The position numbers and the translations under genes are program-made. Positions 1 to 58,221 of a stretch of 58,221 nt of DNA are shown here, piece after piece. This DNA comes from Myxococcales bacterium. Lineage in GTDB: Bacteria > Myxococcota > Kuafuiibacteriia > Kuafuiibacteriales > Kuafuiibacteriaceae. Within the stretch, counting starts at the first letter, position 1, and every line of letters begins with the position of its first letter. The notes under the pieces were generated by a model that saw only the letters and a list, made by a program, of their open reading frames with translations, did no database searches and was not told the origin of the DNA. The DNA lies in contig JAHQVK010000023.1 in the NCBI GenBank assembly GCA_019634385.1, positions 1 to 58,221 on the forward strand, in the 5' to 3' direction.

Positions 1-137
1 CCAGGCTTTTCGTGAAACGTTCTGACGACGAGGCGAGCGTACCTGGCGGTACGCGACCGAGGAGAGACTTCTTGTGGTCAGGACGTTTCACGGAAAGACC
101 GGCCGATTGATGCGTGCAGGGCTAGATCAACAGGCTG
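1..137 (+). repeat. Family A miniature inverted-repeat element, copy 1 (left end cut by window start)
   Basis: This non-coding element matches the copies at 4148-4320 (reverse), 51393-51565 and 52774-52930. It contains an inner inverted repeat (CTTTTCGTGAAACGT near 6-20 against ACGTTTCACGGAAAG near 83-98) around a small central hairpin, GCGTACC-tggc-GGTACGC. It ends with GGGCTAGATCAACAGGCTG, which is the terminal inverted repeat of the family, followed directly by CTAG at 138-141. The left terminus lies before the window start. Confidence 0.85.
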
Positions 138-141
138 CTAG

Positions 142-359
142 GATGTGTACCAAGCGTCACCTACCTTTTTGTTAACGATCCTCCCCTCTGATCGCTCACA
201 TACCGGGTGTACCTCAATGGTCACTCCCCTGCACAGGAGCCTCTCCGTCATCAAGCTTGGGGCGAACTTCCGAAACATGGCCCGGTTGATGACCCGACCC
301 TGATTCGAGCGAATATCCGGCCGCCCCCTGAGATCTGGTTCGGAGGGTCAAGACACGCC
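142..359. repeat. Degenerate family B element between two CTAG sites
   Basis: This stretch sits between CTAG at 138-141 and CTAG at 360-363. The right end read in reverse (GGGCGTGTCTTGACC) resembles the family B terminus, and the left end (GATGTGTACC) is a poor match. It is 218 bp, longer than the other B copies. I see no gene in it. The right-hand CTAG supplies the TAG stop codon of the PilZ gene. Membership of family B is tentative; the CTAG boundaries are clear. Confidence 0.55.
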
Positions 360-1502
360 CTAGTCCAAAATGTCTCTCAACAATGAGGCACGCAGGGAAG
401 ACACCTGTTCGCGTACTTCGTAGGGGGCATCCATGGTCTCTTGCTCAATGCCAGAGAACATTTGATAAGCCTCATCCACCATTGTTGGCGGCACATCTCT
501 GGTGGGCAAAGTAGCTCGAGCGCGAGCCAGACTAATGCGAAACCGCAAAACCTCGTGAGCCCAATTGGGCGCATCTTTGCCACAAGCCGCCAACTTCTCC
601 GGAGCACTCATCTCATGGTGCAAGTACTCAAACCATTCCGGCATCACATCTACGCTCATCGCCGATTCTTCATCGATCAATCTCATAGATGGTGCCGATA
701 AGTCATCATCGCCACTGAGGGTCATGAAAGACTCGATCTCCTCTGCCGCCCCACAAGCAACGCCAGGCTCTCGATCTACTCCTTGCGCATCCCCATCGAT
801 CACCCGTCGCGGGAGGGGCACAGATAAACACCAATCCCCAATGAAACTGGGATCATCAACCTTCGTCGGCAGAAACTCTTCAACAAGGTTAGCTAAGGTC
901 GCTCGCAGACTCTCACCTAAGTCAGTGAAGGACAATCCGGCCTGACGTCCCTCTTCCGACTCAAAAACTCGGACGACCCTGGCGAGCAGATACACCGGAT
1001 AATCAGGCAGCTCAAGGCAGAGCTCAGCCCGGGTACCGGGAGCAAGAGCCGGAAAATGGTTTACCGCCATCCCCGAAACACTAAGGTTGATGGTTTCCAA
1101 GTGAAACTGTTCACCGTGGACTCCAATGGTTACTGGAAGACAGATGGGTGCCCGAGGATACCGCACAAAGAGCAGCCCGGTACTGTTGGCCAAAAACCGC
1201 ATCACCGACTCGACGTCGGATGAACCGTCGCTCCACAGCAAGACCGGAACTTTTTCCGTCGCTTGCAAAAATCTCACATCCGTCAAAAACGGTTGATAAT
1301 GACTGGATACAATGCAAGCGTCTATGGTGTAGACCTTAAGTATTTCGAGGGTATCATCTAGACTTGCGCTCCAGATCACATCGATCTCACCGCGCAAGAG
1401 AAGTTCATCTCGCGCCGGACCTGGGTCCCCCAAAACTAAGGCTGTTGCCGCTTTCTTACTAGCCAATATGCAACTCCTTCGCCTGCAGGAATGAATCGAC
1501 AT
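360..1502 (-). CDS. PilZ-domain protein with degenerate receiver-like N-terminus
   Basis: A probable c-di-GMP-responsive cytosolic regulator of about 380 residues. The N-terminal 100 residues have the alternating beta/alpha pattern of a response-regulator receiver, without a clear phospho-acceptor Asp pocket. A PilZ domain follows at about 112-205, with an RYPR (RxxxR-like) motif near 114-117 and NLSVSG (the D/NxSxxG motif) near 139-144. These are the two motifs that bind c-di-GMP in the family. The C-terminal 150 residues are acidic and not recognised. The start chosen is the ATG at 1502; an in-frame GTG at 1544 would add 14 residues. It is divergent from cyaY. The stop codon TAG is part of a CTAG that borders a family B-like element. 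Confidence 0.75.
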   Translation of the reverse strand: MSIHSCRRRSCILASKKAATALVLGDPGPARDELLLRGEIDVIWSASLDDTLEILKVYTIDACIVSSHYQPFLTDVRFLQATEKVPVLLWSDGSSDVESVMRFLANSTGLLFVRYPRAPICLPVTIGVHGEQFHLETINLSVSGMAVNHFPALAPGTRAELCLELPDYPVYLLARVVRVFESEEGRQAGLSFTDLGESLRATLANLVEEFLPTKVDDPSFIGDWCLSVPLPRRVIDGDAQGVDREPGVACGAAEEIESFMTLSGDDDLSAPSMRLIDEESAMSVDVMPEWFEYLHHEMSAPEKLAACGKDAPNWAHEVLRFRISLARARATLPTRDVPPTMVDEAYQMFSGIEQETMDAPYEVREQVSSLRASLLRDILD

Positions 1503-1579
1503 CACCCCTGCAATCTTGAGGCGGTAGGCACGACACAGATCCACGACGTCGCGCTTCGATGCGGTATAAAGAGAGAGGA

Positions 1580-1906
1580 ATGACTAACAACCTCAGCGAA
1601 TCTGCGTTTTGCTTGCTCGCCGAAGAGACACTCGAAAAGCTCATGGAAGTCCTCAGCGATCTTGAAGACGAAGGCCTCGAGGCAGACCTCGAAAGCGGTG
1701 TGTTAACCCTCAAGTTCGACGATGGAGCTCGGTACGTCATCAATAGCCACCGCGCAGCACTCCAAATTTGGATGGCAGCCGACACAACTGCCTGGCATTT
1801 TAGTTGGGTCAACAATAGCTGGACCGCGCAAAAAACAGGCGAAGAACTGTGGGAAACGGTTAAGCATCGGGTCGGAGCAAAACTCGGCCGCCAACTGGAA
1901 CTCTAA
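1580..1906 (+). CDS. cyaY: Iron-sulfur cluster assembly protein CyaY (frataxin)
   Basis: A frataxin-family protein of 108 residues, close to the roughly 106 usual for bacterial CyaY. These proteins bind iron at an acidic helix and modulate Fe-S cluster assembly on IscS in the cytosol. Seen here are the acidic first helix (LEKLMEVLSDLEDEGLEADL), the strand motif SGVLTLKF, and the C-terminal block with HFSW and TGEELWETV. The start at 1580 follows a purine-rich GAGAGAGGA; an earlier ATG at 1559 would add seven residues. No isc or suf genes are nearby. It lies divergently beside the PilZ gene and 92 bp before the kinase. Confidence 0.85.
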   Translation: MTNNLSESAFCLLAEETLEKLMEVLSDLEDEGLEADLESGVLTLKFDDGARYVINSHRAALQIWMAADTTAWHFSWVNNSWTAQKTGEELWETVKHRVGAKLGRQLEL

Positions 1907-1998
1907 GTCGGACGCAAACCTTTTCCGTCACGCATATTAACTACCTAGCTCTCCAAAGCTTCTCGACCCCAGCCGAAACCACAGTATTCTATTCATCG

Positions 1999-4128
1999 GT
2001 GAGTTTGGCTTCGAGAGGTTCAGTGCAAAAAGGTCGTATTCTCGCCGGCAAATTTCGGCTTGATCGGCTACTTGCCACCGGCGCCATGGGTGAAGTCTGG
2101 CGAGCCCGTCACCTCGGGCTCGATAAAGATGTTGCCGTAAAAATCCTCAGAACCGACCGCTCACCGGACGACAGCACCACCGACCGCTTCATCCAAGAAG
2201 CACGAACTGCTAGTCGCCTAGAGCATACCAACTCTGTCTCAGTATTAGATTTTGGCCGCGACCCCTCCGGACCGCTCTACTTAGCGATGGAGCTACTTGA
2301 GGGAAACAATCTCTGTGAGGTGCTCCAGCAGCGAGGCCATCTGCCTCTCGATGAAGTCTGCCCACTTATGAGCCAAATCCTGGCTGGACTCGCCGCCGCG
2401 CACAGTGCTCATGTTCTCCATCGGGATATTAAACCCTCGAACATCATGCTGCTAGACCGGGTAGATGACGACGGGCAAGCATACCAACTTGTAAAAGTCT
2501 GTGACTTTGGTCTCGCCAAGTTCACCCACCAAACCGAGTCTTTTAGAGGAAAAGAGCAACTGATTGTCGGTACACCCTTATACATGTCCCCAGAGCAAGC
2601 GGTGGGTGAACAAGTAGATGAAAGGTCTGATGTGTACGCCTGCGGGGTTGTCTTCTTTGAGATGCTAACCGGACGCCCACCTTTTGAGGCGGAGCGCGCA
2701 GTCACCGTTCTCATGAAACACTGCGCATCACCTGTACCTAACCCATCTAATATTATTAGCCATTTACCAGCAGAAGTAGATGCCATTGCCCAAAAAACCA
2801 TGGCAAAAGACCCCGCACAGAGATTTCAAACCGCTCGAGAGTTCCGCTCGGCCGTAATAGAACTCATGCGACTCTCCTCTCGCACGAGGCCCCCGCCCCC
2901 GGAGGTTCGTCCTACTTCATATTTTCTCCGCCCTCCGACCCAATTCACGCGAGTTACTGAGCCCGAAAGTTCGCCAACCACCACACTTCAACCTCAAGTA
3001 TCCACTTGTACCCTTCTATTCGAACCTCCTATAGAATCCAACCACCTACACCATAGCCACCAAGAGCAACCCTCACCGCCCCTGCAGACAAGTAACCCAC
3101 AACGGGTATCATCCAGAATTCGAAGCAGTGATGCTCATTTTCTGTGGGAACGGTATGCATTGTCTCCGCATCGAAGTCCCCCAACTCAAGGTTTTTGGCT
3201 CCAAGATGCTAAACATCACCGAGTTGGACCTTTAACCTTTGACGAACTTGCTCTCGCCCTCCGATTGGAAGCCCTCGAGGGAACCTACGGTAAAAACCAC
3301 GTGGCCACTGACCCACAACCGCACGTCTGGCGACCAGCTAGCACGTTTTTACGAACGGTAGATGCGCTTGGAGTTTCAAGGATATCACCACCTCGTCCGA
3401 CACGCCAAGAGGCCTCCGGCCGAATTAACTCCACAACTATCCCTACACTTTTTGCCTTAGCTACCCGCACTAGGATGAATGGGCGACTTATTTGTATATC
3501 CCATAATTCAGCCAAGACAGTATTCTTCGAAATCCACCTATGGGATGGTCAACCTACACTCGTCGACACCAACGAGTTAAGCCTACAAACCCCCTCCGTA
3601 CTCATTGAGCGAAATGTTATCCATGAACACGACCTTCCCTATCTTGTTCATGATGCATGGCAAGCAGGGAACCACCTGAACACCATCGCTGACAGCATGA
3701 AACGATTAGCCGACATGGATCTGAATAGTCACTATGGTGGCGTCATGCGGTCGCGGCTAAGAAAAATGCTCCAACTCACGGAGGGAACCTGGATAGTCGA
3801 TAAAGGTTATAGCCCGGAAAAGCTTCGGCCGTTCTCAAACAACCTCCTCGCCCTGCTCCCACGGATAGCCCGCGAATCCGTGCCTGCTACAACTGTGCAG
3901 ACAACATTGAAACCTTATATGAACCAAGCTTTGATTACTCACCCCGGCACCTTATCTTCTTTGGAAGAGCTTGGTTTCACCTCTAACGAGTGGACAATTG
4001 CTAAAGAAATTCTAGCCTCGTCCGATTTAGCCTCCGCTCTCCCCTTACAAACAGATCTCCGAAACACGTATGCCACTATCGCCTATCTCTTAATCTCCAC
4101 CGCTTCCATATATGGGCAACAAATATAG
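1999..4128 (+). CDS. Cytosolic Ser/Thr protein kinase with GYF-like and extra C-terminal domains
   Basis: A 709-residue Hanks-type kinase starting at GTG. The kinase domain (about 18-290) carries the glycine loop GAMGEV (28-33), catalytic Lys48, HRDIKPSN (141-148) and DFG (169-171), so it should be active. A proline-rich linker follows (297-395), then a GYF_2-like module near 398-430 (FWLQ...GPLTFDEL). A C-terminal region of about 250 residues resembles DUF4388/PATAN-type modules common in myxobacterial regulators; this last point is a weak resemblance. No transmembrane segment is visible, unlike the PknB type with PASTA domains. It converges on the VWA gene across two stacked mobile elements. 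The substrate is unknown. Confidence 0.85.
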   Translation: MSLASRGSVQKGRILAGKFRLDRLLATGAMGEVWRARHLGLDKDVAVKILRTDRSPDDSTTDRFIQEARTASRLEHTNSVSVLDFGRDPSGPLYLAMELLEGNNLCEVLQQRGHLPLDEVCPLMSQILAGLAAAHSAHVLHRDIKPSNIMLLDRVDDDGQAYQLVKVCDFGLAKFTHQTESFRGKEQLIVGTPLYMSPEQAVGEQVDERSDVYACGVVFFEMLTGRPPFEAERAVTVLMKHCASPVPNPSNIISHLPAEVDAIAQKTMAKDPAQRFQTAREFRSAVIELMRLSSRTRPPPPEVRPTSYFLRPPTQFTRVTEPESSPTTTLQPQVSTCTLLFEPPIESNHLHHSHQEQPSPPLQTSNPQRVSSRIRSSDAHFLWERYALSPHRSPPTQGFWLQDAKHHRVGPLTFDELALALRLEALEGTYGKNHVATDPQPHVWRPASTFLRTVDALGVSRISPPRPTRQEASGRINSTTIPTLFALATRTRMNGRLICISHNSAKTVFFEIHLWDGQPTLVDTNELSLQTPSVLIERNVIHEHDLPYLVHDAWQAGNHLNTIADSMKRLADMDLNSHYGGVMRSRLRKMLQLTEGTWIVDKGYSPEKLRPFSNNLLALLPRIARESVPATTVQTTLKPYMNQALITHPGTLSSLEELGFTSNEWTIAKEILASSDLASALPLQTDLRNTYATIAYLLISTASIYGQQI

Positions 4129-4147
4129 CTATCCAGCCACCCCCTAG

Positions 4148-4320
4148 CAGCCTCTTGATCTAGCCCTGCATGCATCTGTCGGCCGGTCTTTCCGTGAAAC
4201 GTCCTGACCACGAAAAGTCTCTCCTCGGTCACGTACCGCCAGGTACGCTCGCCTCGTCGTCAAAGCGTTTCACGAAAAGCCTGTCTCGACAGCTACACAC
4301 ATGGCCAAATCAGCCGGCTG
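4148..4320 (-). repeat. Family A element, copy 2, complete (173 bp)
   Basis: A complete copy in reverse orientation, flanked exactly by CTAG at 4144-4147 and CTAG at 4321-4324. Its terminal inverted repeats are CAGCCTCTTGATCTAGCCC on the left and, in reverse, CAGCCGGCTGATTTGGCC on the right. The inner inverted repeat (TTTCCGTGAAACGT / CGTTTCACGAAAAG) and the central GTACC/GGTAC hairpin are present. Length is identical to the copy at 51393-51565. It carries no coding potential of its own. Confidence 0.85.
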
Positions 4321-4324
4321 CTAG

Positions 4325-4502
4325 GGCGTGTCTTTACCCTCCGGACCGCGTTATGACTTGTTTCCTGCGTTTGTGAACGATCGGTGGCTTTCCGACCGTT
4401 CGGGCCCTTCTGTCCGGTACATCCAGTACCCTCCCTCCGGGGCCGACCCTCACAATCGCGGGGTACGGCGTCATCTTCGCGGCCGGAAGGTAAACACATG
4501 CG
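4325..4502. repeat. Family B element (178 bp), sharing a CTAG with family A
   Basis: The element lies between CTAG at 4321-4324 (shared with the family A copy) and CTAG at 4503-4506. Its ends form an inverted repeat: GGCGTGTCTTTACCCTCCGG on the left, and in reverse CGCATGTGTTTACCTTCCGG on the right. The interior has a GGTAC-atcca-GTACC hairpin. The right-hand CTAG contains the TAG stop codon of the VWA gene on the minus strand. Confidence 0.8.
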
Positions 4503-6824
4503 CTAGAGAAGTCCCGACTGCCGCCGTCTCCACCACTCCGTTCCTGCTAAAACCAAAAGTAACAGCAAAAAAACATATGTATTCCAGATTGGTACCTGGC
4601 GACTCCGATTTACCTCAACTCGACGTTCATCCTTAAACTGTATCGAAGGCAAAGCTTCATTTATTGGAACATATTTCCCCTTCGAACCCTTTGAGAGGGC
4701 CTGAAGAATCCCTGGCCGTGGAAAGGGTAACTGAAACTCAATATCTGCGGACTCAACAATCAGTGGCTCTTTAGCTTCGCCGATGTGCCGTCCATAGGCA
4801 TCAAAGGCTTCAGCCTTAATTATGTATGTACCCGGGGAAAGGTTTGAGAATCTCTCTACAGCAGTTCCTTCCGCGCCGGTGACCAGTTCGTGTTCATCGG
4901 GTAAGTCAGTAACTCCCCCCTCCATCTCATGCTGCTGAAACGTCTTTGCGGATACTCTGACCAGACGAAGCTTAACGGTAGTGCCAACTAATGGTCGGTA
5001 ATTAGGCCCCAATACTTCCACTTCCACATGAGCGGCATCCCCCTTAGCGATGACCGAGCGGCTCACTTGAAGCCGCACGCGATCCAACTCCGGATCTTTG
5101 ATCAACCATCGGAGGGCATTCGACCAAAATCGATCAAACTCTCTGCCTGTACCTCCGTCAGAAACCGCTACAAACCTCCAAAACCACAAAGAATCTGTAG
5201 AAACCGATAGCGTTCGCCCTTTCTCTACTTCGCGCACCGCCACCACCGGCGGATTACCGGGCAACGAGGGATGAGTCAGAAGAGCCGACGCATTTGGCAT
5301 CAAACCAAGGCTTGAGTTCATGCCCTGAAGCAGTGGCAGGCGAGCAAACGCAGCATCTAGGGGCTCACCAGCCTCTGCGATACTTGTAATAGGATGAACC
5401 CGACCATCAGTAGTCAACCGCGGTCGATACGATGCAGAATCCCACAACATGGCCCCCCCCAACCGAGTTGGCAAAATATCGGCCACCGCAGTATTCGCAT
5501 ACCAACCATCCTCAAAAGATTGATCTCCACCCACCATCATAAAACCACCACCTCGGAGGACATAATCACGAATATTAGGTAGGTATCGATCCATTCGGTA
5601 CGGGCGGTACGAGAAATTTTGATAGATAACGACATCAAAAGTCTCAAGCTCCTCCGTGAACAATTCATTCACCGGAAATGGAATCAGAGCGAGCTCATCT
5701 TGAGATGCCTTCTGTAGATCGGTTGTCGAACGAAGAATAAAGAAAGATATAAGATCTACATTGGGGTTTCTCTTGAGAAGCTCTCGAAGAAAACGTTGAT
5801 CCCAAGATGGTCGACCAGCAACCTGGAGCACACGAATCCGATCGCGAATTACACGAAGGACAAAGCTTCGCTGATTGTTAGTTTTAACGGTCTCTCCGGC
5901 CTGTATGGGAACCGAAACTTGATAAACCTGTTTACCAATAGCTCGAGGCTTAAACGAAAAGCCTACTTGAGCCTGCCCTTTATCAAAACGCGCCGACTTG
6001 GTTTGGAGGACATGCCCATCTTGTTTGAGGGCAACACTTACCTCCCTCACTTGAAGACCCCTCGCTTCAAGGTCAACGTCTATCTGAACATTATTATGCA
6101 CAAAGGCAAAGTCTCTCGAAGGGATTGGCCGGATAGCCACATCAGGCGCCGTCGCATCTTCATCAAACCCCACAGTATATATTGGTATACCTAGATTCGC
6201 CGACTCGCGAAGCGCAGTCGCATCGGTTAACCCTTCTGTATCCGCACCATCGGAGTACAAAATTATTGCCCCCAGCTCCCTTCCAGCCCCTTGCCACGAT
6301 ACTTCCCTCAGCGCACGAACAAGATCTGAACTCACACCTTCAGGTAGCAACTCGGTGGGCATCTCGTCGATAGGGCGTGAACGTGAGTCAAACGCATGCC
6401 ATTCGATGGACGCCTTTTGAGATAGTTCCCTAAAGGTGGTTTGATTCTGTTGGAGGTGCTGAAGAACTAGCTCTTCTCGTGTACCTCGGTCAGAGGCCAA
6501 ATCCATAGATCGACTGACATCTAATAAAACCGCGATGCGAGACCGGACTCGTGATATCGCACGCAACTCAATCGTGGGCTGCAGCAACAAAAACAGGATC
6601 AAGACCCCAAGACTCAGGCGCCAACTCATCAGCTCCACACACCGTCGCCGCGAGAGACGCCAAACCCCCACTAGCGATAAACCTAGGGCCACCACCAACA
6701 GGGCCCCCATGAGATACATAACCCCGGGAGCCCAATCAGCACCACTGATCAACCGCCAATCATTGTAAGCCCCTGGTGCTGCGTCTGGGGCTAGCCATTC
6801 CACCATTTGATCGACGCTCATCAA
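4503..6824 (-). CDS. Membrane VWA-domain protein with glutamine-amidotransferase-like domain
   Basis: A 773-residue inner-membrane protein of the kind found beside DUF4159 proteins and in MoxR/DUF58 loci. Two N-terminal membrane helices (about 33-54 and 64-86) precede a von Willebrand A domain with an intact MIDAS motif, D102-x-S104-x-S106. A Rossmann-like 'class I glutamine amidotransferase-like' region follows (about 335-475, with FDVVIYQNF and GGGFMMVGGDQSF). A beta-rich region comes next, and a C-terminal helix (about 745-768) is followed by WWRRRQ. The GAT-like region has no evident catalytic Cys triad. It overlaps the DUF4159 gene by 4 bp (ATGA), so the two are probably translationally coupled. 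The stop TAG abuts a family B element. Confidence 0.8.
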   Translation of the reverse strand: MMSVDQMVEWLAPDAAPGAYNDWRLISGADWAPGVMYLMGALLVVALGLSLVGVWRLSRRRCVELMSWRLSLGVLILFLLLQPTIELRAISRVRSRIAVLLDVSRSMDLASDRGTREELVLQHLQQNQTTFRELSQKASIEWHAFDSRSRPIDEMPTELLPEGVSSDLVRALREVSWQGAGRELGAIILYSDGADTEGLTDATALRESANLGIPIYTVGFDEDATAPDVAIRPIPSRDFAFVHNNVQIDVDLEARGLQVREVSVALKQDGHVLQTKSARFDKGQAQVGFSFKPRAIGKQVYQVSVPIQAGETVKTNNQRSFVLRVIRDRIRVLQVAGRPSWDQRFLRELLKRNPNVDLISFFILRSTTDLQKASQDELALIPFPVNELFTEELETFDVVIYQNFSYRPYRMDRYLPNIRDYVLRGGGFMMVGGDQSFEDGWYANTAVADILPTRLGGAMLWDSASYRPRLTTDGRVHPITSIAEAGEPLDAAFARLPLLQGMNSSLGLMPNASALLTHPSLPGNPPVVAVREVEKGRTLSVSTDSLWFWRFVAVSDGGTGREFDRFWSNALRWLIKDPELDRVRLQVSRSVIAKGDAAHVEVEVLGPNYRPLVGTTVKLRLVRVSAKTFQQHEMEGGVTDLPDEHELVTGAEGTAVERFSNLSPGTYIIKAEAFDAYGRHIGEAKEPLIVESADIEFQLPFPRPGILQALSKGSKGKYVPINEALPSIQFKDERRVEVNRSRQVPIWNTYVFLLLLLVLAGTEWWRRRQSGLL

Positions 6825-7621
6825 CGCCTCCGATCAAGAATGAATGGCGCATGAACCAGATCGTCTTTGTAATCGAGACAGAGTACGTACATGACAATGT
6901 TGATGCCCAAGCGAAAGGCCATTTCCCGCTGACGCTCCCCTCCCGGGCTCACGTCGTGGGTCCAGCGCCCAAAAGGATCCCTGGACCAGGCACCGGCTAA
7001 ATCGTTTTGGCAATACACAACCGCGTAACGATTCTCGAGAGTTAGGCCCTCCATATACGGAACTCTCAACACCCGGCCGGCCTGATGCGTCACCAGGTAG
7101 AAGGTCTTATACAGAACATGTTCACTGGGAATGCGGTCGAGACGTCGGCGCGGAAACAAGTTTCCCAGCAACCGACGCACCGACGCGTCAAAAGCTCCCC
7201 CTGGCTCCGCGTCTGCCGAGTCCACCAAAAGACTACCCCCATAGGTTAAAAAGCGGCGCAGCGCACGAATGCTATCCTCCGAAAACGGGGGGATCTCGCC
7301 AGAGCCACCAAGATATACCAGTGGATATCGAAAGAGCTCAGGGGAGGCCGGATCAACCAGTACTTTCTCAAGGTTCACCTTGATAGAGGTCCGCTGCCGA
7401 ACTTCCCAAGCCAAACGACGTAGGGCATCTGGCCGAGCATCCCAGTCCCCCTCCGTTCGAAGCTGAGCAACCTGGAGGTCGGAGGCGCTCGGTTTGAACC
7501 CCATCAACAACGACCCAAAACCGCCCAAGGTCACCGCCTGGCGAAGAAGCGCCCGTCGGTGCGAAGTTCGGTGGCCGACGTAGCTCACGGAAAATCCGTT
7601 TGGTGGGGCGTCGACTATCAT
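6821..7621 (-). CDS. DUF4159 protein with Tat-like signal
   Basis: A 266-residue protein with a DUF4159 domain: YPLVYLGGSGEIPPFS near 97-112, LRRFLTYGGSLLVDSAD near 120-136, and RIPSEHVLYKTFY and NDLAGAW further on. These proteins have a glutamine-amidotransferase-like fold and usually sit with MoxR, DUF58 and VWA genes. The N-terminal HRRALLRQAVTLGGFGSLL looks like a twin-arginine signal, so export or membrane anchoring is likely. Only the VWA partner is present here; no MoxR ATPase or DUF58 gene is adjacent. The biochemical role of the family is unknown. Confidence 0.75.
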   Translation of the reverse strand: MIVDAPPNGFSVSYVGHRTSHRRALLRQAVTLGGFGSLLMGFKPSASDLQVAQLRTEGDWDARPDALRRLAWEVRQRTSIKVNLEKVLVDPASPELFRYPLVYLGGSGEIPPFSEDSIRALRRFLTYGGSLLVDSADAEPGGAFDASVRRLLGNLFPRRRLDRIPSEHVLYKTFYLVTHQAGRVLRVPYMEGLTLENRYAVVYCQNDLAGAWSRDPFGRWTHDVSPGGERQREMAFRLGINIVMYVLCLDYKDDLVHAPFILDRRR

Positions 7622-7779
7622 TCATTGGGAATATCGAGTGAGACTCAGCCGGTCCAGCAACTTCGAATGCCGTTAGCCACTGACGATTTACGTGAAACAT
7701 CACCAATAGCAAGCTCAGCAGCTACACCTCGTTGCCACCTCCGAGACCACGAATACACTTGTCTTGGCTCTACAAGCAC

Positions 7780-9171
7780 CTATGTAGACGGAGTGAATAC
7801 TATCGGGTAATCCACGAACACAGAGCCCCCCCGAGGCCTCGGAAAACGCCAAGACCGGGAGATCTTTTTGATACACTGCTCAACAGTTTTACTATTTAGT
7901 GAGCCCCCGAAGTCTAAATTCTGGAGCCGACCACGGGCATCAATTTCAAAGCTTATAACCAGCTTACCGCTGAGCTTTCGGTTTCGCTTGAGGGCATTCT
8001 CATAGCAAGCTTTAATGCCACTTTTCTTACGATTCATCACCCGCCGTATCGAAGCCGGATCCAGACTTCCATCAACCTCCGGAGTCTGTGCATCCAACTC
8101 GCCGCTCACCCTGGTTTCTGACTTTTTGCCGGCAGATACATCCCCACCACCACGAGTACTTAGTTTACCTACACCAACAGCGTTACCGCCAGCACCCCCA
8201 CGGGTACGACCCGTTTGCTGAGTAGCGAGATCTACCCCTTTGATACCCGAAAACGCAGCTTGCATCGATCGACTAGCCCCGCCCTCTTTAAAGACATCAG
8301 CCAGTGCCCCACCTCCACCAACCTTTGTCGTTCCAATCACCCCCAGCAGCCCCCGACCTGCCACTTGTTGTTTGGCCCGTTGCCGCCGTCTCTGCTTCGA
8401 GTTATCACGAGATGGTTGATCCCGAGGTCTATCTTTAGCTACTTCCTTCTTCTTGGGAGTCTTCTTGGTCTTTTCTTCTTTTTGGGGTTCCTTGACCTTT
8501 GTCTCCGCTTTGGCTTGCACTGGTGCTTCCTTAGGCTGCGGCAACTCGGGCTCGCGCTCGGGCATGATCAATCGCTGGTAAGTCTCGCTAATTTCATCAA
8601 TGGACTTGGGTTCCACGTACGGAAGATTTCGCGCATACGTCAGAACTGACATCAGTAGCAAACCTACAACCACCAGTATCGACGTAAACTGTATATCGAG
8701 ATTGGTGAATACGCCCCCCCGCACCTGAGGCGGTAGTACCGGTCGGGATGGGAGCAAAACTCTCGACTTAAACTGAAACAAGATAGTTATATCACCATCC
8801 GCCAGTATTACTTTGCCGCGACTCTTGTCCGTAAGACGAACCCCTTTCTTACTACCTCTTTGAACCACCAAGCCACGCTTAGCCAACATTTTGAAGTCGC
8901 CAACTGGTTCATCCTCGATCTGCAAGCGTCCTTCGACGCTTTCATCGAAGCGCAGATAGTAAGCTTTCCCATCAAACTCAAATAACTCAAATATTCTTGG
9001 TAGTTTCTCTGAGGTCACCTGAAATGAGCATCGCGGTCCCGAACCAATAGTCACCGTTTCGCGCTTTTTAAGTTCACGCTCCTCAATAATCTTACCACGC
9101 TGTACGATTCCAATACGCAGAACCTTGGCCCCGTGGGACTTATTGGCCCCCTCTCTTTCGCGCGAACTCAT
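7780..9171 (-). CDS. FHA-like / TonB-like membrane protein of the AgmX-PglI (GltG/GltJ) type
   Basis: A 463-residue inner-membrane protein. Its cytoplasmic N-terminus has an FHA-like pattern (IGSGPRCSFQV, 42-52). A single transmembrane helix lies near 161-180, followed by a Lys/Glu/Pro-rich linker (195-275) and a Gly-rich stretch (275-345). The C-terminal domain (about 365-463) matches the AgmX/PglI C-terminal family, with the paired cysteines in IKACYENALKR and EQCIKKISRSW and the final WRFPRP block. In Myxococcus, PglI/GltG and AgmX/GltJ share this design and link the inner membrane to periplasmic TPR proteins. It follows the 98-residue secreted protein by 21 bp, and 158 bp separate it from DUF4159. 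Confidence 0.75.
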   Translation of the reverse strand: MSSREREGANKSHGAKVLRIGIVQRGKIIEERELKKRETVTIGSGPRCSFQVTSEKLPRIFELFEFDGKAYYLRFDESVEGRLQIEDEPVGDFKMLAKRGLVVQRGSKKGVRLTDKSRGKVILADGDITILFQFKSRVLLPSRPVLPPQVRGGVFTNLDIQFTSILVVVGLLLMSVLTYARNLPYVEPKSIDEISETYQRLIMPEREPELPQPKEAPVQAKAETKVKEPQKEEKTKKTPKKKEVAKDRPRDQPSRDNSKQRRRQRAKQQVAGRGLLGVIGTTKVGGGGALADVFKEGGASRSMQAAFSGIKGVDLATQQTGRTRGGAGGNAVGVGKLSTRGGGDVSAGKKSETRVSGELDAQTPEVDGSLDPASIRRVMNRKKSGIKACYENALKRNRKLSGKLVISFEIDARGRLQNLDFGGSLNSKTVEQCIKKISRSWRFPRPRGGSVFVDYPIVFTPST

Positions 9172-9192
9172 AATCTCTGAAACCTCTCCCGT

Positions 9193-9489
9193 CTAAAACG
9201 AAGCCTTCTCTACCGATTTGACAATCTTGGGTACAAAGCTCTTCTTCAACGCTAAGCCTTCGAAATTTAGACTGCTTCGTTGGAGAATATAAAAAGCCTG
9301 AGGTTTCTGGATGCGACCCTCAATAGTGGTCCCCGTCATGCGGATTACCGTCCGACGTCCCCCTGGTCTTTGCTGTGCGTAAGCTGACGAACCAATAGCC
9401 GTTGTTAAAATCACAGGTAAGAGGCACCCGCTTGCTACATCTCGGCATCGCTTTAAGAAACTACCTACTCTACTACTTCGTTGACACAT
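9193..9489 (-). CDS. Small secreted protein of unknown function in the Glt-like run
   Basis: A 98-residue protein with a Sec signal peptide (hydrophobic CLLPVILTTAIGSS, cleavage expected after AYA near residue 39). The mature part is about 60 residues and contains TVIRMTGTTIEGRIQKPQAFYILQ. No family is recognised with certainty. It sits 10 bp after the TPR lipoprotein and 21 bp before the FHA/TonB-like gene, so it is almost certainly co-transcribed with the envelope complex. The short beta-rich mature part suggests a periplasmic accessory subunit, which is inference. Confidence 0.65.
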   Translation of the reverse strand: MCQRSSRVGSFLKRCRDVASGCLLPVILTTAIGSSAYAQQRPGGRRTVIRMTGTTIEGRIQKPQAFYILQRSSLNFEGLALKKSFVPKIVKSVEKASF

Positions 9490-9499
9490 ATCTGACTAC

Positions 9500-10771
9500 C
9501 TATAGCCTCTCCGACGCAACTTCGTGTTGAGAATGCGACGATTGCTCAGGACCCTTCTTGCGCAGCTCCTGGCGTTTTTCCCGTTCAATAAGTTTTTGGG
9601 TGCGTTTACGTCCTCGATTGGCTTCCACCAGTAGACTTTGAATTTGCGCCTTCTCGTCCTGCGCCAAAGCGAGCTCTTTGGCCAAAAAGCTCTTAAGGTA
9701 GTTCTCAGCGATGCTCCAGCGCTCCAAACGATCAACACCGGACAACTGGTTGTCCAGATGCAAAATGCCCAGATTGTATAAAACGGCATGCGCTTGGCCA
9801 TCTAACTCCAATGACTGCCTGTAGGCCTTTTCGGCCTCTTCATACCGCTTGGCGCCCTTGAGCGCATTGCCTAAATTTTGATAAGCTTCTGGATACTTAG
9901 GGTACAAAGCTATCGCCTGTTCCAAATGGCGAATCGCTGGCTCAAAATTTTGAGCTTCTACCTGAAGCGCCCCCAGATTGTTGTGAATCTCTGGGAGGTC
10001 CGATCGTACTTCCAAAGCCTTTTCGTACGCCTTGAGTGCCTCTGGGTGTTGACCTCGACTGACATATACATTCCCCATCATACTCAAGACTCGAGCATCC
10101 TGGTTTTTGATCGTTCGAGCACGTTCCAAAACAGATGTGGCCAACTCTTTTTGACCCCTTCGGAGAAAGATATTCGCGAGAACCACCAGCGCGCCAATAT
10201 GCTGCTCGTCTACCTTAAGAATACCTTTGGCTTCACGTTCTGCATTCTCAAGCTGTCCAAGTTTAATCCATATGAGACACAATCTTGCCCTCAGAGCGTA
10301 TGCATCTGGTTTACTTTGTACGGCAGCTTGTAACAACCGAATCGCATCCTCCGTCCGGCCGGTTAAGATGAGTACGTTTGCCAAATTCTCGGTCGCCAAA
10401 TTGTAGTCAGGCTTGATCTCTAGCGCCCGTTGATACGCTGCCTCAGCCTGATCTTCTTGACCCAAGCGTTCATAAATAACCCCCATGTTATAGTGGGGTT
10501 GCGCGGCCTCAGGGTATGCTTTCGCCGCAGATTTCAACTGACCAAGCGCTCGTTGAGGGGCTTTTACCGCTATCTCCGTCGCTGAACGAACCAGCTCTTG
10601 GAGCTCGTCAGCGGTCGACGATGGAGATATCTCCCGAGAACTATCTTTTGCACTAGTGGTTGGCCTTTCCGCGCCCCCTATTGTCTTAGGCGACACCGAT
10701 TGATTCGCGCAACCCTGGCCTAGTAAAGCCCAGATACTCCCCATAAGTATGGACGTCGACCACCTCTTCAT
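9500..10771 (-). CDS. TPR lipoprotein (AglT/GltE-like)
   Basis: A 423-residue lipoprotein. The start is taken as the ATG at 10771, 17 bp after the end of the upstream gene and behind an AAGGATGG site; a longer frame exists but would overlap that gene heavily. The signal peptide ends in a lipobox LGQG-C21. About eight tandem TPR units follow from residue 70 onward (for example HYNMGVIYERLGQ, EIHNNLGALQVEAQ, AYQNLGNALKGAK). The C-terminus is charged. It resembles the TPR lipoprotein AglT/GltE of Myxococcus, which works with PglI/GltG; the FHA/TonB-like gene two genes downstream supports this. Confidence 0.75.
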   Translation of the reverse strand: MKRWSTSILMGSIWALLGQGCANQSVSPKTIGGAERPTTSAKDSSREISPSSTADELQELVRSATEIAVKAPQRALGQLKSAAKAYPEAAQPHYNMGVIYERLGQEDQAEAAYQRALEIKPDYNLATENLANVLILTGRTEDAIRLLQAAVQSKPDAYALRARLCLIWIKLGQLENAEREAKGILKVDEQHIGALVVLANIFLRRGQKELATSVLERARTIKNQDARVLSMMGNVYVSRGQHPEALKAYEKALEVRSDLPEIHNNLGALQVEAQNFEPAIRHLEQAIALYPKYPEAYQNLGNALKGAKRYEEAEKAYRQSLELDGQAHAVLYNLGILHLDNQLSGVDRLERWSIAENYLKSFLAKELALAQDEKAQIQSLLVEANRGRKRTQKLIEREKRQELRKKGPEQSSHSQHEVASERL

Positions 10772-10787
10772 TTCGAAGACCCATCCT

Positions 10788-13700
10788 TCAGTGCGCCAAA
10801 ACAACCAACGCATCATCAGCAAAATGCCGCCATTGAACCATAGAGTCCAAGCCATTCCCAAAAATAAGATCTTTTTGTAACGCAGGCTTTCCCTGTTTTT
10901 GAATTGGAAACTCATTTGGTGCAAACTTATGCAATCCCTCAAGAATACGCTGGGTCCACTGATTGTTAATGCCACCTCGACGAGCTTCTTGGTAGGCCTT
11001 TCTGTATGCATCTTCTGCATTGCTCTCCAAAATAGCGGCTTGGTCTTCAAGCTGGACCCGGTATGCGTCAGCTAGATCAGGATTCCGATCTAAACTTTTT
11101 GGTACTGGTGCAGTAAAGAGCGCTTCGGCAAAGCGATCGTATGAGTGACCGATTCGAAAAGAAGCAGCAACTGTTTGCTCTAATCTCTTATAGGCAAATA
11201 CGTCGGCATAAGCCTGCTGAACTCTCACCTGAACCCGAGCCTTTTTCTTCAGTGCTTCCACCTGCTCGCGCTCAGAACCTGAGATCGCGATCTTGTCGTA
11301 GTCATCAAAAACAAACTCCGCCAGCTCAAAAGAACACTGGGCTGCATATCCGCCGGCCAGACTCTCAACACTCAAGCGTAGCCGCTTAAACAACGCCACG
11401 CACCTTCCAAAGGCACCGCGAGACGCTCTTAGCCTCCCACGCTTTGCTTCCGCCTCACCCATCTTTAAGTAGGCACGCACCAATCTTTCGCGCTGCTGTG
11501 GTGCCTTTTTGTGTTTCTTAACGAAGCCAGATAGGGTCGCGACCATCCCTTCCCATTTTTCCATTTTCTCGTAAACGAGGGCGCTTCGAAAATATACGTC
11601 TCCAGAGTCCGCTCGATTCGGAAAGACAACCGCATAGCGTCTATAAGCTCGGGCCGCCTCTGGGTATCGCTGCATATGTTCCAACACTACAGCCACATTA
11701 AACAACGCATCAGCCCGTTCTTCTGCTTTCGGGTACTTCTTTACTAATGTCTGGTACGCTTCAATAGCGGTTGGGAAGTCGAATCCCTTTTCTGCGCTGA
11801 TTCCCACTCTGAACAACGATCGCGGTGCAAGCTCTGATCCGGGATAATCACGGGAGATGCGCCAATATGTCTTGGATGCGGCATCAAATCGGTTGGCTTG
11901 TTCATAAGCAACGGCAGCGTTAAAAAGCGCTTTGTCAGCGACGTCACTTTGTGGGTTTGCATCCACCAGATCAACGTAAGCCAACGCGGCCTCTTCATAC
12001 TTCGTTTCGGTATTCAATTGTTCAGCCAGCTTGAATTTGGCTCTCAGTCGTACATCACCCAGTGCACTCACAAGCTTCTTACCCCTCGTGCCACTCTGCG
12101 CTGCTCTTTGAGCGATCTCAATGATTCGGCCGGACCATTGATCAACCTTATCCCACTCTTCAGAAGCCAAATAACTCTCAATGATAAGGTTTGCGGAAAA
12201 CTCCGCCACAGTGTGGTCAGGATATTTTTTTATGATCTCCTCGAAACGGCTCCTGGCCTCATCAAATCGATCATGCTTGTAGAATTCTTGGGCGGCTCGA
12301 TACTCGATCGCGGCCCGGTTCTCCCCAGATGTTACCAAAACTAAAAACCGATCGGATGCATCAACCAATGCTTGCCGTGCCGGAGGAAGGGGCTTTGGGC
12401 TAACCGGAAGGGCTTTTCTTTCTTCCGCCTTAAGTACTTTTAGTGTCGGTATCTCACCTTTGTTCTCAAGAGATTCGATACCCTGTTCGTGAGACAACAC
12501 CGCATATAGAGCAGCAGCGGCCAGATGCTTATTATCAATTGCACTGTCTCGAACCTTTGCATACTGCTCCGCTGCCTGTTCATAGGCTTCGGAGTAATAT
12601 AGAGTTTCAGCTAGATAGAAATCAAAATCATACGCGCGATTCGAATCGGGAAAGCGGGTGAGGTAGTCTTGATAAGCAGTAGCTGCTGCTCGATACTGAG
12701 CTATCGACTCCAATCCTTTCCCCTGAGACCTCAAGCTCTGCGCTTGCTGATGCCGAAAGAGTGCAGCGGTGTATAGTGACTTTTCGGTCAATGACCGGGC
12801 CTTCACCAACGCCTCCTGATCTCCCGCATTGGCTGCAATCCAGGAAGATCCAGCACCATAGTCTTTCACCAGTCTTTCCCTGGCTTTCGTAGCAGCATCA
12901 AAGTCCCTCAGCTGCTCATACGCGCGAACTATTTGTACCTGGGCTTCAGGATTGCCACGCGCTCGGGGATACCGCTGAATCATATATTGTAGCGCACTGA
13001 TTGCTTCCTCGTAACGAGTCTGTTCAAACAGTACGTCACCGTACCGTCCCCAAATATCTTGGGCAAAAGTCTCTTTATCTATCGAAAGAAGTCTCGATCG
13101 AGCTTTTGTGAAATCCCCCCATTTTTCATCAGCAAGCGAAATCGCTATATATTGAATCGCCTCCGACCTTAACTCGGACCCAGTTGAACCAGTTTTTGCC
13201 TTCTGTTCATCAGCAAAATGTACAAGCGCGACAAATGAATCGATTGAAGCATCATACTGATCGAGACGATAGTACGTCCAAGCCAACTTGTAGAGAGCTT
13301 TATCGTAGTACGCACTCGGCCCAAAACTAACTACTTGTTGGTATGCATATACAGCTTTCGCGAGAGATTTTTCGCTGTTTCCATCAAAATAAATCTCTCC
13401 AATCCGGGTCCAAACCTCTGGAATAAATTGAGATTCTGGATGACTTTCGACCAAATCCTCAAAAGCAACAAGCGCACTGTTTGTTTCCCCCATTTCACCA
13501 TACGCATAGCCCAGTAGATATCGAGCGGCGTCTGCGAGCCGATAGCGAGGAAATCGCTGCAATAGGGTACGATGCAGCGCAATTGTCTTATCGAAATTCG
13601 GTTCGGGAGCCTCTAACTCTGGTCCGCTAACATCTTCGAGTGCGGAGAGACGATCTTCATAGGCACGACTCTCTTGCAGGAAGTCATCACTCGACTTCTC

Positions 13701-14390
13701 ATAATGCAACTCCGCAAGCCTAAACATGGCATCAGGCGTATATATTGGATCATTGGGATACTTTTTAACGAAAACTTCGAAGCGATCGATCGCTTCTGTA
13801 CGAAGTGACCGCTCATCTGCTTCCAGTTCCTCAATGCGCCTTTCATACTGCGAATCCAGCTGCAGCTTCTCTTTCTCGTATCGCTGGTAAATTAATGACT
13901 TTTGACCAGAAGCGAAAGAATCCACACCCCGCTCATAATATTTCAGCTCCTTTTCCAGGAGCTTTATGGTGTTGTCCTTGGACAAGGACTGGTCGATGTC
14001 CTGAGTTGTAGGTGGCCGGAGGGGTTGATACTCTCCGTCACCGACCCGACGTTCTGCGCCAGCCTCAGCTTCGCCGAAGTTGTCCACAGATTTCGAGGAG
14101 GACGCCACATCATCAGGAGCCAAGGCTGTTCTCCCTGATAACGTGGAGGTGGTGGTCGCGGAATCATTGAGTGTTGGTACATCTGTTGGTGTTGAGAGCC
14201 CCGATGGTGACGCTGCTGCATCACTGGTTTCTGGACTTGCAATAACCCCATCCGCGGTCTCTGCCTGAGTACTTGTCGCGGCAGATTGAGCGAGCACGAT
14301 CGACGATCTCCCAGCAGCCGCCTCAAAGAAGCCACCGACTAAACAGCTCCCCAATAGCCAAAACCGTAGGTCAAGAAACGCTCGGCACAT
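10788..14390 (-). CDS. Large periplasmic TPR protein (AgnA/GltD-like)
   Basis: A 1200-residue protein with an N-terminal signal peptide (hydrophobic WLLGSCLVGGFFEAAAG), a low-complexity Ser/Thr-rich segment (35-90), a coiled-coil stretch (about 130-200, EKELKYYERG...KEKLQLDSQYERRIEELEADER) and then a long TPR solenoid to the end. YbgF/BamD-like repeats such as FVKKYPNDPIYTPDAMFRLA and FEEIIKKYPDHTVAEF recur. It starts 2 bp after the end of the upstream gene. Myxobacterial gliding loci contain a similar large TPR protein next to AglT; equivalence is inferred from order and architecture only. Confidence 0.7.
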   Translation of the reverse strand: MCRAFLDLRFWLLGSCLVGGFFEAAAGRSSIVLAQSAATSTQAETADGVIASPETSDAAASPSGLSTPTDVPTLNDSATTTSTLSGRTALAPDDVASSSKSVDNFGEAEAGAERRVGDGEYQPLRPPTTQDIDQSLSKDNTIKLLEKELKYYERGVDSFASGQKSLIYQRYEKEKLQLDSQYERRIEELEADERSLRTEAIDRFEVFVKKYPNDPIYTPDAMFRLAELHYEKSSDDFLQESRAYEDRLSALEDVSGPELEAPEPNFDKTIALHRTLLQRFPRYRLADAARYLLGYAYGEMGETNSALVAFEDLVESHPESQFIPEVWTRIGEIYFDGNSEKSLAKAVYAYQQVVSFGPSAYYDKALYKLAWTYYRLDQYDASIDSFVALVHFADEQKAKTGSTGSELRSEAIQYIAISLADEKWGDFTKARSRLLSIDKETFAQDIWGRYGDVLFEQTRYEEAISALQYMIQRYPRARGNPEAQVQIVRAYEQLRDFDAATKARERLVKDYGAGSSWIAANAGDQEALVKARSLTEKSLYTAALFRHQQAQSLRSQGKGLESIAQYRAAATAYQDYLTRFPDSNRAYDFDFYLAETLYYSEAYEQAAEQYAKVRDSAIDNKHLAAAALYAVLSHEQGIESLENKGEIPTLKVLKAEERKALPVSPKPLPPARQALVDASDRFLVLVTSGENRAAIEYRAAQEFYKHDRFDEARSRFEEIIKKYPDHTVAEFSANLIIESYLASEEWDKVDQWSGRIIEIAQRAAQSGTRGKKLVSALGDVRLRAKFKLAEQLNTETKYEEAALAYVDLVDANPQSDVADKALFNAAVAYEQANRFDAASKTYWRISRDYPGSELAPRSLFRVGISAEKGFDFPTAIEAYQTLVKKYPKAEERADALFNVAVVLEHMQRYPEAARAYRRYAVVFPNRADSGDVYFRSALVYEKMEKWEGMVATLSGFVKKHKKAPQQRERLVRAYLKMGEAEAKRGRLRASRGAFGRCVALFKRLRLSVESLAGGYAAQCSFELAEFVFDDYDKIAISGSEREQVEALKKKARVQVRVQQAYADVFAYKRLEQTVAASFRIGHSYDRFAEALFTAPVPKSLDRNPDLADAYRVQLEDQAAILESNAEDAYRKAYQEARRGGINNQWTQRILEGLHKFAPNEFPIQKQGKPALQKDLIFGNGLDSMVQWRHFADDALVVLAH

Positions 14391-14392
14391 AA

Positions 14393-16771
14393 CTAGTTGT
14401 CCTCTAATACTCCGCGGAATTCGCTATCCAGTTCACCAGAACGCAGACGAAGCTCCTGAACCAGTTCAGTGACCTCATCGGTTGTTGCCCGTTTGCGAGC
14501 CCACGCCACATCAAGAATACCAACATCCGCCCGGAGCACTAATTGACGAAACCGTTGGCCAACCTTGTCGATAGTCCTGGCCGCTATTGGACTCAACATA
14601 TCATCGGAGACTTGACTCAGCCGTTGATGTTCAATTTCCAGCCTTTCTAGTAAGCGAAATTCTTTTAAAATTTTTGCTCGAATTTCACCAACACGAACCT
14701 CAACTGTTTGATCCAGCTTGTCATGAAGGACCAATAGTTCCTTTTCCAGGGAGCGGAGCACCTTACGCTGCTCGGCTATGCGCATCACCACGCCGAGATG
14801 TGTATCGGATATTCGAGCACGATTAACCTCTATAATGTTTGCCTGCTTATCTTCCCAAGCACCCAAATACTTACCCAGGCGGACCCCGCGGGCCCAACCG
14901 CTATACTCCCCGGCATACATCGCAGAGCGTTTTGCTGCACTCCCAAGTTTTCCTATAGAATTAATTAGAAGTCTCAGTTCGATATCCGCCGCTCGAAGGC
15001 GTTTCTTAGTAATTTCATGCTCTTCGTCATCCATTACTGGTCGATGACGTGCAATCCATATACGTGCAGCGGCCAATTGGGCCTGCATAGATTCTACGCT
15101 GCTACGCTGGAGAAAGACTCGTTGTTGGACCGATGCATATTGTTTTCTCAAGCCTTTTCTGTAGAGCTCGATCGCCTCTGCGCTCAGCGGAAGAGATTGC
15201 AACTGACTTTCGAAGGTCTTTTCACGAAAATAGGCCACCTCAAGTTCAGCCTTAGCCGCTGGAGAAATATATTTTGCGACCAAGCCACGCTCGGCCTCAA
15301 GAAGCTTCTGCCGATAAAACAACGTTCGGTGAAGTAAGGATATAGCTTTGGTGAGTCCATCAGCCAAGCCAGGAAACAGAGCAAATCGTTGTGAACTACC
15401 AAGAGCAACTTCTAAGGTTCGAACCAATTCAATAGACTCTTTTAGCTCCTCTGAGGTCGCGACAAGTGCGCGTCGAACATCAACCGTATCTGAGACATTG
15501 GAGTCACCTAGAGCAAACTGCAAAAAGAGGTCGGGCAAAAGACTCAGTCGACCGAGATCATTCAAGTCAGTCACCACAAGTTCGTCAAAGAAAGCCTGGG
15601 CATCCTTCTTTGATGCTAAGAGTACCTCAAATTCATTTTTTGCACCGCCATAGACATCTACAACCGTTTGAAATATGTCGTAGGCTTGTTTTTTAGCACC
15701 AAGGCGTATCCGCAAATTTCCTTGCAACACGCGAGCTTCGGGAAATAGGAGAGAGTTGGGCGCAGTTGCCATCAAGAGCTCCGTGACGTCCAAAGCAAGA
15801 CGGTACTGACGTTCCTGCTCCGGCGAATTTGCTTGTGAAGCATTGGCAGCCGTCACATGGACCCAAGCCACTTCGTACAACATCTCCGCGAAGTGTACAG
15901 AGTTTCTCGAGATCAACTGATATGCAGACAATGCATTGGGTGTATCACCCAACTCCTGATAAAGCCGGCCGAGGGACAACAAGGAGAGCTCTTGCATCTC
16001 GGAGCCTCGGGTAGCTGAACTGGAAAGTGATAGCGCTCGTTGAAACTCGATGATCGCCTCTGGGTAGAGTTTCAGCTGAACCAAAGCTACTCCAGCATAG
16101 TAAGCCGCAGGGGCTGATATAGATAATCCATGTGGAACCGCCCGAAACTTATTGAGGGCTTGCTTTATTCGATCTTGATCTTTCTTTGCCCCCCTGAGCA
16201 AGGCTTTGCCGTAGACATACTCGATTTTCGAGTCCTCCAGGGCCCCCTTTCCCTTAATACGAGCCATATAAGTATCGATGTTGGTGAAGTTTCCCGTAAT
16301 ACTTGCGACCTCGAGCAGACCAAGCACCACTTGGCTAAGGCTCCGTCCGCCCTCTCGAGTCGCCAGCAGCTCATAATGAACTCTTGCAAGCTTAGGATAA
16401 CCAGATTTGCGCAGACTCTCAGCGAGTAGATAGAGGGCTCTCGGATAGTCGGGATCCGAGCGAAGTTCAGGACGTTCTGCTATATCAGAAAGAATGATCG
16501 CAGCTCGGTAGTGATCCTCCAGTAGAGACTGCACTTCAGCTTCCTTTAAACGCCTCTTTAAGCGCCCGGACTTGGACTCATCAACGAGTTGATAGTCCTC
16601 AGAAATGGAGTTCAACTCATTGTGCAACTCATCACTAACCGTCCGAACCTGATTCAAAATTTTCCGAGCCTCAGTAAGACTAAGGGAGGACGAACCAGCA
16701 ACAGCCAACCATGGCCAGGCCATTAGTCCGGTGGCGATAATGACGCGGCCCAAAAGCTCTGCATACTTCAC
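14393..16771 (-). CDS. Periplasmic TPR/coiled-coil protein of the Glt-like run
   Basis: A 792-residue exported protein with a signal peptide (IIATGLMAWPWLAVAGSS). The first half carries TPR-like helices (RALYLLAESLRKSGYPKLA; AAYYAGVALVQLKLYPEAI; LSLGRLYQELGDTPNALSAY). The second half is mostly long charged helices predicted to form coiled coils (RIAEQRKVLRSLEKELLVLH; FRLLERLEIEHQRLSQ). It overlaps the upstream 238-residue gene by 4 bp and is 2 bp from the downstream TPR gene, showing tight coupling. No specific family is recognised. Confidence 0.7.
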   Translation of the reverse strand: MKYAELLGRVIIATGLMAWPWLAVAGSSSLSLTEARKILNQVRTVSDELHNELNSISEDYQLVDESKSGRLKRRLKEAEVQSLLEDHYRAAIILSDIAERPELRSDPDYPRALYLLAESLRKSGYPKLARVHYELLATREGGRSLSQVVLGLLEVASITGNFTNIDTYMARIKGKGALEDSKIEYVYGKALLRGAKKDQDRIKQALNKFRAVPHGLSISAPAAYYAGVALVQLKLYPEAIIEFQRALSLSSSATRGSEMQELSLLSLGRLYQELGDTPNALSAYQLISRNSVHFAEMLYEVAWVHVTAANASQANSPEQERQYRLALDVTELLMATAPNSLLFPEARVLQGNLRIRLGAKKQAYDIFQTVVDVYGGAKNEFEVLLASKKDAQAFFDELVVTDLNDLGRLSLLPDLFLQFALGDSNVSDTVDVRRALVATSEELKESIELVRTLEVALGSSQRFALFPGLADGLTKAISLLHRTLFYRQKLLEAERGLVAKYISPAAKAELEVAYFREKTFESQLQSLPLSAEAIELYRKGLRKQYASVQQRVFLQRSSVESMQAQLAAARIWIARHRPVMDDEEHEITKKRLRAADIELRLLINSIGKLGSAAKRSAMYAGEYSGWARGVRLGKYLGAWEDKQANIIEVNRARISDTHLGVVMRIAEQRKVLRSLEKELLVLHDKLDQTVEVRVGEIRAKILKEFRLLERLEIEHQRLSQVSDDMLSPIAARTIDKVGQRFRQLVLRADVGILDVAWARKRATTDEVTELVQELRLRSGELDSEFRGVLEDN

Positions 16772-17484
16772 GACTCTGGATTCTCCGAAGGCGACTGATC
16801 TACGGGAACCCGAAGATCTTCGATGACCGAAGTTTCGAACCGGATATTGGGTCGCCGCTGCAACTCGGTTGTGATGCCCCCTCGCTCATACGCTATAGAT
16901 TTCACAACGATTTGTTTGCCCTCTTCTGCTGTAAATGGGTAGCTAGACTTAATTTTGAATTGATAAGCATCAAGATAGGTAAATAGGCCGTGCCCATGTC
17001 CACGATATACGAGGACCACAGACAAATTGTGCGTTCCAGCAGGTATGCTCCCACTGAATAACTCTACCTCTTTGCCACGGGAATCTGTATCACTATCCAT
17101 AGTTTTGAACAACAGGTTTTCCCCGTCTAGGCTGTAACTCATTTCTAAAAGGCGAAATGATGAACCCATATCATTACGATGCGTTATTACCGCGCGGGCG
17201 CTGGATATCACTCCCTCTAAGACCGTCTCACGAAGGAGTACTAACCGGGCTTTGCTTTTGAAAACCTTTTCTTTGAGGGCGTTGACCTTCTCCTCGAGTG
17301 AGCGAACCTCAACACCAAGTTGAGCCGTATCTACCCCCATCTTAGAGGTTTCTAACGCACTTCCATCCGGCCTTTGGGACGGATCCACTTCCTGTGCTTG
17401 CGCATAAGTAGAGGCTAACATGAAGAGTAATATCGTCGTTCTACCCACCTGGCACCATCTCATCGATTTATTGGGAAACGGCAT
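16768..17484 (-). CDS. Exported coiled-coil/beta-sandwich protein
   Basis: A 238-residue exported protein. The signal peptide ends near AYA/AQA at residue 28-30. A short coiled coil follows (about 50-85, VRSLEEKVNALKEKVFKSKA), then a beta-rich domain (about 95-215) with SGSIPAGTHNLSVVLVYRG. Similar proteins of myxobacteria carry misleading database names; I do not assign a function. The start at 17484 is chosen because AGGAG lies 7 bp upstream, although this overlaps the end of rnd by 17 bp. The end overlaps the next gene by 4 bp. Confidence 0.7.
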   Translation of the reverse strand: MPFPNKSMRWCQVGRTTILLFMLASTYAQAQEVDPSQRPDGSALETSKMGVDTAQLGVEVRSLEEKVNALKEKVFKSKARLVLLRETVLEGVISSARAVITHRNDMGSSFRLLEMSYSLDGENLLFKTMDSDTDSRGKEVELFSGSIPAGTHNLSVVLVYRGHGHGLFTYLDAYQFKIKSSYPFTAEEGKQIVVKSIAYERGGITTELQRRPNIRFETSVIEDLRVPVDQSPSENPES

Positions 17485-18652
17485 CTATAATCTCCTGACC
17501 GAGCACATCTGTTCGCCATCTCCCAAGACCTTCTACGCTCCGAAGCTCAGCAATAGTATGTGGCGCAGCTCTAGCAATTCGTTCCAGTTGCTGATTGGTC
17601 AGCAAAAATCCTGGTTCTAAGCCCAAAGAGACAGACCATCGCTGTCGTCCTTCTTTCAGACGCCGTAATCGTTCGCGATCCTCACTACGCATAGGTGTTG
17701 CCTTAGAGCCAGGTGAAGATACTTTTTGCGGGCGCTGGCTCCCTGGGTCGGGGGCTTCGATGCCTTCTTTCACCGCTCGATAAAAACTATCTCGGTCGAC
17801 ACTTGATTGAAGAAAATGGAAGCCACCAATCTTTTTAATTAGATTTTGCCCATGCGCATCCGCTGCCTTCGCAATCTTAGCCAGATGCTCTGGACGCGCC
17901 ACTCGGAAGCTAGCGATATTTTTTCGCTCCGCTTCTTGTTCTCTCCATTTCCACAAAGTATTCATCACTGCCCGCCCTCGCCGACCTAAGTTCTTAGCCG
18001 CCTTTACCTTGCGCCAACTTTGCTCATCAAAAGACTTTGTCGTGGGCTCTACAGAACACACCCGTTCGCACTCCTCTATATGCCAATCTAACCGACCAAC
18101 CTTTTCGAGCATGGTGCTCAATCTGTGCCGAAGCGGAATCAACCACTCAACATCCTGTCGCGCATACCGGAGCTGATTGAGCTCAAGAGGTCTTTTTGAC
18201 CAATCTGATCGCTGCTCACCCTTATCTATATTGATACTCAGGCAAGTGGCTAATACGTCTTTCAAGCCGGCACATGGTAGCCCCAATACGCGGGCAGCTA
18301 CGGCCGTATCAAATATACTTACTAGTTGGATGGAGAAATCTCTCTTAAAGGCACGAACTTCGTTATCACCGGCATGCAGAACGAGTGTAGGAGTATTTCG
18401 AGTCAGCACCTGAGCCAACGAGTTAGGCAATCCATGCGTGAGAGGGTCAAAGAGCCAATCCTCTTCTTCTGTAGCCAACTGAATGAGACACACTCGTTCC
18501 AGATAGGCGTGATAGCTATCAGTCTCAATATCAAGCGCTAGATAAGGAGCCTTCATCAGTCTCGCGATCACGTCAGCCCGGCCCGGGTCTAACACGCTTA
18601 TCGGTCGAGCCTTTTCGGCCTGTAGCTGTGTTGTTGGACCCAAATCGACCAT
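17468..18652 (-). CDS. rnd: Ribonuclease D
   Basis: A 394-residue 3'-5' exoribonuclease of the DEDDy superfamily that trims tRNA and other RNA 3' ends in the cytosol. The N-terminal nuclease domain has D41-I-E43 (LALDIETDS), a middle Asp in HAGDNEVRAF, and the final motif YARQDVEWL with the Tyr and Asp of DEDDy. The C-terminal half has HRDC-like helices (LWKWREQEAERKNIASFRVARPEHLAKIA). It is the first gene of the minus-strand run, 203 bp from the divergent nucleotidase gene. Sharing a transcript with envelope TPR genes is unusual. Confidence 0.9.
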   Translation of the reverse strand: MVDLGPTTQLQAEKARPISVLDPGRADVIARLMKAPYLALDIETDSYHAYLERVCLIQLATEEEDWLFDPLTHGLPNSLAQVLTRNTPTLVLHAGDNEVRAFKRDFSIQLVSIFDTAVAARVLGLPCAGLKDVLATCLSINIDKGEQRSDWSKRPLELNQLRYARQDVEWLIPLRHRLSTMLEKVGRLDWHIEECERVCSVEPTTKSFDEQSWRKVKAAKNLGRRGRAVMNTLWKWREQEAERKNIASFRVARPEHLAKIAKAADAHGQNLIKKIGGFHFLQSSVDRDSFYRAVKEGIEAPDPGSQRPQKVSSPGSKATPMRSEDRERLRRLKEGRQRWSVSLGLEPGFLLTNQQLERIARAAPHTIAELRSVEGLGRWRTDVLGQEIIDAVSQ

Positions 18653-18855
18653 CGAAGCGACTCAATCGCTCTTTCGAGGATAGGGGGTCAAGTCGCGGAC
18701 TTGGTTCACCAACAGACCGCCACCGGACCGGAAACGCTGAACAGCGAGCTGCCTGATGAATCCGGCAACAAGCTACCGATCCACACATCGAAAAGTTACC
18801 CAAGAGCACCAGGGGCACATTCCATTGTGCACTCCATCGTGAAACAACCAAACTC

Positions 18856-19800
18856 ATGGATCCGTCGGATACCCTCAAACTAGCGATCAACATTGTTCGG
18901 TCGGCTTGCCGTATCTCACGAGCACTTCAAGACAAGATGGTCGAGGACCTGGGCACGCAAACAAAGGGGGATTCCAGTCCAGTCACCGTTGCTGACTTCG
19001 CCATACAAGCAGTGGTAGGCCAGTTGCTAGACCAGCCATTTGTTGGCGAAGAGGGAGGAGATCTACTGGAAGACCAACCAGACTTGCGGCTTCAAGTTCT
19101 CCACGCCGCACAGATTGCACTACCCGGTTGGTCGGAGAAGGAGCTCATGCGGGCAATTCGTCTTGGAGAAGGCCTCCCGCAAACAGATAGTTTTTGGACC
19201 TTGGATCCTATTGATGGAACCAAAGGATTCATACGCAAGGCCCACTACTGCACTGCGCTTGCCTACATTCACGAAAATCAGCCCACCGTTGGGGTCTTAG
19301 GATGTCCCCGGCTCAGTTCAGATCCGAGCTCGGTGGACGGAGAGGGTGCACTGTTTTGGGCGGTCCGCGATCAACAAGCTTTTTGCGAGGAACAACCTAT
19401 ACAGATTTCATCCTGGCTTCCCGGCACCCCGGTGGTAGTCACTGAATCAGCTGAATCAGCGCACTCTGATCACAGCCTCGCCAACAAGGTTCTCAAGGCA
19501 GCAGCCATTCCCTCAGCAACGCCTCTTCGCCTTGATAGCCAAGTTAAGTACGCAGTCGTGGCCAGAGGCCAAGCACAAGTCTTTATCCGCAAGTCACGTG
19601 ATGGTTATGTAGAAAAAATTTGGGACCACGCAGCTGGGAGCCTGATTGCGGAGACGGCTGGCTGTAGGGTCACGGATCTAAATGGCAACCGCCTCGACTT
19701 CAGCACCGGAATCCAGCTAGAGAACAACCGTGGGGTACTCGTAGCCCCGGCCGCACTGCATGAAAAAATGCTCACTACGTTCGAGCAGCTCCCCAGCTAG
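18856..19800 (+). CDS. 3'(2'),5'-bisphosphate nucleotidase (HAL2/CysQ-type)
   Basis: A 314-residue Li+-sensitive inositol-monophosphatase-superfamily enzyme that removes the 3' phosphate from PAP, a by-product of sulfate assimilation and sulfation. Metal-binding motifs are clear: GEEGG (64-68), DPIDGTKGF (117-125) and WDHAAG (256-261). The Hal2-like spacing and the long insert between GEE and DPIDGT favour PAP phosphatase over inositol monophosphatase. The gene is divergent from rnd and alone. Downstream, 19801-19906 contains two copies of GAGCGCACAGAAA and then a family D element. Confidence 0.85.
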   Translation: MDPSDTLKLAINIVRSACRISRALQDKMVEDLGTQTKGDSSPVTVADFAIQAVVGQLLDQPFVGEEGGDLLEDQPDLRLQVLHAAQIALPGWSEKELMRAIRLGEGLPQTDSFWTLDPIDGTKGFIRKAHYCTALAYIHENQPTVGVLGCPRLSSDPSSVDGEGALFWAVRDQQAFCEEQPIQISSWLPGTPVVVTESAESAHSDHSLANKVLKAAAIPSATPLRLDSQVKYAVVARGQAQVFIRKSRDGYVEKIWDHAAGSLIAETAGCRVTDLNGNRLDFSTGIQLENNRGVLVAPAALHEKMLTTFEQLPS

Positions 19801-19906
19801 CAAATCAACCCCGAGCAGGCCCCCGAACGCTTGATCAGGGAGCGCACAGAAAGCTTGCTCAATGGAGCGCACAGAAACTTTTGGGGTCAACGTGCGAGCA
19901 GGCTGC

Positions 19907-20022
19907 TACAGCAGAAATTACTTGGGTTGAACCCAAGTGCCTGCCTCTACGCTGGGCTATGGCCCCGTTTCGCGACCCCTTGTTGATTCTGTTAGAATCA
20001 ATTCAAGTGGTCTTTGCTGTAT
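19907..20022 (-). repeat. Family D TA-bounded triple-hairpin element, copy 1 (overlaps murB 3' end)
   Basis: A 116-bp element, reverse orientation, running from TACAGCAGAAAT to TCTTTGCTGTA. It contains the palindromes ACTTGGGTTgAACCCAAGT, GCTGGGC/GGCCCCG-like, and GATTCT/AGAATC extended to AATTCAAG. The terminal sequences are imperfect inverted repeats. It overlaps the end of murB: the reading ACA GCA AAG ACC ACT TGA inside the element gives the last five residues TAKTT and the stop codon. Confidence 0.85.
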
Positions 20023-21127
20023 CCATCGACTCTATTGAGCAATTAACGAGAGTTGGCTCCAGCTCGAGAGTCATCCCCCATCTATCATATACACCCTGAC
20101 GAATATCTTTCGCGAGATGCAAAAGGTCTTCAGTGGTTCCTCCCCCATGGTGCACCAGTGCTAATGCATGCCGACCAGAGATCCCCACCGCTCCATGCAC
20201 TAGCCCTTTGTGAAAGCCACTGCGCTCGATAAGCCAAGCGGCAGATAGTTTTATGCCTTGGTTGGGTACGGTAGCATACTGAGGAACCTCCTCCGCCGAT
20301 TCAACAAGTCCATCCGCCAGCGCAATCCGGATAACTTCCTGGGCCTGCGGCACCGGTACAATAGGGTTCACGAAGAATGAGCCCACGGAGCGATGATTGG
20401 GATCATTGGGACTAATCACCATCGATTTCTGAGCACGCAGCCGCAAAACAGCCTCGCGAATCGGTTGAGGATGCAGACGTTTCCCCTGAAGAGCCTCTTG
20501 GAGCTGTGGGTGGTGGACAATAGCTGGAGAACCTCGACCTAAGCGGAATGCAACCCGCAGAACCACCCATCGATCCCGCTCCTCTTTAAAGCGACTATGT
20601 CGATAGCCAAACCGACAATCTTTAGCTCCCCATCGACGTCGCTGGCCATTGTCTCGGTCCAGGAGCTCAACCTCCTCGATAAGCGTTCCCACCTCCGCTC
20701 CGTACGCCCCAACGTTTTGGATCGGTGTAGCCCCCACCGTGCCCGGAATGCCAGATAGACACTCAAGCCCAGTCCAACCCGCTTTGACACTGGCCTCCAC
20801 AAAAACATCCCAAGTGACGCCACCATCCACCCAGATTGGGCCACCATCCATCCCCTCAGGAAAGACCATCGTGGCCGCCACCCAGCGAATGACCAAACCG
20901 TCGAAGCCGGCATCGCCAACCACTACATTAGACCCAGCACCCATAATGAGAGTCGGCCAGTCTTGCTCCTTCGCCCAGGTCAGAAGCGCCCATAGTTCTT
21001 CCTCAATGGATACCTCTGCTAAAGCCTTTGCCAATCCGCCCAGCTGAAGAGTCGTAAGAGGAGCGAGCGGCACGTCGTATTGAATTGGTACCGGTGGAAC
21101 GGACACACTCTTTCGTGAACCAGACAA
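20003..21127 (-). CDS. murB: UDP-N-acetylenolpyruvoylglucosamine reductase MurB
   Basis: A 374-residue flavoprotein that makes UDP-N-acetylmuramate in the cytosol for peptidoglycan. The FAD-binding region has TLIMGAGSNVVVGDAGFDGLVI, followed by LSGIPGTVGATPIQNVGAYGAEV. The substrate domain has CRFGYRHSRFK, the catalytic Ser in VGSFFVNP, and the C-terminal active-site Glu in LELEPTLV. The CRFGYRHSRFK loop is the E. coli-like type I form. The normal C-terminus appears to end near EPTLV; the trailing residues, ending TAKTT, run into a family D element that supplies the stop codon. Confidence 0.92.
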   Translation of the reverse strand: MSGSRKSVSVPPVPIQYDVPLAPLTTLQLGGLAKALAEVSIEEELWALLTWAKEQDWPTLIMGAGSNVVVGDAGFDGLVIRWVAATMVFPEGMDGGPIWVDGGVTWDVFVEASVKAGWTGLECLSGIPGTVGATPIQNVGAYGAEVGTLIEEVELLDRDNGQRRRWGAKDCRFGYRHSRFKEERDRWVVLRVAFRLGRGSPAIVHHPQLQEALQGKRLHPQPIREAVLRLRAQKSMVISPNDPNHRSVGSFFVNPIVPVPQAQEVIRIALADGLVESAEEVPQYATVPNQGIKLSAAWLIERSGFHKGLVHGAVGISGRHALALVHHGGGTTEDLLHLAKDIRQGVYDRWGMTLELEPTLVNCSIESMDTAKTT

Positions 21128-21169
21128 GCCCTACGGTTGTCATCCAGAACATGTAATGTGGTCTCTCAG

Positions 21170-21306
21170 GGCGTGTCTTTACCATCGGACCGCGTTCTGA
21201 CTTGTTTCCTGCGTTTGTGAGGGGCCCAAAAGGGTGGCAGAGCCACCGACCCCGCACAAACGCAGGCTACGGTGTCATCTCCACAGCCAGAGATTACAGA
21301 CCCGCC
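21170..21306. repeat. Family B element (137 bp), internally shortened
   Basis: It starts GGCGTGTCTTTACCATCGGACCG, nearly identical to the left end of the copy at 4325, preceded by TCAG (a possible decayed CTAG at 21166-21169). It ends at CTAG 21307-21310, which it shares with a family C element. The right end (in reverse GGCGGGTCTGTAATCTC) is more diverged. It includes CCTGCGTTTGTG and its reverse CACAAACGCAGG as a hairpin. Confidence 0.75.
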
Positions 21307-21310
21307 CTAG

Positions 21311-21481
21311 CAGGCCATCGGAGAAGTGGGATGGGTGATCCGCGAAGTATCTTTTCCGTGGAACGCTCCGGATGAAGAGGGCGCATACCGGGCGTATGCA
21401 ACCGATGAAAGGCGAAGCCGGTCCTGACGTCCCACGGAAAAAGGACCCGCGAAGCGCCTAACTCACTTTTCCGATGGCCTG
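21311..21481. repeat. Family C element, copy 1 (171 bp)
   Basis: It is flanked by CTAG at 21307-21310 and 21482-21485. Its terminal inverted repeats are CAGGCCATCGGAGAAGTG and, in reverse at the right, CAGGCCATCGGAAAAGTG. The inner arms TCTTTTCCGTGGAACG and CGTCCCACGGAAAAAGGA, with a GCATACcgggCGTATGC centre, give a long fold-back. The CTAG on the right is the TAG stop codon of the NamZ-like gene. Confidence 0.88.
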
Positions 21482-22675
21482 CTAGTACATAAGCACCGGC
21501 TGTCGTTCCTCGACAAACGCCGCCTCATCTTCTCGAAAAGTTTCGAGAATATCCGCTACTGAGGCCCCCCCCTCCAGCAGAGATCTCGGCTGGTCTGACC
21601 CAAACAACAAATCAATAGCTAATCGGTCCGAAACAAACTCGTATGCCTCCACGCGCCAGCCAAAATCCTGCGGAGCCAAACGGCGAGCCGCATGAAGCAA
21701 GGCCAAACTAACCCTTAGGGAACGAATCGTCCATCGATCCACAACATGGATTTGCACCCCACCACAGTATCGGTTGGCATGTTTTTGGAACATCGGCTTC
21801 AGCAATAGTGGCCGGAGCCGAACGCCATCGCCCACATCTTGCGAGGCAGTTTCTGCCCAGGCCCGTCCGTCCAACCATGGTGCGCCACACTGCTCAAACG
21901 GACGAGTAGTACCCCGCCCTTCTGATAAGTTTGTGCCTTCCAACAAACACTGTCCAGGGTATACCCAAGCGGCGTCATTGGTTGGCATATTGGGTGAGGG
22001 CATGATCCATGGCAGGCCGGTTGCCTCAAAATCCATAGTTCTTGACCACCCCTTCATCGGGACCAACTCAAGTTCTACATCTATAGCTTCTTTCTTTCGA
22101 ATCCATGCCGCGTATTCCGCCAGGGTCAAGCTGTGTCGTATAGGCATATTAAACGCCCCCACAAAGGACACAAACTGCGGATACAAACCAGGACCCTCAA
22201 CATCCTCATCCCGACCTCCAAGCGGATTTGGCCGATCGAGAACCAGCACCCGGGTCCCCGTCCGGGCTGCGGTTTGCATTACATAACCCATGGAAGCGGC
22301 ATAGGTGTAATAGCGAGCACCAATATCCTGAAGATCAACAACCACCACGTCCAACCCAGAAAACATTTCCGGACTAGGTCGCAAGGATGCCTCATCAGAG
22401 CCATACAGCGAGTAGACTTTCACCCCGCTGGGCTCCCCTGAGCTCTGCTCCGTAACCGTCTCCATATCTTGCGCAGCACCTTCAAGGCCATGCTCGGGAC
22501 CAAAAAGTGCCTGAAGATCAACACCCGCCTCGACCATCAGTGGGAGGATGTGCCGTAATTGCCCATCCACCGATGCGGGATGGGCAAGGAGTCCCACCCG
22601 CTGACCCTTGAGAGAAGCGAATCCATCCGACACCATGAGATCCAAGCCGGTGAGCACTTTCATTCCGCTCATCAT
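21482..22675 (-). CDS. DUF1343 / exo-beta-N-acetylmuramidase NamZ-like protein
   Basis: A 397-residue member of the DUF1343 family, whose characterised member NamZ removes MurNAc from the non-reducing end of peptidoglycan fragments. The family signatures are present: GQRVGLLAHPASVD, LFGPEHGLEGAAQDME, VYSLYGS, VVVDLQDIGARYYTYAASMGYVMQ and LVLDRPNPLGG, then PSPNMP and LLEGTNLSEGRGTTRPFEQ. No signal peptide is evident, so a cytosolic muropeptide-recycling role is likelier than a secreted one. It is divergent from folD (137 bp) and near murB. Its last residues QPVLMY end at a TAG within a CTAG element border. Confidence 0.87.
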   Translation of the reverse strand: MMSGMKVLTGLDLMVSDGFASLKGQRVGLLAHPASVDGQLRHILPLMVEAGVDLQALFGPEHGLEGAAQDMETVTEQSSGEPSGVKVYSLYGSDEASLRPSPEMFSGLDVVVVDLQDIGARYYTYAASMGYVMQTAARTGTRVLVLDRPNPLGGRDEDVEGPGLYPQFVSFVGAFNMPIRHSLTLAEYAAWIRKKEAIDVELELVPMKGWSRTMDFEATGLPWIMPSPNMPTNDAAWVYPGQCLLEGTNLSEGRGTTRPFEQCGAPWLDGRAWAETASQDVGDGVRLRPLLLKPMFQKHANRYCGGVQIHVVDRWTIRSLRVSLALLHAARRLAPQDFGWRVEAYEFVSDRLAIDLLFGSDQPRSLLEGGASVADILETFREDEAAFVEERQPVLMY

Positions 22676-22812
22676 GGCGAAGGGGGAGCACTGTTGTCAC
22701 TACTCCTCAGCGAACACATCACCAGCGCTCAGAAGGTCTCCCCTGACGATCATCATCTTCTTGGTGCGCCAACCATTGACGGAACAGACGCTGCGGGCCA
22801 TCTACCTCATTC

Positions 22813-23670
22813 ATGATGGCTAAAAAAATCGATGGGAAAGAGGTTGCTCGCGAAGTACGCAGCGAGGTGAAAGCTCGCGTTGAAGAACTGCGGGTGTCAC
22901 ACGGCTACACTCCGCATCTTGCCGTCATTCTTGCGAGCAACGATCCTGCAAGCAATGTGTACGTCCGTAACAAGAGTAAAGCAGCCGCAGAGGTTGGCAT
23001 TCGCAGCACTCAGCACACACTCGATCCGACAACCTCACCAGCAGAACTATTGGCTCTGATCGACAAACTCAATGAGGACGATGATGTTGATGGGATTTTG
23101 GTGCAGCTGCCTCTACCATCTCAGCACAATATGGGAGTGGTTCTGGAACGCATTGATCCGGCCAAAGATGTCGACGGCCTCCATCCCATAAATGCCGGAC
23201 GTCTTTCCCGAGGTGACGAGAACTGCCTCATTCCTTGTACCCCCAGAGGAACCATCCGACTGATCGAGTCGGTCAATCCCAAGCTCGCTGGGAAACGGGC
23301 GGTTGTGCTTGGAAGATCGCGATTGGTTGGGCGTCCGGTGGCGGACCTACTTCTCAACCGTCATGCCACCGTGACCGTCTGTCACTCCCAAACCGTGGAC
23401 CTGGCAGACATGGTTCGCAGCGCGGATATCCTGGTGGTAGCTATTGGCAGACAGGGATATGTCCGCGGAAACTGGGTTGGATTTGGGTCAATAGTCATCG
23501 ATGTTGGGATCAATCGCACCGAGGATGGGAAACTCATGGGCGATGTCGTCTTTGATGCTGCCGCTGAGCGAGCAGAAGCCATTACCCCTGTACCTGGCGG
23601 GGTCGGCCCCATGACCGTCGCGTATTTGCTCGACAATACTCTGAAAGCTGCGGAAGGGCGACGAAGATGA
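22813..23670 (+). CDS. folD: Methylenetetrahydrofolate dehydrogenase/cyclohydrolase FolD
   Basis: A 285-residue bifunctional NADP-dependent enzyme of one-carbon metabolism that interconverts 5,10-methylene- and 10-formyl-THF. Motifs are complete: SNVYVRNKSKAAAEVGI with the catalytic Lys, DGILVQLPLPSQ, GRSRLVGRPVADLLL for the cofactor, CHSQT and the final PVPGGVGPMTVAYLLDNT. ATGs at 22813 and 22816 are both possible starts. It overlaps gcvT by 4 bp (ATGA), coupling folate interconversion with glycine-derived one-carbon units. Confidence 0.95.
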   Translation: MMAKKIDGKEVAREVRSEVKARVEELRVSHGYTPHLAVILASNDPASNVYVRNKSKAAAEVGIRSTQHTLDPTTSPAELLALIDKLNEDDDVDGILVQLPLPSQHNMGVVLERIDPAKDVDGLHPINAGRLSRGDENCLIPCTPRGTIRLIESVNPKLAGKRAVVLGRSRLVGRPVADLLLNRHATVTVCHSQTVDLADMVRSADILVVAIGRQGYVRGNWVGFGSIVIDVGINRTEDGKLMGDVVFDAAAERAEAITPVPGGVGPMTVAYLLDNTLKAAEGRRR

Positions 23671-24785
23671 GCAACACGCGGCTAAAACGAACCCCTCTCT
23701 ACGAACAGCACGTGGCCGCGGGGGGGCGTATGGTGCCCTTTGCTGGATTTGAAATGCCTGTTCAGTATACGAGTATAAGATCTGAACATCAGGCCGTTAG
23801 GGAGAGAGTTGGCATCTTCGATGTGTCTCACATGGGAGAAATCGAGTTACTTGGAGACCACGCAGTCGCTGTTGCCGATACGATATTCACCAACGGGATT
23901 GCTCGGCTCGCCAACGGACAGGCTTGCTATACCTGTATGTGTCGTCCCGATGGAGGGATAATTGACGATCTTGTCGTCTACAAGATTACCAACAACCATG
24001 TACTCATCTGCGCGAATGCTGCTAACCATCAAAAAGACCTCGCGCACATCAAATCCATAGCTGCTAACCGCTGTGAAGTTCGAGATACCAGCGACGAATG
24101 GGTACAAATCGCCGTGCAAGGCCCTTGCGCGGCCTCTGTTATCGACGGTCTTATCGCCGACTTTTCGACCACCGCCATAAAGCGATTTCGATTTACCCAC
24201 GCCCAGGTATGCGGCACCAAAGGCATAGTCTCCCGAACTGGCTATACCGGCGAAGACGGATTCGAACTGTACATGCCCACCTCATCAGGAACCGTCCTGT
24301 GGGATGCTCTATTGAAAACGGGGGCTGATGTTGGCATTCAACCGGCCGGTCTAGGAGCTCGAGATAGCCTGCGACTAGAAGTCGCTTTTCCACTCTACGG
24401 CAATGACATTGACGAAACCACAACCCCTTACGAAGCAGGGCTCGGTTGGGTTGTGCAACTCAACAAACCTGAACCGTTTGTGGGACAACAAGTGCTCGAG
24501 TTGGAAAAACAACGTACACCCCAACGCCGGTTAGTCGGTATTGAAGTCACAGGCAGAGGCATTGCTCGGGCGGACTATCAGGTATTCTCCTCTGATGGCC
24601 GTACTGCCATTGGGCGGGTCACGAGTGGCACGCACAGCCCATCTTTAGGCAAGGCTATTGCACTCGCCTACGTTCAAGCCCCGTACACAACACCTGGGAC
24701 TGATTTAGCTATTTCTATCCGTGATCAACTTGTACCGGCGGTAGTTGTTCCTTGTCCGTTTCTAAAGAAGCCCGCATCATCATAG
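23667..24785 (+). CDS. gcvT: Glycine cleavage system T protein (aminomethyltransferase)
   Basis: A 372-residue folate-dependent aminomethyltransferase that releases ammonia from the aminomethyl group on GcvH and forms 5,10-methylene-THF. Seen are VPFAGFEMPVQY, VGIFDVSHMGEIEL, GGIIDDLVVYKI, SRTGYTGEDGFELY, GARDSLRLEVAFPLYGNDI and the C-terminal VTSGTHSPSLGKAIALAYV. Length is typical. It overlaps folD by 4 bp. GcvH follows after 168 bp; the P protein is not in the window. Confidence 0.95.
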   Translation: MSNTRLKRTPLYEQHVAAGGRMVPFAGFEMPVQYTSIRSEHQAVRERVGIFDVSHMGEIELLGDHAVAVADTIFTNGIARLANGQACYTCMCRPDGGIIDDLVVYKITNNHVLICANAANHQKDLAHIKSIAANRCEVRDTSDEWVQIAVQGPCAASVIDGLIADFSTTAIKRFRFTHAQVCGTKGIVSRTGYTGEDGFELYMPTSSGTVLWDALLKTGADVGIQPAGLGARDSLRLEVAFPLYGNDIDETTTPYEAGLGWVVQLNKPEPFVGQQVLELEKQRTPQRRLVGIEVTGRGIARADYQVFSSDGRTAIGRVTSGTHSPSLGKAIALAYVQAPYTTPGTDLAISIRDQLVPAVVVPCPFLKKPASS

Positions 24786-24895
24786 TGCGTATAGGACTCC
24801 TGCTTCAGATAAGTAGCCATGGCTTCACACACTCTTTTTTCACCAAAGCTTGACGAAGAAAAGCGAGCTAACGAAACTCTGAATACTAAGCAACA

Positions 24896-24947
24896 TTCTG
24901 ACCATTAAGAGTACGCCTCTGAAAGTGTTCAGACCATTAATGGAGCC
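24896..24947 (+). promoter_or_regulatory. Direct repeat in the gcvT-gcvH gap
   Basis: The sequence TTCTGACCATTAAGAG recurs about 33 bp later as TTCAGACCATTAATGG, just upstream of the gcvH start at 24954. The 168-bp gap is much longer than the folD-gcvT junction, so a regulatory site or separate promoter for gcvH is possible. The evidence is only the repeat and the gap. Confidence 0.3.
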
Positions 24948-24953
24948 AAAAAC

Positions 24954-25349
24954 ATGGAAAAACACTTCCCCGAAGACCTCAAATACACCAAAGACCACGA
25001 ATGGTGCCGAGTTGAAGGCAATATCGCCACTATCGGCATCACATGGCACGCACAAGACCAGCTCGGTGATATCGTATATTGCGAACTTCCTGAGGTCGGA
25101 GAAGATGTATCAGGAAATCGCCACTTCGGAGTGGTAGAGTCAGTTAAGACCCTGTCGGATCTCATTTCCCCGGTAAGTGGGAAAGTAGTTGAGCGAAACG
25201 AAGCGGTTATTGAAGCTCCGGAAGGACTAAACGAAGATATGTACGGAGACGGGTGGCTCATCAAAGTTGAGATGAGCACACCGGATGAAGTGAACGGTCT
25301 GTTAGATCATTCGGTTTATGCTAAGTTTACTGAAGAACAGTCTGAATGA
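24954..25349 (+). CDS. gcvH: Glycine cleavage system H protein
   Basis: A 131-residue lipoyl carrier protein that shuttles the aminomethyl group between the P, T and L proteins. The lipoylation site is the Lys in VVESVKTLSDLISPVSGKV (about residue 65). The conserved KYTKDHEW block at the N-terminus and the GDGWLIKVEMS C-terminal block are present. GGAG lies upstream at suitable distance. gcvP and the regulator gcvR are not nearby. Confidence 0.95.
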   Translation: MEKHFPEDLKYTKDHEWCRVEGNIATIGITWHAQDQLGDIVYCELPEVGEDVSGNRHFGVVESVKTLSDLISPVSGKVVERNEAVIEAPEGLNEDMYGDGWLIKVEMSTPDEVNGLLDHSVYAKFTEEQSE

Positions 25350-25386
25350 ACAGTCGAGTCTAAACCACTCACCATACGAACTCTTA

Positions 25387-25500
25387 TACAGCAAAGACCA
25401 CTTGAATTGATTCTGTAAGAATCAATTCAAGGTCGCGCAGCGGGGCTCAGCCCCGCGTAGCAGCAGGAACTTGGGTTCAACCCAAGTGATTTCTGCTGTA
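25387..25500 (+). repeat. Family D element, copy 2 (114 bp)
   Basis: It runs from TACAGCAAAGACCACTTG to TTTCTGCTGTA between the convergent 3' ends of gcvH and the amylosucrase gene. Three hairpins follow one another: TTGAATTGATTCT-gta-AGAATCAATTCAA, CGGGGC-tca-GCCCCG and ACTTGGGTT-c-AACCCAAGT. No poly-T tract follows any stem. Confidence 0.9.
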
Positions 25501-25548
25501 GAGTCCTCGGTACTTTCTACCCGCTCCCACGGTCTTCTTTACCCACCA

Positions 25549-27510
25549 CTAGATTAACCACAAACGCCCGTACGGCGGGATACGAAGTTGCCCCGCCTCT
25601 ACAAAAACATGCCGTTGCTCAATCTGGTCGTAGGGGTGAGGTTGACTAATTTGGTAGGTCGTCAGTTCGGCCAAATCGAGTAGTTGCGGCAATTCACTGA
25701 AATTGTATACGCCTAAGAAGTTCCCTAATGGATGCGGGCGTACATGCAAAAACACGTGAGGATTAATAGTATCCGGCACAAAATTTTCATATTGAGCATG
25801 TAGATGAGGCGTACGTTTGCGAGCCTGAATAATATTTTTGACGCCTCCAAAGATCCGCGATTCCACAAAACCAGACAAATGCCTTCGCTGCGCCTTCTCC
25901 CAATCCATGAACGGACGGTGAAGCCACCGATTGTCGTCTCGAGTAGCCTCATTGTCCGCAAAACCATAATTGTTGAGCAAACCAATTTCATCCCCCATGT
26001 AAACAAGTGGTATTCCACCCCACCCACACATAAGAGCAAACCCAAGCAAGCAACGCTCAATACTTAGATTGACAAGTCGCTTATCATTTTGCTCCAGACC
26101 AACTTCGAGCCCGTTTAGACCAGCCAGAGTGCCCGAAACCCTGCGATCACCGGTTCTTTCATTGGTTTGAAAAGCAAGACCTCTAGCCGCGCTGCCCTCA
26201 AAAATGCCCGTATAGTAGTCGGACAAGAACCGGCGGTGACTGTACCCCGACAATCCCACTGCACTCGCATCCTCGTCGGTAATGGCCCAACCTATATCGT
26301 CGTGACATCGGATGTAAGTTCCCCAAGCAATCGAAGTGGGTGTGCGAGGAAACTCTCTTAAGGTATGAATCATCAACTGCGTGTCACGACTCGCCATCGC
26401 CCCCCAATATTGGACCATAAGAGTATTGTGGTACGCAATGTTAGAAACCTTACCGTAGCGTTTGCCGGTCCCCAAATAGTGGACCAAATCATCCGGCGAA
26501 ACGATAGCCTCCGCCTTATGCACAACCGCCGGGGTGACAATGTTTGCACATGCGCGAAGGGCCTGAAGAAGATCATGGACCTCCGGTTGATTTTGACAGT
26601 CGGTGCCCAACCGTTTCCACATAAACGCAACCGCATCAAGCCGGAATACTTCCACCCCATGATTGGCCAACTTGAACATGATGTCAGCCATCTCAAGAAA
26701 TACTTCCGGATTGGACCAGTTGAGATCCCACTGATAGTCATGGAACGTTGTCCAAACCCATTTCTGAGCAGCGTCGTTCCATGTGAAATTACCAGGCGCA
26801 AACTCTGGAAATATCTCTGGAAGAGTAGATTCATAAGCATCCGGCATTTCTCTATGTGGATACATATAGAAGTACTCTTGAAATTGAGCATCTCCTGCTT
26901 GGGCACGCTGGGCCCAGTCATGTTCAGCGGCACAGTGATTTAACACCAAATCAACACACACACTGATGCCTCGAGCACGGAGCTCTGTGGTGAGCGTCTC
27001 CAGATCCGCCATCGAGCCGATAGACGGATTGACCTTCAGGTAATCGCGTATTGCGTACCCACCATCCGACTCACCGGAGCGGGGCATAAGTACACCCTGA
27101 AGGTGAATATAGCCAACACCTAACTCTGTAAGGTAATCTAGGTGCTCACGCACCCCTTGAAGCGTCCCGCCAAAGCGTTCAACATAACACGCGTAGCCTA
27201 TTATTTGCTGCCGTTGAAACCAATCTGGCGTGAGCTCCCGTTCGAAATCGAGGTCACGAAGAGCATCCGAGCGCTCAAGATGGGCACGAGCCATCAGCTC
27301 GGTGAGTCGAATCAGAAAATCTGAAAAATCCTCATGCCACCCGTAGGGCCCGACCACACTCTCAAACAAATTGGAAAAATAGCGCTCGAATCGGAGTTCG
27401 AACGATCGACGTTCGCGAGACGGAGCACCGACGAAAACCTCGTCGAGGCGAGGAACCAGAGCGTCGAAGTGTTCACGAACCTCGCGGCTGAAGTACAGCC
27501 GGTTCTGCAT
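25549..27510 (-). CDS. Amylosucrase (GH13_4)
   Basis: A 653-residue GH13 enzyme, close to the roughly 636 of Neisseria amylosucrase, which makes alpha-1,4-glucan from sucrose with release of fructose. The catalytic triad is visible: nucleophile D292 in FRLDAVAFMW, acid/base E334 in KAEAIV and D404 in CHDDIGW. The amylosucrase-specific N-terminal helical domain with ELTPDWFQR (92-100) is present. There is no signal peptide, so it is cytosolic. It diverges from a sucrose-phosphate synthase/phosphatase gene over 170 bp, so sucrose made there could be converted to glucan here. Confidence 0.9.
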   Translation of the reverse strand: MQNRLYFSREVREHFDALVPRLDEVFVGAPSRERRSFELRFERYFSNLFESVVGPYGWHEDFSDFLIRLTELMARAHLERSDALRDLDFERELTPDWFQRQQIIGYACYVERFGGTLQGVREHLDYLTELGVGYIHLQGVLMPRSGESDGGYAIRDYLKVNPSIGSMADLETLTTELRARGISVCVDLVLNHCAAEHDWAQRAQAGDAQFQEYFYMYPHREMPDAYESTLPEIFPEFAPGNFTWNDAAQKWVWTTFHDYQWDLNWSNPEVFLEMADIMFKLANHGVEVFRLDAVAFMWKRLGTDCQNQPEVHDLLQALRACANIVTPAVVHKAEAIVSPDDLVHYLGTGKRYGKVSNIAYHNTLMVQYWGAMASRDTQLMIHTLREFPRTPTSIAWGTYIRCHDDIGWAITDEDASAVGLSGYSHRRFLSDYYTGIFEGSAARGLAFQTNERTGDRRVSGTLAGLNGLEVGLEQNDKRLVNLSIERCLLGFALMCGWGGIPLVYMGDEIGLLNNYGFADNEATRDDNRWLHRPFMDWEKAQRRHLSGFVESRIFGGVKNIIQARKRTPHLHAQYENFVPDTINPHVFLHVRPHPLGNFLGVYNFSELPQLLDLAELTTYQISQPHPYDQIEQRHVFVEAGQLRIPPYGRLWLI

Positions 27511-27615
27511 AGCGGGAGCATACTCAAAGAAAAATCAGATGGAAGTGGATAGTCATGCCCAGACATATAGCGTGAATCTGAAACAAATACCTGCACTATA
27601 GAAAATCAGCCACAA

Positions 27616-27659
27616 GCGACTCAACACCACACATCCCATTTACAAGTAGACTGAGTCGC
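27616..27659. promoter_or_regulatory. Inverted repeat in the amylosucrase/SPS divergent promoter region
   Basis: GCGACTCA (27616-27623) and TGAGTCGC (27652-27659) form an 8-bp perfect inverted repeat with 28 bp between the arms. It lies about 21 bp before the first ATG of the sucrose-phosphate synthase gene. It could be a split operator or a 5' UTR stem. No family of regulator is suggested by the sequence. Confidence 0.35.
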
Positions 27660-27680
27660 GGATGCATAGCGCCAAAAAAC

Positions 27681-29882
27681 ATGGTACATTTCAGCCCCAT
27701 GGCGGTAGTATCGGACTTTAAGACCGCAAAACAACGCTATGTGATGCTTATTAGCGTCCATGGGCTCATCCGAGGTAAGAACCTCGAACTGGGCCGCGAC
27801 GCTGACACCGGTGGTCAAACCAAGTACGTTGTAGAAGTCGCCAAGGTCCTCGCCGAGCACCCAGACATCGCACAAGTCGACGTGGTTACCCGACGGGTCA
27901 GCGACCGTAAGGTCGCCGGAGAATATTCCCGTCCACTAGAAGTTCTATCGCCAAAGGCCCGCATAGTACGTATTAATTGTGGTCCGGATAAATACCTCCC
28001 AAAAGAGCACCTGTGGCCTCATTTGGACGGCATGGTGGACCACTTGCTCGATTGGCTGAGAAGCGAAGGGAAGGTTCCGGATCTTATTCACGGACACTAC
28101 GCCGACGCAGGTTACGTTGCTGCCCGCATCTCCGGCTTATTGGGGGTCCCTATGGCTTTTACTGGCCATTCCCTTGGCCGAACCAAAAAGCAAAGTTTAC
28201 TCGCAGGAGGTGCTACAGAAGAGCAACTCGAACGTCGCTACCGATTGGGTCGTCGTATCGATGCGGAGGAGAGTGCGCTCGACTCAGCAACTTTTGTGGT
28301 CGCTAGCACACAGCAAGAGGTTGATGAACAATATCAACTCTACGATCAGTGTGATTCCAATCGTATGCGCGTCATTCCCCCGGGGGTGGATCTCAAACGC
28401 TTCGCCCCCCCAGCAAGGACGTCAACGTCCTCCAAGGCGGAATCCGACATTCGGCGATTTCTAAGCGCACCGGAAAAACCGATGGTCTTGGCTCTCTCCC
28501 GGCCGGATCCCAAAAAAAATATACCCCGACTCGTGGAGGCTTTTGCCACAAACAAAGCCCTCCGTCAGATGGCTAACTTGGTCATCATTGCGGGCAACCG
28601 GGACAAGATTGCGGACTTGGATCGAGGTGCTCGCGAGACCTGGTGGAAGCTTCTCGAACTCATTGACGAACATGATCTGTACGGCTCTGTCGCTTACCCT
28701 AAACATCATAGAGCTGACGATGTACCCATAATCTTCCAACTAGCCGCCCGCCATCGAGGTGTGTTTGTGAACGCGGCGTTGACTGAGCCGTTTGGGCTAA
28801 CCATTCTCGAGGCAGCGGCCAGCGGCATCCCAGTAGTAGCCACCAATGACGGGGGCCCTCGCGAGATTCTTTCTCGATGCAAAAACGGCATCCTTGTTGA
28901 TCCACTTGATGTCCCCGGCCTCGGCGAAGCCATTCTGACTACGCTCAAGGATGCTAACCAATGGCGTCGTTTACAAAAAAGTGGCGTCCGAGGCGTGGAG
29001 AAAAACTACTCCTGGCGCGCTCATGTAGACACGTACGTAAAATATGTTCATGACGCAACAAGGACCACCTCGAGCGCTCGTAAACTGGTCCAACCTCGCG
29101 GAAGACTCCTCACCGCCGACCGCATGCTCATCACCGACATCGATAACACACTGATTGGTAAAAAAGAGCCTCTACGGAAATTAATAGACCAGATCCGACG
29201 GGCCGGTTCAAAACTTGCGTTCGGAGTAGCCACTGGTCGCCGACTCGATCTCGCGCTGCAAGCTTTAGAAGAAAACCGGGTAGACCCTCCCGATTTTTTG
29301 ATTACCTCGGTGGGGACTTCTATCCACTACGGCACCGGACTCGTTGAAGACCGGGGCTGGCAATACCATATCGGCTATAGATGGCACCCGGAGCGCCTGC
29401 GTAAAATCACCGAATCCTTTGAGGCTCTGATGTGGCAGGAGAACGAGGGACAAGATACGCACAAGATCAGCTTTATTGTGAGGGAAGGTCATACCTTTGA
29501 TCCCGCGGATCTTCATGCGGTCTTACGCCGAGCTCGTCTACAGGCTCAGGTGATATTCTCCCACGGCACCTACCTTGATTTGTTACCCGTCCGAGCATCA
29601 AAAGGGCTCGCAATACGCTACCTCGCTATTCGTCTTGGCATTCCACTGGACATGGTTCTTACCGCCGGGGACTCAGGAAACGACGAGGATATGCTGCGAG
29701 GCAATACCTTGGGCGTCGTGGTCGGTAACCATGACCCAGACCTTCATCATCTCCGCGAAGAGCCTCGGATTTACTTTGCTCAAGGCACCCACGCACGGGG
29801 TATTCTTGAAGGCATTGAACACTATCGATTCCTTGATGAATCGGCATCTCGTATTCCCTTGGCATCTTCAGCTATGGGTTAG
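27681..29882 (+). CDS. Bifunctional sucrose-phosphate synthase / sucrose-phosphate phosphatase
   Basis: A 733-residue fusion. The N-terminal GT4 glycosyltransferase (about 20-460) has ISVHGLIRGKNLELGRDADTGG, typical of sucrose-phosphate synthase, and the E369-x7-E377 motif in EPFGLTILEAAASG. The C-terminal HAD-IIB domain (about 480-725) has D486-I-D488-N-T for phosphoryl transfer and GDSGND for Mg. Since the HAD motifs are intact, it may both make and dephosphorylate sucrose-6-phosphate. Sucrose could serve as a compatible solute, which is inference. An alternative start is the ATG at 27699. It converges on the TonB-like gene 17 bp away. Confidence 0.9.
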   Translation: MVHFSPMAVVSDFKTAKQRYVMLISVHGLIRGKNLELGRDADTGGQTKYVVEVAKVLAEHPDIAQVDVVTRRVSDRKVAGEYSRPLEVLSPKARIVRINCGPDKYLPKEHLWPHLDGMVDHLLDWLRSEGKVPDLIHGHYADAGYVAARISGLLGVPMAFTGHSLGRTKKQSLLAGGATEEQLERRYRLGRRIDAEESALDSATFVVASTQQEVDEQYQLYDQCDSNRMRVIPPGVDLKRFAPPARTSTSSKAESDIRRFLSAPEKPMVLALSRPDPKKNIPRLVEAFATNKALRQMANLVIIAGNRDKIADLDRGARETWWKLLELIDEHDLYGSVAYPKHHRADDVPIIFQLAARHRGVFVNAALTEPFGLTILEAAASGIPVVATNDGGPREILSRCKNGILVDPLDVPGLGEAILTTLKDANQWRRLQKSGVRGVEKNYSWRAHVDTYVKYVHDATRTTSSARKLVQPRGRLLTADRMLITDIDNTLIGKKEPLRKLIDQIRRAGSKLAFGVATGRRLDLALQALEENRVDPPDFLITSVGTSIHYGTGLVEDRGWQYHIGYRWHPERLRKITESFEALMWQENEGQDTHKISFIVREGHTFDPADLHAVLRRARLQAQVIFSHGTYLDLLPVRASKGLAIRYLAIRLGIPLDMVLTAGDSGNDEDMLRGNTLGVVVGNHDPDLHHLREEPRIYFAQGTHARGILEGIEHYRFLDESASRIPLASSAMG

Positions 29883-29899
29883 GGCGTATCAGACCCAAG

Positions 29900-31180
29900 T
29901 CATCTGAACAGATTCAACGGACCGCGCCGAGCGCGCTCCAGCGTAAAGGCGAAGTGAAAGGTCACTCGTCCATTTTCGTCAATGACCCCCTTGGGAGGAT
30001 TCGGAAATCGCTCCGCCTGCTTAAAGGCATTCACAGCAATTTCATCTACAAAATAATGCCCACATGACTGAGATATTTGAACCTCATCAACTCGACCATC
30101 ATCATCTAGTTGAACAAAGAGAACGGTTCGGAGATCTCGAGACCCATAAATATCACCAGTAGGGTCACGCCGAAAGAGTTCCCGAAGATTACGTTTCCAG
30201 TGATGCCCCACCCCATCTCGGATTCGGTAGAAGTAGGTCGCATATTTGAAAGAGTAGGTGTTGAGAAAATTGCCTTCTCCATCGGGAACATCCTTTATGT
30301 AGTCGTCCGAGGGTGTGCCCGAAATGCGCGCGATCGTTCCCAGGGTCGGCTTAAGCTCCTCTAAAGTAGGCAATCCTCGATCAACCCCGGGCACTCGCCG
30401 CCCGGCTTGACCACCCTCCGTGCTAAAAGGGATCTTCCCCCCCGCCACCCCTGGCAGGGGTGGCGGCGACGTGTTCGGAGCGGGAACTGGCAGTCGGCGG
30501 ATGTTTTGGGTACCCACATCCGGCAGCTTGATCTCGGAGCGTCGCTTACGTGAGCGCTTTGATGGTGAAGGTGATGGTGAGCGCTGATTAGAGCGGGCCC
30601 CCACTCGCTTCCTCTGGGCAGCAGACCTCCCTTGCCCGCGTTCCGCTTGCCCAGCCCGCCGTTGAGGAGCTGCACGACGGTCGGTCTTCTTCGTTGATTC
30701 CACTTGGTTCGATTGGCGAGTCTCAGACGTTTTGCGTTGCAGGGTATTTGTAATTTTTGCCAGTCGATCATCCCGCGCCCGAGCTCGAGTCTCTTTTTCA
30801 ACCGAAGAATCTTCGAGTGCAAGGAAGTCCGCTTTTTTCGGCCGCTTACGATTCTGAGATGGCACTTCCACAATCTGTCCGCGCTTTTGCTTTTCGGGCG
30901 GTTTTCTCTTCGGTTTTGGGCGTTCAACACGGGTTCTATTGGCGAATTTTCGGGCTTTCTCCAACGAAGATTCGAACACCTTGGGCGCCAAACGAACCAC
31001 CTGCACCGGGGTTTCCGCCGCTTCTGCTGTCGCACGATTATTCAACCACGCCGACAGCCATGGCCGAAGTTCGAACCCTACCAACAAGTGAGCAACAGAC
31101 GAGGCCACAAGAGCCAAGAAGAAGATCCAGTGGCCTCTTTGATATTGTCGCCTCCTCCGCATTAAACTCACTTGATTCAT
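29900..31180 (-). CDS. TonB-family C-terminal energy-transducer-like protein
   Basis: A 426-residue protein with one N-terminal membrane helix (about 19-39, WIFFLALVASSVAHLLVGF) after a basic start. A long Lys/Arg/Pro-rich periplasmic linker follows (80-250), then a C-terminal TonB-like domain (about 320-420, LFVQLDDDGRVDEVQI and VNAFKQAERFPNPP). No exbB or exbD gene is adjacent. The linker is unusually basic. It may transduce energy for an outer-membrane receptor or act in envelope stabilisation; the sequence does not decide. Confidence 0.75.
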   Translation of the reverse strand: MNQVSLMRRRRQYQRGHWIFFLALVASSVAHLLVGFELRPWLSAWLNNRATAEAAETPVQVVRLAPKVFESSLEKARKFANRTRVERPKPKRKPPEKQKRGQIVEVPSQNRKRPKKADFLALEDSSVEKETRARARDDRLAKITNTLQRKTSETRQSNQVESTKKTDRRAAPQRRAGQAERGQGRSAAQRKRVGARSNQRSPSPSPSKRSRKRRSEIKLPDVGTQNIRRLPVPAPNTSPPPLPGVAGGKIPFSTEGGQAGRRVPGVDRGLPTLEELKPTLGTIARISGTPSDDYIKDVPDGEGNFLNTYSFKYATYFYRIRDGVGHHWKRNLRELFRRDPTGDIYGSRDLRTVLFVQLDDDGRVDEVQISQSCGHYFVDEIAVNAFKQAERFPNPPKGVIDENGRVTFHFAFTLERARRGPLNLFR

Positions 31181-31473
31181 AACCGTACCGACTTCAATCA
31201 GGTTTGGGCAACCAAGCCCGACCTATGGGTCACCTTGTCCCCAAGTCTGGTAGCAAAGTGTTGACCATTCGATACAAACGACCTACGGCACGCGTCGACA
31301 ACCTTAGGCTCAAGTCCGCTAACAACCGCTGGTCTCGACCGTTGCTCAGGTAGCTATTCCTGCTCAAAAAGAGCAATATCGATCGCGAGGCTATTCGTTG
31401 GTTCGCTCTGAGAAGCGAGGCGATAACATTGACTTCAACGACATGATGGCAGCCTAGGGTTTGGAGTATCGAA
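31181..31473 (+). other. Long leader region upstream of rplC
   Basis: A 293-bp gap between the TonB-like gene and rplC. No real gene is seen; the longest frame from an ATG (31224) gives 43 basic residues and does not resemble the S10 protein that normally precedes L3. TTGGAG lies 7 bp before rplC. The region must hold the divergent promoters of both genes. Confidence 0.5.
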
Positions 31474-32157
31474 ATGAGAATGGCACTGATTGGCAAGAAG
31501 CTAGGGGTAACCCAAATTTTCAAAAATGGCGCTCGTATCCCGGTCACCGTGGTCGAGCTGGGCCCTAATACCATCATCCAGAAAAAAACTCGTGAAGGCA
31601 AAGATGGCTACGATGCCATTCAGCTTGGTTTTGATGAAAAACCCCACAAAAAAGTAGGCAAAGCCATGAAGGGTCATTTCCAGCGGGCGGATGTCAAACC
31701 GGTTCGGTTCATCCGTGAAGTTCGCTGCACAGCAGAGAAAGTGACCGAATTTGAGGTCGGTCAACAGGTCTCCTGTGACCTTTTTCAGGTAGGCGAACTG
31801 GTTGACGTCACCGGTACTTCCAAAGGCAAAGGCTTTCAGGGGGTCATGCGCCGTCACAACATGAAAGGCGCCAAACAAAAGACCCACGGAACTCACGAAC
31901 AATTCCGTCATGTGGGCTCGATCGGTTGCCGTACTACCCCCGGGGAAGTAGACAAAGGTAAGCGCTTACCTGGTCAGATGGGTAACACAACGAGTACTAC
32001 TCAGAACGTCCAAATTGTAGGCGTCGACACCGAGAACAATCGCGTTCTTATTCGCGGTTCGGTGCCCGGAGCTCGAAATGGCTACGTTATTGTCAAACAA
32101 TCGATGAAGAAACTCGGGCGGATCAAAACCATTGGCATTGAGGGTGCCAGCTCTTAG
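31474..32157 (+). CDS. rplC: 50S ribosomal protein L3
   Basis: A 227-residue L3, an early-assembly protein near the peptidyl-transferase centre. Family signatures are MALIGKKLGVTQIF, VTGTSKGKGFQGVMRRHNMKGAKQKTHGTHEQFRHVGSIG, PGEVDKGKRLPGQMGN and the C-terminal RGSVPGARNGYVIV. The usual neighbours rpsJ upstream and rplD, rplW downstream are missing; rlmE follows instead. The start at 31474 has a ribosome-binding site; an in-frame ATG at 31480 is an alternative. Confidence 0.95.
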   Translation: MRMALIGKKLGVTQIFKNGARIPVTVVELGPNTIIQKKTREGKDGYDAIQLGFDEKPHKKVGKAMKGHFQRADVKPVRFIREVRCTAEKVTEFEVGQQVSCDLFQVGELVDVTGTSKGKGFQGVMRRHNMKGAKQKTHGTHEQFRHVGSIGCRTTPGEVDKGKRLPGQMGNTTSTTQNVQIVGVDTENNRVLIRGSVPGARNGYVIVKQSMKKLGRIKTIGIEGASS

Positions 32158-32219
32158 CTGCGTCTCACATTACTCAGGCCTGTCGTTCAGAATAAGCGCC
32201 TAGATTGCTGAGCATTACG

Positions 32220-32879
32220 GTGTCTCGTTCATCCAGGTACCAACATAAGGATCGCTTTTTCCAGCTTGCCAAGCAGAGCAAATTCGTTGCCCGCTCGGTG
32301 TTTAAGCTAGACGAACTCAACCAAAAGTTTCGACTCATTGGGAAAAACCAGATTGTCGTAGATCTAGGGTGCGCACCTGGTTCTTGGCTACAATATCTCG
32401 CAGAGCATGTAGGCAGGAAAGGATTGGTACTGGGATATGATGTTGCCCCCGTTGAACTGAGCCTTGGTCCTAAGGTCCAGACTCACATTGTTGACGTGAC
32501 AGAACTAAGCCCAGAACGTGTGCGCGAAGACCTCCAGTCGCTTCGTCAGCAAGCCGCCCCGCACACCCCCCCAAATGCACCTCCCCCTCCAGTGGATGCG
32601 TTACTTTCCGATATGGCACCGAAACTGAGCGGGATCAGGGATGCAGACCAAGCGAAATCGGTGGCGCTGGTGGAGTTTGCCCTGCAACTGAGTCGGACGC
32701 TTATTCGTCCGGGCCAGGGAGTCTTCGTTGCTAAATTTTTTCAAGGGCGAGACAGCGATCAGTTAGTAGCAGAAGTGAAGCGCTTCTACTCTGACGTGAA
32801 GCTTCTCAAACCGGAAGCCACCCGAGAAGGAAGTCGCGAAGTATTTGTCCTGGGGCGCCGCCTTCGACCATCAAAGTAG
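32220..32879 (+). CDS. rlmE: 23S rRNA 2'-O-methyltransferase RlmE (FtsJ)
   Basis: A 219-residue SAM-dependent enzyme that methylates U2552 (E. coli numbering) late in large-subunit assembly. The N-terminus DRFFQLAKQSKFVARSVFKLDELNQKF and the SAM motif VVDLGCAPGSWLQYL are typical. Catalytic residues of the KDKE set are visible in RSVFKL, LLSDMAPKLSG, VAKFFQG and SREVF. A GTG start at 32220 is preferred over a TTG at 32205. It lies 62 bp after rplC, so a large-subunit protein and a large-subunit modification enzyme are probably co-transcribed. Confidence 0.93.
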   Translation: MSRSSRYQHKDRFFQLAKQSKFVARSVFKLDELNQKFRLIGKNQIVVDLGCAPGSWLQYLAEHVGRKGLVLGYDVAPVELSLGPKVQTHIVDVTELSPERVREDLQSLRQQAAPHTPPNAPPPPVDALLSDMAPKLSGIRDADQAKSVALVEFALQLSRTLIRPGQGVFVAKFFQGRDSDQLVAEVKRFYSDVKLLKPEATREGSREVFVLGRRLRPSK

Positions 32880-32892
32880 GGGAGATGTATTA

Positions 32893-33786
32893 ATGGACGA
32901 TCTACTATTGCGCGGAAGCACCGGCAAAACTCATATTGAACTCGCCGTTTTTACAAGCACCCAGCTCGTAAAAGACGCGGCACAAGCCCATGATCTTACT
33001 GGCACATCAGCTATTGCCCTCGGTCGGCTACTCACCGCCACTGCTTTGGTCGGGATCTCGGGACACCGACCCGGAGTAACAAGCATTCAAATCCTCTCTC
33101 AAAGCCGTATTCAGCAAATTTTTGCAGACGTTACCGAGCATGGTTGGTTGAGAGGCTACGTCAAGAACCGTACATTGTCACATCCTCTGTTCCTAAACGA
33201 AGATCTTGAGGGTCGCCGAACCATTGGCCCCGCCGTCATACCCGGTCAAGTCAGCGTAGTTCGAATGGGTGACAAAGGAGAGTATATCCAAAGTGCTACC
33301 CCTCTTTATAACGGAGAGGTGGATATCGATGTGGACCACTTTCTCAACCAATCGGATCAAGTAGCCTCTGTTGTACGGTGCGATACTTTCTTAGACAGAC
33401 AACAAGGAATAGTTGCCGCAGGCGGGCTACTTATCCGCGCTCTGCCTGACAGCCGACTGGAAGACATCACTGAACTACGTGAGAAGATAGATGGTGGCCT
33501 CCTAAGCCAACTTCTCAGAGAGAGAAAATCGGCCACAGAGATTTTTGAAAAACTTTTTCCAGGCGCAAAAGAGACTGACCCTAGAGTTGTACCTATTTGG
33601 AGATGTCGATGCTCAAAAAGCAAGGTAACAAGTACTCTTCGTATGCTGGATGTCATGGAGTTAGCAGACATGGTCGCCAAAGACCAACCGGTCGAAGTAC
33701 GCTGTGAACTATGTAACACCAATCATATAGTTAGTACTTCCGAACTGGAGATATTAATGAAATCAAAGACTTCAGCTCAATCTTAA
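32893..33786 (+). CDS. hslO: Redox-regulated chaperone Hsp33
   Basis: A 297-residue holdase activated by oxidative unfolding. The C-terminal zinc switch is intact: CRC near residues 239-241 and CELC about 30 residues later, the CxC-x(27-32)-CxxC pattern. The N-terminal domain has the typical LGRLLTATALVG block. The start at 32893 follows GGGGAG; the gene begins 13 bp after rlmE. It is convergent with nuoD. Confidence 0.93.
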   Translation: MDDLLLRGSTGKTHIELAVFTSTQLVKDAAQAHDLTGTSAIALGRLLTATALVGISGHRPGVTSIQILSQSRIQQIFADVTEHGWLRGYVKNRTLSHPLFLNEDLEGRRTIGPAVIPGQVSVVRMGDKGEYIQSATPLYNGEVDIDVDHFLNQSDQVASVVRCDTFLDRQQGIVAAGGLLIRALPDSRLEDITELREKIDGGLLSQLLRERKSATEIFEKLFPGAKETDPRVVPIWRCRCSKSKVTSTLRMLDVMELADMVAKDQPVEVRCELCNTNHIVSTSELEILMKSKTSAQS

Positions 33787-33798
33787 CCGGTCGATTAT

Positions 33799-35103
33799 TC
33801 AGCGATCACATTCACCAGAAATGATATTCAGCGACTCGAAAATCGACGCCACGTTAGTCAATGTTTGACCACGAAGTAGCTGAGTGAGTGAACTAGCTAT
33901 AGCGAAACATGGTGCGCGGACATGCAGCTTCCACGGCTTACCACCGCCGGTAGACAACACATAGAATCCTAATTCCCCATTGGCCCCCTCCTGGTAAGCA
34001 TAGGCTTCGCCCGAAGGAACTTGAATTCCATCAACAACAATTTTAAAGTGGTTGATCATCTCCCCTAGGCCCTTGGGTATACCGTGGGCTTTTACTCTGG
34101 GTAAGCGCAACCGAAAATCATCAACTATCAGCTTCGGCTCTGTATCTTTGACCTGGTGTAAACACTGCTCTATGATCCTTCGCGACTGTCGGATTTCTTC
34201 CAAGCGAATAAGGTAACGATCATAGTTGTCACCATTTGTTCCGACAGGAATATCAAAACTAATGCGATCATAAACATCATAAGGAGCAGTACGACGAACA
34301 TCATATGGGACACCAGTGCTCCGAAGACATGGACCGGTCCAACCCCAAGAGATAGCGTCCGTTGAGGGCATCACCCCGATGCCCACCATACGCTGGAGAA
34401 AAAAGCGGTTGGAATTTAGCATTTTCTCAATTCCTCGGATAGTATCCTCCATTTGAGTAAAACGGGCGGACATATGCTCTTCGAATCCGGCCGGCAAGTC
34501 ATAGTTCACACCGCCAACACGAGCATACCCAACCGTGAGTCGAGCACCCGCCAATTCCTCAGCTGCACCCCAAAATAACTCTCGCGCCTGAACGAGGTGC
34601 TGGACCTGGCTACTCGAACCAATCACCATCAAACAGCTGGTTAGACAACTAAGGTGGTCTGTTATTCTTGATATTTCAGCAGCAATAGTCCGGCAATACT
34701 TGGCACGTTCAGGAATTTCGACATCACAGAGTTTCTCAACGGCTGATGCATAGCTGAAATTATTAATAAAAGGGGACGCAAAATTTAGCCGGTCCGTATA
34801 CGGGAAGATCATCGTCCAGGTGGACGCCTCAAAACTCTTTTCGACACCCCGGTGGGTAAAGCCCGCTTGAACATCAACCTGTTCAATACGGTCATTCTCA
34901 ACCAACACTCGCAGTCGAATAGCTCCATGGCCATTTGTAGCTGGATGGGATGGTGCCATGTCGAGCACGACTTGCTGAGAGTCTTCTTTAGGCTTAAGCA
35001 CCGGCCCCAGCATCTGTATGCTGGGCGAAGCCCCTCCCGTCGCTAACCGTACGCAGCGATCGAGCCGACGTCGGTATCTGCGCCCCTCCCAAGTACTATC
35101 CAT
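33799..35103 (-). CDS. nuoD: NADH-quinone oxidoreductase subunit D (49 kDa type)
   Basis: A 434-residue peripheral subunit of complex I forming part of the quinone pocket. Motifs include SHPATNGHGAIRL, FTHRGVEKSFE, PYTDRLNFASP, AEISRITDHLSCL and the C-terminal SLNIISGECDR, which match NuoD. The common PATHG motif reads PATNG here, so the conserved quinone-site His is replaced by Asn. No other nuo gene is adjacent. The start at 35103 is preferred because AGGA lies just upstream; it overlaps ybeY by 8 bp. Confidence 0.9.
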   Translation of the reverse strand: MDSTWEGRRYRRRLDRCVRLATGGASPSIQMLGPVLKPKEDSQQVVLDMAPSHPATNGHGAIRLRVLVENDRIEQVDVQAGFTHRGVEKSFEASTWTMIFPYTDRLNFASPFINNFSYASAVEKLCDVEIPERAKYCRTIAAEISRITDHLSCLTSCLMVIGSSSQVQHLVQARELFWGAAEELAGARLTVGYARVGGVNYDLPAGFEEHMSARFTQMEDTIRGIEKMLNSNRFFLQRMVGIGVMPSTDAISWGWTGPCLRSTGVPYDVRRTAPYDVYDRISFDIPVGTNGDNYDRYLIRLEEIRQSRRIIEQCLHQVKDTEPKLIVDDFRLRLPRVKAHGIPKGLGEMINHFKIVVDGIQVPSGEAYAYQEGANGELGFYVLSTGGGKPWKLHVRAPCFAIASSLTQLLRGQTLTNVASIFESLNIISGECDR

Positions 35104-35584
35104 TATCTGTCCTATGTCGTTCACCGCGCACCTGAGCCAACGCCCGTCGGATGGTCCGGGTTCGGTTCCGCATCTGCCGTGCCTCTTCAGGCTCAGCATG
35201 ATCATAACCTAAGAGGTGGAGGGTGCCATGAACCGCGAGAAGCTCAAGCTCTGCATCAAGAGTTACTTTCCGGGAGATAGCCTGTTTCTTTGCGTACTCG
35301 ACGCTAATGACAACATCCCCAAGACTTGTGTCCTGGGGGCCGACATCTCCCTCATCCAGAGCAAAAGCAAGCACGTCCGTCGGTTGATCCACACCCCGAA
35401 ACTCGTGGTTTAGCTGATGAATCTCCTCGTTATCAGTCAGAAGTACAGACACTTCCCGGCCAGATATTTTTTCGAGCTCCAGAGTCTTTTCCACCGCTTT
35501 TTGCACCCATCGAGCACTTCCACCGCTCGCACCATCTTTTCGGCGGCGCAAAAGCTCCACTATGCATCGATCGTCAGGCATCAT
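35096..35584 (-). CDS. ybeY: Endoribonuclease / rRNA maturation factor YbeY
   Basis: A 162-residue metal-dependent RNase for 16S rRNA 3' maturation and ribosome quality control. The zinc motif HGTLHLLGYDH (H-x3-H-x5-H) is complete, and VLLTDNEEIHQLNHEFRGVDQPTDVLAFAL is the family N-terminal block. It starts 5 bp after the PgpH-like gene and overlaps nuoD by 8 bp. The pairing of ybeY with a 7TM-HD gene is common in bacteria. Confidence 0.93.
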   Translation of the reverse strand: MMPDDRCIVELLRRRKDGASGGSARWVQKAVEKTLELEKISGREVSVLLTDNEEIHQLNHEFRGVDQPTDVLAFALDEGDVGPQDTSLGDVVISVEYAKKQAISRKVTLDAELELLAVHGTLHLLGYDHAEPEEARQMRNRTRTIRRALAQVRGERHRTDNG

Positions 35585-35589
35585 TTTTC

Positions 35590-37794
35590 TTAGCTTAACG
35601 GATTACTCGGACTCGTTTCTCGGGTACGAGAAATCGTGGATGTGGCGAGGGGAAAAGAGCCCCCTCCAACATCCGAGTCGCCCCCCACAAAGCGCGCTTG
35701 TAGTGCTTCAGTAAACGCCCGGCTGACCGCTGCCAGCTCTCGTAACTCCAGTGCGGCTTCGTCCAGCACCCGACTCGAAACTGCGGAGCGAATCTCTGCC
35801 CGAACGACCGTTTCTAGGCTCGACACTTCTCGAAACTGACCCTCTCGACCTGCTAATGCGGACTCCACCTGATCCGCAAGTGCAACTAGCGCCGAAGTTT
35901 TACTTCGAGGTTTAGGATGCTTTTCCCCACCGGATACGTTTCCATTCTCATGGGGCTGTTCTGCTAGGATCTGAGCCAAAGCCGCCGGAAAACGATGCTC
36001 CACCGCAAGCGTCATCGCTGTCTTTCGACGAACTTCCGGATCGCGCTGACCTCGGATACGTCCAACATCATGCAAGTACCCTCCGACCCGCGCGAGCAGT
36101 CGATCCGAACCAATAGCTCGGGCCCCAGCCTCCGCCAACCCCCCAACGTTTAAGCTATGATGATAGGTCCCTGGCACATCAACCAGCAGTCCCCGCATCA
36201 GTGGGTGCTCTGCATCGGCAAAGGCCGCTAAACCCACCGGCGTTGTGTACCCGAACAAAGCCTCTACCGCAGGAAGTACAGCACGAGCCAGCAGCCCCGC
36301 AAGTACTCCGGACATCAAGCCGAGACCGGCATGTACAACGACAACAGACAGTTGAAACTTAGCATTCAGGAGTGCCGTACCCACGACCGCAGCTCCTTGA
36401 GCAAAACCAGCACCTAGTCCGGCACTGAGGAAGGTCCGCTTCGCTCCCAACTCAACGGAGGCCGCTGCGAGTGACCCCATCATCCCAAATGCCGCGTAAT
36501 CGAGGTCTCCATCCATCATCCATCCCGCCATCAGTCCAACCACCGGAGTGGTAGCCACTGCCGCAAGAGGGCTAGCCGCTAACCTCACGACAATCGTCGT
36601 GACGGACAGAGGCAGTAACAGGCGATAACTCGCTACAGGAAGCCCGGATATCGGCTTAATTTCCGCAAGCCATGCAACAACCTTAAATCCCCCCCAACCT
36701 ATCAGCAGATGCACAACAAAGACTGTGGCTAGAAAAATAAGGTCCCTCTGGCGGGGACGACGATGGCGATACGCAAGACTCGCGGCTCGATACGCCAACC
36801 ACGCAAGCATCGCTCCTAGTAGCGCACTCCCCAAGATCGATCGCAATCGAGCCTGCGGAGCCTCCAATTTTTTCAGAGCATCCAAAAGAAGCAAATCTCG
36901 TTTTGTGATTCGCTCCCCGGCTCGAAGAATCTTCTCACCTCGTTGTACGGGGATCACGGTGGGCTTGACGGACAGCCACGCTAGCTGGCGCCGACGTAGG
37001 GTTTCTTGGGCATTCTGCACAAGGTTGGGCGCAACCAGAGCCCGAACGATCGTCGAAACACCAACCTTCAGTCGCGGAGATAAATGCGCGAGCCGTTGAA
37101 CCGCTAATTCCCCAACTCTTCGGTGCGCTGCGAGGGGCGCAATTAGGGCCTCAGCCTCTTCGCTCCCCACCAAAACCAACCGTTCGGAAGTTACCCGGCC
37201 ATTAGCATCTACGGCCCGCACAGTCATAGCCCGACGAAGCGGGACCCGGGAAGGATCAGAGACGATCTGTCGCTGATACGTAGCCTCCACAAGGAGAGAA
37301 ACTGCCTCCATCACCACTTCTCGACGCTCTGGCGCCACAAGAAGGAGTCCGGTCTTGCGATCTAGCTCCACCCCCAACAATGCCCGTAGGACACTGAGTT
37401 GATCTCTATGTGGGGCAGCATCCGCTGCCTCCATCGCCTCTGTAAATCGCATTTTGGCCATGCGAGGAGATTCGAGGAGATGATCAAAAATCGGATGCAC
37501 CGCTGCCCGAGCCCGTTCCCTGGTCTCTTTGGTAAGATCTGGATCTGGGGTAGAAAAAGCCCTCGGACTCGTCACCGTTCTCGGTGCTAATTCAGCCTCA
37601 AGTAAGGTCGGCAGACCCACGAGGCCATCATCACCCCGTGGCAACAGCAACAGGGCAGAAGCAATACTTATCACCACAAGAAGGCCAATAGCCTCCAGGT
37701 CTCGAGCGATCCGCACCGGCTTGCGCCATACTCCCACCGAGACGACGTTGCCTGAGCTACAGCGGAGCAGCAAGACATGTTCCCCTAGCGTCAC
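35590..37794 (-). CDS. 7TM-HD membrane phosphohydrolase (PgpH/YqfF family)
   Basis: A 734-residue protein of the family whose Listeria member PgpH degrades c-di-AMP. Order: one N-terminal helix (about 33-52), a large extracytoplasmic region with the ERITKRDLL-type 7TMR-HDED pattern (to about 330), a bundle of about seven membrane helices (335-520) and a cytoplasmic HD domain. The HD residues are in GTYHHSLNVGGLAEAG and YLHDVGRIRG. The motif HDIGK reads HDVGR here, a conservative change. Its start is only 26 bp from the divergent speA start, so a slightly later start is possible. It is transcribed with ybeY and nuoD. Confidence 0.85.
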   Translation of the reverse strand: MTLGEHVLLLRCSSGNVVSVGVWRKPVRIARDLEAIGLLVVISIASALLLLPRGDDGLVGLPTLLEAELAPRTVTSPRAFSTPDPDLTKETRERARAAVHPIFDHLLESPRMAKMRFTEAMEAADAAPHRDQLSVLRALLGVELDRKTGLLLVAPERREVVMEAVSLLVEATYQRQIVSDPSRVPLRRAMTVRAVDANGRVTSERLVLVGSEEAEALIAPLAAHRRVGELAVQRLAHLSPRLKVGVSTIVRALVAPNLVQNAQETLRRRQLAWLSVKPTVIPVQRGEKILRAGERITKRDLLLLDALKKLEAPQARLRSILGSALLGAMLAWLAYRAASLAYRHRRPRQRDLIFLATVFVVHLLIGWGGFKVVAWLAEIKPISGLPVASYRLLLPLSVTTIVVRLAASPLAAVATTPVVGLMAGWMMDGDLDYAAFGMMGSLAAASVELGAKRTFLSAGLGAGFAQGAAVVGTALLNAKFQLSVVVVHAGLGLMSGVLAGLLARAVLPAVEALFGYTTPVGLAAFADAEHPLMRGLLVDVPGTYHHSLNVGGLAEAGARAIGSDRLLARVGGYLHDVGRIRGQRDPEVRRKTAMTLAVEHRFPAALAQILAEQPHENGNVSGGEKHPKPRSKTSALVALADQVESALAGREGQFREVSSLETVVRAEIRSAVSSRVLDEAALELRELAAVSRAFTEALQARFVGGDSDVGGGSFPLATSTISRTRETSPSNPLS

Positions 37795-37820
37795 CCTCTA
37801 GAGCGGTGTAACGGCTGAGC

Positions 37821-39839
37821 ATGTCGAGCTGGAGCACACGAGATTCCGCAGAGCTTTATGGCATTGAGGGCTGGAGCAATGGTTACTTCGGCATCAACGA
37901 AGACGGCAACGTTGAGCTAAGTCAGACCGCAACCGGTGCAAACCCTCTGGATCTAAAACGGGTGGTTGATGACCTAGTTCGCCGCGGACTCCCCCTGCCC
38001 TTGTTGATAAGATTTACCGATATCCTTCGTCGTCAGGTTCAAGCCATCCACGGAGCTTTTAGTACCAAGATAGATGAATACGGATACAAGGGCATTTATC
38101 GGCCGATCATGCCCATTAAGGTGAACCAACAACGTCATGTGGTTGAAGAACTTTTGGACGTTGGGGCGTCGGTCGGCCTAGGATTAGAGGCGGGCTCCAA
38201 GCCGGAGCTCCTCGTCGCTTTGGCCCTTATGGGTGGCCGCAAAGACGGTCTTGTTGTGTGCAATGGGTACAAAGACCAAGCATATATCGAGACCGCCCTC
38301 CTTGCTCAACGGGTGGGGGTCACTTCGCTCATCATCGTTGACCGTTTCTCCGAACTCAAAATGATATTGGAAGCCGCGGAGCACACTGGCCTTCCTCCGA
38401 ATATTGGTCTGCGCGCAAAGCTAGCCACGAGAGGTAGCGGACGCTGGGCCGAATCTGGGGGAGACCGTTCGAAATTTGGGCTGTCCGCCGAAGAGTTAGT
38501 TCTAGCTACGGAAGTACTGGAAGAGCGAGGGATGCTCGATCGACTAACGTGCCTACACTATCACATTGGCTCACAGGTTACCGCCATTCGTGCGGTGAAG
38601 GAGGCCTTGTCCGAAGCGGTTCGTATATTTGCCGACCTATACCAAATGGGAGCAAAGCTTGAGTACCTCGATATTGGTGGTGGCTTGGCTGTCGATTACG
38701 ATGGCTCGAAGACTAATTTTCACGCCTCCAGGAACTATAGTTTGGAGGAATATGCCTCCGATGTGGTGTGGCAGGTATCAAGTACGCTTAACGAGCTCGA
38801 TATTCCCCATCCGCGCATCTTATCCGAATCAGGGCGGGCGTTGGTCGCCCACCACTCAGTACTAGTCTTTAATGTCCTCGAGACGAACAGACCCGAAGAA
38901 ATCCAGCCCATACCGGAACGAGACCCCACCCAAGATGAGCACGCAATCATTGAGGATCTTCGTGAGATCACCCAAATAGTCTCTCGCAAGAACTATACGG
39001 AGGCCTATCATGACGCAATATCGCTCAAGGAGGATGCTCTCTCACTTTTTAGGCATGGTATTCTCGATATCAAGGATCGCGCGAAAGCGGAGAGACTCTA
39101 CTGGGAAATATGCCGTAAAATCTGGAAAATCGTGCGGGATATGGAATATGTCCCCGAAGACTTGGAGCCTCTAGAGAGGTTGGTAGCGGAGACTTACTAT
39201 TGCAATTTCAGTCTATTTCAGAGTGTACCCGACTCTTGGGCAGTTAAGGCGCTCTTCCCCGTCATGCCTATCCATCGGCTCAAACACAGACCCACCCGCC
39301 GCGGAGTGCTCGCCGACCTGACATGCGATAGTGACGGGAAAATCGACCAATTTATTGGCCTCCACGACGTAAAGGAAACACTGGAACTGCATCCATTTAA
39401 GAAGGGTGAACCATATTTTCTAGCGGTATTTCTCGTCGGCGCATATCAAGAAATTCTTGGGGATCTGCATAATCTGTTTGGCGATGTGAATGCCGTGCAC
39501 ATCGAGCACGACCCAATCAACGGCTACTCCGTACGACATGTCGTTGAAGGCGACACTGTTCGTGATGTCCTTGGCTACGTCAGCTACGATCAGCGCACCC
39601 TTCTTGAGCGACTGCGACGGGCCATCGAACATGCATTATCGGAGGGCAAAATCACGTTCGAACAAAGTGCCGCATTGGTAAGGCACTTCGAGAGAGGACT
39701 CTCGGGTTACACCTACCTCGATAGCCAAGCCGATGTGGCCGCTTTGCTGCGCTCTCTTGCACCAAAATCGAACTCTGGACCGGCAGAAACCCGAAATCAT
39801 TCGGCCAACACTGAGGTTTACGAGGTTGTCCCGAAATAA
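37821..39839 (+). CDS. speA: Biosynthetic arginine decarboxylase
   Basis: A 672-residue PLP enzyme of alanine-racemase fold that makes agmatine for polyamines, in the usual size range of SpeA. Motifs include MPIKVNQQRHVVEELL with the PLP Lys, LGLEAGSKPELL, LHYHIGSQ, YLDIGGGLAVDYDGS and the C-terminal ESGRALVAHHS region and CNFSLFQSVPDSWA. It is divergent from the PgpH-like gene. No agmatinase or agmatine deiminase gene is in the window. Translation of pcnB begins after its end. Confidence 0.94.
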   Translation: MSSWSTRDSAELYGIEGWSNGYFGINEDGNVELSQTATGANPLDLKRVVDDLVRRGLPLPLLIRFTDILRRQVQAIHGAFSTKIDEYGYKGIYRPIMPIKVNQQRHVVEELLDVGASVGLGLEAGSKPELLVALALMGGRKDGLVVCNGYKDQAYIETALLAQRVGVTSLIIVDRFSELKMILEAAEHTGLPPNIGLRAKLATRGSGRWAESGGDRSKFGLSAEELVLATEVLEERGMLDRLTCLHYHIGSQVTAIRAVKEALSEAVRIFADLYQMGAKLEYLDIGGGLAVDYDGSKTNFHASRNYSLEEYASDVVWQVSSTLNELDIPHPRILSESGRALVAHHSVLVFNVLETNRPEEIQPIPERDPTQDEHAIIEDLREITQIVSRKNYTEAYHDAISLKEDALSLFRHGILDIKDRAKAERLYWEICRKIWKIVRDMEYVPEDLEPLERLVAETYYCNFSLFQSVPDSWAVKALFPVMPIHRLKHRPTRRGVLADLTCDSDGKIDQFIGLHDVKETLELHPFKKGEPYFLAVFLVGAYQEILGDLHNLFGDVNAVHIEHDPINGYSVRHVVEGDTVRDVLGYVSYDQRTLLERLRRAIEHALSEGKITFEQSAALVRHFERGLSGYTYLDSQADVAALLRSLAPKSNSGPAETRNHSANTEVYEVVPK

Positions 39840-39960
39840 CCTTTGCCTACGGACCCTGCCCTGCTATACGCGCCGAGCGTCTGCAGTGGGTTCAGGAGGT
39901 CACGAAGACTCAGTTGAGCATGCAGCGCCTCCCTCAGACGCGGCAGTTACGGACGTCTCG

Positions 39961-41640
39961 ATGGATTGGCTGCTGGATTCGCTGCGACTGGTTCGCGAGA
40001 TTAACGACTGGGCCAACGCCCGGAGAAGGCAGGACCCTTCCGCTCGCCGAACGAAGGAAGCCCTCGCTCACGCGACTCGCGAATTAGAGCTCATCGTGGA
40101 GTCCTACGGACTCAGCCTTCCCGAGGTCGAAACCGTTCCGACCCACAGTCGGCTGATCGACCCGCCCGGTCCCGAGCAAGATTCATCGAACGAACGAGAT
40201 TCGACCCACTCTAACGGGCACATCGATCCCGGACAAACTCAGCTCGCTCCATCCACTGACGGAGAGCACGTTCCCATCATCACGCCGGAAGAGGTGGGTA
40301 GTGCCAGTCCACGGATTCGTATCGAAGACATCGACCATCAAGCTGTCCTCGCCATAAAACGTCTTCGACGATACGGGTACAAAGGATATCTTGTAGGCGG
40401 ATGCGTGCGAGACCTACTTCTCGGCATTACACCTAAGGACTTCGACATCGTCACTGATGCCCGGCCGGAGGAAGTGAAGTCCGTTTTCCGGAATTCCCGT
40501 GTGATCGGCCGGCGATTTAGACTGGTGCACCTGTATTATCGAGGAGGCAAAGTCTTGGAGGTCGCAACCTTCCGTGCGTCTATACCCAACGACGACGAAG
40601 ACGATGGCAGCGGCGACCTATTGATACGCAGAGACAATGTATTTGGCTCCGAGCAGGAAGACGCGAAGCGCCGCGACTTCACCATCAACGCACTTTTTTA
40701 CGACCCCGAAAATGGCCGAATCATTGACCATGTTGGGGGGCTCCACGACGTAGACGCCCGAATTGTGAGGATGATCGGAGATCCTAATATCCGTCTTCGC
40801 GAGGATCCAGTCCGCATCATTCGCGCCATTCGGTTTCGAGCTAAGGCAAATCTGACCCTCGAAAACGAACTCAACCATTGCCTAAGTAAGTACGTGGAGG
40901 AGCTCCTTCGATGCCCGCCCGCTCGGCTTCTTGAGGAGACCTTAAAGCTGCTGCGTATGGGCCACGCAGAGGCATCATTCAATGAAATGCTTACTCACGG
41001 CGTTTTGGGGGCACTGCTCCCTGAAATACAGGCATTTATCGATGGTCGCTTCGGCTTATTAGCAGGCACATCGATCATGGAACACCGTGATCCCATTGCA
41101 GATATTCGAGCTCACCTCCGTGGACTCGATCAGGTCATCGCTCGATCCCCCGTTTCAGATGACGTAGTTCTGGGTGCGCTCATGTATCCACTGGCTGACG
41201 CCATTATGAGCCTCGCTGATACCAAAGGACGCGATCGTAATCGTTGTCTGACGGAGCTCCTGAGCGAAATTGGCATACGGATCCAGATCACCCGCAAACT
41301 CTCTGAACAGCTGAGACAAAGTTTTAGTGCTCAGCGATACTTCCACTCTGAAGGCCCCAATGGTCATCGACGACGTCGTCGCATCTCCCCTTCCAGCTTG
41401 ATGCGTAAGGTTTTTTTCCCCGCCGCTCTACGCCTCTTCGAGATCCACCAGCGAGCTATTGAAGCGCCCCTTGATGATGTTGACATGTGGGAAGCTCGAG
41501 CCCGCGATGAGGGGATATCACTCAACGGCCAATTGTTCTCCAACACGGAGCCAAGACTGAATGGTACAAGTACGCGACCCCGTAGACGACGCAGACGAGG
41601 TCATCGCCGCCCCAACGGTACACCAGGGCCAGAGCACTAG
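39961..41640 (+). CDS. pcnB: Poly(A) polymerase PcnB with extended N- and basic C-termini
   Basis: A 559-residue nucleotidyltransferase that adds 3' poly(A) tails to RNA. The head domain has GYLVGGCVRDLLLGITPKDFDIVTDARPEEV with the catalytic Asp pair, and RNSRVIGRRFRLVHLYY, which separates PcnB from CCA-adding enzymes. Before it lies a roughly 120-residue low-complexity extension; the C-terminus RPRRRRRRGHRR is strongly basic and may bind RNA. The start is uncertain: ATG at 39961 is used, with an in-frame GTG at 39886 as alternative; an AGGAGGT at 39894 is not well placed for either. The stop TAG is in the CTAG bordering a family C element. Confidence 0.9.
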   Translation: MDWLLDSLRLVREINDWANARRRQDPSARRTKEALAHATRELELIVESYGLSLPEVETVPTHSRLIDPPGPEQDSSNERDSTHSNGHIDPGQTQLAPSTDGEHVPIITPEEVGSASPRIRIEDIDHQAVLAIKRLRRYGYKGYLVGGCVRDLLLGITPKDFDIVTDARPEEVKSVFRNSRVIGRRFRLVHLYYRGGKVLEVATFRASIPNDDEDDGSGDLLIRRDNVFGSEQEDAKRRDFTINALFYDPENGRIIDHVGGLHDVDARIVRMIGDPNIRLREDPVRIIRAIRFRAKANLTLENELNHCLSKYVEELLRCPPARLLEETLKLLRMGHAEASFNEMLTHGVLGALLPEIQAFIDGRFGLLAGTSIMEHRDPIADIRAHLRGLDQVIARSPVSDDVVLGALMYPLADAIMSLADTKGRDRNRCLTELLSEIGIRIQITRKLSEQLRQSFSAQRYFHSEGPNGHRRRRRISPSSLMRKVFFPAALRLFEIHQRAIEAPLDDVDMWEARARDEGISLNGQLFSNTEPRLNGTSTRPRRRRRRGHRRPNGTPGPEH

Positions 41641-41811
41641 CAGGCCATCGGAAAAGTGGGATGGGTGATCCGCGAAGGTTCTTTTCCGTGCAACGCTCCG
41701 GATGAAGAGGGCGCATACCGGGCGTGGGCAACCGATGAAAGGCGAAGCCGGTCCGGACGTTCCACGGAAAAAAGACCCGCGAAGCGCCTAACTCACTTTT
41801 CCGATCGCCTG
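41641..41811. repeat. Family C element, copy 2 (171 bp)
   Basis: It is flanked by CTAG at 41637-41640 (the pcnB stop codon) and 41812-41815. Its sequence is nearly identical to the copy at 21311-21481, with the same length and ends. Its fold-back structure is the same. Confidence 0.9.
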
Positions 41812-41815
41812 CTAG

Positions 41816-42007
41816 GGCCGCGTGCCGATGGTTTCTATAAGAAAACCGAAATAACCACACCTATTTTATCACCCAAAAACAGCGTTTATTTTACATATTC
41901 GTAATACCTGCCCTATGATCCAATCCCCGAATGCGCCTCATTAATAGGTTGGGTTTGATCAAGCCCACATTGATTCGCTGCTCGTTGTCACTCAGGTTAA
42001 ACACTAG
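41816..42007 (+). other. AT-rich upstream region of the lipoprotein gene
   Basis: This stretch after the family C element holds no gene. It is AT-rich (TTTATTTTACATATTCG near 41884-41900) and contains GGGTTTGATCAAGCCC, a short palindrome near 41951-41968. It probably carries the promoter of the lipoprotein gene at 42008. Confidence 0.4.
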
Positions 42008-42580
42008 ATGAATCGACATTCGATCGCTTTTCTCGCACTATTCTTTGCCCCGCTAGGATGCAAAGCGTCATTTTCTTCGGTCTACCAGCCTAAAAATATT
42101 CTGGCGGAAGCGCCCCATGGTTCACCCTACACCAAAAGCCAAATTGCCAAGGCGATTTACCGCGGCTTCCTGAGTAAAGGTTGGAGTCTCCTAGAGCAAA
42201 CGGACGAAGTCATTATGGGTCGATTACGGTGGCTCGAGCACGATGTAACGGTCAAAATCCCATTCGATGAGCGGAGCTACGAAATCATCCCCGTTTCGAT
42301 CTCCAAAGGGCTTCGAGATGATTCCAAGAACGCAAGCGAAGAGCTGGTTCACCGGCGATACAACCACTGGGTCAACATGCTCGATAAGGCCATTCGAACC
42401 TCCCTGCTGAGCCAACGTATCACATCCTTACCCATCATCGAATCCGAAGGAGCAGTCGTGGTTACAGAACAGCCCTTGGTACTGAATGCGCCAGTCCCAC
42501 CAACCTCAAGCAGCACTTCAGCCACCACCGAAAACACAAATTCTGCCCTCTCTACCCCCGAAACCGCGCCGAAACCATGA
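42008..42580 (+). CDS. Small lipoprotein of unknown function
   Basis: A 190-residue protein with a lipoprotein signal (FLALFFAPLG-C18). The middle part (about 40-130) has a mixed alpha/beta pattern with YTKSQIAKAIYRGFLSKGWSLLEQTDEVIMGRLRW, seen in small envelope lipoproteins whose role is unknown. The C-terminus is rich in Ser, Thr and Pro. It overlaps the convergent methyltransferase gene by 29 bp at the 3' ends. Confidence 0.75.
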   Translation: MNRHSIAFLALFFAPLGCKASFSSVYQPKNILAEAPHGSPYTKSQIAKAIYRGFLSKGWSLLEQTDEVIMGRLRWLEHDVTVKIPFDERSYEIIPVSISKGLRDDSKNASEELVHRRYNHWVNMLDKAIRTSLLSQRITSLPIIESEGAVVVTEQPLVLNAPVPPTSSSTSATTENTNSALSTPETAPKP

Positions 42581-43769
42581 AGTTGCGCGGAGTCAAAGCC
42601 CCGTCGCAGAAAGTACTCACAGTCACATCATGGCCCTTGCGCGATAAGTAGAGGGCCATGTCCATGACCAGCCAAGTTTCTAGGGGCCGACGAAACACAA
42701 GCCGGGGGATGTTAAGTCGCTCAAAACGCACCCGAAGTTGATGACCTACATCCTCCAATTGCTCCCAATCGGTATCCTCAGGGAAGCTCAGCCCATCCCG
42801 AGCTGCCATGGTCTGACACCACTCAGGAAACGACAAATACGCCCAAGCGTTGGGGGTGGACGCCAACGGCGTGGACGTTGTAACACCGGTCCATTCTTCG
42901 CGAACCTGTTTGTACGCCAACTTCCAAGCCAGTTCGCGTCTCCTCCGCTCCCCCCTCCGTCGATTGCATCCCATGTCCGTCACCGCCAACCGCAGAGCAA
43001 CCCGATCGAGACCAAGGGTCGCTTCGGGCACAAAGTTTCGATAGGTCTCGTCAGGAATCAGGTCATAACAACATGGTGAAAAATCGAGTGCCGGCACCGA
43101 AATATCACCTACGTGCTCCACCAAGCGCCGGTGAAGCTCACCACAGGCATGAAGCGCTACCACATGTCGATGAGGGAGCGTGTCTTTCGCCTCCGGTGCA
43201 AGCACATCAAGACACCTAAACTGTTGTCTCAGCCGACTACGGGCCGCCAACGCTCGACCGGTTTCACAAAGCTCTTCATCCCACTCCAGGCTGAGGACTT
43301 CCCGAGCACTCGCTTGTCCCAGCCACCGACCTAGGTGCCCCTTGCCTGCGCACCACTCCAACCATGCCTCACCTCCACAGCCGTCTCCCACTGCAGAGGC
43401 AAAAGCTTCAACTTGAGCCCGCTTCCCGCCCGGAACATGAGCAAAAAAACGTTCTGGACCGGGCTCGGGTGGTGGACAATTCGGCACCTCGCACAACCTA
43501 GGAACCAACTCCAGGGCAGGCAGCCATCGTTTCAGCCAATCGACCGCAGCCTCCGATGAACGGCTCAAAATATCCACCGATTCATCCGAAAGCTCTAACA
43601 ACGAAGCGTGTAGCTCCGGTTCTCGAACCGCCCAATCTGGCGATTCTTGGTGAAAAGGCGAGTTTCGCCACCACTGCTCGTGCTTGTGAAGAAACGCCTG
43701 TAGGGCCAAAAAACGTTCCAAGAGTTGCTCGGAAGTAGCAACATGAGCAGCCCTACTGTACGCGATCAT
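42552..43769 (-). CDS. SAM-dependent methyltransferase (Methyltransf_32 / METTL25-like)
   Basis: A 405-residue methyltransferase. The SAM motif is in EAWLEWCAGKGHLGRWL (about 145-161), followed by an acidic strand end (SLEWDEEL), VVALHACGEL and FSPCCYDLIP. The WCAGKGHLG, HACG and PCCY combination is typical of the Methyltransf_32 family. The substrate is not known. It is alone on this strand, facing the lipoprotein gene. Confidence 0.75.
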   Translation of the reverse strand: MIAYSRAAHVATSEQLLERFLALQAFLHKHEQWWRNSPFHQESPDWAVREPELHASLLELSDESVDILSRSSEAAVDWLKRWLPALELVPRLCEVPNCPPPEPGPERFFAHVPGGKRAQVEAFASAVGDGCGGEAWLEWCAGKGHLGRWLGQASAREVLSLEWDEELCETGRALAARSRLRQQFRCLDVLAPEAKDTLPHRHVVALHACGELHRRLVEHVGDISVPALDFSPCCYDLIPDETYRNFVPEATLGLDRVALRLAVTDMGCNRRRGERRRRELAWKLAYKQVREEWTGVTTSTPLASTPNAWAYLSFPEWCQTMAARDGLSFPEDTDWEQLEDVGHQLRVRFERLNIPRLVFRRPLETWLVMDMALYLSRKGHDVTVSTFCDGALTPRNFMVSARFRG

Positions 43770-44116
43770 TGTCTACCCATCGCCGACGCTAGATATGTAG
43801 GACAATAGACAATTGATGAAGGCAGAGCTAGTACAAAATCACCCTTCGTCCCTAACTTTTAGTCTACCTCGGCAAAAAAGGGTGCCATACTCCAAAGAAC
43901 GGCCTACAACCGACGGAAGAAACATCTGCGGACCAAGAACAAAAACCCTCGCTTAGCTAAGCATCAACCGCACTCCCTACGCGTACGACTATCGAGGCAT
44001 AGCTCCTCCGCCATCCACCACGGGGCAACAACGCCGAAGCTGCCCGAACTAGCATCTGCTCCATAACTAACTCTCAAGTGGTTCAGCATAACAAAATCAG
44101 TGATAGTTCGATGCCC

Positions 44117-44230
44117 TACAGCAAAGACCACTCGAATGGACTCTGTAAGAATTAACAAGAGGTCGCTCAGCGGGGCATTGCCCCGTTGAGAAGCAACAAC
44201 TTGGGTTCAACCCAAGTGATTTCTGCTGTA
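44117..44230 (+). repeat. Family D element, copy 3
   Basis: It runs from TACAGCAAAGACCACTCG to TTTCTGCTGTA. The first hairpin is damaged here (TGGACTCTGTAAGAATTAACAAG), while the second (CGGGGCattGCCCCG) and third (ACTTGGGTTcAACCCAAGT) hairpins are intact. Confidence 0.85.
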
Positions 44231-44242
44231 AGGCCCCTCTAG

Positions 44243-44413
44243 CAGGCCATCGGAAAAGTGAGTTAGTCGCTTCGCGGGTCCTTTTTCCGTGGAAGGTCCG
44301 GACCGGCTTCGCCTTTCATCGGTTGCATACGCCCGGTATGCGCCCTCTTCATCCGGAGCGTTCCACGGAAAAGATACTTCGCGGATCACCCAGCCCACTT
44401 CTCTGATGGCCTG
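44243..44413. repeat. Family C element, copy 3
   Basis: It is in reverse orientation to the other two copies, 171 bp, with CTAG at 44239-44242 and CTGG at 44414-44417 (probably a mutated CTAG). The terminal repeats CAGGCCATCGGAAAAGTG and, in reverse, CAGGCCATCAGAGAAGTG are clear. Confidence 0.88.
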
Positions 44414-44615
44414 CTGGTCGCGGCCTCCAAGGCAGTTAGCTATGGCTAGCTTTCCTTCAAGTCCGTACATTAAGGTGCTTCAGGTATTATGTAATAGTTT
44501 CACGCCTACCACCAAGACTCGCACTGCTAGCCCTGTCCTAAGTCCCTGTTAAAAGCGCGTATCACTCATAGTCATACGTAGCCTAATTTTCCCGGTTAAG
44601 TCACAATCTCTCCCG

Positions 44616-46844
44616 ATGCCGACAGATAAGGGGAAAATACCTATCGAGCTCCCAACGAAAATCCCTGCAGAACTACGATCGGCCGTAAGTCAACACTATC
44701 CCCTCGCGTGGTCCGAGTATGACCTCAACCAACAAAGAGAATTTACATCTGGTTTTGTCATCCTAACCTCGGAGGCAATCTACGGCCTTGTACCGCGACC
44801 TATTGAGCTCGCCACCCTCAAGAAGGCTCGCACGATAAAGATGCGTGGCTACGAAACCCTAGAAATACACGCCAACGATCTCCAACCCCACTTCCAGATC
44901 AACTATACCCGCCGCCATCGATCATCCATGTCTAACTTCGCTCGGCAACTCAACGTCGCGCTCAACTCAAGTGCAGACAACAACCCAACTACCCTCGATG
45001 AAAATCAATGTCTACAATGTGGCGCCTCTCTAGCATCGAAGGGAGACTCTCTATGTAAGGAATGTTTGAATAAGCAAAACGTTCTTGGCCGACTACTTCC
45101 TTTTGCTCGCCCTTATCGGAAGCAACTCATTTCCGCGTTGATTCTCACCTTTCTAGTCTCTTCTCTTTCAAGCATACCTCCTTATTGCTATATGCATCTC
45201 ATAGATGACGGCATTCGCGGGGGCAATACTGATGCCCTCATGTTTTGGGGCGGGGTCGTTTTCATCATTCTTGTAGTCCAAGAAGCGCTTGGAGGTATTC
45301 AAAGCTGGTATATCGACTATCTCGGCATAGAATTCGTCCGGGACCTCCGCTCTAAGATCTTCGAGCACCTACAAAATTTAGGTTTGCGATATTTCCAACG
45401 ACGAAGGACTGGTAGTCTCATCACGCGTACCACCAGTGACGTAAACTCGGTGTGGTCGTTTGTTGTCCTCTATTATATTGGCCTCATCCGTGATGGAGCA
45501 ATGATCTTGATAGCCGCAGGTATCATGTTTTCGATCAACTGGTGGCTCAGTCTTCTCGCCCTCTTTCCTATACCGTTCCTCGGAGCTCTGACTTACTGGC
45601 GGAAGATATACTTTCAAGGCCTCTTTAATGCTTCTCGATATTTCTATGCTCGTCTGTACTCCGTAGCTGCAGATAGTATCCCCGGCGTCCGGGTCGTCAA
45701 AGCCTTTGGTGCCGAATCCCGAGAAGCCGATCGATTCCGAATGACCCATCAACAACTATCTGATCGACGACGAGAGCTTGATTTTAAGTGGGCTTTGTCT
45801 CAACCAATGTTCAGCCTGCTTATGAAATTTGCGTCTTTATCTATTTGGTTGGTCGGAGGCTACGCCGTCATTCGCTTCGGCGATGCGAACCCCAGTCGTC
45901 CGTTGACCTTGGGCGTAGTCACCGCGTTTACAAGCTACCTCTGGCAGTTCTACGGACCCGTGATTAGGTTAACGCAAAGCTACCGACGCGTGGCTGAGGC
46001 TATAACGAGCGCACATCGTATTTTGGATGTTCTCAATGCCACACCCGACATCCAATCAAAACCCTCCGCGGTCCGGGTCGATCGATTTGAAGGTCGCTTT
46101 GAATTAGAAAACATCAGCTTTTCCTACGATCGCACGAAGCATTCGCTAGAGAACATCAACCTGAGCGTCCACCCTGGAGAAATGATCGGAGTGTGCGGCC
46201 CAAGTGGTGCAGGTAAAACAACACTGCTGCATCTCATATGCCGATTCTATGATCCCAGCCAAGGACAAATTCGGCTCGATGGTCGAGATCTGCGAGATTA
46301 TCACCTGGAAGACCTACGCAGAAACGTCAGCGTAGTATTACAAGAGCCTTACCTATTCTACGGCAGCATATTGGACAATATTCGCTTTGGTAACCCCGAT
46401 GCTTCCTTCGCTCAAATTGTGGAAGCAGCTCGAGCCGCAGAGGCCCATGATTTCATCATGCGCTTGGATAGCGCATACGACAGCATCGTCGGCGAACGCG
46501 GCATCACATTATCGGGGGGAGAACGTCAGCGAATAAGTATTGCCCGAGCACTCATTCGTAACCCGACGGTTCTCATCCTTGATGAAGCAACATCGTCGCT
46601 GGATGTTGAAACGGAATCTCGTATCCGAGCCGCACTCGACCGCCTAATCGAAGGCCGTACCACCTTTGCTATTGCCCACCGTCTGAGCACGTTACGCTCG
46701 GCAGATAGATTATTGGTGTTGGATCAGGGCAAAATCGCTGAAGTAGGTACACATGCTGAACTACTCGCTAAACCGGAAGGACTATATACTCATATGCATA
46801 AAACTCAGCAACAACTGAGCGAGCTTACGGCGGTCGCCGGATGA
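44616..46844 (+). CDS. ABC exporter with N-terminal zinc-ribbon module
   Basis: A 742-residue half-size exporter with fused membrane and ATPase domains. The first 125 residues form a soluble module unlike other exporters; a zinc-ribbon-like C132-x2-C135-x11-C147-x2-C150 follows. Six membrane helices lie at about 168-440. The ATPase has Walker A GPSGAGKTTLL, signature LSGGERQRISIARAL and Walker B VLILDEATSS. It overlaps a DUF1854 gene by 4 bp. This pair is sometimes annotated as cyanophycin-metabolism-associated, but no cyanophycin synthetase is present here. The substrate is unknown. Confidence 0.85.
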   Translation: MPTDKGKIPIELPTKIPAELRSAVSQHYPLAWSEYDLNQQREFTSGFVILTSEAIYGLVPRPIELATLKKARTIKMRGYETLEIHANDLQPHFQINYTRRHRSSMSNFARQLNVALNSSADNNPTTLDENQCLQCGASLASKGDSLCKECLNKQNVLGRLLPFARPYRKQLISALILTFLVSSLSSIPPYCYMHLIDDGIRGGNTDALMFWGGVVFIILVVQEALGGIQSWYIDYLGIEFVRDLRSKIFEHLQNLGLRYFQRRRTGSLITRTTSDVNSVWSFVVLYYIGLIRDGAMILIAAGIMFSINWWLSLLALFPIPFLGALTYWRKIYFQGLFNASRYFYARLYSVAADSIPGVRVVKAFGAESREADRFRMTHQQLSDRRRELDFKWALSQPMFSLLMKFASLSIWLVGGYAVIRFGDANPSRPLTLGVVTAFTSYLWQFYGPVIRLTQSYRRVAEAITSAHRILDVLNATPDIQSKPSAVRVDRFEGRFELENISFSYDRTKHSLENINLSVHPGEMIGVCGPSGAGKTTLLHLICRFYDPSQGQIRLDGRDLRDYHLEDLRRNVSVVLQEPYLFYGSILDNIRFGNPDASFAQIVEAARAAEAHDFIMRLDSAYDSIVGERGITLSGGERQRISIARALIRNPTVLILDEATSSLDVETESRIRAALDRLIEGRTTFAIAHRLSTLRSADRLLVLDQGKIAEVGTHAELLAKPEGLYTHMHKTQQQLSELTAVAG

Positions 46845-47302
46845 ATCGCTCATTCCGCATCGAACGCTCACCCAACCATCGATGGGTGCTCATTCGTCCT
46901 GGTCTTCCCGACGAAACAGATATTCGGGTGGTACGTGCTTTCCCGTGGACTCACCCAACCGGTTTCGTAAGCATTCGCTCGGAAGATAATAAAGAACTCA
47001 TATTTATTGAAGACCCAAACACCTTAGATGAAGCTCAGCAACACATGCTCCAAGAAGCCATGGCAGAAAGTTGGCTGGTTCCCGTCATTCAGCGAGTTGT
47101 GAACGTCAATCCACGCAAACGACAATGGATAGTTGTAACCGACCGAGGACCAACAGAAATAGAAATGCAAGACAGACAAGATGTCCATCCCCTACCTGAT
47201 GGTCGTTATATCATTCGGGATCTCTATGGGAACACTCATATTCTCCCTCAGCTGCATACCCTCGATCGCGTAAGTCGTCGTATGGCTCATGAGATGATTT
47301 GA
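46841..47302 (+). CDS. DUF1854 protein
   Basis: A 153-residue soluble protein of the DUF1854 family, beginning in the last codon of the ABC exporter. Visible family features are RVVRAFPWTHPTGFVSIRSEDNKEL (split by charged turns), EEA-type helix LDEAQQHMLQEAMAE and the C-terminal LPDGRYIIRDLYGNTHILP. It has no signal or membrane helix. Tight coupling with the exporter suggests a cytosolic partner or regulator of the transporter. Confidence 0.85.
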   Translation: MNRSFRIERSPNHRWVLIRPGLPDETDIRVVRAFPWTHPTGFVSIRSEDNKELIFIEDPNTLDEAQQHMLQEAMAESWLVPVIQRVVNVNPRKRQWIVVTDRGPTEIEMQDRQDVHPLPDGRYIIRDLYGNTHILPQLHTLDRVSRRMAHEMI

Positions 47303-47310
47303 GGATCACG

Positions 47311-48360
47311 CTACAGCTTCAAGGTCACACCAAAATATCGCTTGCCAAGCCATCGACTCACGCTCACTAAGCCTATCAAAACCGGCACCTCTACAAGGGG
47401 CCCTATGACTGCCGCAAGTGCGGCTCCGCTATTGATCCCAAAACTCGCAATACTCACTGCAATCGCTAGTTCAAAATTGTTGGAAGCTGCAGTCAAAGAC
47501 AACGTAGCTGATTGCTCGTAAGATGCCCCAGCACGCGTACTTATAAGGAACGAAACGAAAAACATAACCACAAAGTAGATACACAACGGGACAGCAATTC
47601 TCAGCACGTCCTGCGGAAGTTCTACAATGGCTTCTCCCTTGAGTGAAAACATCACGACGATAGTGAACAGCAAGAAAATGAGGGTGAGTGGGCTGATTCG
47701 GGGGATAAATTGTTCTTCATACCAGGTTTCACCCCTTCCACGAACCAACAACCGTCGGGTCAAGAACCCAGCCACAAACGGAATCCCCAGATAGATTACG
47801 ACACTTTTAGCTATTTCCAGAACCCCTAGGTCCAGTACTGCATTGTCTAGACCTAGCCAACCAGGCAGCACCGTGACGAAAATGAACGCATACAGCGGGA
47901 AGAAGAAGATCTGGAAAATCGAGTTGAAAGCAACCAATCCAGCACAATACTCCGGATCACCGCCAGCTAAATCATTCCACACCATAACCATAGCGATGCA
48001 CCTCGCTAGACCGATGACAATGAGGCCCAGCATATATTGAGGCGAATCGCCGAGAAAGACCACCGCAAGGACAAACATCAACACCGGACCAACCAACCAG
48101 TTGAGTAGCAAAGACAGAGTGAGCACGCGTCCATTGCGAAGCACGCGACCCATCTCCCCATAGCGAACTTTCGCAAGCGGTGGATACATCATAACCACCA
48201 ACCCTATTGCTATCGGAATGTTCGTTGTCCCTATTTGTAATGATTGAACCGCCTGTACACCTTGTGGCCAAAGAAGACCTATAGATATCCCCAAGGCCAT
48301 AGCAAAAAAAATCCAAAGGGTAAGATAACGGTCAAGGAAAGAAAGACTTTTCATCAGCAA
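47311..48360 (-). CDS. acr3: Arsenite efflux transporter, ACR3 family
   Basis: A 349-residue inner-membrane carrier with about ten helices that exports arsenite. Family motifs are [34 protein letters not shown] with the conserved Cys, and [20 protein letters not shown]. No arsR, arsC or arsM gene is adjacent, so it is not in a full ars operon. It converges with the DUF1854 gene, 8 bp away. Confidence 0.92.
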
Positions 48361-48665
48361 TTCTCGGCCTCATCACCCACCTACCAGCCCCTAGAAAACC
48401 ACCATGCACTTATCACCCTGCGACCCGCTCAGCCGGTCTAGGCGGTTTCTTTACCGCCATGTGCCCAAAATGGCTCGTCCCGATCCGGCTGAATCTCCAA
48501 CAACCTGCGATCATCGCTTTTAGCGGGAGCCTCCCCGTTAGCTAGCTATCGCTCGCCCCCTCTGAGCCCGTGGGTTTGTCAAACCAGGTACTTCGCAATA
48601 GTTCTACGCCGACCTAGCAGGTGCTCCCCCACAAACATGAGACAATGGAACACCCCGACACCAAA

Positions 48666-48778
48666 TACAGTAGAGGCCGCTTGAATTGATTCTGTAAGAA
48701 TCAACAAGGGGTCGCTCAGCGGGGCATAGCCCCGCGTAGAAGCTGGAACTTGGGTTCAACCCAAGTTCTTTCTGCTAT
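48666..48778 (+). repeat. Family D element, copy 4
   Basis: It runs from TACAGTAGAGGCCGCTTG to TTTCTGCTATG, with both ends slightly decayed. The hairpins CGGGGCataGCCCCG and AACTTGGGTTcAACCCAAGTT are intact; the first hairpin has a deleted arm. Confidence 0.85.
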
Positions 48779-49061
48779 GTTTATCACCAGACCTTCACGA
48801 ATCGCGCGAGCCATTTTATAGTCACCGGATGGATAAAAGACACCTTGTGGTCACACTGCCGGAACTCATTGGGATGATCACGAAACCAAGACACATAGTT
48901 TGACGATCAGTCCGTATCTGTAAAGGACGCTTCGGTGACGGTTCGGTTTCTTTTTTAAGACCTAGCACGCAGTTGATCTCGCCAAACAGCCCTCCGTCAG
49001 ACGGTCTTGGCCCAGCACATCTCAGCCAACTTTACCACTCATCTCTTGCGCACACGACCAG

Positions 49062-49186
49062 GGCGTGTCTTCAAACTCCGGCTGCGGAGCTGACGTCCTA
49101 GCCCGCGAGTGTGAAGGTTCGGCCCCGGAGGGAGGGGACGATGTGGTAAACAAGCCAGAACGCGGTCCGGAGTTTGAAGACACACC
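49062..49186. repeat. Family B element (125 bp)
   Basis: Its ends GGCGTGTCTTCAAACTCCGG and, in reverse, GGTGTGTCTTCAAACTCCGG match at 19 of 20 positions. The right flank is CTAG (49187-49190) and the left flank CCAG (49058-49061). The reverse complement of its right half matches the left half and part of the interior of the copy at 4325. Confidence 0.82.
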
Positions 49187-49287
49187 CTAGTCATCAAGAC
49201 CTACGACGACGATGCGCATAGGGTAATTGAGCAGCAACCCCTCGTCTGTGAAGAACGCTTCAGTGAGGGCTCGGACACACAAGACTA

Positions 49288-50802
49288 CTATAGAGCGAAG
49301 AACCGCCGTATGCGTTCAATGAGTACTTCTTTGCCGTGTCCTCGCTGAGAACTGTCAATGCCGGTTGAGGGCTTGTGCCGTTCCAGTTCGCCCTTGCGCT
49401 CCCCCAACACGTGACTGATCCGTTCGACAATACCAGCATGACTCTGAAGAACCTCCTGAAACGCAGCTTTACCGACTACCACCAGCTCACAATCAGTCAC
49501 CGCTACTACAGTAGCTGAGCGTAACTCGCCGGTCATCAACGACATTTCTCCAAAGAACCGACCGGGCCCCAGCCTGACCACTTCCGCAGCTCGCACGCCA
49601 GCTCTAGCTACCCGAACCAAAACCCATCCACTGTGAAGTATGAACAGTTCGTCACCCACATCACCTTGACGAATGATCGTTTCATCCCTGCCGTGAAGGC
49701 GTATTTCAATGTTGCTTGCAAGTTGGGCGAGGGTCTCCTCCGATAAGAGCTTAAGAAAATCCACTTGGCCCAAGGCCTGGCGACATTTTCTCATGTGGGC
49801 TTGCTTGGCCAGCTCCCCATCCGCAGCATCATGCTTCTGAATATGGGTAACCCGGGTTGGATAGGGAATAGATATTCCAGCGCGACGAAAACCGTACCAA
49901 ATCCTATCTCTAGCCGCACTTTCGATATCCCAGCGTTCATGGAAAGTCTCACAATAGAATCGACACCAATACAACACACCATATTCATCAAATTTGTGGG
50001 TAACCACCGACGGGCCAGGAACCGACAAGATTTTGGATACATCTTGAAGCGCAGCCAAGACAATGAGATGCACCTGACTCGGAGGCACCTCAAAGGGTGC
50101 TCGAACATAAATAGATCGACGGGTCCGTGGCGTTGGTTTGGTATGATTGTGAAGAGGTACCTTGGCCAGTGCACCATTTGGAACCACCAACTCAATCCCG
50201 TCATCAGTCAGGATGCGAGTCGCTCTCCAATTAATTTCTACAATTGTACCGGAAAGATTCGGGCGCTGATCTACTTCCACCCAATCATCGATTTCAAACG
50301 GCCGCTGAGCTTGAAGAGAAAGACCAGCAAATATATTACCAAGCGTCTCCTGAAGTGAAAGACCAATGACTCCGGTCAAGACCGCAGAGGTTGTAAGAAT
50401 AGAATCAAGTTCAACTCCCGCCGTCCGTAGCGTAACCATCAGCACGACAACATAAACAAGGCCCTGAATAATATCTAAGAAGATTTTGGGGACGGCTGAC
50501 CACCATGTTCGCAGGGCCACGCGCTGCACCAACAGAAAGCTTAGCCTCCCAAAAGACAACAACACCAACAGCAACGCCGTGGAACTACCTAGTAAATATA
50601 TGTTGGTCTCCTTCGATACAAGAAGAAGTCCCGCGGACACTATCATGTACCCTGCAAAAAGCACCAAAGGTACACGAAGCAGCTTGCGGTCTGGCTCAGG
50701 AAGAATCAGCTGAAGCACACCCAACAATGTGAATACCCCAACAAAGCCAAAGCCATTGAGAGAATGCTGCGTACTTAAGACAACGCTCAACAATTCTTCC
50801 AT
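49288..50802 (-). CDS. MscS-type mechanosensitive channel with cyclic-nucleotide-binding domain
   Basis: A 504-residue inner-membrane protein. Four to five N-terminal helices (about 15-160) lead into an MscS core: the pore-lining helix region ELDSILTTSAVLTGVIGLSLQETLGNIFAGLSLQAQRPFEIDDWVEV, then VEINWRATRI and VVPNGALA. A cNMP-binding domain occupies about 345-470, and its phosphate-binding cassette FFGEMSLMTGELRSATV has the Gly-Glu and Arg expected for cyclic-nucleotide binding. Osmotic release gated or tuned by cAMP or cGMP is inferred from the fusion. It is monocistronic. Confidence 0.88.
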   Translation of the reverse strand: MEELLSVVLSTQHSLNGFGFVGVFTLLGVLQLILPEPDRKLLRVPLVLFAGYMIVSAGLLLVSKETNIYLLGSSTALLLVLLSFGRLSFLLVQRVALRTWWSAVPKIFLDIIQGLVYVVVLMVTLRTAGVELDSILTTSAVLTGVIGLSLQETLGNIFAGLSLQAQRPFEIDDWVEVDQRPNLSGTIVEINWRATRILTDDGIELVVPNGALAKVPLHNHTKPTPRTRRSIYVRAPFEVPPSQVHLIVLAALQDVSKILSVPGPSVVTHKFDEYGVLYWCRFYCETFHERWDIESAARDRIWYGFRRAGISIPYPTRVTHIQKHDAADGELAKQAHMRKCRQALGQVDFLKLLSEETLAQLASNIEIRLHGRDETIIRQGDVGDELFILHSGWVLVRVARAGVRAAEVVRLGPGRFFGEMSLMTGELRSATVVAVTDCELVVVGKAAFQEVLQSHAGIVERISHVLGERKGELERHKPSTGIDSSQRGHGKEVLIERIRRFFAL

Positions 50803-50942
50803 GATTACCGCTCTTTTCTACGTCCAACATGTGGTAGATACCAAGCTTTTATCAGCATTTACTTATAATAGGCTACATTGTGGGTCGTTAAACTAAGTCA
50901 GAACTATGGAACACAAGCCATCGTGACCTGACGCATCTCCGA

Positions 50943-51058
50943 TACAGCAAAGACCACTTGAATTGGTTCTGTAAGAATCAATTCAAGTGGTCGCGCAGCG
51001 GGGCATAGCCCCACGTAGATGCAGGAGCTTGGGTTCTACCCAAGTTCCTGCTGCTATA
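50943..51058 (+). repeat. Family D element, copy 5
   Basis: It runs from TACAGCAAAGACCACTTG to CTGCTATA. The first hairpin is nearly perfect (ACTTGAATTGGTTCT-gta-AGAATCAATTCAAGT), followed by CGGGGCataGCCCC and ACTTGGGTTcTACCCAAGT. It lies upstream of the MscS gene. Confidence 0.88.
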
Positions 51059-51392
51059 TTCCCTACCGTTCTTTGACCGATAGAGGACAAAGGCGCTACT
51101 GTTGAAAGTTGCTACAAAAGAAAGGCGCCATGACGGCTTACAGCAGAAACCGGTTGACCTGATTCCCAACCTGTTGAAGAAGCGCAAGGCTTTGGATGAC
51201 CACCCTCATAGCCTTCGGAATGCTTCTCGAAGCTCCGTACAAGCGGGCTTTGCTGCACCACCTCATCTTTGCTGAATCAGTAACCTCGCAGCCAGCTGAC
51301 TTTGGCTAGCTTCCCTCCAAAAATGAGCATCCATATAGTTCTTCGCACAAATGTGGATGGCATTGGCTACGCCAAATGGTTCGGTGCCTTGA

Positions 51393-51565
51393 CAGCCTGT
51401 TGATTTAGCCCAGTGTGTAGCTATCGAGCCAGGCTTTTCGTGAAACGTTCTGACGACGAGGCGAGCGTACCTGGAGGTACGCGACCGAGGAGAGACTTCT
51501 TGTGGTCAGGATGTTTCACGGAAAGACCGGCCGATAGATGCCTGCAGGGCTAGATCAACAGGCTG
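51393..51565 (+). repeat. Family A element, copy 3, complete (173 bp)
   Basis: It is flanked by TTGA at 51389-51392 and TTGA at 51566-51569, a 4-bp duplication differing from CTAG. Terminal repeats are CAGCCTGTTGATTTAGCCC and, in reverse, CAGCCTGTTGATCTAGCCC (18 of 19 identical). The interior matches copies 1 and 2. Confidence 0.9.
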
Positions 51566-51681
51566 TTGAGGAACACTCGTGTTCAATCTACGGAAGAAAC
51601 CGCATCCCTGAGCGAAAGAACAGCTAGCACTTAGACGTAAAGTTATCGCTCTAAATGCACCCATAGCGTAGCCTAAGCTCA

Positions 51682-52665
51682 ATGAGTAGCCGGGGTCTGA
51701 CAATATCTGGAGCCATCTGGGGATCGATACTCATGGGTATCAGCGCTTGTAGCCCCAACTTTGATAGAAACTCTGGTACACTCGAGGTACATCTTGTTGG
51801 AATAACAGAGCAGGTTGAGCAAATTGAACTATTGGTTCAACAGACAGGTCCAAGCGGAAGTGCTCTGCACCTTGTTGAAGAAATATCAAAAGCCAATCCC
51901 GGTGACGAGCATAAACTTACGGTGGAGAATGTGCCTGCCGGTATAGTCTCGGTATCCGCAACTCCGCATATAGACCTAGGAAACACGTATTTACCCACAA
52001 AGTCTTTGAGTGTATACGTATCGTCTGACACAACCACCATAGCTCGTATACTATATGATTTGTCTCATGGGCCCAGTTTAGTGGATGAGCCCAACCTAGT
52101 GGATGAACCCCGTTTAGTGGATGAGCCACAAGTTCTCCCAGACACTGCCAACACACTCACAAGTACAACAATCTACGTTCCTATCACACTGAAGTTCAGA
52201 GAGGCCGTAGGATGCGCACAAAAAACTCCCTTCGCCACCGAAACTTGTCGATCACTGGCAGAGGTTATTGGCCAGGCCTCGATTCGAAGACAGACTATAG
52301 CCCAATGGACTAGAGCCTACCGATACTTCGGCAAAGCACCTGACGGTGCCAAATTTGCCCGCTTGGCGGTCAGACTTTCTCCATCGCAAAAGACTAGCAA
52401 ATTGTCTGAAACTTGGACTGGACCGATTCAAGCGCACCTCACCGATGGAACTAACTACCTCGCGGTGGGTACCGCCACCACCATTTCTACCGGGAATCTG
52501 GTTGAGTTCCAAATTATTGATGCCCCCGACGATGCTGCAAGGCAGATGTTCACAAGGAGGAACGTCTTTCTACTCTTGAGTGGGCGCCCAAGCACCGAGT
52601 CTGTAGTTCCCATTCGGGTTGAGGCCGCAATAGCCTATCAATTTAGACTCATCGATCACAATTAA
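51682..52665 (+). CDS. Lipoprotein with hexapeptide repeat, unknown function
   Basis: A 327-residue lipoprotein (signal ending LMGISA-C23). A beta-rich part follows (GTLEVHLVGITEQVEQIELLVQQT), then a linker with three tandem hexapeptides xLVDEP at about 132-149. The rest (150-327) is beta-rich with few charged motifs and no recognised fold. The gene lies between two family A elements in the same orientation and has no close neighbours. Surface display is possible but not shown. Confidence 0.7.
   Translation: MSSRGLTISGAIWGSILMGISACSPNFDRNSGTLEVHLVGITEQVEQIELLVQQTGPSGSALHLVEEISKANPGDEHKLTVENVPAGIVSVSATPHIDLGNTYLPTKSLSVYVSSDTTTIARILYDLSHGPSLVDEPNLVDEPRLVDEPQVLPDTANTLTSTTIYVPITLKFREAVGCAQKTPFATETCRSLAEVIGQASIRRQTIAQWTRAYRYFGKAPDGAKFARLAVRLSPSQKTSKLSETWTGPIQAHLTDGTNYLAVGTATTISTGNLVEFQIIDAPDDAARQMFTRRNVFLLLSGRPSTESVVPIRVEAAIAYQFRLIDHN
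52075..52128 (+). repeat. Three tandem 18-bp coding repeats (xLVDEP)
   Basis: Three 18-bp units of the form xxxYTAGTGGATGARCCx encode SLVDEP, NLVDEP and RLVDEP within the lipoprotein. Silent differences between units suggest they are not brand new. Copy number may vary between strains. Confidence 0.85.
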
Positions 52666-52773
52666 CTCCCGAGCTCCGCCCGATTTAGACTAAAATACTG
52701 GCCAGTGTTCCACAGCTGGAATTGCTTGGGCTGCCCCACGCTCCGAGCTCTTTGTTCAGCTGAGCCTCGTTAA

Positions 52774-52930
52774 CAGCCGGTTGATTTAGCCCTGTGTGTA
52801 GCTATCGAGCCCGGCTTTTCGTGATACGCTCTTACGACGAGGCGAGCGTACCTGGCGGTGCGTGACCGAGGAGAGACTTCTAGTAGTCAGGACCTTTCAC
52901 GAAAAGACCGGCCCATATCAATTGACCTGT
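52774..52930 (+). repeat. Family A element, copy 4, decayed right end
   Basis: It starts CAGCCGGTTGATTTAGCCC, preceded by TTAA (52770-52773). The inner repeats and the GTACC centre are recognisable with changes. The right end lacks about 15 bp compared with copy 3 (ATCAATTGACCTG instead of the full terminus), so the right boundary is approximate. It lies 3' to gspE. Confidence 0.75.
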
Positions 52931-52937
52931 ACTCTCT

Positions 52938-54821
52938 CTAAATTTCGCCCATCGAGTCCGCAGTCACCCGAAATACTTCTTCATAAGACGTCATTCCTTG
53001 GGCCAATTTTCGAATTGCCGCCTGCCTCAAGGGGACCATTCCATCCAGCTGGGCCTCTTTTTTAATTTCTTTGACGTCGGTTCGATGCTGGATCAGCTTT
53101 CGGATCTTTGGACTCACATCCATCATTTCGAAAATTCCGGTCCGGCCAAACAGTCCTGTATTTCGGCACCGGGCACAACCCGCACCGACATTTATTGGTA
53201 ACTTCCGCACCTCCCCAGGCTCCTGCGGTATCCCCAGAGCCGCTATCTGAGCTTCTGTTAGCATCACCTGACTGGAACATTCCGAACAAACCTTACGCAC
53301 TAATCGCTGAGCTACAACACCAGTCAGCGTAGATCCGAGCAGAAACGGCTCTACTCCAAGGTCAAGTAGACGCGACACCGATGACGCGGTATCGTTGGTA
53401 TGCAATGTAGAAAAAACCAGATGGCCAGTGAGAGCCGCTTGGACGGTCATTACTGCAGTTTCGTGGTCTCTGATCTCCCCGACCATCACAATATCTGGAT
53501 CCTGACGCAGTATAGTTTTAAGAGCTGAAGCAAAGGTTACATCTATCTTTGGTTGTACTAGCACCTGATTGAGTGGTTCAAACACCATTTCAATAGGATC
53601 TTCCACTGTTACAATATTGACATCTGGTCGGGCTAAGTGCTTCAGCGTGGAATATAATGTTGTAGTCTTTCCGCTCCCGGTTGGTCCAGTCACCAAGATC
53701 AAACCATGGGGTTCATCAATCCATTTTCGGTAAATGTCTTGTTCTTTCTTCGTGAATCCCAAATCCATTACATCGGCGAGCAATATTTGAGGATCAAATA
53801 TACGAACAACGATCTTCTCTCCAAAAGCGACCGGCAATGAAGATACTCGTAGCTCCACCTCTCGATCCCCTCTTTGAGTTTTTATTCGTCCATCTTGAGG
53901 CCGACGCTTTTCAGCTATATCCATTCTCGCCAAAATCTTAAGACGAGCAACTACTGCCGGATGTACCTCAGCTGGAACATCACCAATATCATGCAGCACA
54001 CCATCTATCCGAAGGCGAAGACGAGATATATCTCGCTTTGGTTCAATATGAATATCGGAAGCCCGGTTATCAAAGGCAGCATTTAATAGGTACTCAACCG
54101 CAGCTACGATCTTTTTATCCCCAGGGTCGATCTCCTCCGCGCTTCGTACCCGGGTTAATTGCTCAAGATTTTGAAGACTCGCGCCCGCCGTTTCCGCGGC
54201 CGCTCCGGTGACTGCGGCACGAAACCCATATACTTGGCTGATGATGGCAAGTATGTCTCGTTTCGAACTGACAACCGGTTGTACAGAACGTCCGGTAGCT
54301 AACGCAAACTCATCTAATGCTTGGGTGTCAAACGGATCAGGAATTGCGACGTATAGTTTATCACCCTTCTGCTGTAGGGGTAGAATTAGATGTCGTTCCG
54401 CAAAACCCTTGGGCAGTACTTTGGTAATGAGCCCCATATCTAGTTCAAGAGGATCTATTTTTTTGTACGTTAGTCCCTGCGCTTGGGCTAGGAACTGGGC
54501 AAGTATATCTTCGTCAATGGTACGGTCGGAGGCCTCAGGGTGGGGAATTTGAGCAGTTTCTACCAGCTCTGATGCAGAAATGGTATACTGTTCGGGATTC
54601 TTAGTCGCTTGTGGACCATATTTGGCCCGCAGAAACCGGGCCCGAAGAACAGATTCTTTCCGTAAAAGATCCCGCTTGATGTTCTCATCAATGGCGTCAG
54701 CCTCTTGTAGCATCTCCAAAAGATGTGCGAAACCTATAGGCCCCAGCCGAGGTCGAAGACTGCCCCGAGGCAACGAAGAAGGGACGATCGCACGATGAGA
54801 TGACCTCGAGCTTTCGGTCAT
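52938..54821 (-). CDS. Type II secretion / type IV pilus assembly ATPase (GspE/PilB family)
   Basis: A 627-residue hexameric motor ATPase. The N-terminal domain (about 80-220) is of the GspE/PilB type. The ATPase has Walker A GPTGSGKTTTLYS, the Asp box LRQDPDIVMVGEIRDHET, and the His box LTGHLVFSTLHTND. A C4 zinc site is formed by CSEC and CARC. An ATG at 54821 is used; a TTG at 54848 would add nine residues. No gsp or pil genes are adjacent, so the system it powers cannot be told from the window; GspE is favoured by the zinc motif only weakly, since PilB has it too. Confidence 0.88.
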   Translation of the reverse strand: MTESSRSSHRAIVPSSLPRGSLRPRLGPIGFAHLLEMLQEADAIDENIKRDLLRKESVLRARFLRAKYGPQATKNPEQYTISASELVETAQIPHPEASDRTIDEDILAQFLAQAQGLTYKKIDPLELDMGLITKVLPKGFAERHLILPLQQKGDKLYVAIPDPFDTQALDEFALATGRSVQPVVSSKRDILAIISQVYGFRAAVTGAAAETAGASLQNLEQLTRVRSAEEIDPGDKKIVAAVEYLLNAAFDNRASDIHIEPKRDISRLRLRIDGVLHDIGDVPAEVHPAVVARLKILARMDIAEKRRPQDGRIKTQRGDREVELRVSSLPVAFGEKIVVRIFDPQILLADVMDLGFTKKEQDIYRKWIDEPHGLILVTGPTGSGKTTTLYSTLKHLARPDVNIVTVEDPIEMVFEPLNQVLVQPKIDVTFASALKTILRQDPDIVMVGEIRDHETAVMTVQAALTGHLVFSTLHTNDTASSVSRLLDLGVEPFLLGSTLTGVVAQRLVRKVCSECSSQVMLTEAQIAALGIPQEPGEVRKLPINVGAGCARCRNTGLFGRTGIFEMMDVSPKIRKLIQHRTDVKEIKKEAQLDGMVPLRQAAIRKLAQGMTSYEEVFRVTADSMGEI

Positions 54822-54936
54822 GGGGGGATGTTGCCACAATCTCAGCAAATACGCGGCACAAACATCACCAGTGCACCCTAACGTTTACGCGCGAAGCATT
54901 CGTATGCATTCAGACTTACGTCTAAGCAGTCAGACA

Positions 54937-55050
54937 TACAACAGAAATCACTTGGGTTGAACGCAAGTTCCAGCTTCCACGCGGGGCAACGTCCCGCTGC
55001 GCGACCCCTTGTTGATTCTTATAGAATCAATTCAAGTGGTCTTTGCTGTA
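54937..55050 (-). repeat. Family D element, copy 6
   Basis: It runs in reverse orientation from TACAACAGAAATCACTTG to TCTTTGCTGTA. All three hairpins are recognisable, with AATTGATTC / GAATC changes in the AT-rich stem. It lies between gspE and the 3' end of sppA. Confidence 0.88.
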
Positions 55051-55089
55051 TGTATTACTATCCCAGCTTTTGCATGACCCACAAGACCA

Positions 55090-56112
55090 TCACCTCACCT
55101 GAAGCTCGGGTGTAGTCTGCATCTTTGGAAAGCTGTCTTCAACCCTACTAAGGAGTCCTTGTAACACCACTTCTGCGACGCGAACGCCAATGATATCAAG
55201 CAGGGTCGGTACAGGCGTTGGGGGATAAATAAGAACGGGGGATTCTTCACTGATAAACGAAGTAGACGTGCGTACCATATCGTCTCCTTGTACCAGGGCC
55301 AGTGCCCGACGAGCCGCAGTCTCGAGCCCACCCAGCCCATCGAGTAGCCCTGCCTGTTGAGCTACCCGGCCGGTCATGATCCGTCCGTCCGCCACTTTGA
55401 GCGTATCGGGCTTGGCCATGTTGCGGCGGTCCGCGGTCAACGACACAAACTGATCAAAAACATCATCCACCATGGTCTGGAAAACTTGGGCGTCTTCCGG
55501 AGTAGGCCTACGTAGCGGATTGCCCATGTCTTTGAGCGGACCACTTTTGTATGTGTTCATATCGAATTTGAGGATCTCTGCAATTTTTGTGAGATTGGGA
55601 GTCTGGACAATTACCCCAATGGACCCCGTCAATGTCCCCGGGTTAGCAAAAATCTCGTCCGCTCCTAGAGCGATCCAGTAACCACCGGAAGCAGCAACCG
55701 CCCCCATCGAAGCCACTGTAGGTTTTACCATCGCCGTCCGTCGGATCGCCTCATAAATTTCTTGAGAAGGCCCAACCGAACCGCCTGGCGAGTCAATGCG
55801 CACTACCACTGCTTCAATAGCATCATTGTGAGAGAAATCCGCCAATTGCTCCACAACTTGCCGGGACTCGGTAATGGGGCCGAGTACTTCCACAACTCCC
55901 ACTCTGGGCCCTTGAGGTCCGAAAGGCCCCACCCCTCGCCCCTGAACCGACGCACACATTGAGCAGGTACTCCCCAGAAAACCGCCCCCCACAACCAACA
56001 GGACCGCTCTCCACCAGGAGCGGCGAGGTTGAGGTGTGGACACAACCCACTGCACATTCGCGGGCGGTGTCTCCGCGAGCACCTTTGGCGCCTGATCTGA
56101 CCCTTCACTCAT
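55090..56112 (-). CDS. sppA: Signal peptide peptidase SppA (short form)
   Basis: A 340-residue membrane serine protease of the S49 family that degrades cleaved signal peptides. An N-terminal helix (about 31-50) anchors it. The nucleophile Ser is in MGAVAASGGYWIALG and the general-base Lys in YKSGPLKDMGNP. VVRIDSPGGSVGPSQEI and the oxyanion region GTLTGSIGVI are also present. Length corresponds to the single-domain form. It is divergent from the aldolase-like gene (90 bp). Confidence 0.92.
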   Translation of the reverse strand: MSEGSDQAPKVLAETPPANVQWVVSTPQPRRSWWRAVLLVVGGGFLGSTCSMCASVQGRGVGPFGPQGPRVGVVEVLGPITESRQVVEQLADFSHNDAIEAVVVRIDSPGGSVGPSQEIYEAIRRTAMVKPTVASMGAVAASGGYWIALGADEIFANPGTLTGSIGVIVQTPNLTKIAEILKFDMNTYKSGPLKDMGNPLRRPTPEDAQVFQTMVDDVFDQFVSLTADRRNMAKPDTLKVADGRIMTGRVAQQAGLLDGLGGLETAARRALALVQGDDMVRTSTSFISEESPVLIYPPTPVPTLLDIIGVRVAEVVLQGLLSRVEDSFPKMQTTPELQVR

Positions 56113-56202
56113 AGTCGCGAACGACTAACCTAGGCTTGGGTTCGTGGCAAAGAACTCCGAGCTCCAATTGCACGATCAGACCGGGTACAAACCTCTTTCG
56201 TC

Positions 56203-57222
56203 ATGAACAGCCCCACCGAAACCCTCAACACTCTCCGACACCATCAACTTATTGGGGTCATGCAGCCGTCCCATTACCAACAGACCGCTATCATCGCAGA
56301 AAGCGCTCTTACGGGTGGTCTGAGTGCACTAGCACTTGCTGCTGACAGCCCAGACTGCCTCAAACTCATCCGGACCTTAAACAATAGCCCCCAGGCACCG
56401 GTCTTAGGGCTCACTTCCATCTTTGAACCCCAGATGATTCGACGAGCCGCCGAAGCCGGGGCTAAGTTTGTGATGTTTTCTTTCACCCATCCTGCGCTCA
56501 TTCAAACCGCACACGCCGCTGGTATACTAAGCATCGCCGGTGCATTCACTCCCTCGGAAGTCGTGATCGCCAACCAAGCAGGGGCCGATGGGGTGCTCTT
56601 GTTTCCTATCTCAGGTGGAGGGGGCTCCATCCATTTTCGTCAGATTCGCGAGGCTCTACCCCAAGGCCTCTCATCTTCGATCCTGGGGGTCATGGGAGAT
56701 ATCACTGAGCACGATCTGCCTACGTACCACCAGGAGGGTGCTGCACTGATTGCTTTCAACTTGGTTCCGAGCACCTCCATCAACCAACAATCCCCTCCTC
56801 CTTCATCATCTTTTGTCATTGAAAGGGTTGCAGCATACAAGCATGCGCTCACCAGCCATCTACCCAACGATCGATTGCTTATCCGCACCCACGCTGGTGA
56901 ACGAACCCTTGACCACGACCTTCTATCTCATACCGCAGCCTCCGAGCATCTTCCCCTGTCAGTGGTGATCCCCGGTCGTTCCGGCACCGGCGTTTACCTT
57001 CGCTCCTTGCTGCATGAGCTCTCAGCCAAAGAGGACGCTCATTTTCGAGTCATCAGCCAAGACGGGCAAAGTCGGGTATTCCGCGCCCACCAGTTCATCC
57101 ACTCCGCGGTGATTCAGTTTGATCATACAGCGCTCAATAACGGTCCCTTCCGACTATTTATCGCCGATGGTGACGATCGATGTGACAACCTCAAACACGT
57201 ACGTATCATTGAGGAGCTGTAA
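56203..57222 (+). CDS. KDPG-aldolase-like protein lacking catalytic residues, with extra C-terminal domain
   Basis: A 339-residue protein. Residues 10-185 follow the Eda-type TIM barrel pattern (ALTGGLSALALAA, APVLGLTSIFEPQMIRRAAEAGAKFVMF, GAFTPSEVVIANQAGADGVLLFP). The Schiff-base Lys of KFFP is replaced by Leu (LLFP, about 132-135), and the Glu of VLEVTL is replaced, so aldolase activity is not expected. Residues 195-339 form a further domain with RLLIRTHAGERTLDHDLL and IPGRSGTGVYLRSLL, which I do not recognise. It may bind a sugar acid or act as a regulator; that is speculation. Confidence 0.55.
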   Translation: MNSPTETLNTLRHHQLIGVMQPSHYQQTAIIAESALTGGLSALALAADSPDCLKLIRTLNNSPQAPVLGLTSIFEPQMIRRAAEAGAKFVMFSFTHPALIQTAHAAGILSIAGAFTPSEVVIANQAGADGVLLFPISGGGGSIHFRQIREALPQGLSSSILGVMGDITEHDLPTYHQEGAALIAFNLVPSTSINQQSPPPSSSFVIERVAAYKHALTSHLPNDRLLIRTHAGERTLDHDLLSHTAASEHLPLSVVIPGRSGTGVYLRSLLHELSAKEDAHFRVISQDGQSRVFRAHQFIHSAVIQFDHTALNNGPFRLFIADGDDRCDNLKHVRIIEEL

Positions 57223-57237
57223 CCAAGATGGGTCCAG

Positions 57238-57627
57238 TTAGGATACTTGCCCCAGGCCATCAAAAGCATTCTCCACCACGCTCACGCAGGGTTCCAGTGC
57301 TCCTTGCCCGGACCACACAATGCCCACCACATCGAAGCGCACCATAGGCATTTGCTGAGGCAAGAATCGGGTTAGATAGATGGTTGCTGCTCGGATCAGC
57401 TTGCGGCGTTTGGCTCGCCCGACCGTCTCAAGAGGCATAGAGTTAGTGCCTCCGTGCCGAGAACGAATTTCGATGAATACCAGAAGTTCGTCTTGCCAGG
57501 CGATTCGATCTACCTCCGCCCCAGAACACCGCCAGTTGCGATGGATGATGTGATATCCGCGTCGATGGAGCAATTGCTCAGCAAAAACCTCTTGCTCGGC
57601 TCCCCATAGCTGACTTGGGCTAGGCAT
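57238..57627 (-). CDS. yraN: YraN family protein (UPF0102, endonuclease-like fold)
   Basis: A 129-residue protein, about the size of E. coli YraN. It has the family pattern GAEQEVFAEQLLHRRGYHIIHRNWRC, GAEVDRIAWQDELLVFIEIRSR, with the PD-(D/E)xK-like Asp and Glu. The ExK motif reads EIR. The ATG at 57627 is preferred over a TTG at 57657. It converges with the aldolase-like gene, 15 bp apart. The exact function of the family is unsettled. Confidence 0.85.
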   Translation of the reverse strand: MPSPSQLWGAEQEVFAEQLLHRRGYHIIHRNWRCSGAEVDRIAWQDELLVFIEIRSRHGGTNSMPLETVGRAKRRKLIRAATIYLTRFLPQQMPMVRFDVVGIVWSGQGALEPCVSVVENAFDGLGQVS

Positions 57628-57714
57628 AGAGTGTCTGTTGAGCAGAGAACATGCCAATGGGATCCACGGTTACCCACCCACATCCCACACTACGATTGAT
57701 AAACACGATAAGCT

Positions 57715-58164
57715 TTGCACTCATTTCGACACATTAGAGACAAAGTACCGTCACCGTGGGTTGACCTACAGGTAGTGAGACGCGACGCTGACATAGTGCC
57801 CGAAGGCGAATCCAAGTCCAGGCCCGACGGCCTCCATTCACCTTTAGGTGAAAGTACTGATGATCTTCATCCAGACGGGAGCATCGCATCAAGGTTTGAA
57901 CTACATGCGGAATCCTCGTCGCTGGAGGCGATGGTATACGAGCGACTCAAAGCATACACCTCTAGTCTTCAAGGCCACCTCCCCGAGGATATGTATCGAC
58001 TGATCATGCCCCAACTCGAGCGCCCTCTCATCAAAGTAGCGCTCGAATTGGCTGGCGGCGAGAAAAAACGGGCTGCTGAAATGCTGGGTATTCATCGTAA
58101 TACGTTGCGAACCCGACTTCGCGAACTAGGGTTAGTTTCCCACGACACCAATGAGGGAAGATAG
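57715..58164 (+). CDS. Fis-like DNA-binding protein
   Basis: A protein of up to 149 residues whose last 75 match the Fis fold: a dimerisation region LEAMVYERLKAYTSSLQGHLPEDMYRLIMPQLERPLI and a helix-turn-helix EKKRAAEMLGIHRNTLRTRLRELGL. The N-terminal 65 residues are low complexity and may not be translated; GTG at 57775 and ATG at 57931 are alternatives to the TTG at 57715. It may be a nucleoid protein or a partner of sigma-54-type regulation, as the same HTH ends NtrC proteins, but there is no AAA+ domain here. Confidence 0.75.
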   Translation: MHSFRHIRDKVPSPWVDLQVVRRDADIVPEGESKSRPDGLHSPLGESTDDLHPDGSIASRFELHAESSSLEAMVYERLKAYTSSLQGHLPEDMYRLIMPQLERPLIKVALELAGGEKKRAAEMLGIHRNTLRTRLRELGLVSHDTNEGR

Positions 58165-58221
58165 CTGCTAATACATAGCGAAATGCATTTGAACGGACCT
58201 TTCTGGGCTGAATCCTAGGTC

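Follow-up and report, generated by a model that had tools for sequence, protein, structure and literature searches.

Stop codons in the myxococcal genome studied here are occupied by three families of short repeats (A, B, and C) in proportion to the target sites that the stops offer. We regard A, B, and C, with a probability of roughly 0.88, as non-autonomous DNA transposons (MITEs) that are moved in trans and directed to the motif YTAR, that are purged from genes, and that occupy stops as supply dictates. In the mechanism we propose, the elements would be mobilized in trans by DDE transposases. Insertion of A into YTAR duplicates 4 bp of the target, B goes into the TA of this motif and contributes the inner bases from its own terminal G and C, and C sits in CTAG, with CTAG on both sides. 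After duplication at a YTAR stop, the copy of the motif that faces the gene still terminates it, and copies landing in genes would be removed by selection. The survivors are found between genes, with a preference for convergent pairs, and at stops in proportion to the available sites, stop codons as such going unrecognized.

The stretch of DNA analyzed (the window) is contig C201, of 58,221 bp, from a 5.39-Mb draft MAG of 257 contigs (G000). The census covered about 2.24 Mb of this genome (41%), including 11 short loci that were selected for a C copy; copies were located with profiles made from copies of the elements, and a hexamer scorer written in-house served as the gene caller. The sample contained 261 A, 261 B, and 137 C copies (659 in total), which make up 4.0% of the sequence, and 407 C termini were found in the whole genome. 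All three families are short (A, 173 bp; B, 180 to 182 bp; C, 171 bp, within the 100 to 400 bp typical of MITEs) and without coding content, and they carry terminal inverted repeats at both ends (CAGCCTGTTGATCTAG in A, GGGCGTGTCTTTAAAC in B, and CAGGCCATCGGAAAAGTG in C); for A, a target-site duplication was confirmed by empty sites. Median identity to the consensus was 0.95 for A, 0.87 for B, and 0.97 for C, and the low value for B identifies it as the oldest family. REP/RAYT palindromes (IS200/IS605-like) were ruled out, since the elements have long terminal inverted repeats and A has a 4-bp duplication. Family A was found in none of the 8 relatives searched, and the C end was absent from all others among 195 Myxococcota genomes searched; the closest genomes compared were three from the same family but other genera. 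The families are new and specific to this genome, and their kind is already known from MITEPsy1 and the YTAR target of IS5.

In the window, each of the CTAGs at 4503, 21482, and 41637 flanks a B or C element and, at the same time, contains the TAG stop of a gene. A family B element on the plus strand (4325 to 4502) has as its right flank CTAG 4503-4506, the stop of a minus-strand open reading frame (ORF; 4503 to 6806) ending in CTTCTCTAG. A family A element (4148 to 4320, plus strand, flanks CTAG/CTAG) precedes this B element, and CTAG 4321-4324 is common to both. At the second site, a degenerate B element (21170 to 21306, plus strand) abuts a C element (21311 to 21481, plus strand), and CTAG 21482-21485 on the right of the latter holds the stop of namZ (21482 to 22663, minus strand; gene end ATGTACTAG). 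At the third, pcnB (39886 to 41640, plus strand; gene end GAGCACTAG) terminates in CTAG 41637-41640, which is the left flank of a C element (41641 to 41811, plus strand). The preliminary description had listed a fourth such gene, encoding a PilZ domain (360 to 1466, minus strand; gene end TTGGACTAG), and its TAG stop does lie in a CTAG (360 to 363, minus strand). The segment beside it (142 to 359) is not recognizable as a B copy and gave no profile hit even at an E value of 100; its match to a B-type terminus is limited to the ∼20 bp at the right end (GGAGGGTCAAGACACGCC). On its other side lies a family A element that the start of the contig truncates (1 to 137, minus strand; right flank CTAG 138-141). 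The domain assignments given earlier for these genes were otherwise confirmed, except that the ORF called VWA (4503 to 6806) matched GATase1_like only.

The other elements of the window lie away from stops or are incomplete: an intergenic C element with flanks CTAG/CTGG (44243 to 44413, minus strand) and a degenerate B element (49063 to 49186, minus strand), both away from stops, as is an A element with a non-YTAR target duplication, TTGA/TTGA (51393 to 51565, minus strand), and a truncated A element (52774 to 52917, minus strand) with an uninterrupted CTAG at 52880, the point at which other A copies carry an internal C insertion. The window gave no match in Rfam. A fourth repeat family, D (about 115 to 125 bp, with ends TACAGCA...TGCTGTA), is represented by over 200 matching copies in the sample and by six in the window (19906 to 20022, 25387 to 25500, 44117 to 44230, 48666 to 48779, 50937 to 51060, and 54937 to 55051); D repeats host nested A and C insertions.

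That insertion at a CTAG stop keeps the stop and a full-length protein, as had been proposed, is borne out by NamZ. Its C-terminal domain was matched through the last profile position, and its nearest named relative, from a Myxococcota MAG (L116, 65% identity), has the same terminal Tyr, followed by a TGA stop with no element behind it.

The flanks of the elements bear on whether CTAG is a target or belongs to the element. Family A has 4-bp flanking repeats that are mostly YTAR (mostly CTAG), and matched flank pairs other than CTAG were seen in 20 of 68 cases, compared to 4.9 expected (CTAA, 7; TTAA, 6; TTAG, 3; TCAA, 2). Empty sites were found within repeats of the genome itself. Where an A element is flanked by TTCG/TTCG, the empty form of the repeat has just one TTCG; A elements were found within C copies that elsewhere show a single CTAG at that point; and several C copies share one insertion point in A, where 11 to 15 empty A copies read CTAG. 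Two C insertions were found in repeat D, at a point where nearly all empty D copies read CTTG, not CTAG. In family B, the inner flanking bases are always G and C, with variation (Y and R) confined to the outer ones; from these flank statistics, B insertion is best read as occurring at TA, in the form Y-TA-[GGGCGTG...CACGCCC]-TA-R. Of the 90 C copies in which both ends are present, 79 are bordered by CTAG left and right, which is consistent with duplication of CTAG and inseparable from a CTAG borne by the element, so that C could carry CTAG in its ends.

An alternative would be that the CTAGs are element ends rather than target duplications and that the elements themselves made the stop codons. 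The near-constant CTAG on both sides of C would fit, as would the fact that B itself supplies the G of TAG. We consider it very unlikely nonetheless, given the matched non-CTAG pairs of A (CTAA, TTAA, TTAG, TCAA, TTGA, and TTCG), their single copy in empty sites, and the end residue that NamZ shares with its element-free relative. The earlier reading of CTAG as a duplicated insertion target was upheld.

Two further patterns were noted at the flanks. The tetramer doubled as CTAGCTAG was the most overrepresented of its kind in noncoding DNA (46 copies versus 7.0 expected, 6.6-fold), with 8 copies versus 9.0 expected in coding DNA; about half of the CTAGCTAG copies adjoin B elements (for example, C13:6192 and C98:27519). 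They look like excision footprints of CTAG-flanked elements. A preference of B for CTAGCTAG was judged a less likely cause, because such a target would not give the CTAA or TTAG that is often found on the far side. In addition, 61 element pairs had exactly one 4-bp flank in common (A-B, 34; B-C, 16; A-C, 11), and none of these 61 pairs in the sample was of the A-A, B-B, or C-C type; recombination, assembly collapse, or immunity could account for them.

The motif YTAR reads the same on both strands and includes TAA or TAG on either one; a C or T in front of a TAA or TAG stop therefore suffices to make that stop a target. On contig C61, a B element lies between two convergent genes that each now end in TAG beside the element, and these genes appear to have formerly shared an overlapping TTAA stop site. 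The preliminary description had asked for the copies in the genome to be counted against the available CTAGs, with no excess at stops as the refuting outcome, and no excess was found. The 2.24 Mb contain 3,784 coding, 1,284 intergenic, and 120 stop CTAGs (73% coding; 2.2 per kb in coding and 3.0 per kb in noncoding DNA), and the assumption that CTAG is rare within coding sequence, while right for GC-rich relatives, is false for this genome. Flush with a stop were 34 of the 387 usable element blocks (8.8%; 95% confidence interval [CI], 6.2 to 12.1%), compared to 37.1 expected after adjustment for gene-orientation context. Stops make up 120 of the 1,404 element-free CTAGs that are noncoding or at stops (8.5%; P = 0.86 versus the flush share), and insertions did not exceed the share of target sites that stops provide. 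Likewise, 37 of 475 YTAR stops (7.8%) were occupied, as were 61 of 687 YTAR sites located 4 to 60 bp downstream (8.9%; P = 0.59).

These numbers tell against a true targeting strategy, in which the machinery would recognize stop codons, or terminating ribosomes or 3′ ends, besides CTAG. Such a strategy had been raised as a possibility for the window, where 3 of the 7 usable blocks abut a stop, compared to 31 of 380 elsewhere (Fisher P = 0.017), a contrast to be read with the knowledge that the observation was picked for this very pattern. Insertions also form a sharp spike exactly at stops, with 37 there versus about 1 per bp downstream. Since YTAR occurs at 29% of stops versus 1.1% of downstream positions and occupancy per site is alike (7.8% versus 8.9%), the spike is wholly explained by motif supply; genome-wide, the flush share of 8.8% matches the supply of 8.5%, and an effect of about 1.4-fold or larger is refuted in this genome (upper CI limit, 12.1% versus 8.5%). 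A third point in favor of targeting came from a GC-rich relative (G001, 71% GC), in which elements with the core of C and other ends are flush with stops in 3 or 4 of 5 copies, at the genes for a ribulose-phosphate epimerase, a hybrid histidine kinase, and an HD-domain protein, and probably at a fourth gene. In GC-rich relatives, however, CTAG is scarce outside stops. The share of stops among tolerable CTAGs was 0.09 at 40 to 50% GC, 0.30 at 50 to 58%, 0.44 at 58 to 65.5%, and 0.67 above 65.5% in a series from other loci, with small numbers and mixed taxa, and coding CTAG fell to 0.06 per kb as GC rose; a share of 0.67 leads one to expect 3 or 4 of 5. Supply fits both the genome of the window and its GC-rich relatives, and we give targeting almost no credence: the hits on stops are the product of chance and selection. 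The coding CTAG density of 2.2 per kb in the window's genome is about 10 times that of other loci with 50 to 58% GC (0.22 per kb), and CTAG is therefore not avoided there.

The elements of the GC-rich relative (L108, L110, L111, L113, and L115) match the C core at 88 to 92% identity over 49 bp and their terminal repeats are of two unrelated types, CAGGCTGCTGAAGAACTC and TCACCTGCGTCAGTGATTCC; the A core is roughly alignable with theirs. This comparison suggests that the core was conserved while the ends were exchanged. As a speculative idea to which we assign little weight, an element specific for YTAR or CTAG would in GC-rich bacteria be stop-codon specific in effect, with no dedicated recognition; this could explain the persistence of the swapped-end elements at gene 3′ ends, where the core may function.

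Not one element lay within a called gene in the 2.24-Mb sample, in which 73% of CTAGs are coding, and selection would be the probable cause of this absence. Convergent intergenic regions were overrepresented (odds ratio, 1.9; P = 2 × 10−5) and divergent ones underrepresented (0.65; P = 0.01) among the contexts of the elements, a pattern that is expected if harmful insertions are lost and that resembles that of pneumococcal repeats (PMC3049150). The excess between convergent genes would also fit a function that benefits the host at gene ends, where the elements would be kept as bidirectional terminators or mRNA-stabilizing hairpins. All three families fold into long hairpins (z of about −7.4), and in another genus, the core common to A and C is conserved between ends of other sequence. 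Hairpins nevertheless follow from long inverted repeats, and pneumococcal repeats and ordinary insertion sequence (IS) elements are equally enriched between convergent genes, for which relaxed selection has been invoked (PMC3049150). The copies are, moreover, species specific, and many are decayed (B median identity, 87%), and we hold a host role to be unlikely.

Mobilization in trans by a cut-and-paste mechanism is what we infer from sequence, and the candidate partners for B are relics of the IS5 family (NF033580). In the window's genome, these have ends GGGCCTGTCTTCAAAG beside TA, close to the GGGCGTGTCTTTAAAC of B, and they share with B GGGC-TGTCTT-AAA ends adjoining TA. One relic of 880 bp (L092) has ends GGGTCTGCCTTCAAAG and GGGCCTGTCTTCAAAG and flanks CTA/TAG, and over the first 14 positions, the ends of B agree with it at 12. 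Most of these B-like IS5 relics are decayed, and a search of the sampled DNA for long elements bounded by terminal inverted repeats and containing a transposase yielded one decayed, IS5-like element of 837 bp for B. An IS5 family copy on contig C191, in two abutting open frames, may be functional via frameshifting. For A and C, no convincing autonomous partner was found, and their terminal inverted repeats match no transposase in the searched part of the genome. IS701 (PF13546) was considered as a partner and rejected, being represented by one decayed fragment without matching ends.

Elements of this kind have been described elsewhere. In Pseudomonas syringae pv. phaseolicola, the MITEPsy1 element, which is about 100 nt long, has terminal inverted repeats, and was attributed to an IS of its own genome, targets CTAG or YTAA, with a duplication of 4 nt; its terminal repeats differ from those of A, B, and C, it is shorter and has fewer copies, and stop codons are not a topic in the available portion of that account (PMC3189936). 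IS5 has the same YTAR target (PMC10359306), whereas A, B, and C encode nothing. RUP, BOX, and SPRITE of Streptococcus pneumoniae are likewise high-copy hairpin repeats, probably moved in trans and enriched between convergent genes, and in 36 cases, a BOX copy encodes the stop of the gene before it (PMC3049150). BOX, of unrelated sequence, provides this stop from within the element, whereas the stop lies in the target of A, B, and C. The MITEs of Haloquadratum walsbyi are also nested in mobile elements in a genome missing a functional transposase, but this organism is an archaeon that strongly avoids CTAG (PMC3119063), which is common in the genome studied here.

A target motif that holds a stop codon on both strands turns part of the stops of a genome into safe landing sites. 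The frequency of elements at stops then follows the sites on offer, 8.5% in this genome and 0.67 of tolerable CTAGs above 65.5% GC. A sharp pileup of insertions exactly at stops thus need not mean targeting, and motif supply suffices to account for it here.

Follow-up and report, generated by a model that had tools for sequence, protein, structure and literature searches.

The window analysed here, the whole 58,221-nucleotide stretch of DNA from a Myxococcales bacterium, harbors a Glt-type gene cluster that belongs to the G4 lineage of Agl/Glt-type systems and not to the G1 gliding core. Within this known lineage the cluster represents a distinct third Agl/Glt-type machine, given its component P238, its own motor class, and its linkage to mglB-mglA. 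Taken as a whole, we assign a probability of about 0.68 to the reading that this G4-orthologous machine is powered by a proton motor of the class encoded on contig C29 of the same genome (M2 class), is probably governed by MglA/MglB, and serves a polarised envelope task other than gliding. The anatomy of the machine is well supported, and its mechanism is inferred.

Gene organization of the cluster

Seven genes are arranged head to tail on the minus strand (window 7780-18652) and either overlap or lie 2-21 bp apart, an operon-like spacing. These genes and two others located downstream are as follows:

17468..18652, minus: rnd, ribonuclease D (DNA_pol_A_exo1 and HRDC); a family-specific neighbour, not a core part
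16768..17484, minus: P238, 238-aa exported protein of an unnamed family; first gene of the cluster
14393..16771, minus: GltC-type TPR protein, 792 aa (NCBIfam GltC, 25.6 bits, and hhalign)
10788..14390, minus: GltD-type exported TPR protein, 1200 aa (orthologue identities, hhalign, and tree)
9500..10771, minus: GltE-type TPR lipoprotein, 423 aa (NCBIfam GltE, 133.4 bits, and hhalign)
9193..9489, minus: GltF/CglF-type small exported protein, 98 aa (NCBIfam CglF and hhalign)
7780..9171, minus: GltG-type transducer, 463 aa, with AgmX/PglI tail (NCBIfam GltG)
6821..7621, minus: DUF4159 protein, probably of separate function (PF13709, 172 bits; also a neighbour in family member L071)
4503..6824, minus: 773-aa membrane protein with a GATase1-like region, partner of the DUF4159 protein, outside the complex (PF07090, 35 bits)

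The rnd and P238 genes overlap by 17 bp and the P238 and gltC-type genes by 4 bp; the gaps that follow are 2 bp (gltC-gltD types), 16 bp (gltD-gltE), 10 bp (gltE-gltF), and 21 bp (gltF-gltG), so that the order P238-gltC-D-E-F-G is present in the window. The start of the GltE-type gene was re-assigned within a longer ORF, giving the 423-aa protein. No outer-membrane (OM) barrels (GltA/B/K), GltH, GltI, GltJ, or aglRQS were found within this gene run. As the first-pass annotation of the sequence had already remarked, stator genes are missing from the window, and three aglRQS-like triplets were located elsewhere in the genome (contigs C29, C42, and C63).

The DUF4159 gene and its 773-aa partner lie 158 bp downstream of the gltG-type gene. 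This pair (window 4503-7621), which is kept in L071, resembles a BatA/DUF4159-type pair of separate function. The window further encodes a NamZ-type exo-beta-N-acetylmuramidase (21482-22675; PF07075, PF20732).

Family identities of the encoded proteins

The proposal of a Glt core cluster, made initially from the letters alone, was borne out by profile searches for GltG, GltE, and the AgmX/PglI tail, and by profile-profile comparison for GltC, GltD, and GltF. The 463-aa protein found its best NCBIfam match in GltG (165.8 bits, E 1.6e-48, model 198-648 of 650), and the 423-aa protein matched GltE over model positions 4-390 of 411, while the matches of the 792-aa protein to GltC and of the 98-aa protein to CglF/GltF (18.2 bits, E 0.0019) were weak. 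All of these scores were below the gliding equivalog cut-offs (GltG 165.8 against 650, GltE 133.4 against 225, GltC 25.6 against 450, and CglF 18.2 against 90), which mainly mark close relatives of Myxococcus, since the gliding-type copies of the same genome also fell under them.

Because TPR proteins readily match one another, profiles built from relatives were compared instead, and the window-type families were aligned by hhalign with the gliding-type and Nfs-type families. The GltC, GltD, and GltE types were thereby each matched to their counterparts with a probability of 100 and E values of ~1e-44 (426 columns), ~1e-159 (955 columns), and ~1e-65, respectively, far beyond the TPR cross-controls (E 1e-12 to 1e-15); the resemblance to the Glt families is not due to chance. 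The GltF type was matched with a probability of 96-97 (E 1e-9 to 1e-10). The window GltD was 51-54% identical to its orthologues within the family and 33-43% identical to the remaining listed orthologues from across the phylum; the GltD query gave no match among plasmid sequences, and neither GltD nor RNase D found relatives in a collection of genome contigs.

The GltG-type protein comprises a cytoplasmic domain, one transmembrane helix (hydrophobic segment at ~160-180, judged by eye), a Pro/charged periplasmic linker, and a C-terminal AgmX/PglI (TonB-like) domain. The presence of this last domain, which the first-pass annotation had put forward, was corroborated by the score of the tail (myxo_SS_tail, 90.6 bits against a cut-off of 40), and the C-terminal domain also matched TonB structures (E 0.0002). 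The FHA label given at the same time had to be withdrawn, as PF00498 (Pfam FHA) matched neither the window protein nor any of 31 orthologues; the gliding-type GltG encoded on contig C234 of this genome did match it with 60.6 bits. An FHA fold for the N-terminus was considered and rejected, the similarity to FHA being weak (probability 66). The N-terminal domain was aligned with the domain that follows FHA in the gliding GltG (probability 99.4, E 1.6e-21), and the start of the NCBIfam GltG match at model position 198 agrees with an absent FHA. Judged by its sequence, the window protein is a GltG minus the canonical FHA domain.

Assignment to the G4 lineage

The genome, 93% complete with 5.39 Mb in 257 contigs, contains three paralogous clusters, namely that of the window (C201) and those on C30 and C234. 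The genome search for OM barrels advised in the first-pass annotation was productive, in that barrel-type genes were found at the C30 and C234 clusters. Contig C76 encodes GltJ (189 bits) and a GltI-sized protein of 4173 aa; the latter, a TPR protein, has GltJ and a small exported GltH-like protein as neighbours (L039:5606-18127), and these are the gliding-type accessory genes of the genome.

In a GltD tree of 63 rows, the window copy and 38 relatives (39/39) formed one clade with an SH-aLRT support of 100. This clade includes a copy at 2.33 Mb, adjoining mglA, in G049, a complete 8.97-Mb genome taken as Myxococcaceae, whereas the C234 copy was grouped with the G049 copy at 6.01 Mb (gliding) and the C30 copy with that at 3.96 Mb (Nfs). 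By gene order, the C234 group corresponds to MXAN_4870 (gliding), the C30 group to MXAN_3374 (Nfs), and the window clade to MXAN_1922 (G4), the mapping from G049 to M. xanthus being based on gene order and locus-tag numbers and not on the sequence of MXAN_1922. We call the last match tight because two genes separate mglA (MXAN_1925) from the G4 gltD homologue (MXAN_1922) by tag number, and exactly P238 and gltC are located between mglA and gltD in G049. The identification of the cluster as the G1 gliding core thus gave way to a separate G4 lineage, and the accompanying suggestion of an ancestral-type version not serving gliding gained support; the machine may or may not serve the polysaccharide or outer-membrane transport also suggested there. 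In M. xanthus, a (polar) G4 mutant glides without any motility phenotype, and G4 has been called a cluster of unknown function (Luciano et al., PMC3169522).

Several other arrangements were observed among the relatives. GltD-type clusters that belong to none of the three main clades (L130 and L132 in G005 and G020, and L125 in G037), some of which have P238-like and GltG-like neighbours, possibly represent a fourth kind of machine. In three genomes of family f13 (L185, L186, L191), GltD is encoded as two ORFs in an otherwise intact cluster. A cyclic-nucleotide-binding-type protein, a possible regulator of the machine, is encoded downstream of gltG in many relatives (L074-L076, L079, L080, L082-L085, L178, L181-L183, L194, L196, and others), and is absent from that position in the window.

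P238, the first gene of the cluster

Wherever the flanks of a G4 locus are intact, P238 is its first gene; it was present in 121 of the 149 good genomes and in 72 of the 90 genera sampled. An alignment of 30 sequences displayed a signal-like start, conservation of the segment LEERVNELKEKIFRSKARL, a short coiled-coil/docking-like segment, and a C-terminal half rich in strands; a single-sequence AlphaFold model was of low confidence (mean pLDDT 36.5). Searches against Pfam, PDB, and NCBIfam gave no family or function beyond coiled-coil noise, and a query against viral contigs gave no match. The position of P238 is that of the OM barrels in the gliding-type and Nfs-type clusters. As only a 29-residue pre-barrel segment was aligned with the GltA/B barrels (probability 76), this segment is suggestive at most of homology between P238 and the barrels. 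Relative to the literature searched, P238 is new as a component: it was previously unnamed, and no description of it as a part of the G4 cluster was found there. Second copies of P238 also occur in the other genomes of the family of the window; the copy in the present genome is divergent (30% identity) and lies on the opposite strand near the aglRQS triplet of contig C42 (L032:9859-14438, M1 class).

Motor class and proposed pairing

AglRQS, a proton channel of the TolQR/MotAB type, works via GltG in gliding and via NfsG in sporulation (PMC3858216). At least 21 relatives carry aglR-aglQ-aglS as a complete triplet between gltF and gltG, a site at which the window has none. In AglR trees, the class of the C29 triplet was split from that of the C42 triplet with a support of 100/100. 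The G049 triplet at 8.16 Mb (by position, the M1 gliding motor) fell into the C42 class, and that at 3.54 Mb (by position, M2) into the C29 class, where every embedded motor was also placed. Seven of 14 genomes carry an embedded motor, each of the other seven has a triplet of this class at a detached site, and in a tree rebuilt without long branches embedded and detached motors formed one AglR clade (100/99 support); G037 and G019 each carry an extra triplet of this class. The third aglRQS-like triplet of the genome (C63; L034:9764-11443), which lies beside an acyltransferase-like gene, has a very long branch and was left unclassified.

From these sequence relationships, the simplest reading would be that the C29 triplet (M2, MXAN_3003-3005, in Myxococcus) powers the G4-type machine, a pairing of which no description was found in the literature searched. 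M2 mutants have no motility phenotype, deletion of MXAN_3004 affects neither motility nor sporulation, and the M2 AglR homologue MXAN_3003 binds neither GltG nor NfsG (PMC3858216, PMC3169522). M2 as the G4 motor would explain both this lack of binding and the deletion without phenotype.

Upstream neighbourhood

The coupling to rnd, which had been pointed out as unexpected, proved real in the form of the 17-bp overlap, but it was confined to the family of the window, in which rnd precedes P238 in four of four genomes (the window, G001, G002, and G003); in no other family examined was it found there, its place being taken by mglBA or other genes. The rnd linkage is local and probably incidental, and the widely conserved neighbour is mglB-mglA. 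Outside the family, mglB-mglA lies upstream on the same strand at 28 of 34 loci in a first set (25 of them within 300 bp) and at 14 of 18 in a second; over both sets the linkage spans ~20 families, and the genes frequently overlap or are only a few bases apart. By coordinates, mglBA was located upstream in 108 of 120 genomes, with a median of 219 bp between matches, and several of the 12 remaining cases are at contig ends. Among the loci examined, mglA was found beside none of the gliding-type or Nfs-type paralogues. Since it is missing in the family of the window (4/4) and in ~10% of other genomes, mglBA upstream is not strictly defining for the G4 type.

In the window genome, mglB-mglA is intact on contig C197 (L113:2881-3972), away from any Glt-type cluster; with mglBA on C197 and the motor on C29, cooperation with the cluster would follow from the arrangement in relatives. 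Some genomes (e.g., most f23 genomes) keep mglA without P238, and hence MglA does not need the G4-type machine. Published work reports widely varying neighbourhoods of Group 1 MglA (PMC4316618) and names MglA only as an interactor (PMC3169522); no mention of the mglBA-G4 linkage was found in the literature searched, the coverage of which was incomplete, so that novelty is unproven. A paper on toxin entry in which mglBA is mentioned turned out to be unrelated.

Proposed mechanism and alternative readings

Reasoning from the observed gene content, orthology, motor class, and mglBA linkage, we infer the proton drive, the motor pairing, the control by MglA, and a non-gliding cargo. An AglRQS-type proton channel in the inner membrane, encoded by the detached C29 triplet, would drive the single-helix transducer GltG, the TonB-like tail of which would transmit force or a conformational change to a scaffold that may extend from periplasm to outer membrane and consist of GltC, GltD, lipoprotein GltE, GltF, and P238. 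On the cytoplasmic side, the machine would probably be controlled by the polarity GTPase pair MglA/MglB. Its output would be a polarised envelope task other than gliding, such as the positioning or movement of a component or polymer of the envelope. Gene order alone proves no transport, and this counts against our explanation, as do the extra same-class triplets in G037 and G019.

The strongest rival, which we regard as unlikely yet worth serious consideration, holds that the mglBA neighbourhood is merely inherited gene order and that the complex performs constitutive Tol-Pal/TonB-like maintenance or import independently of polarity. The recR gene is also a frequent neighbour and recR-mglBA is likewise a conserved arrangement (PMC3983030), and the family of the window lost the mglBA link and kept the cluster. 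Against this, the link persists across 108/120 genomes and ~20 families, often as overlaps or few-base gaps, and no gliding or Nfs paralogue locus among those examined has it. That the cluster is the bacterium's own gliding machinery (a G1 orthologue) split up in the genome is highly improbable: while GltE and GltG rank with the top NCBIfam matches, the separate C234 cluster groups with the gliding copy and has an OM barrel and a true FHA-GltG, C76 carries GltI/GltJ, C42 carries an M1-class motor, all window proteins are under the gliding equivalog cut-offs, and M. xanthus G4 mutants glide (PMC3169522). A functional unit of rnd and the cluster that couples RNA turnover to the envelope machine is scarcely credible, as this arrangement, with its 17-bp overlap and its presence in all four family genomes, occurs in no other family examined.

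Evolutionary implications

In 2011, Luciano et al. (PMC3169522) raised the question of how gliding evolved out of an ancestral envelope complex whose function was unknown. With the motor inside, the gene order is similar to that of the compact core complex in non-gliding bacteria (Luciano et al.), and this analysis supports the G4-type cluster as a putative ancestral form. The broader proposal, that the mglBA-P238-gltCDEF-aglRQS-gltG block was the polarity-controlled ancestral machine of the phylum and that gliding and spore-coat rotation came from duplicates keeping the MglA switch, is tentative, and we would put it somewhat below even odds. The data nevertheless point to a concrete within-phylum candidate for the ancestor of gliding, with a motor (M2) and a widespread new component (P238), and the gene order ties this candidate to the polarity switch MglA/MglB. 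The orphan Myxococcus genes MXAN_1919-1924 (numbers partly inferred) and MXAN_3003-3005 become testable as one machine, and such a G4-M2 machine would account for an M2 AglR homologue that binds neither known transducer.

Comparison with known systems

The Agl-Glt gliding machinery (G1, G2, M1) shares with the window cluster the GltC, D, E, F, and G types and an AglRQS-type motor, whereas the window cluster is devoid of the GltA/B/K barrels, GltH, GltI, and GltJ, has a GltG without FHA, carries P238 in the barrel position, and belongs with another motor class. The Nfs spore-coat complex (G3, nfsA-H, including MXAN_3374) contains paralogues of the GltC-G types, identically ordered, but forms a separate clade, has barrels, and uses the M1 AglRQS (PMC3858216). 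In the Group B core complex of Gammaproteobacteria, Geobacter, and Fibrobacter (Luciano et al. 2011), gltC, D, E, and G are clustered with aglRQS and one additional gene, an arrangement that resembles most relatives of the window; the window type differs in the presence of GltF and in having aglRQS elsewhere in the genome. P238 may be this additional gene, which was reported absent from Myxococcales. M. xanthus G4 (MXAN_1922 region) lies directly behind mglBA (locus tags, G049) and the window cluster behind rnd, whereas G4 and M2 (MXAN_3003-3005) are otherwise like the window in the GltD clade, the gene order, the detached motor of the same class, and the lack of a motility role.
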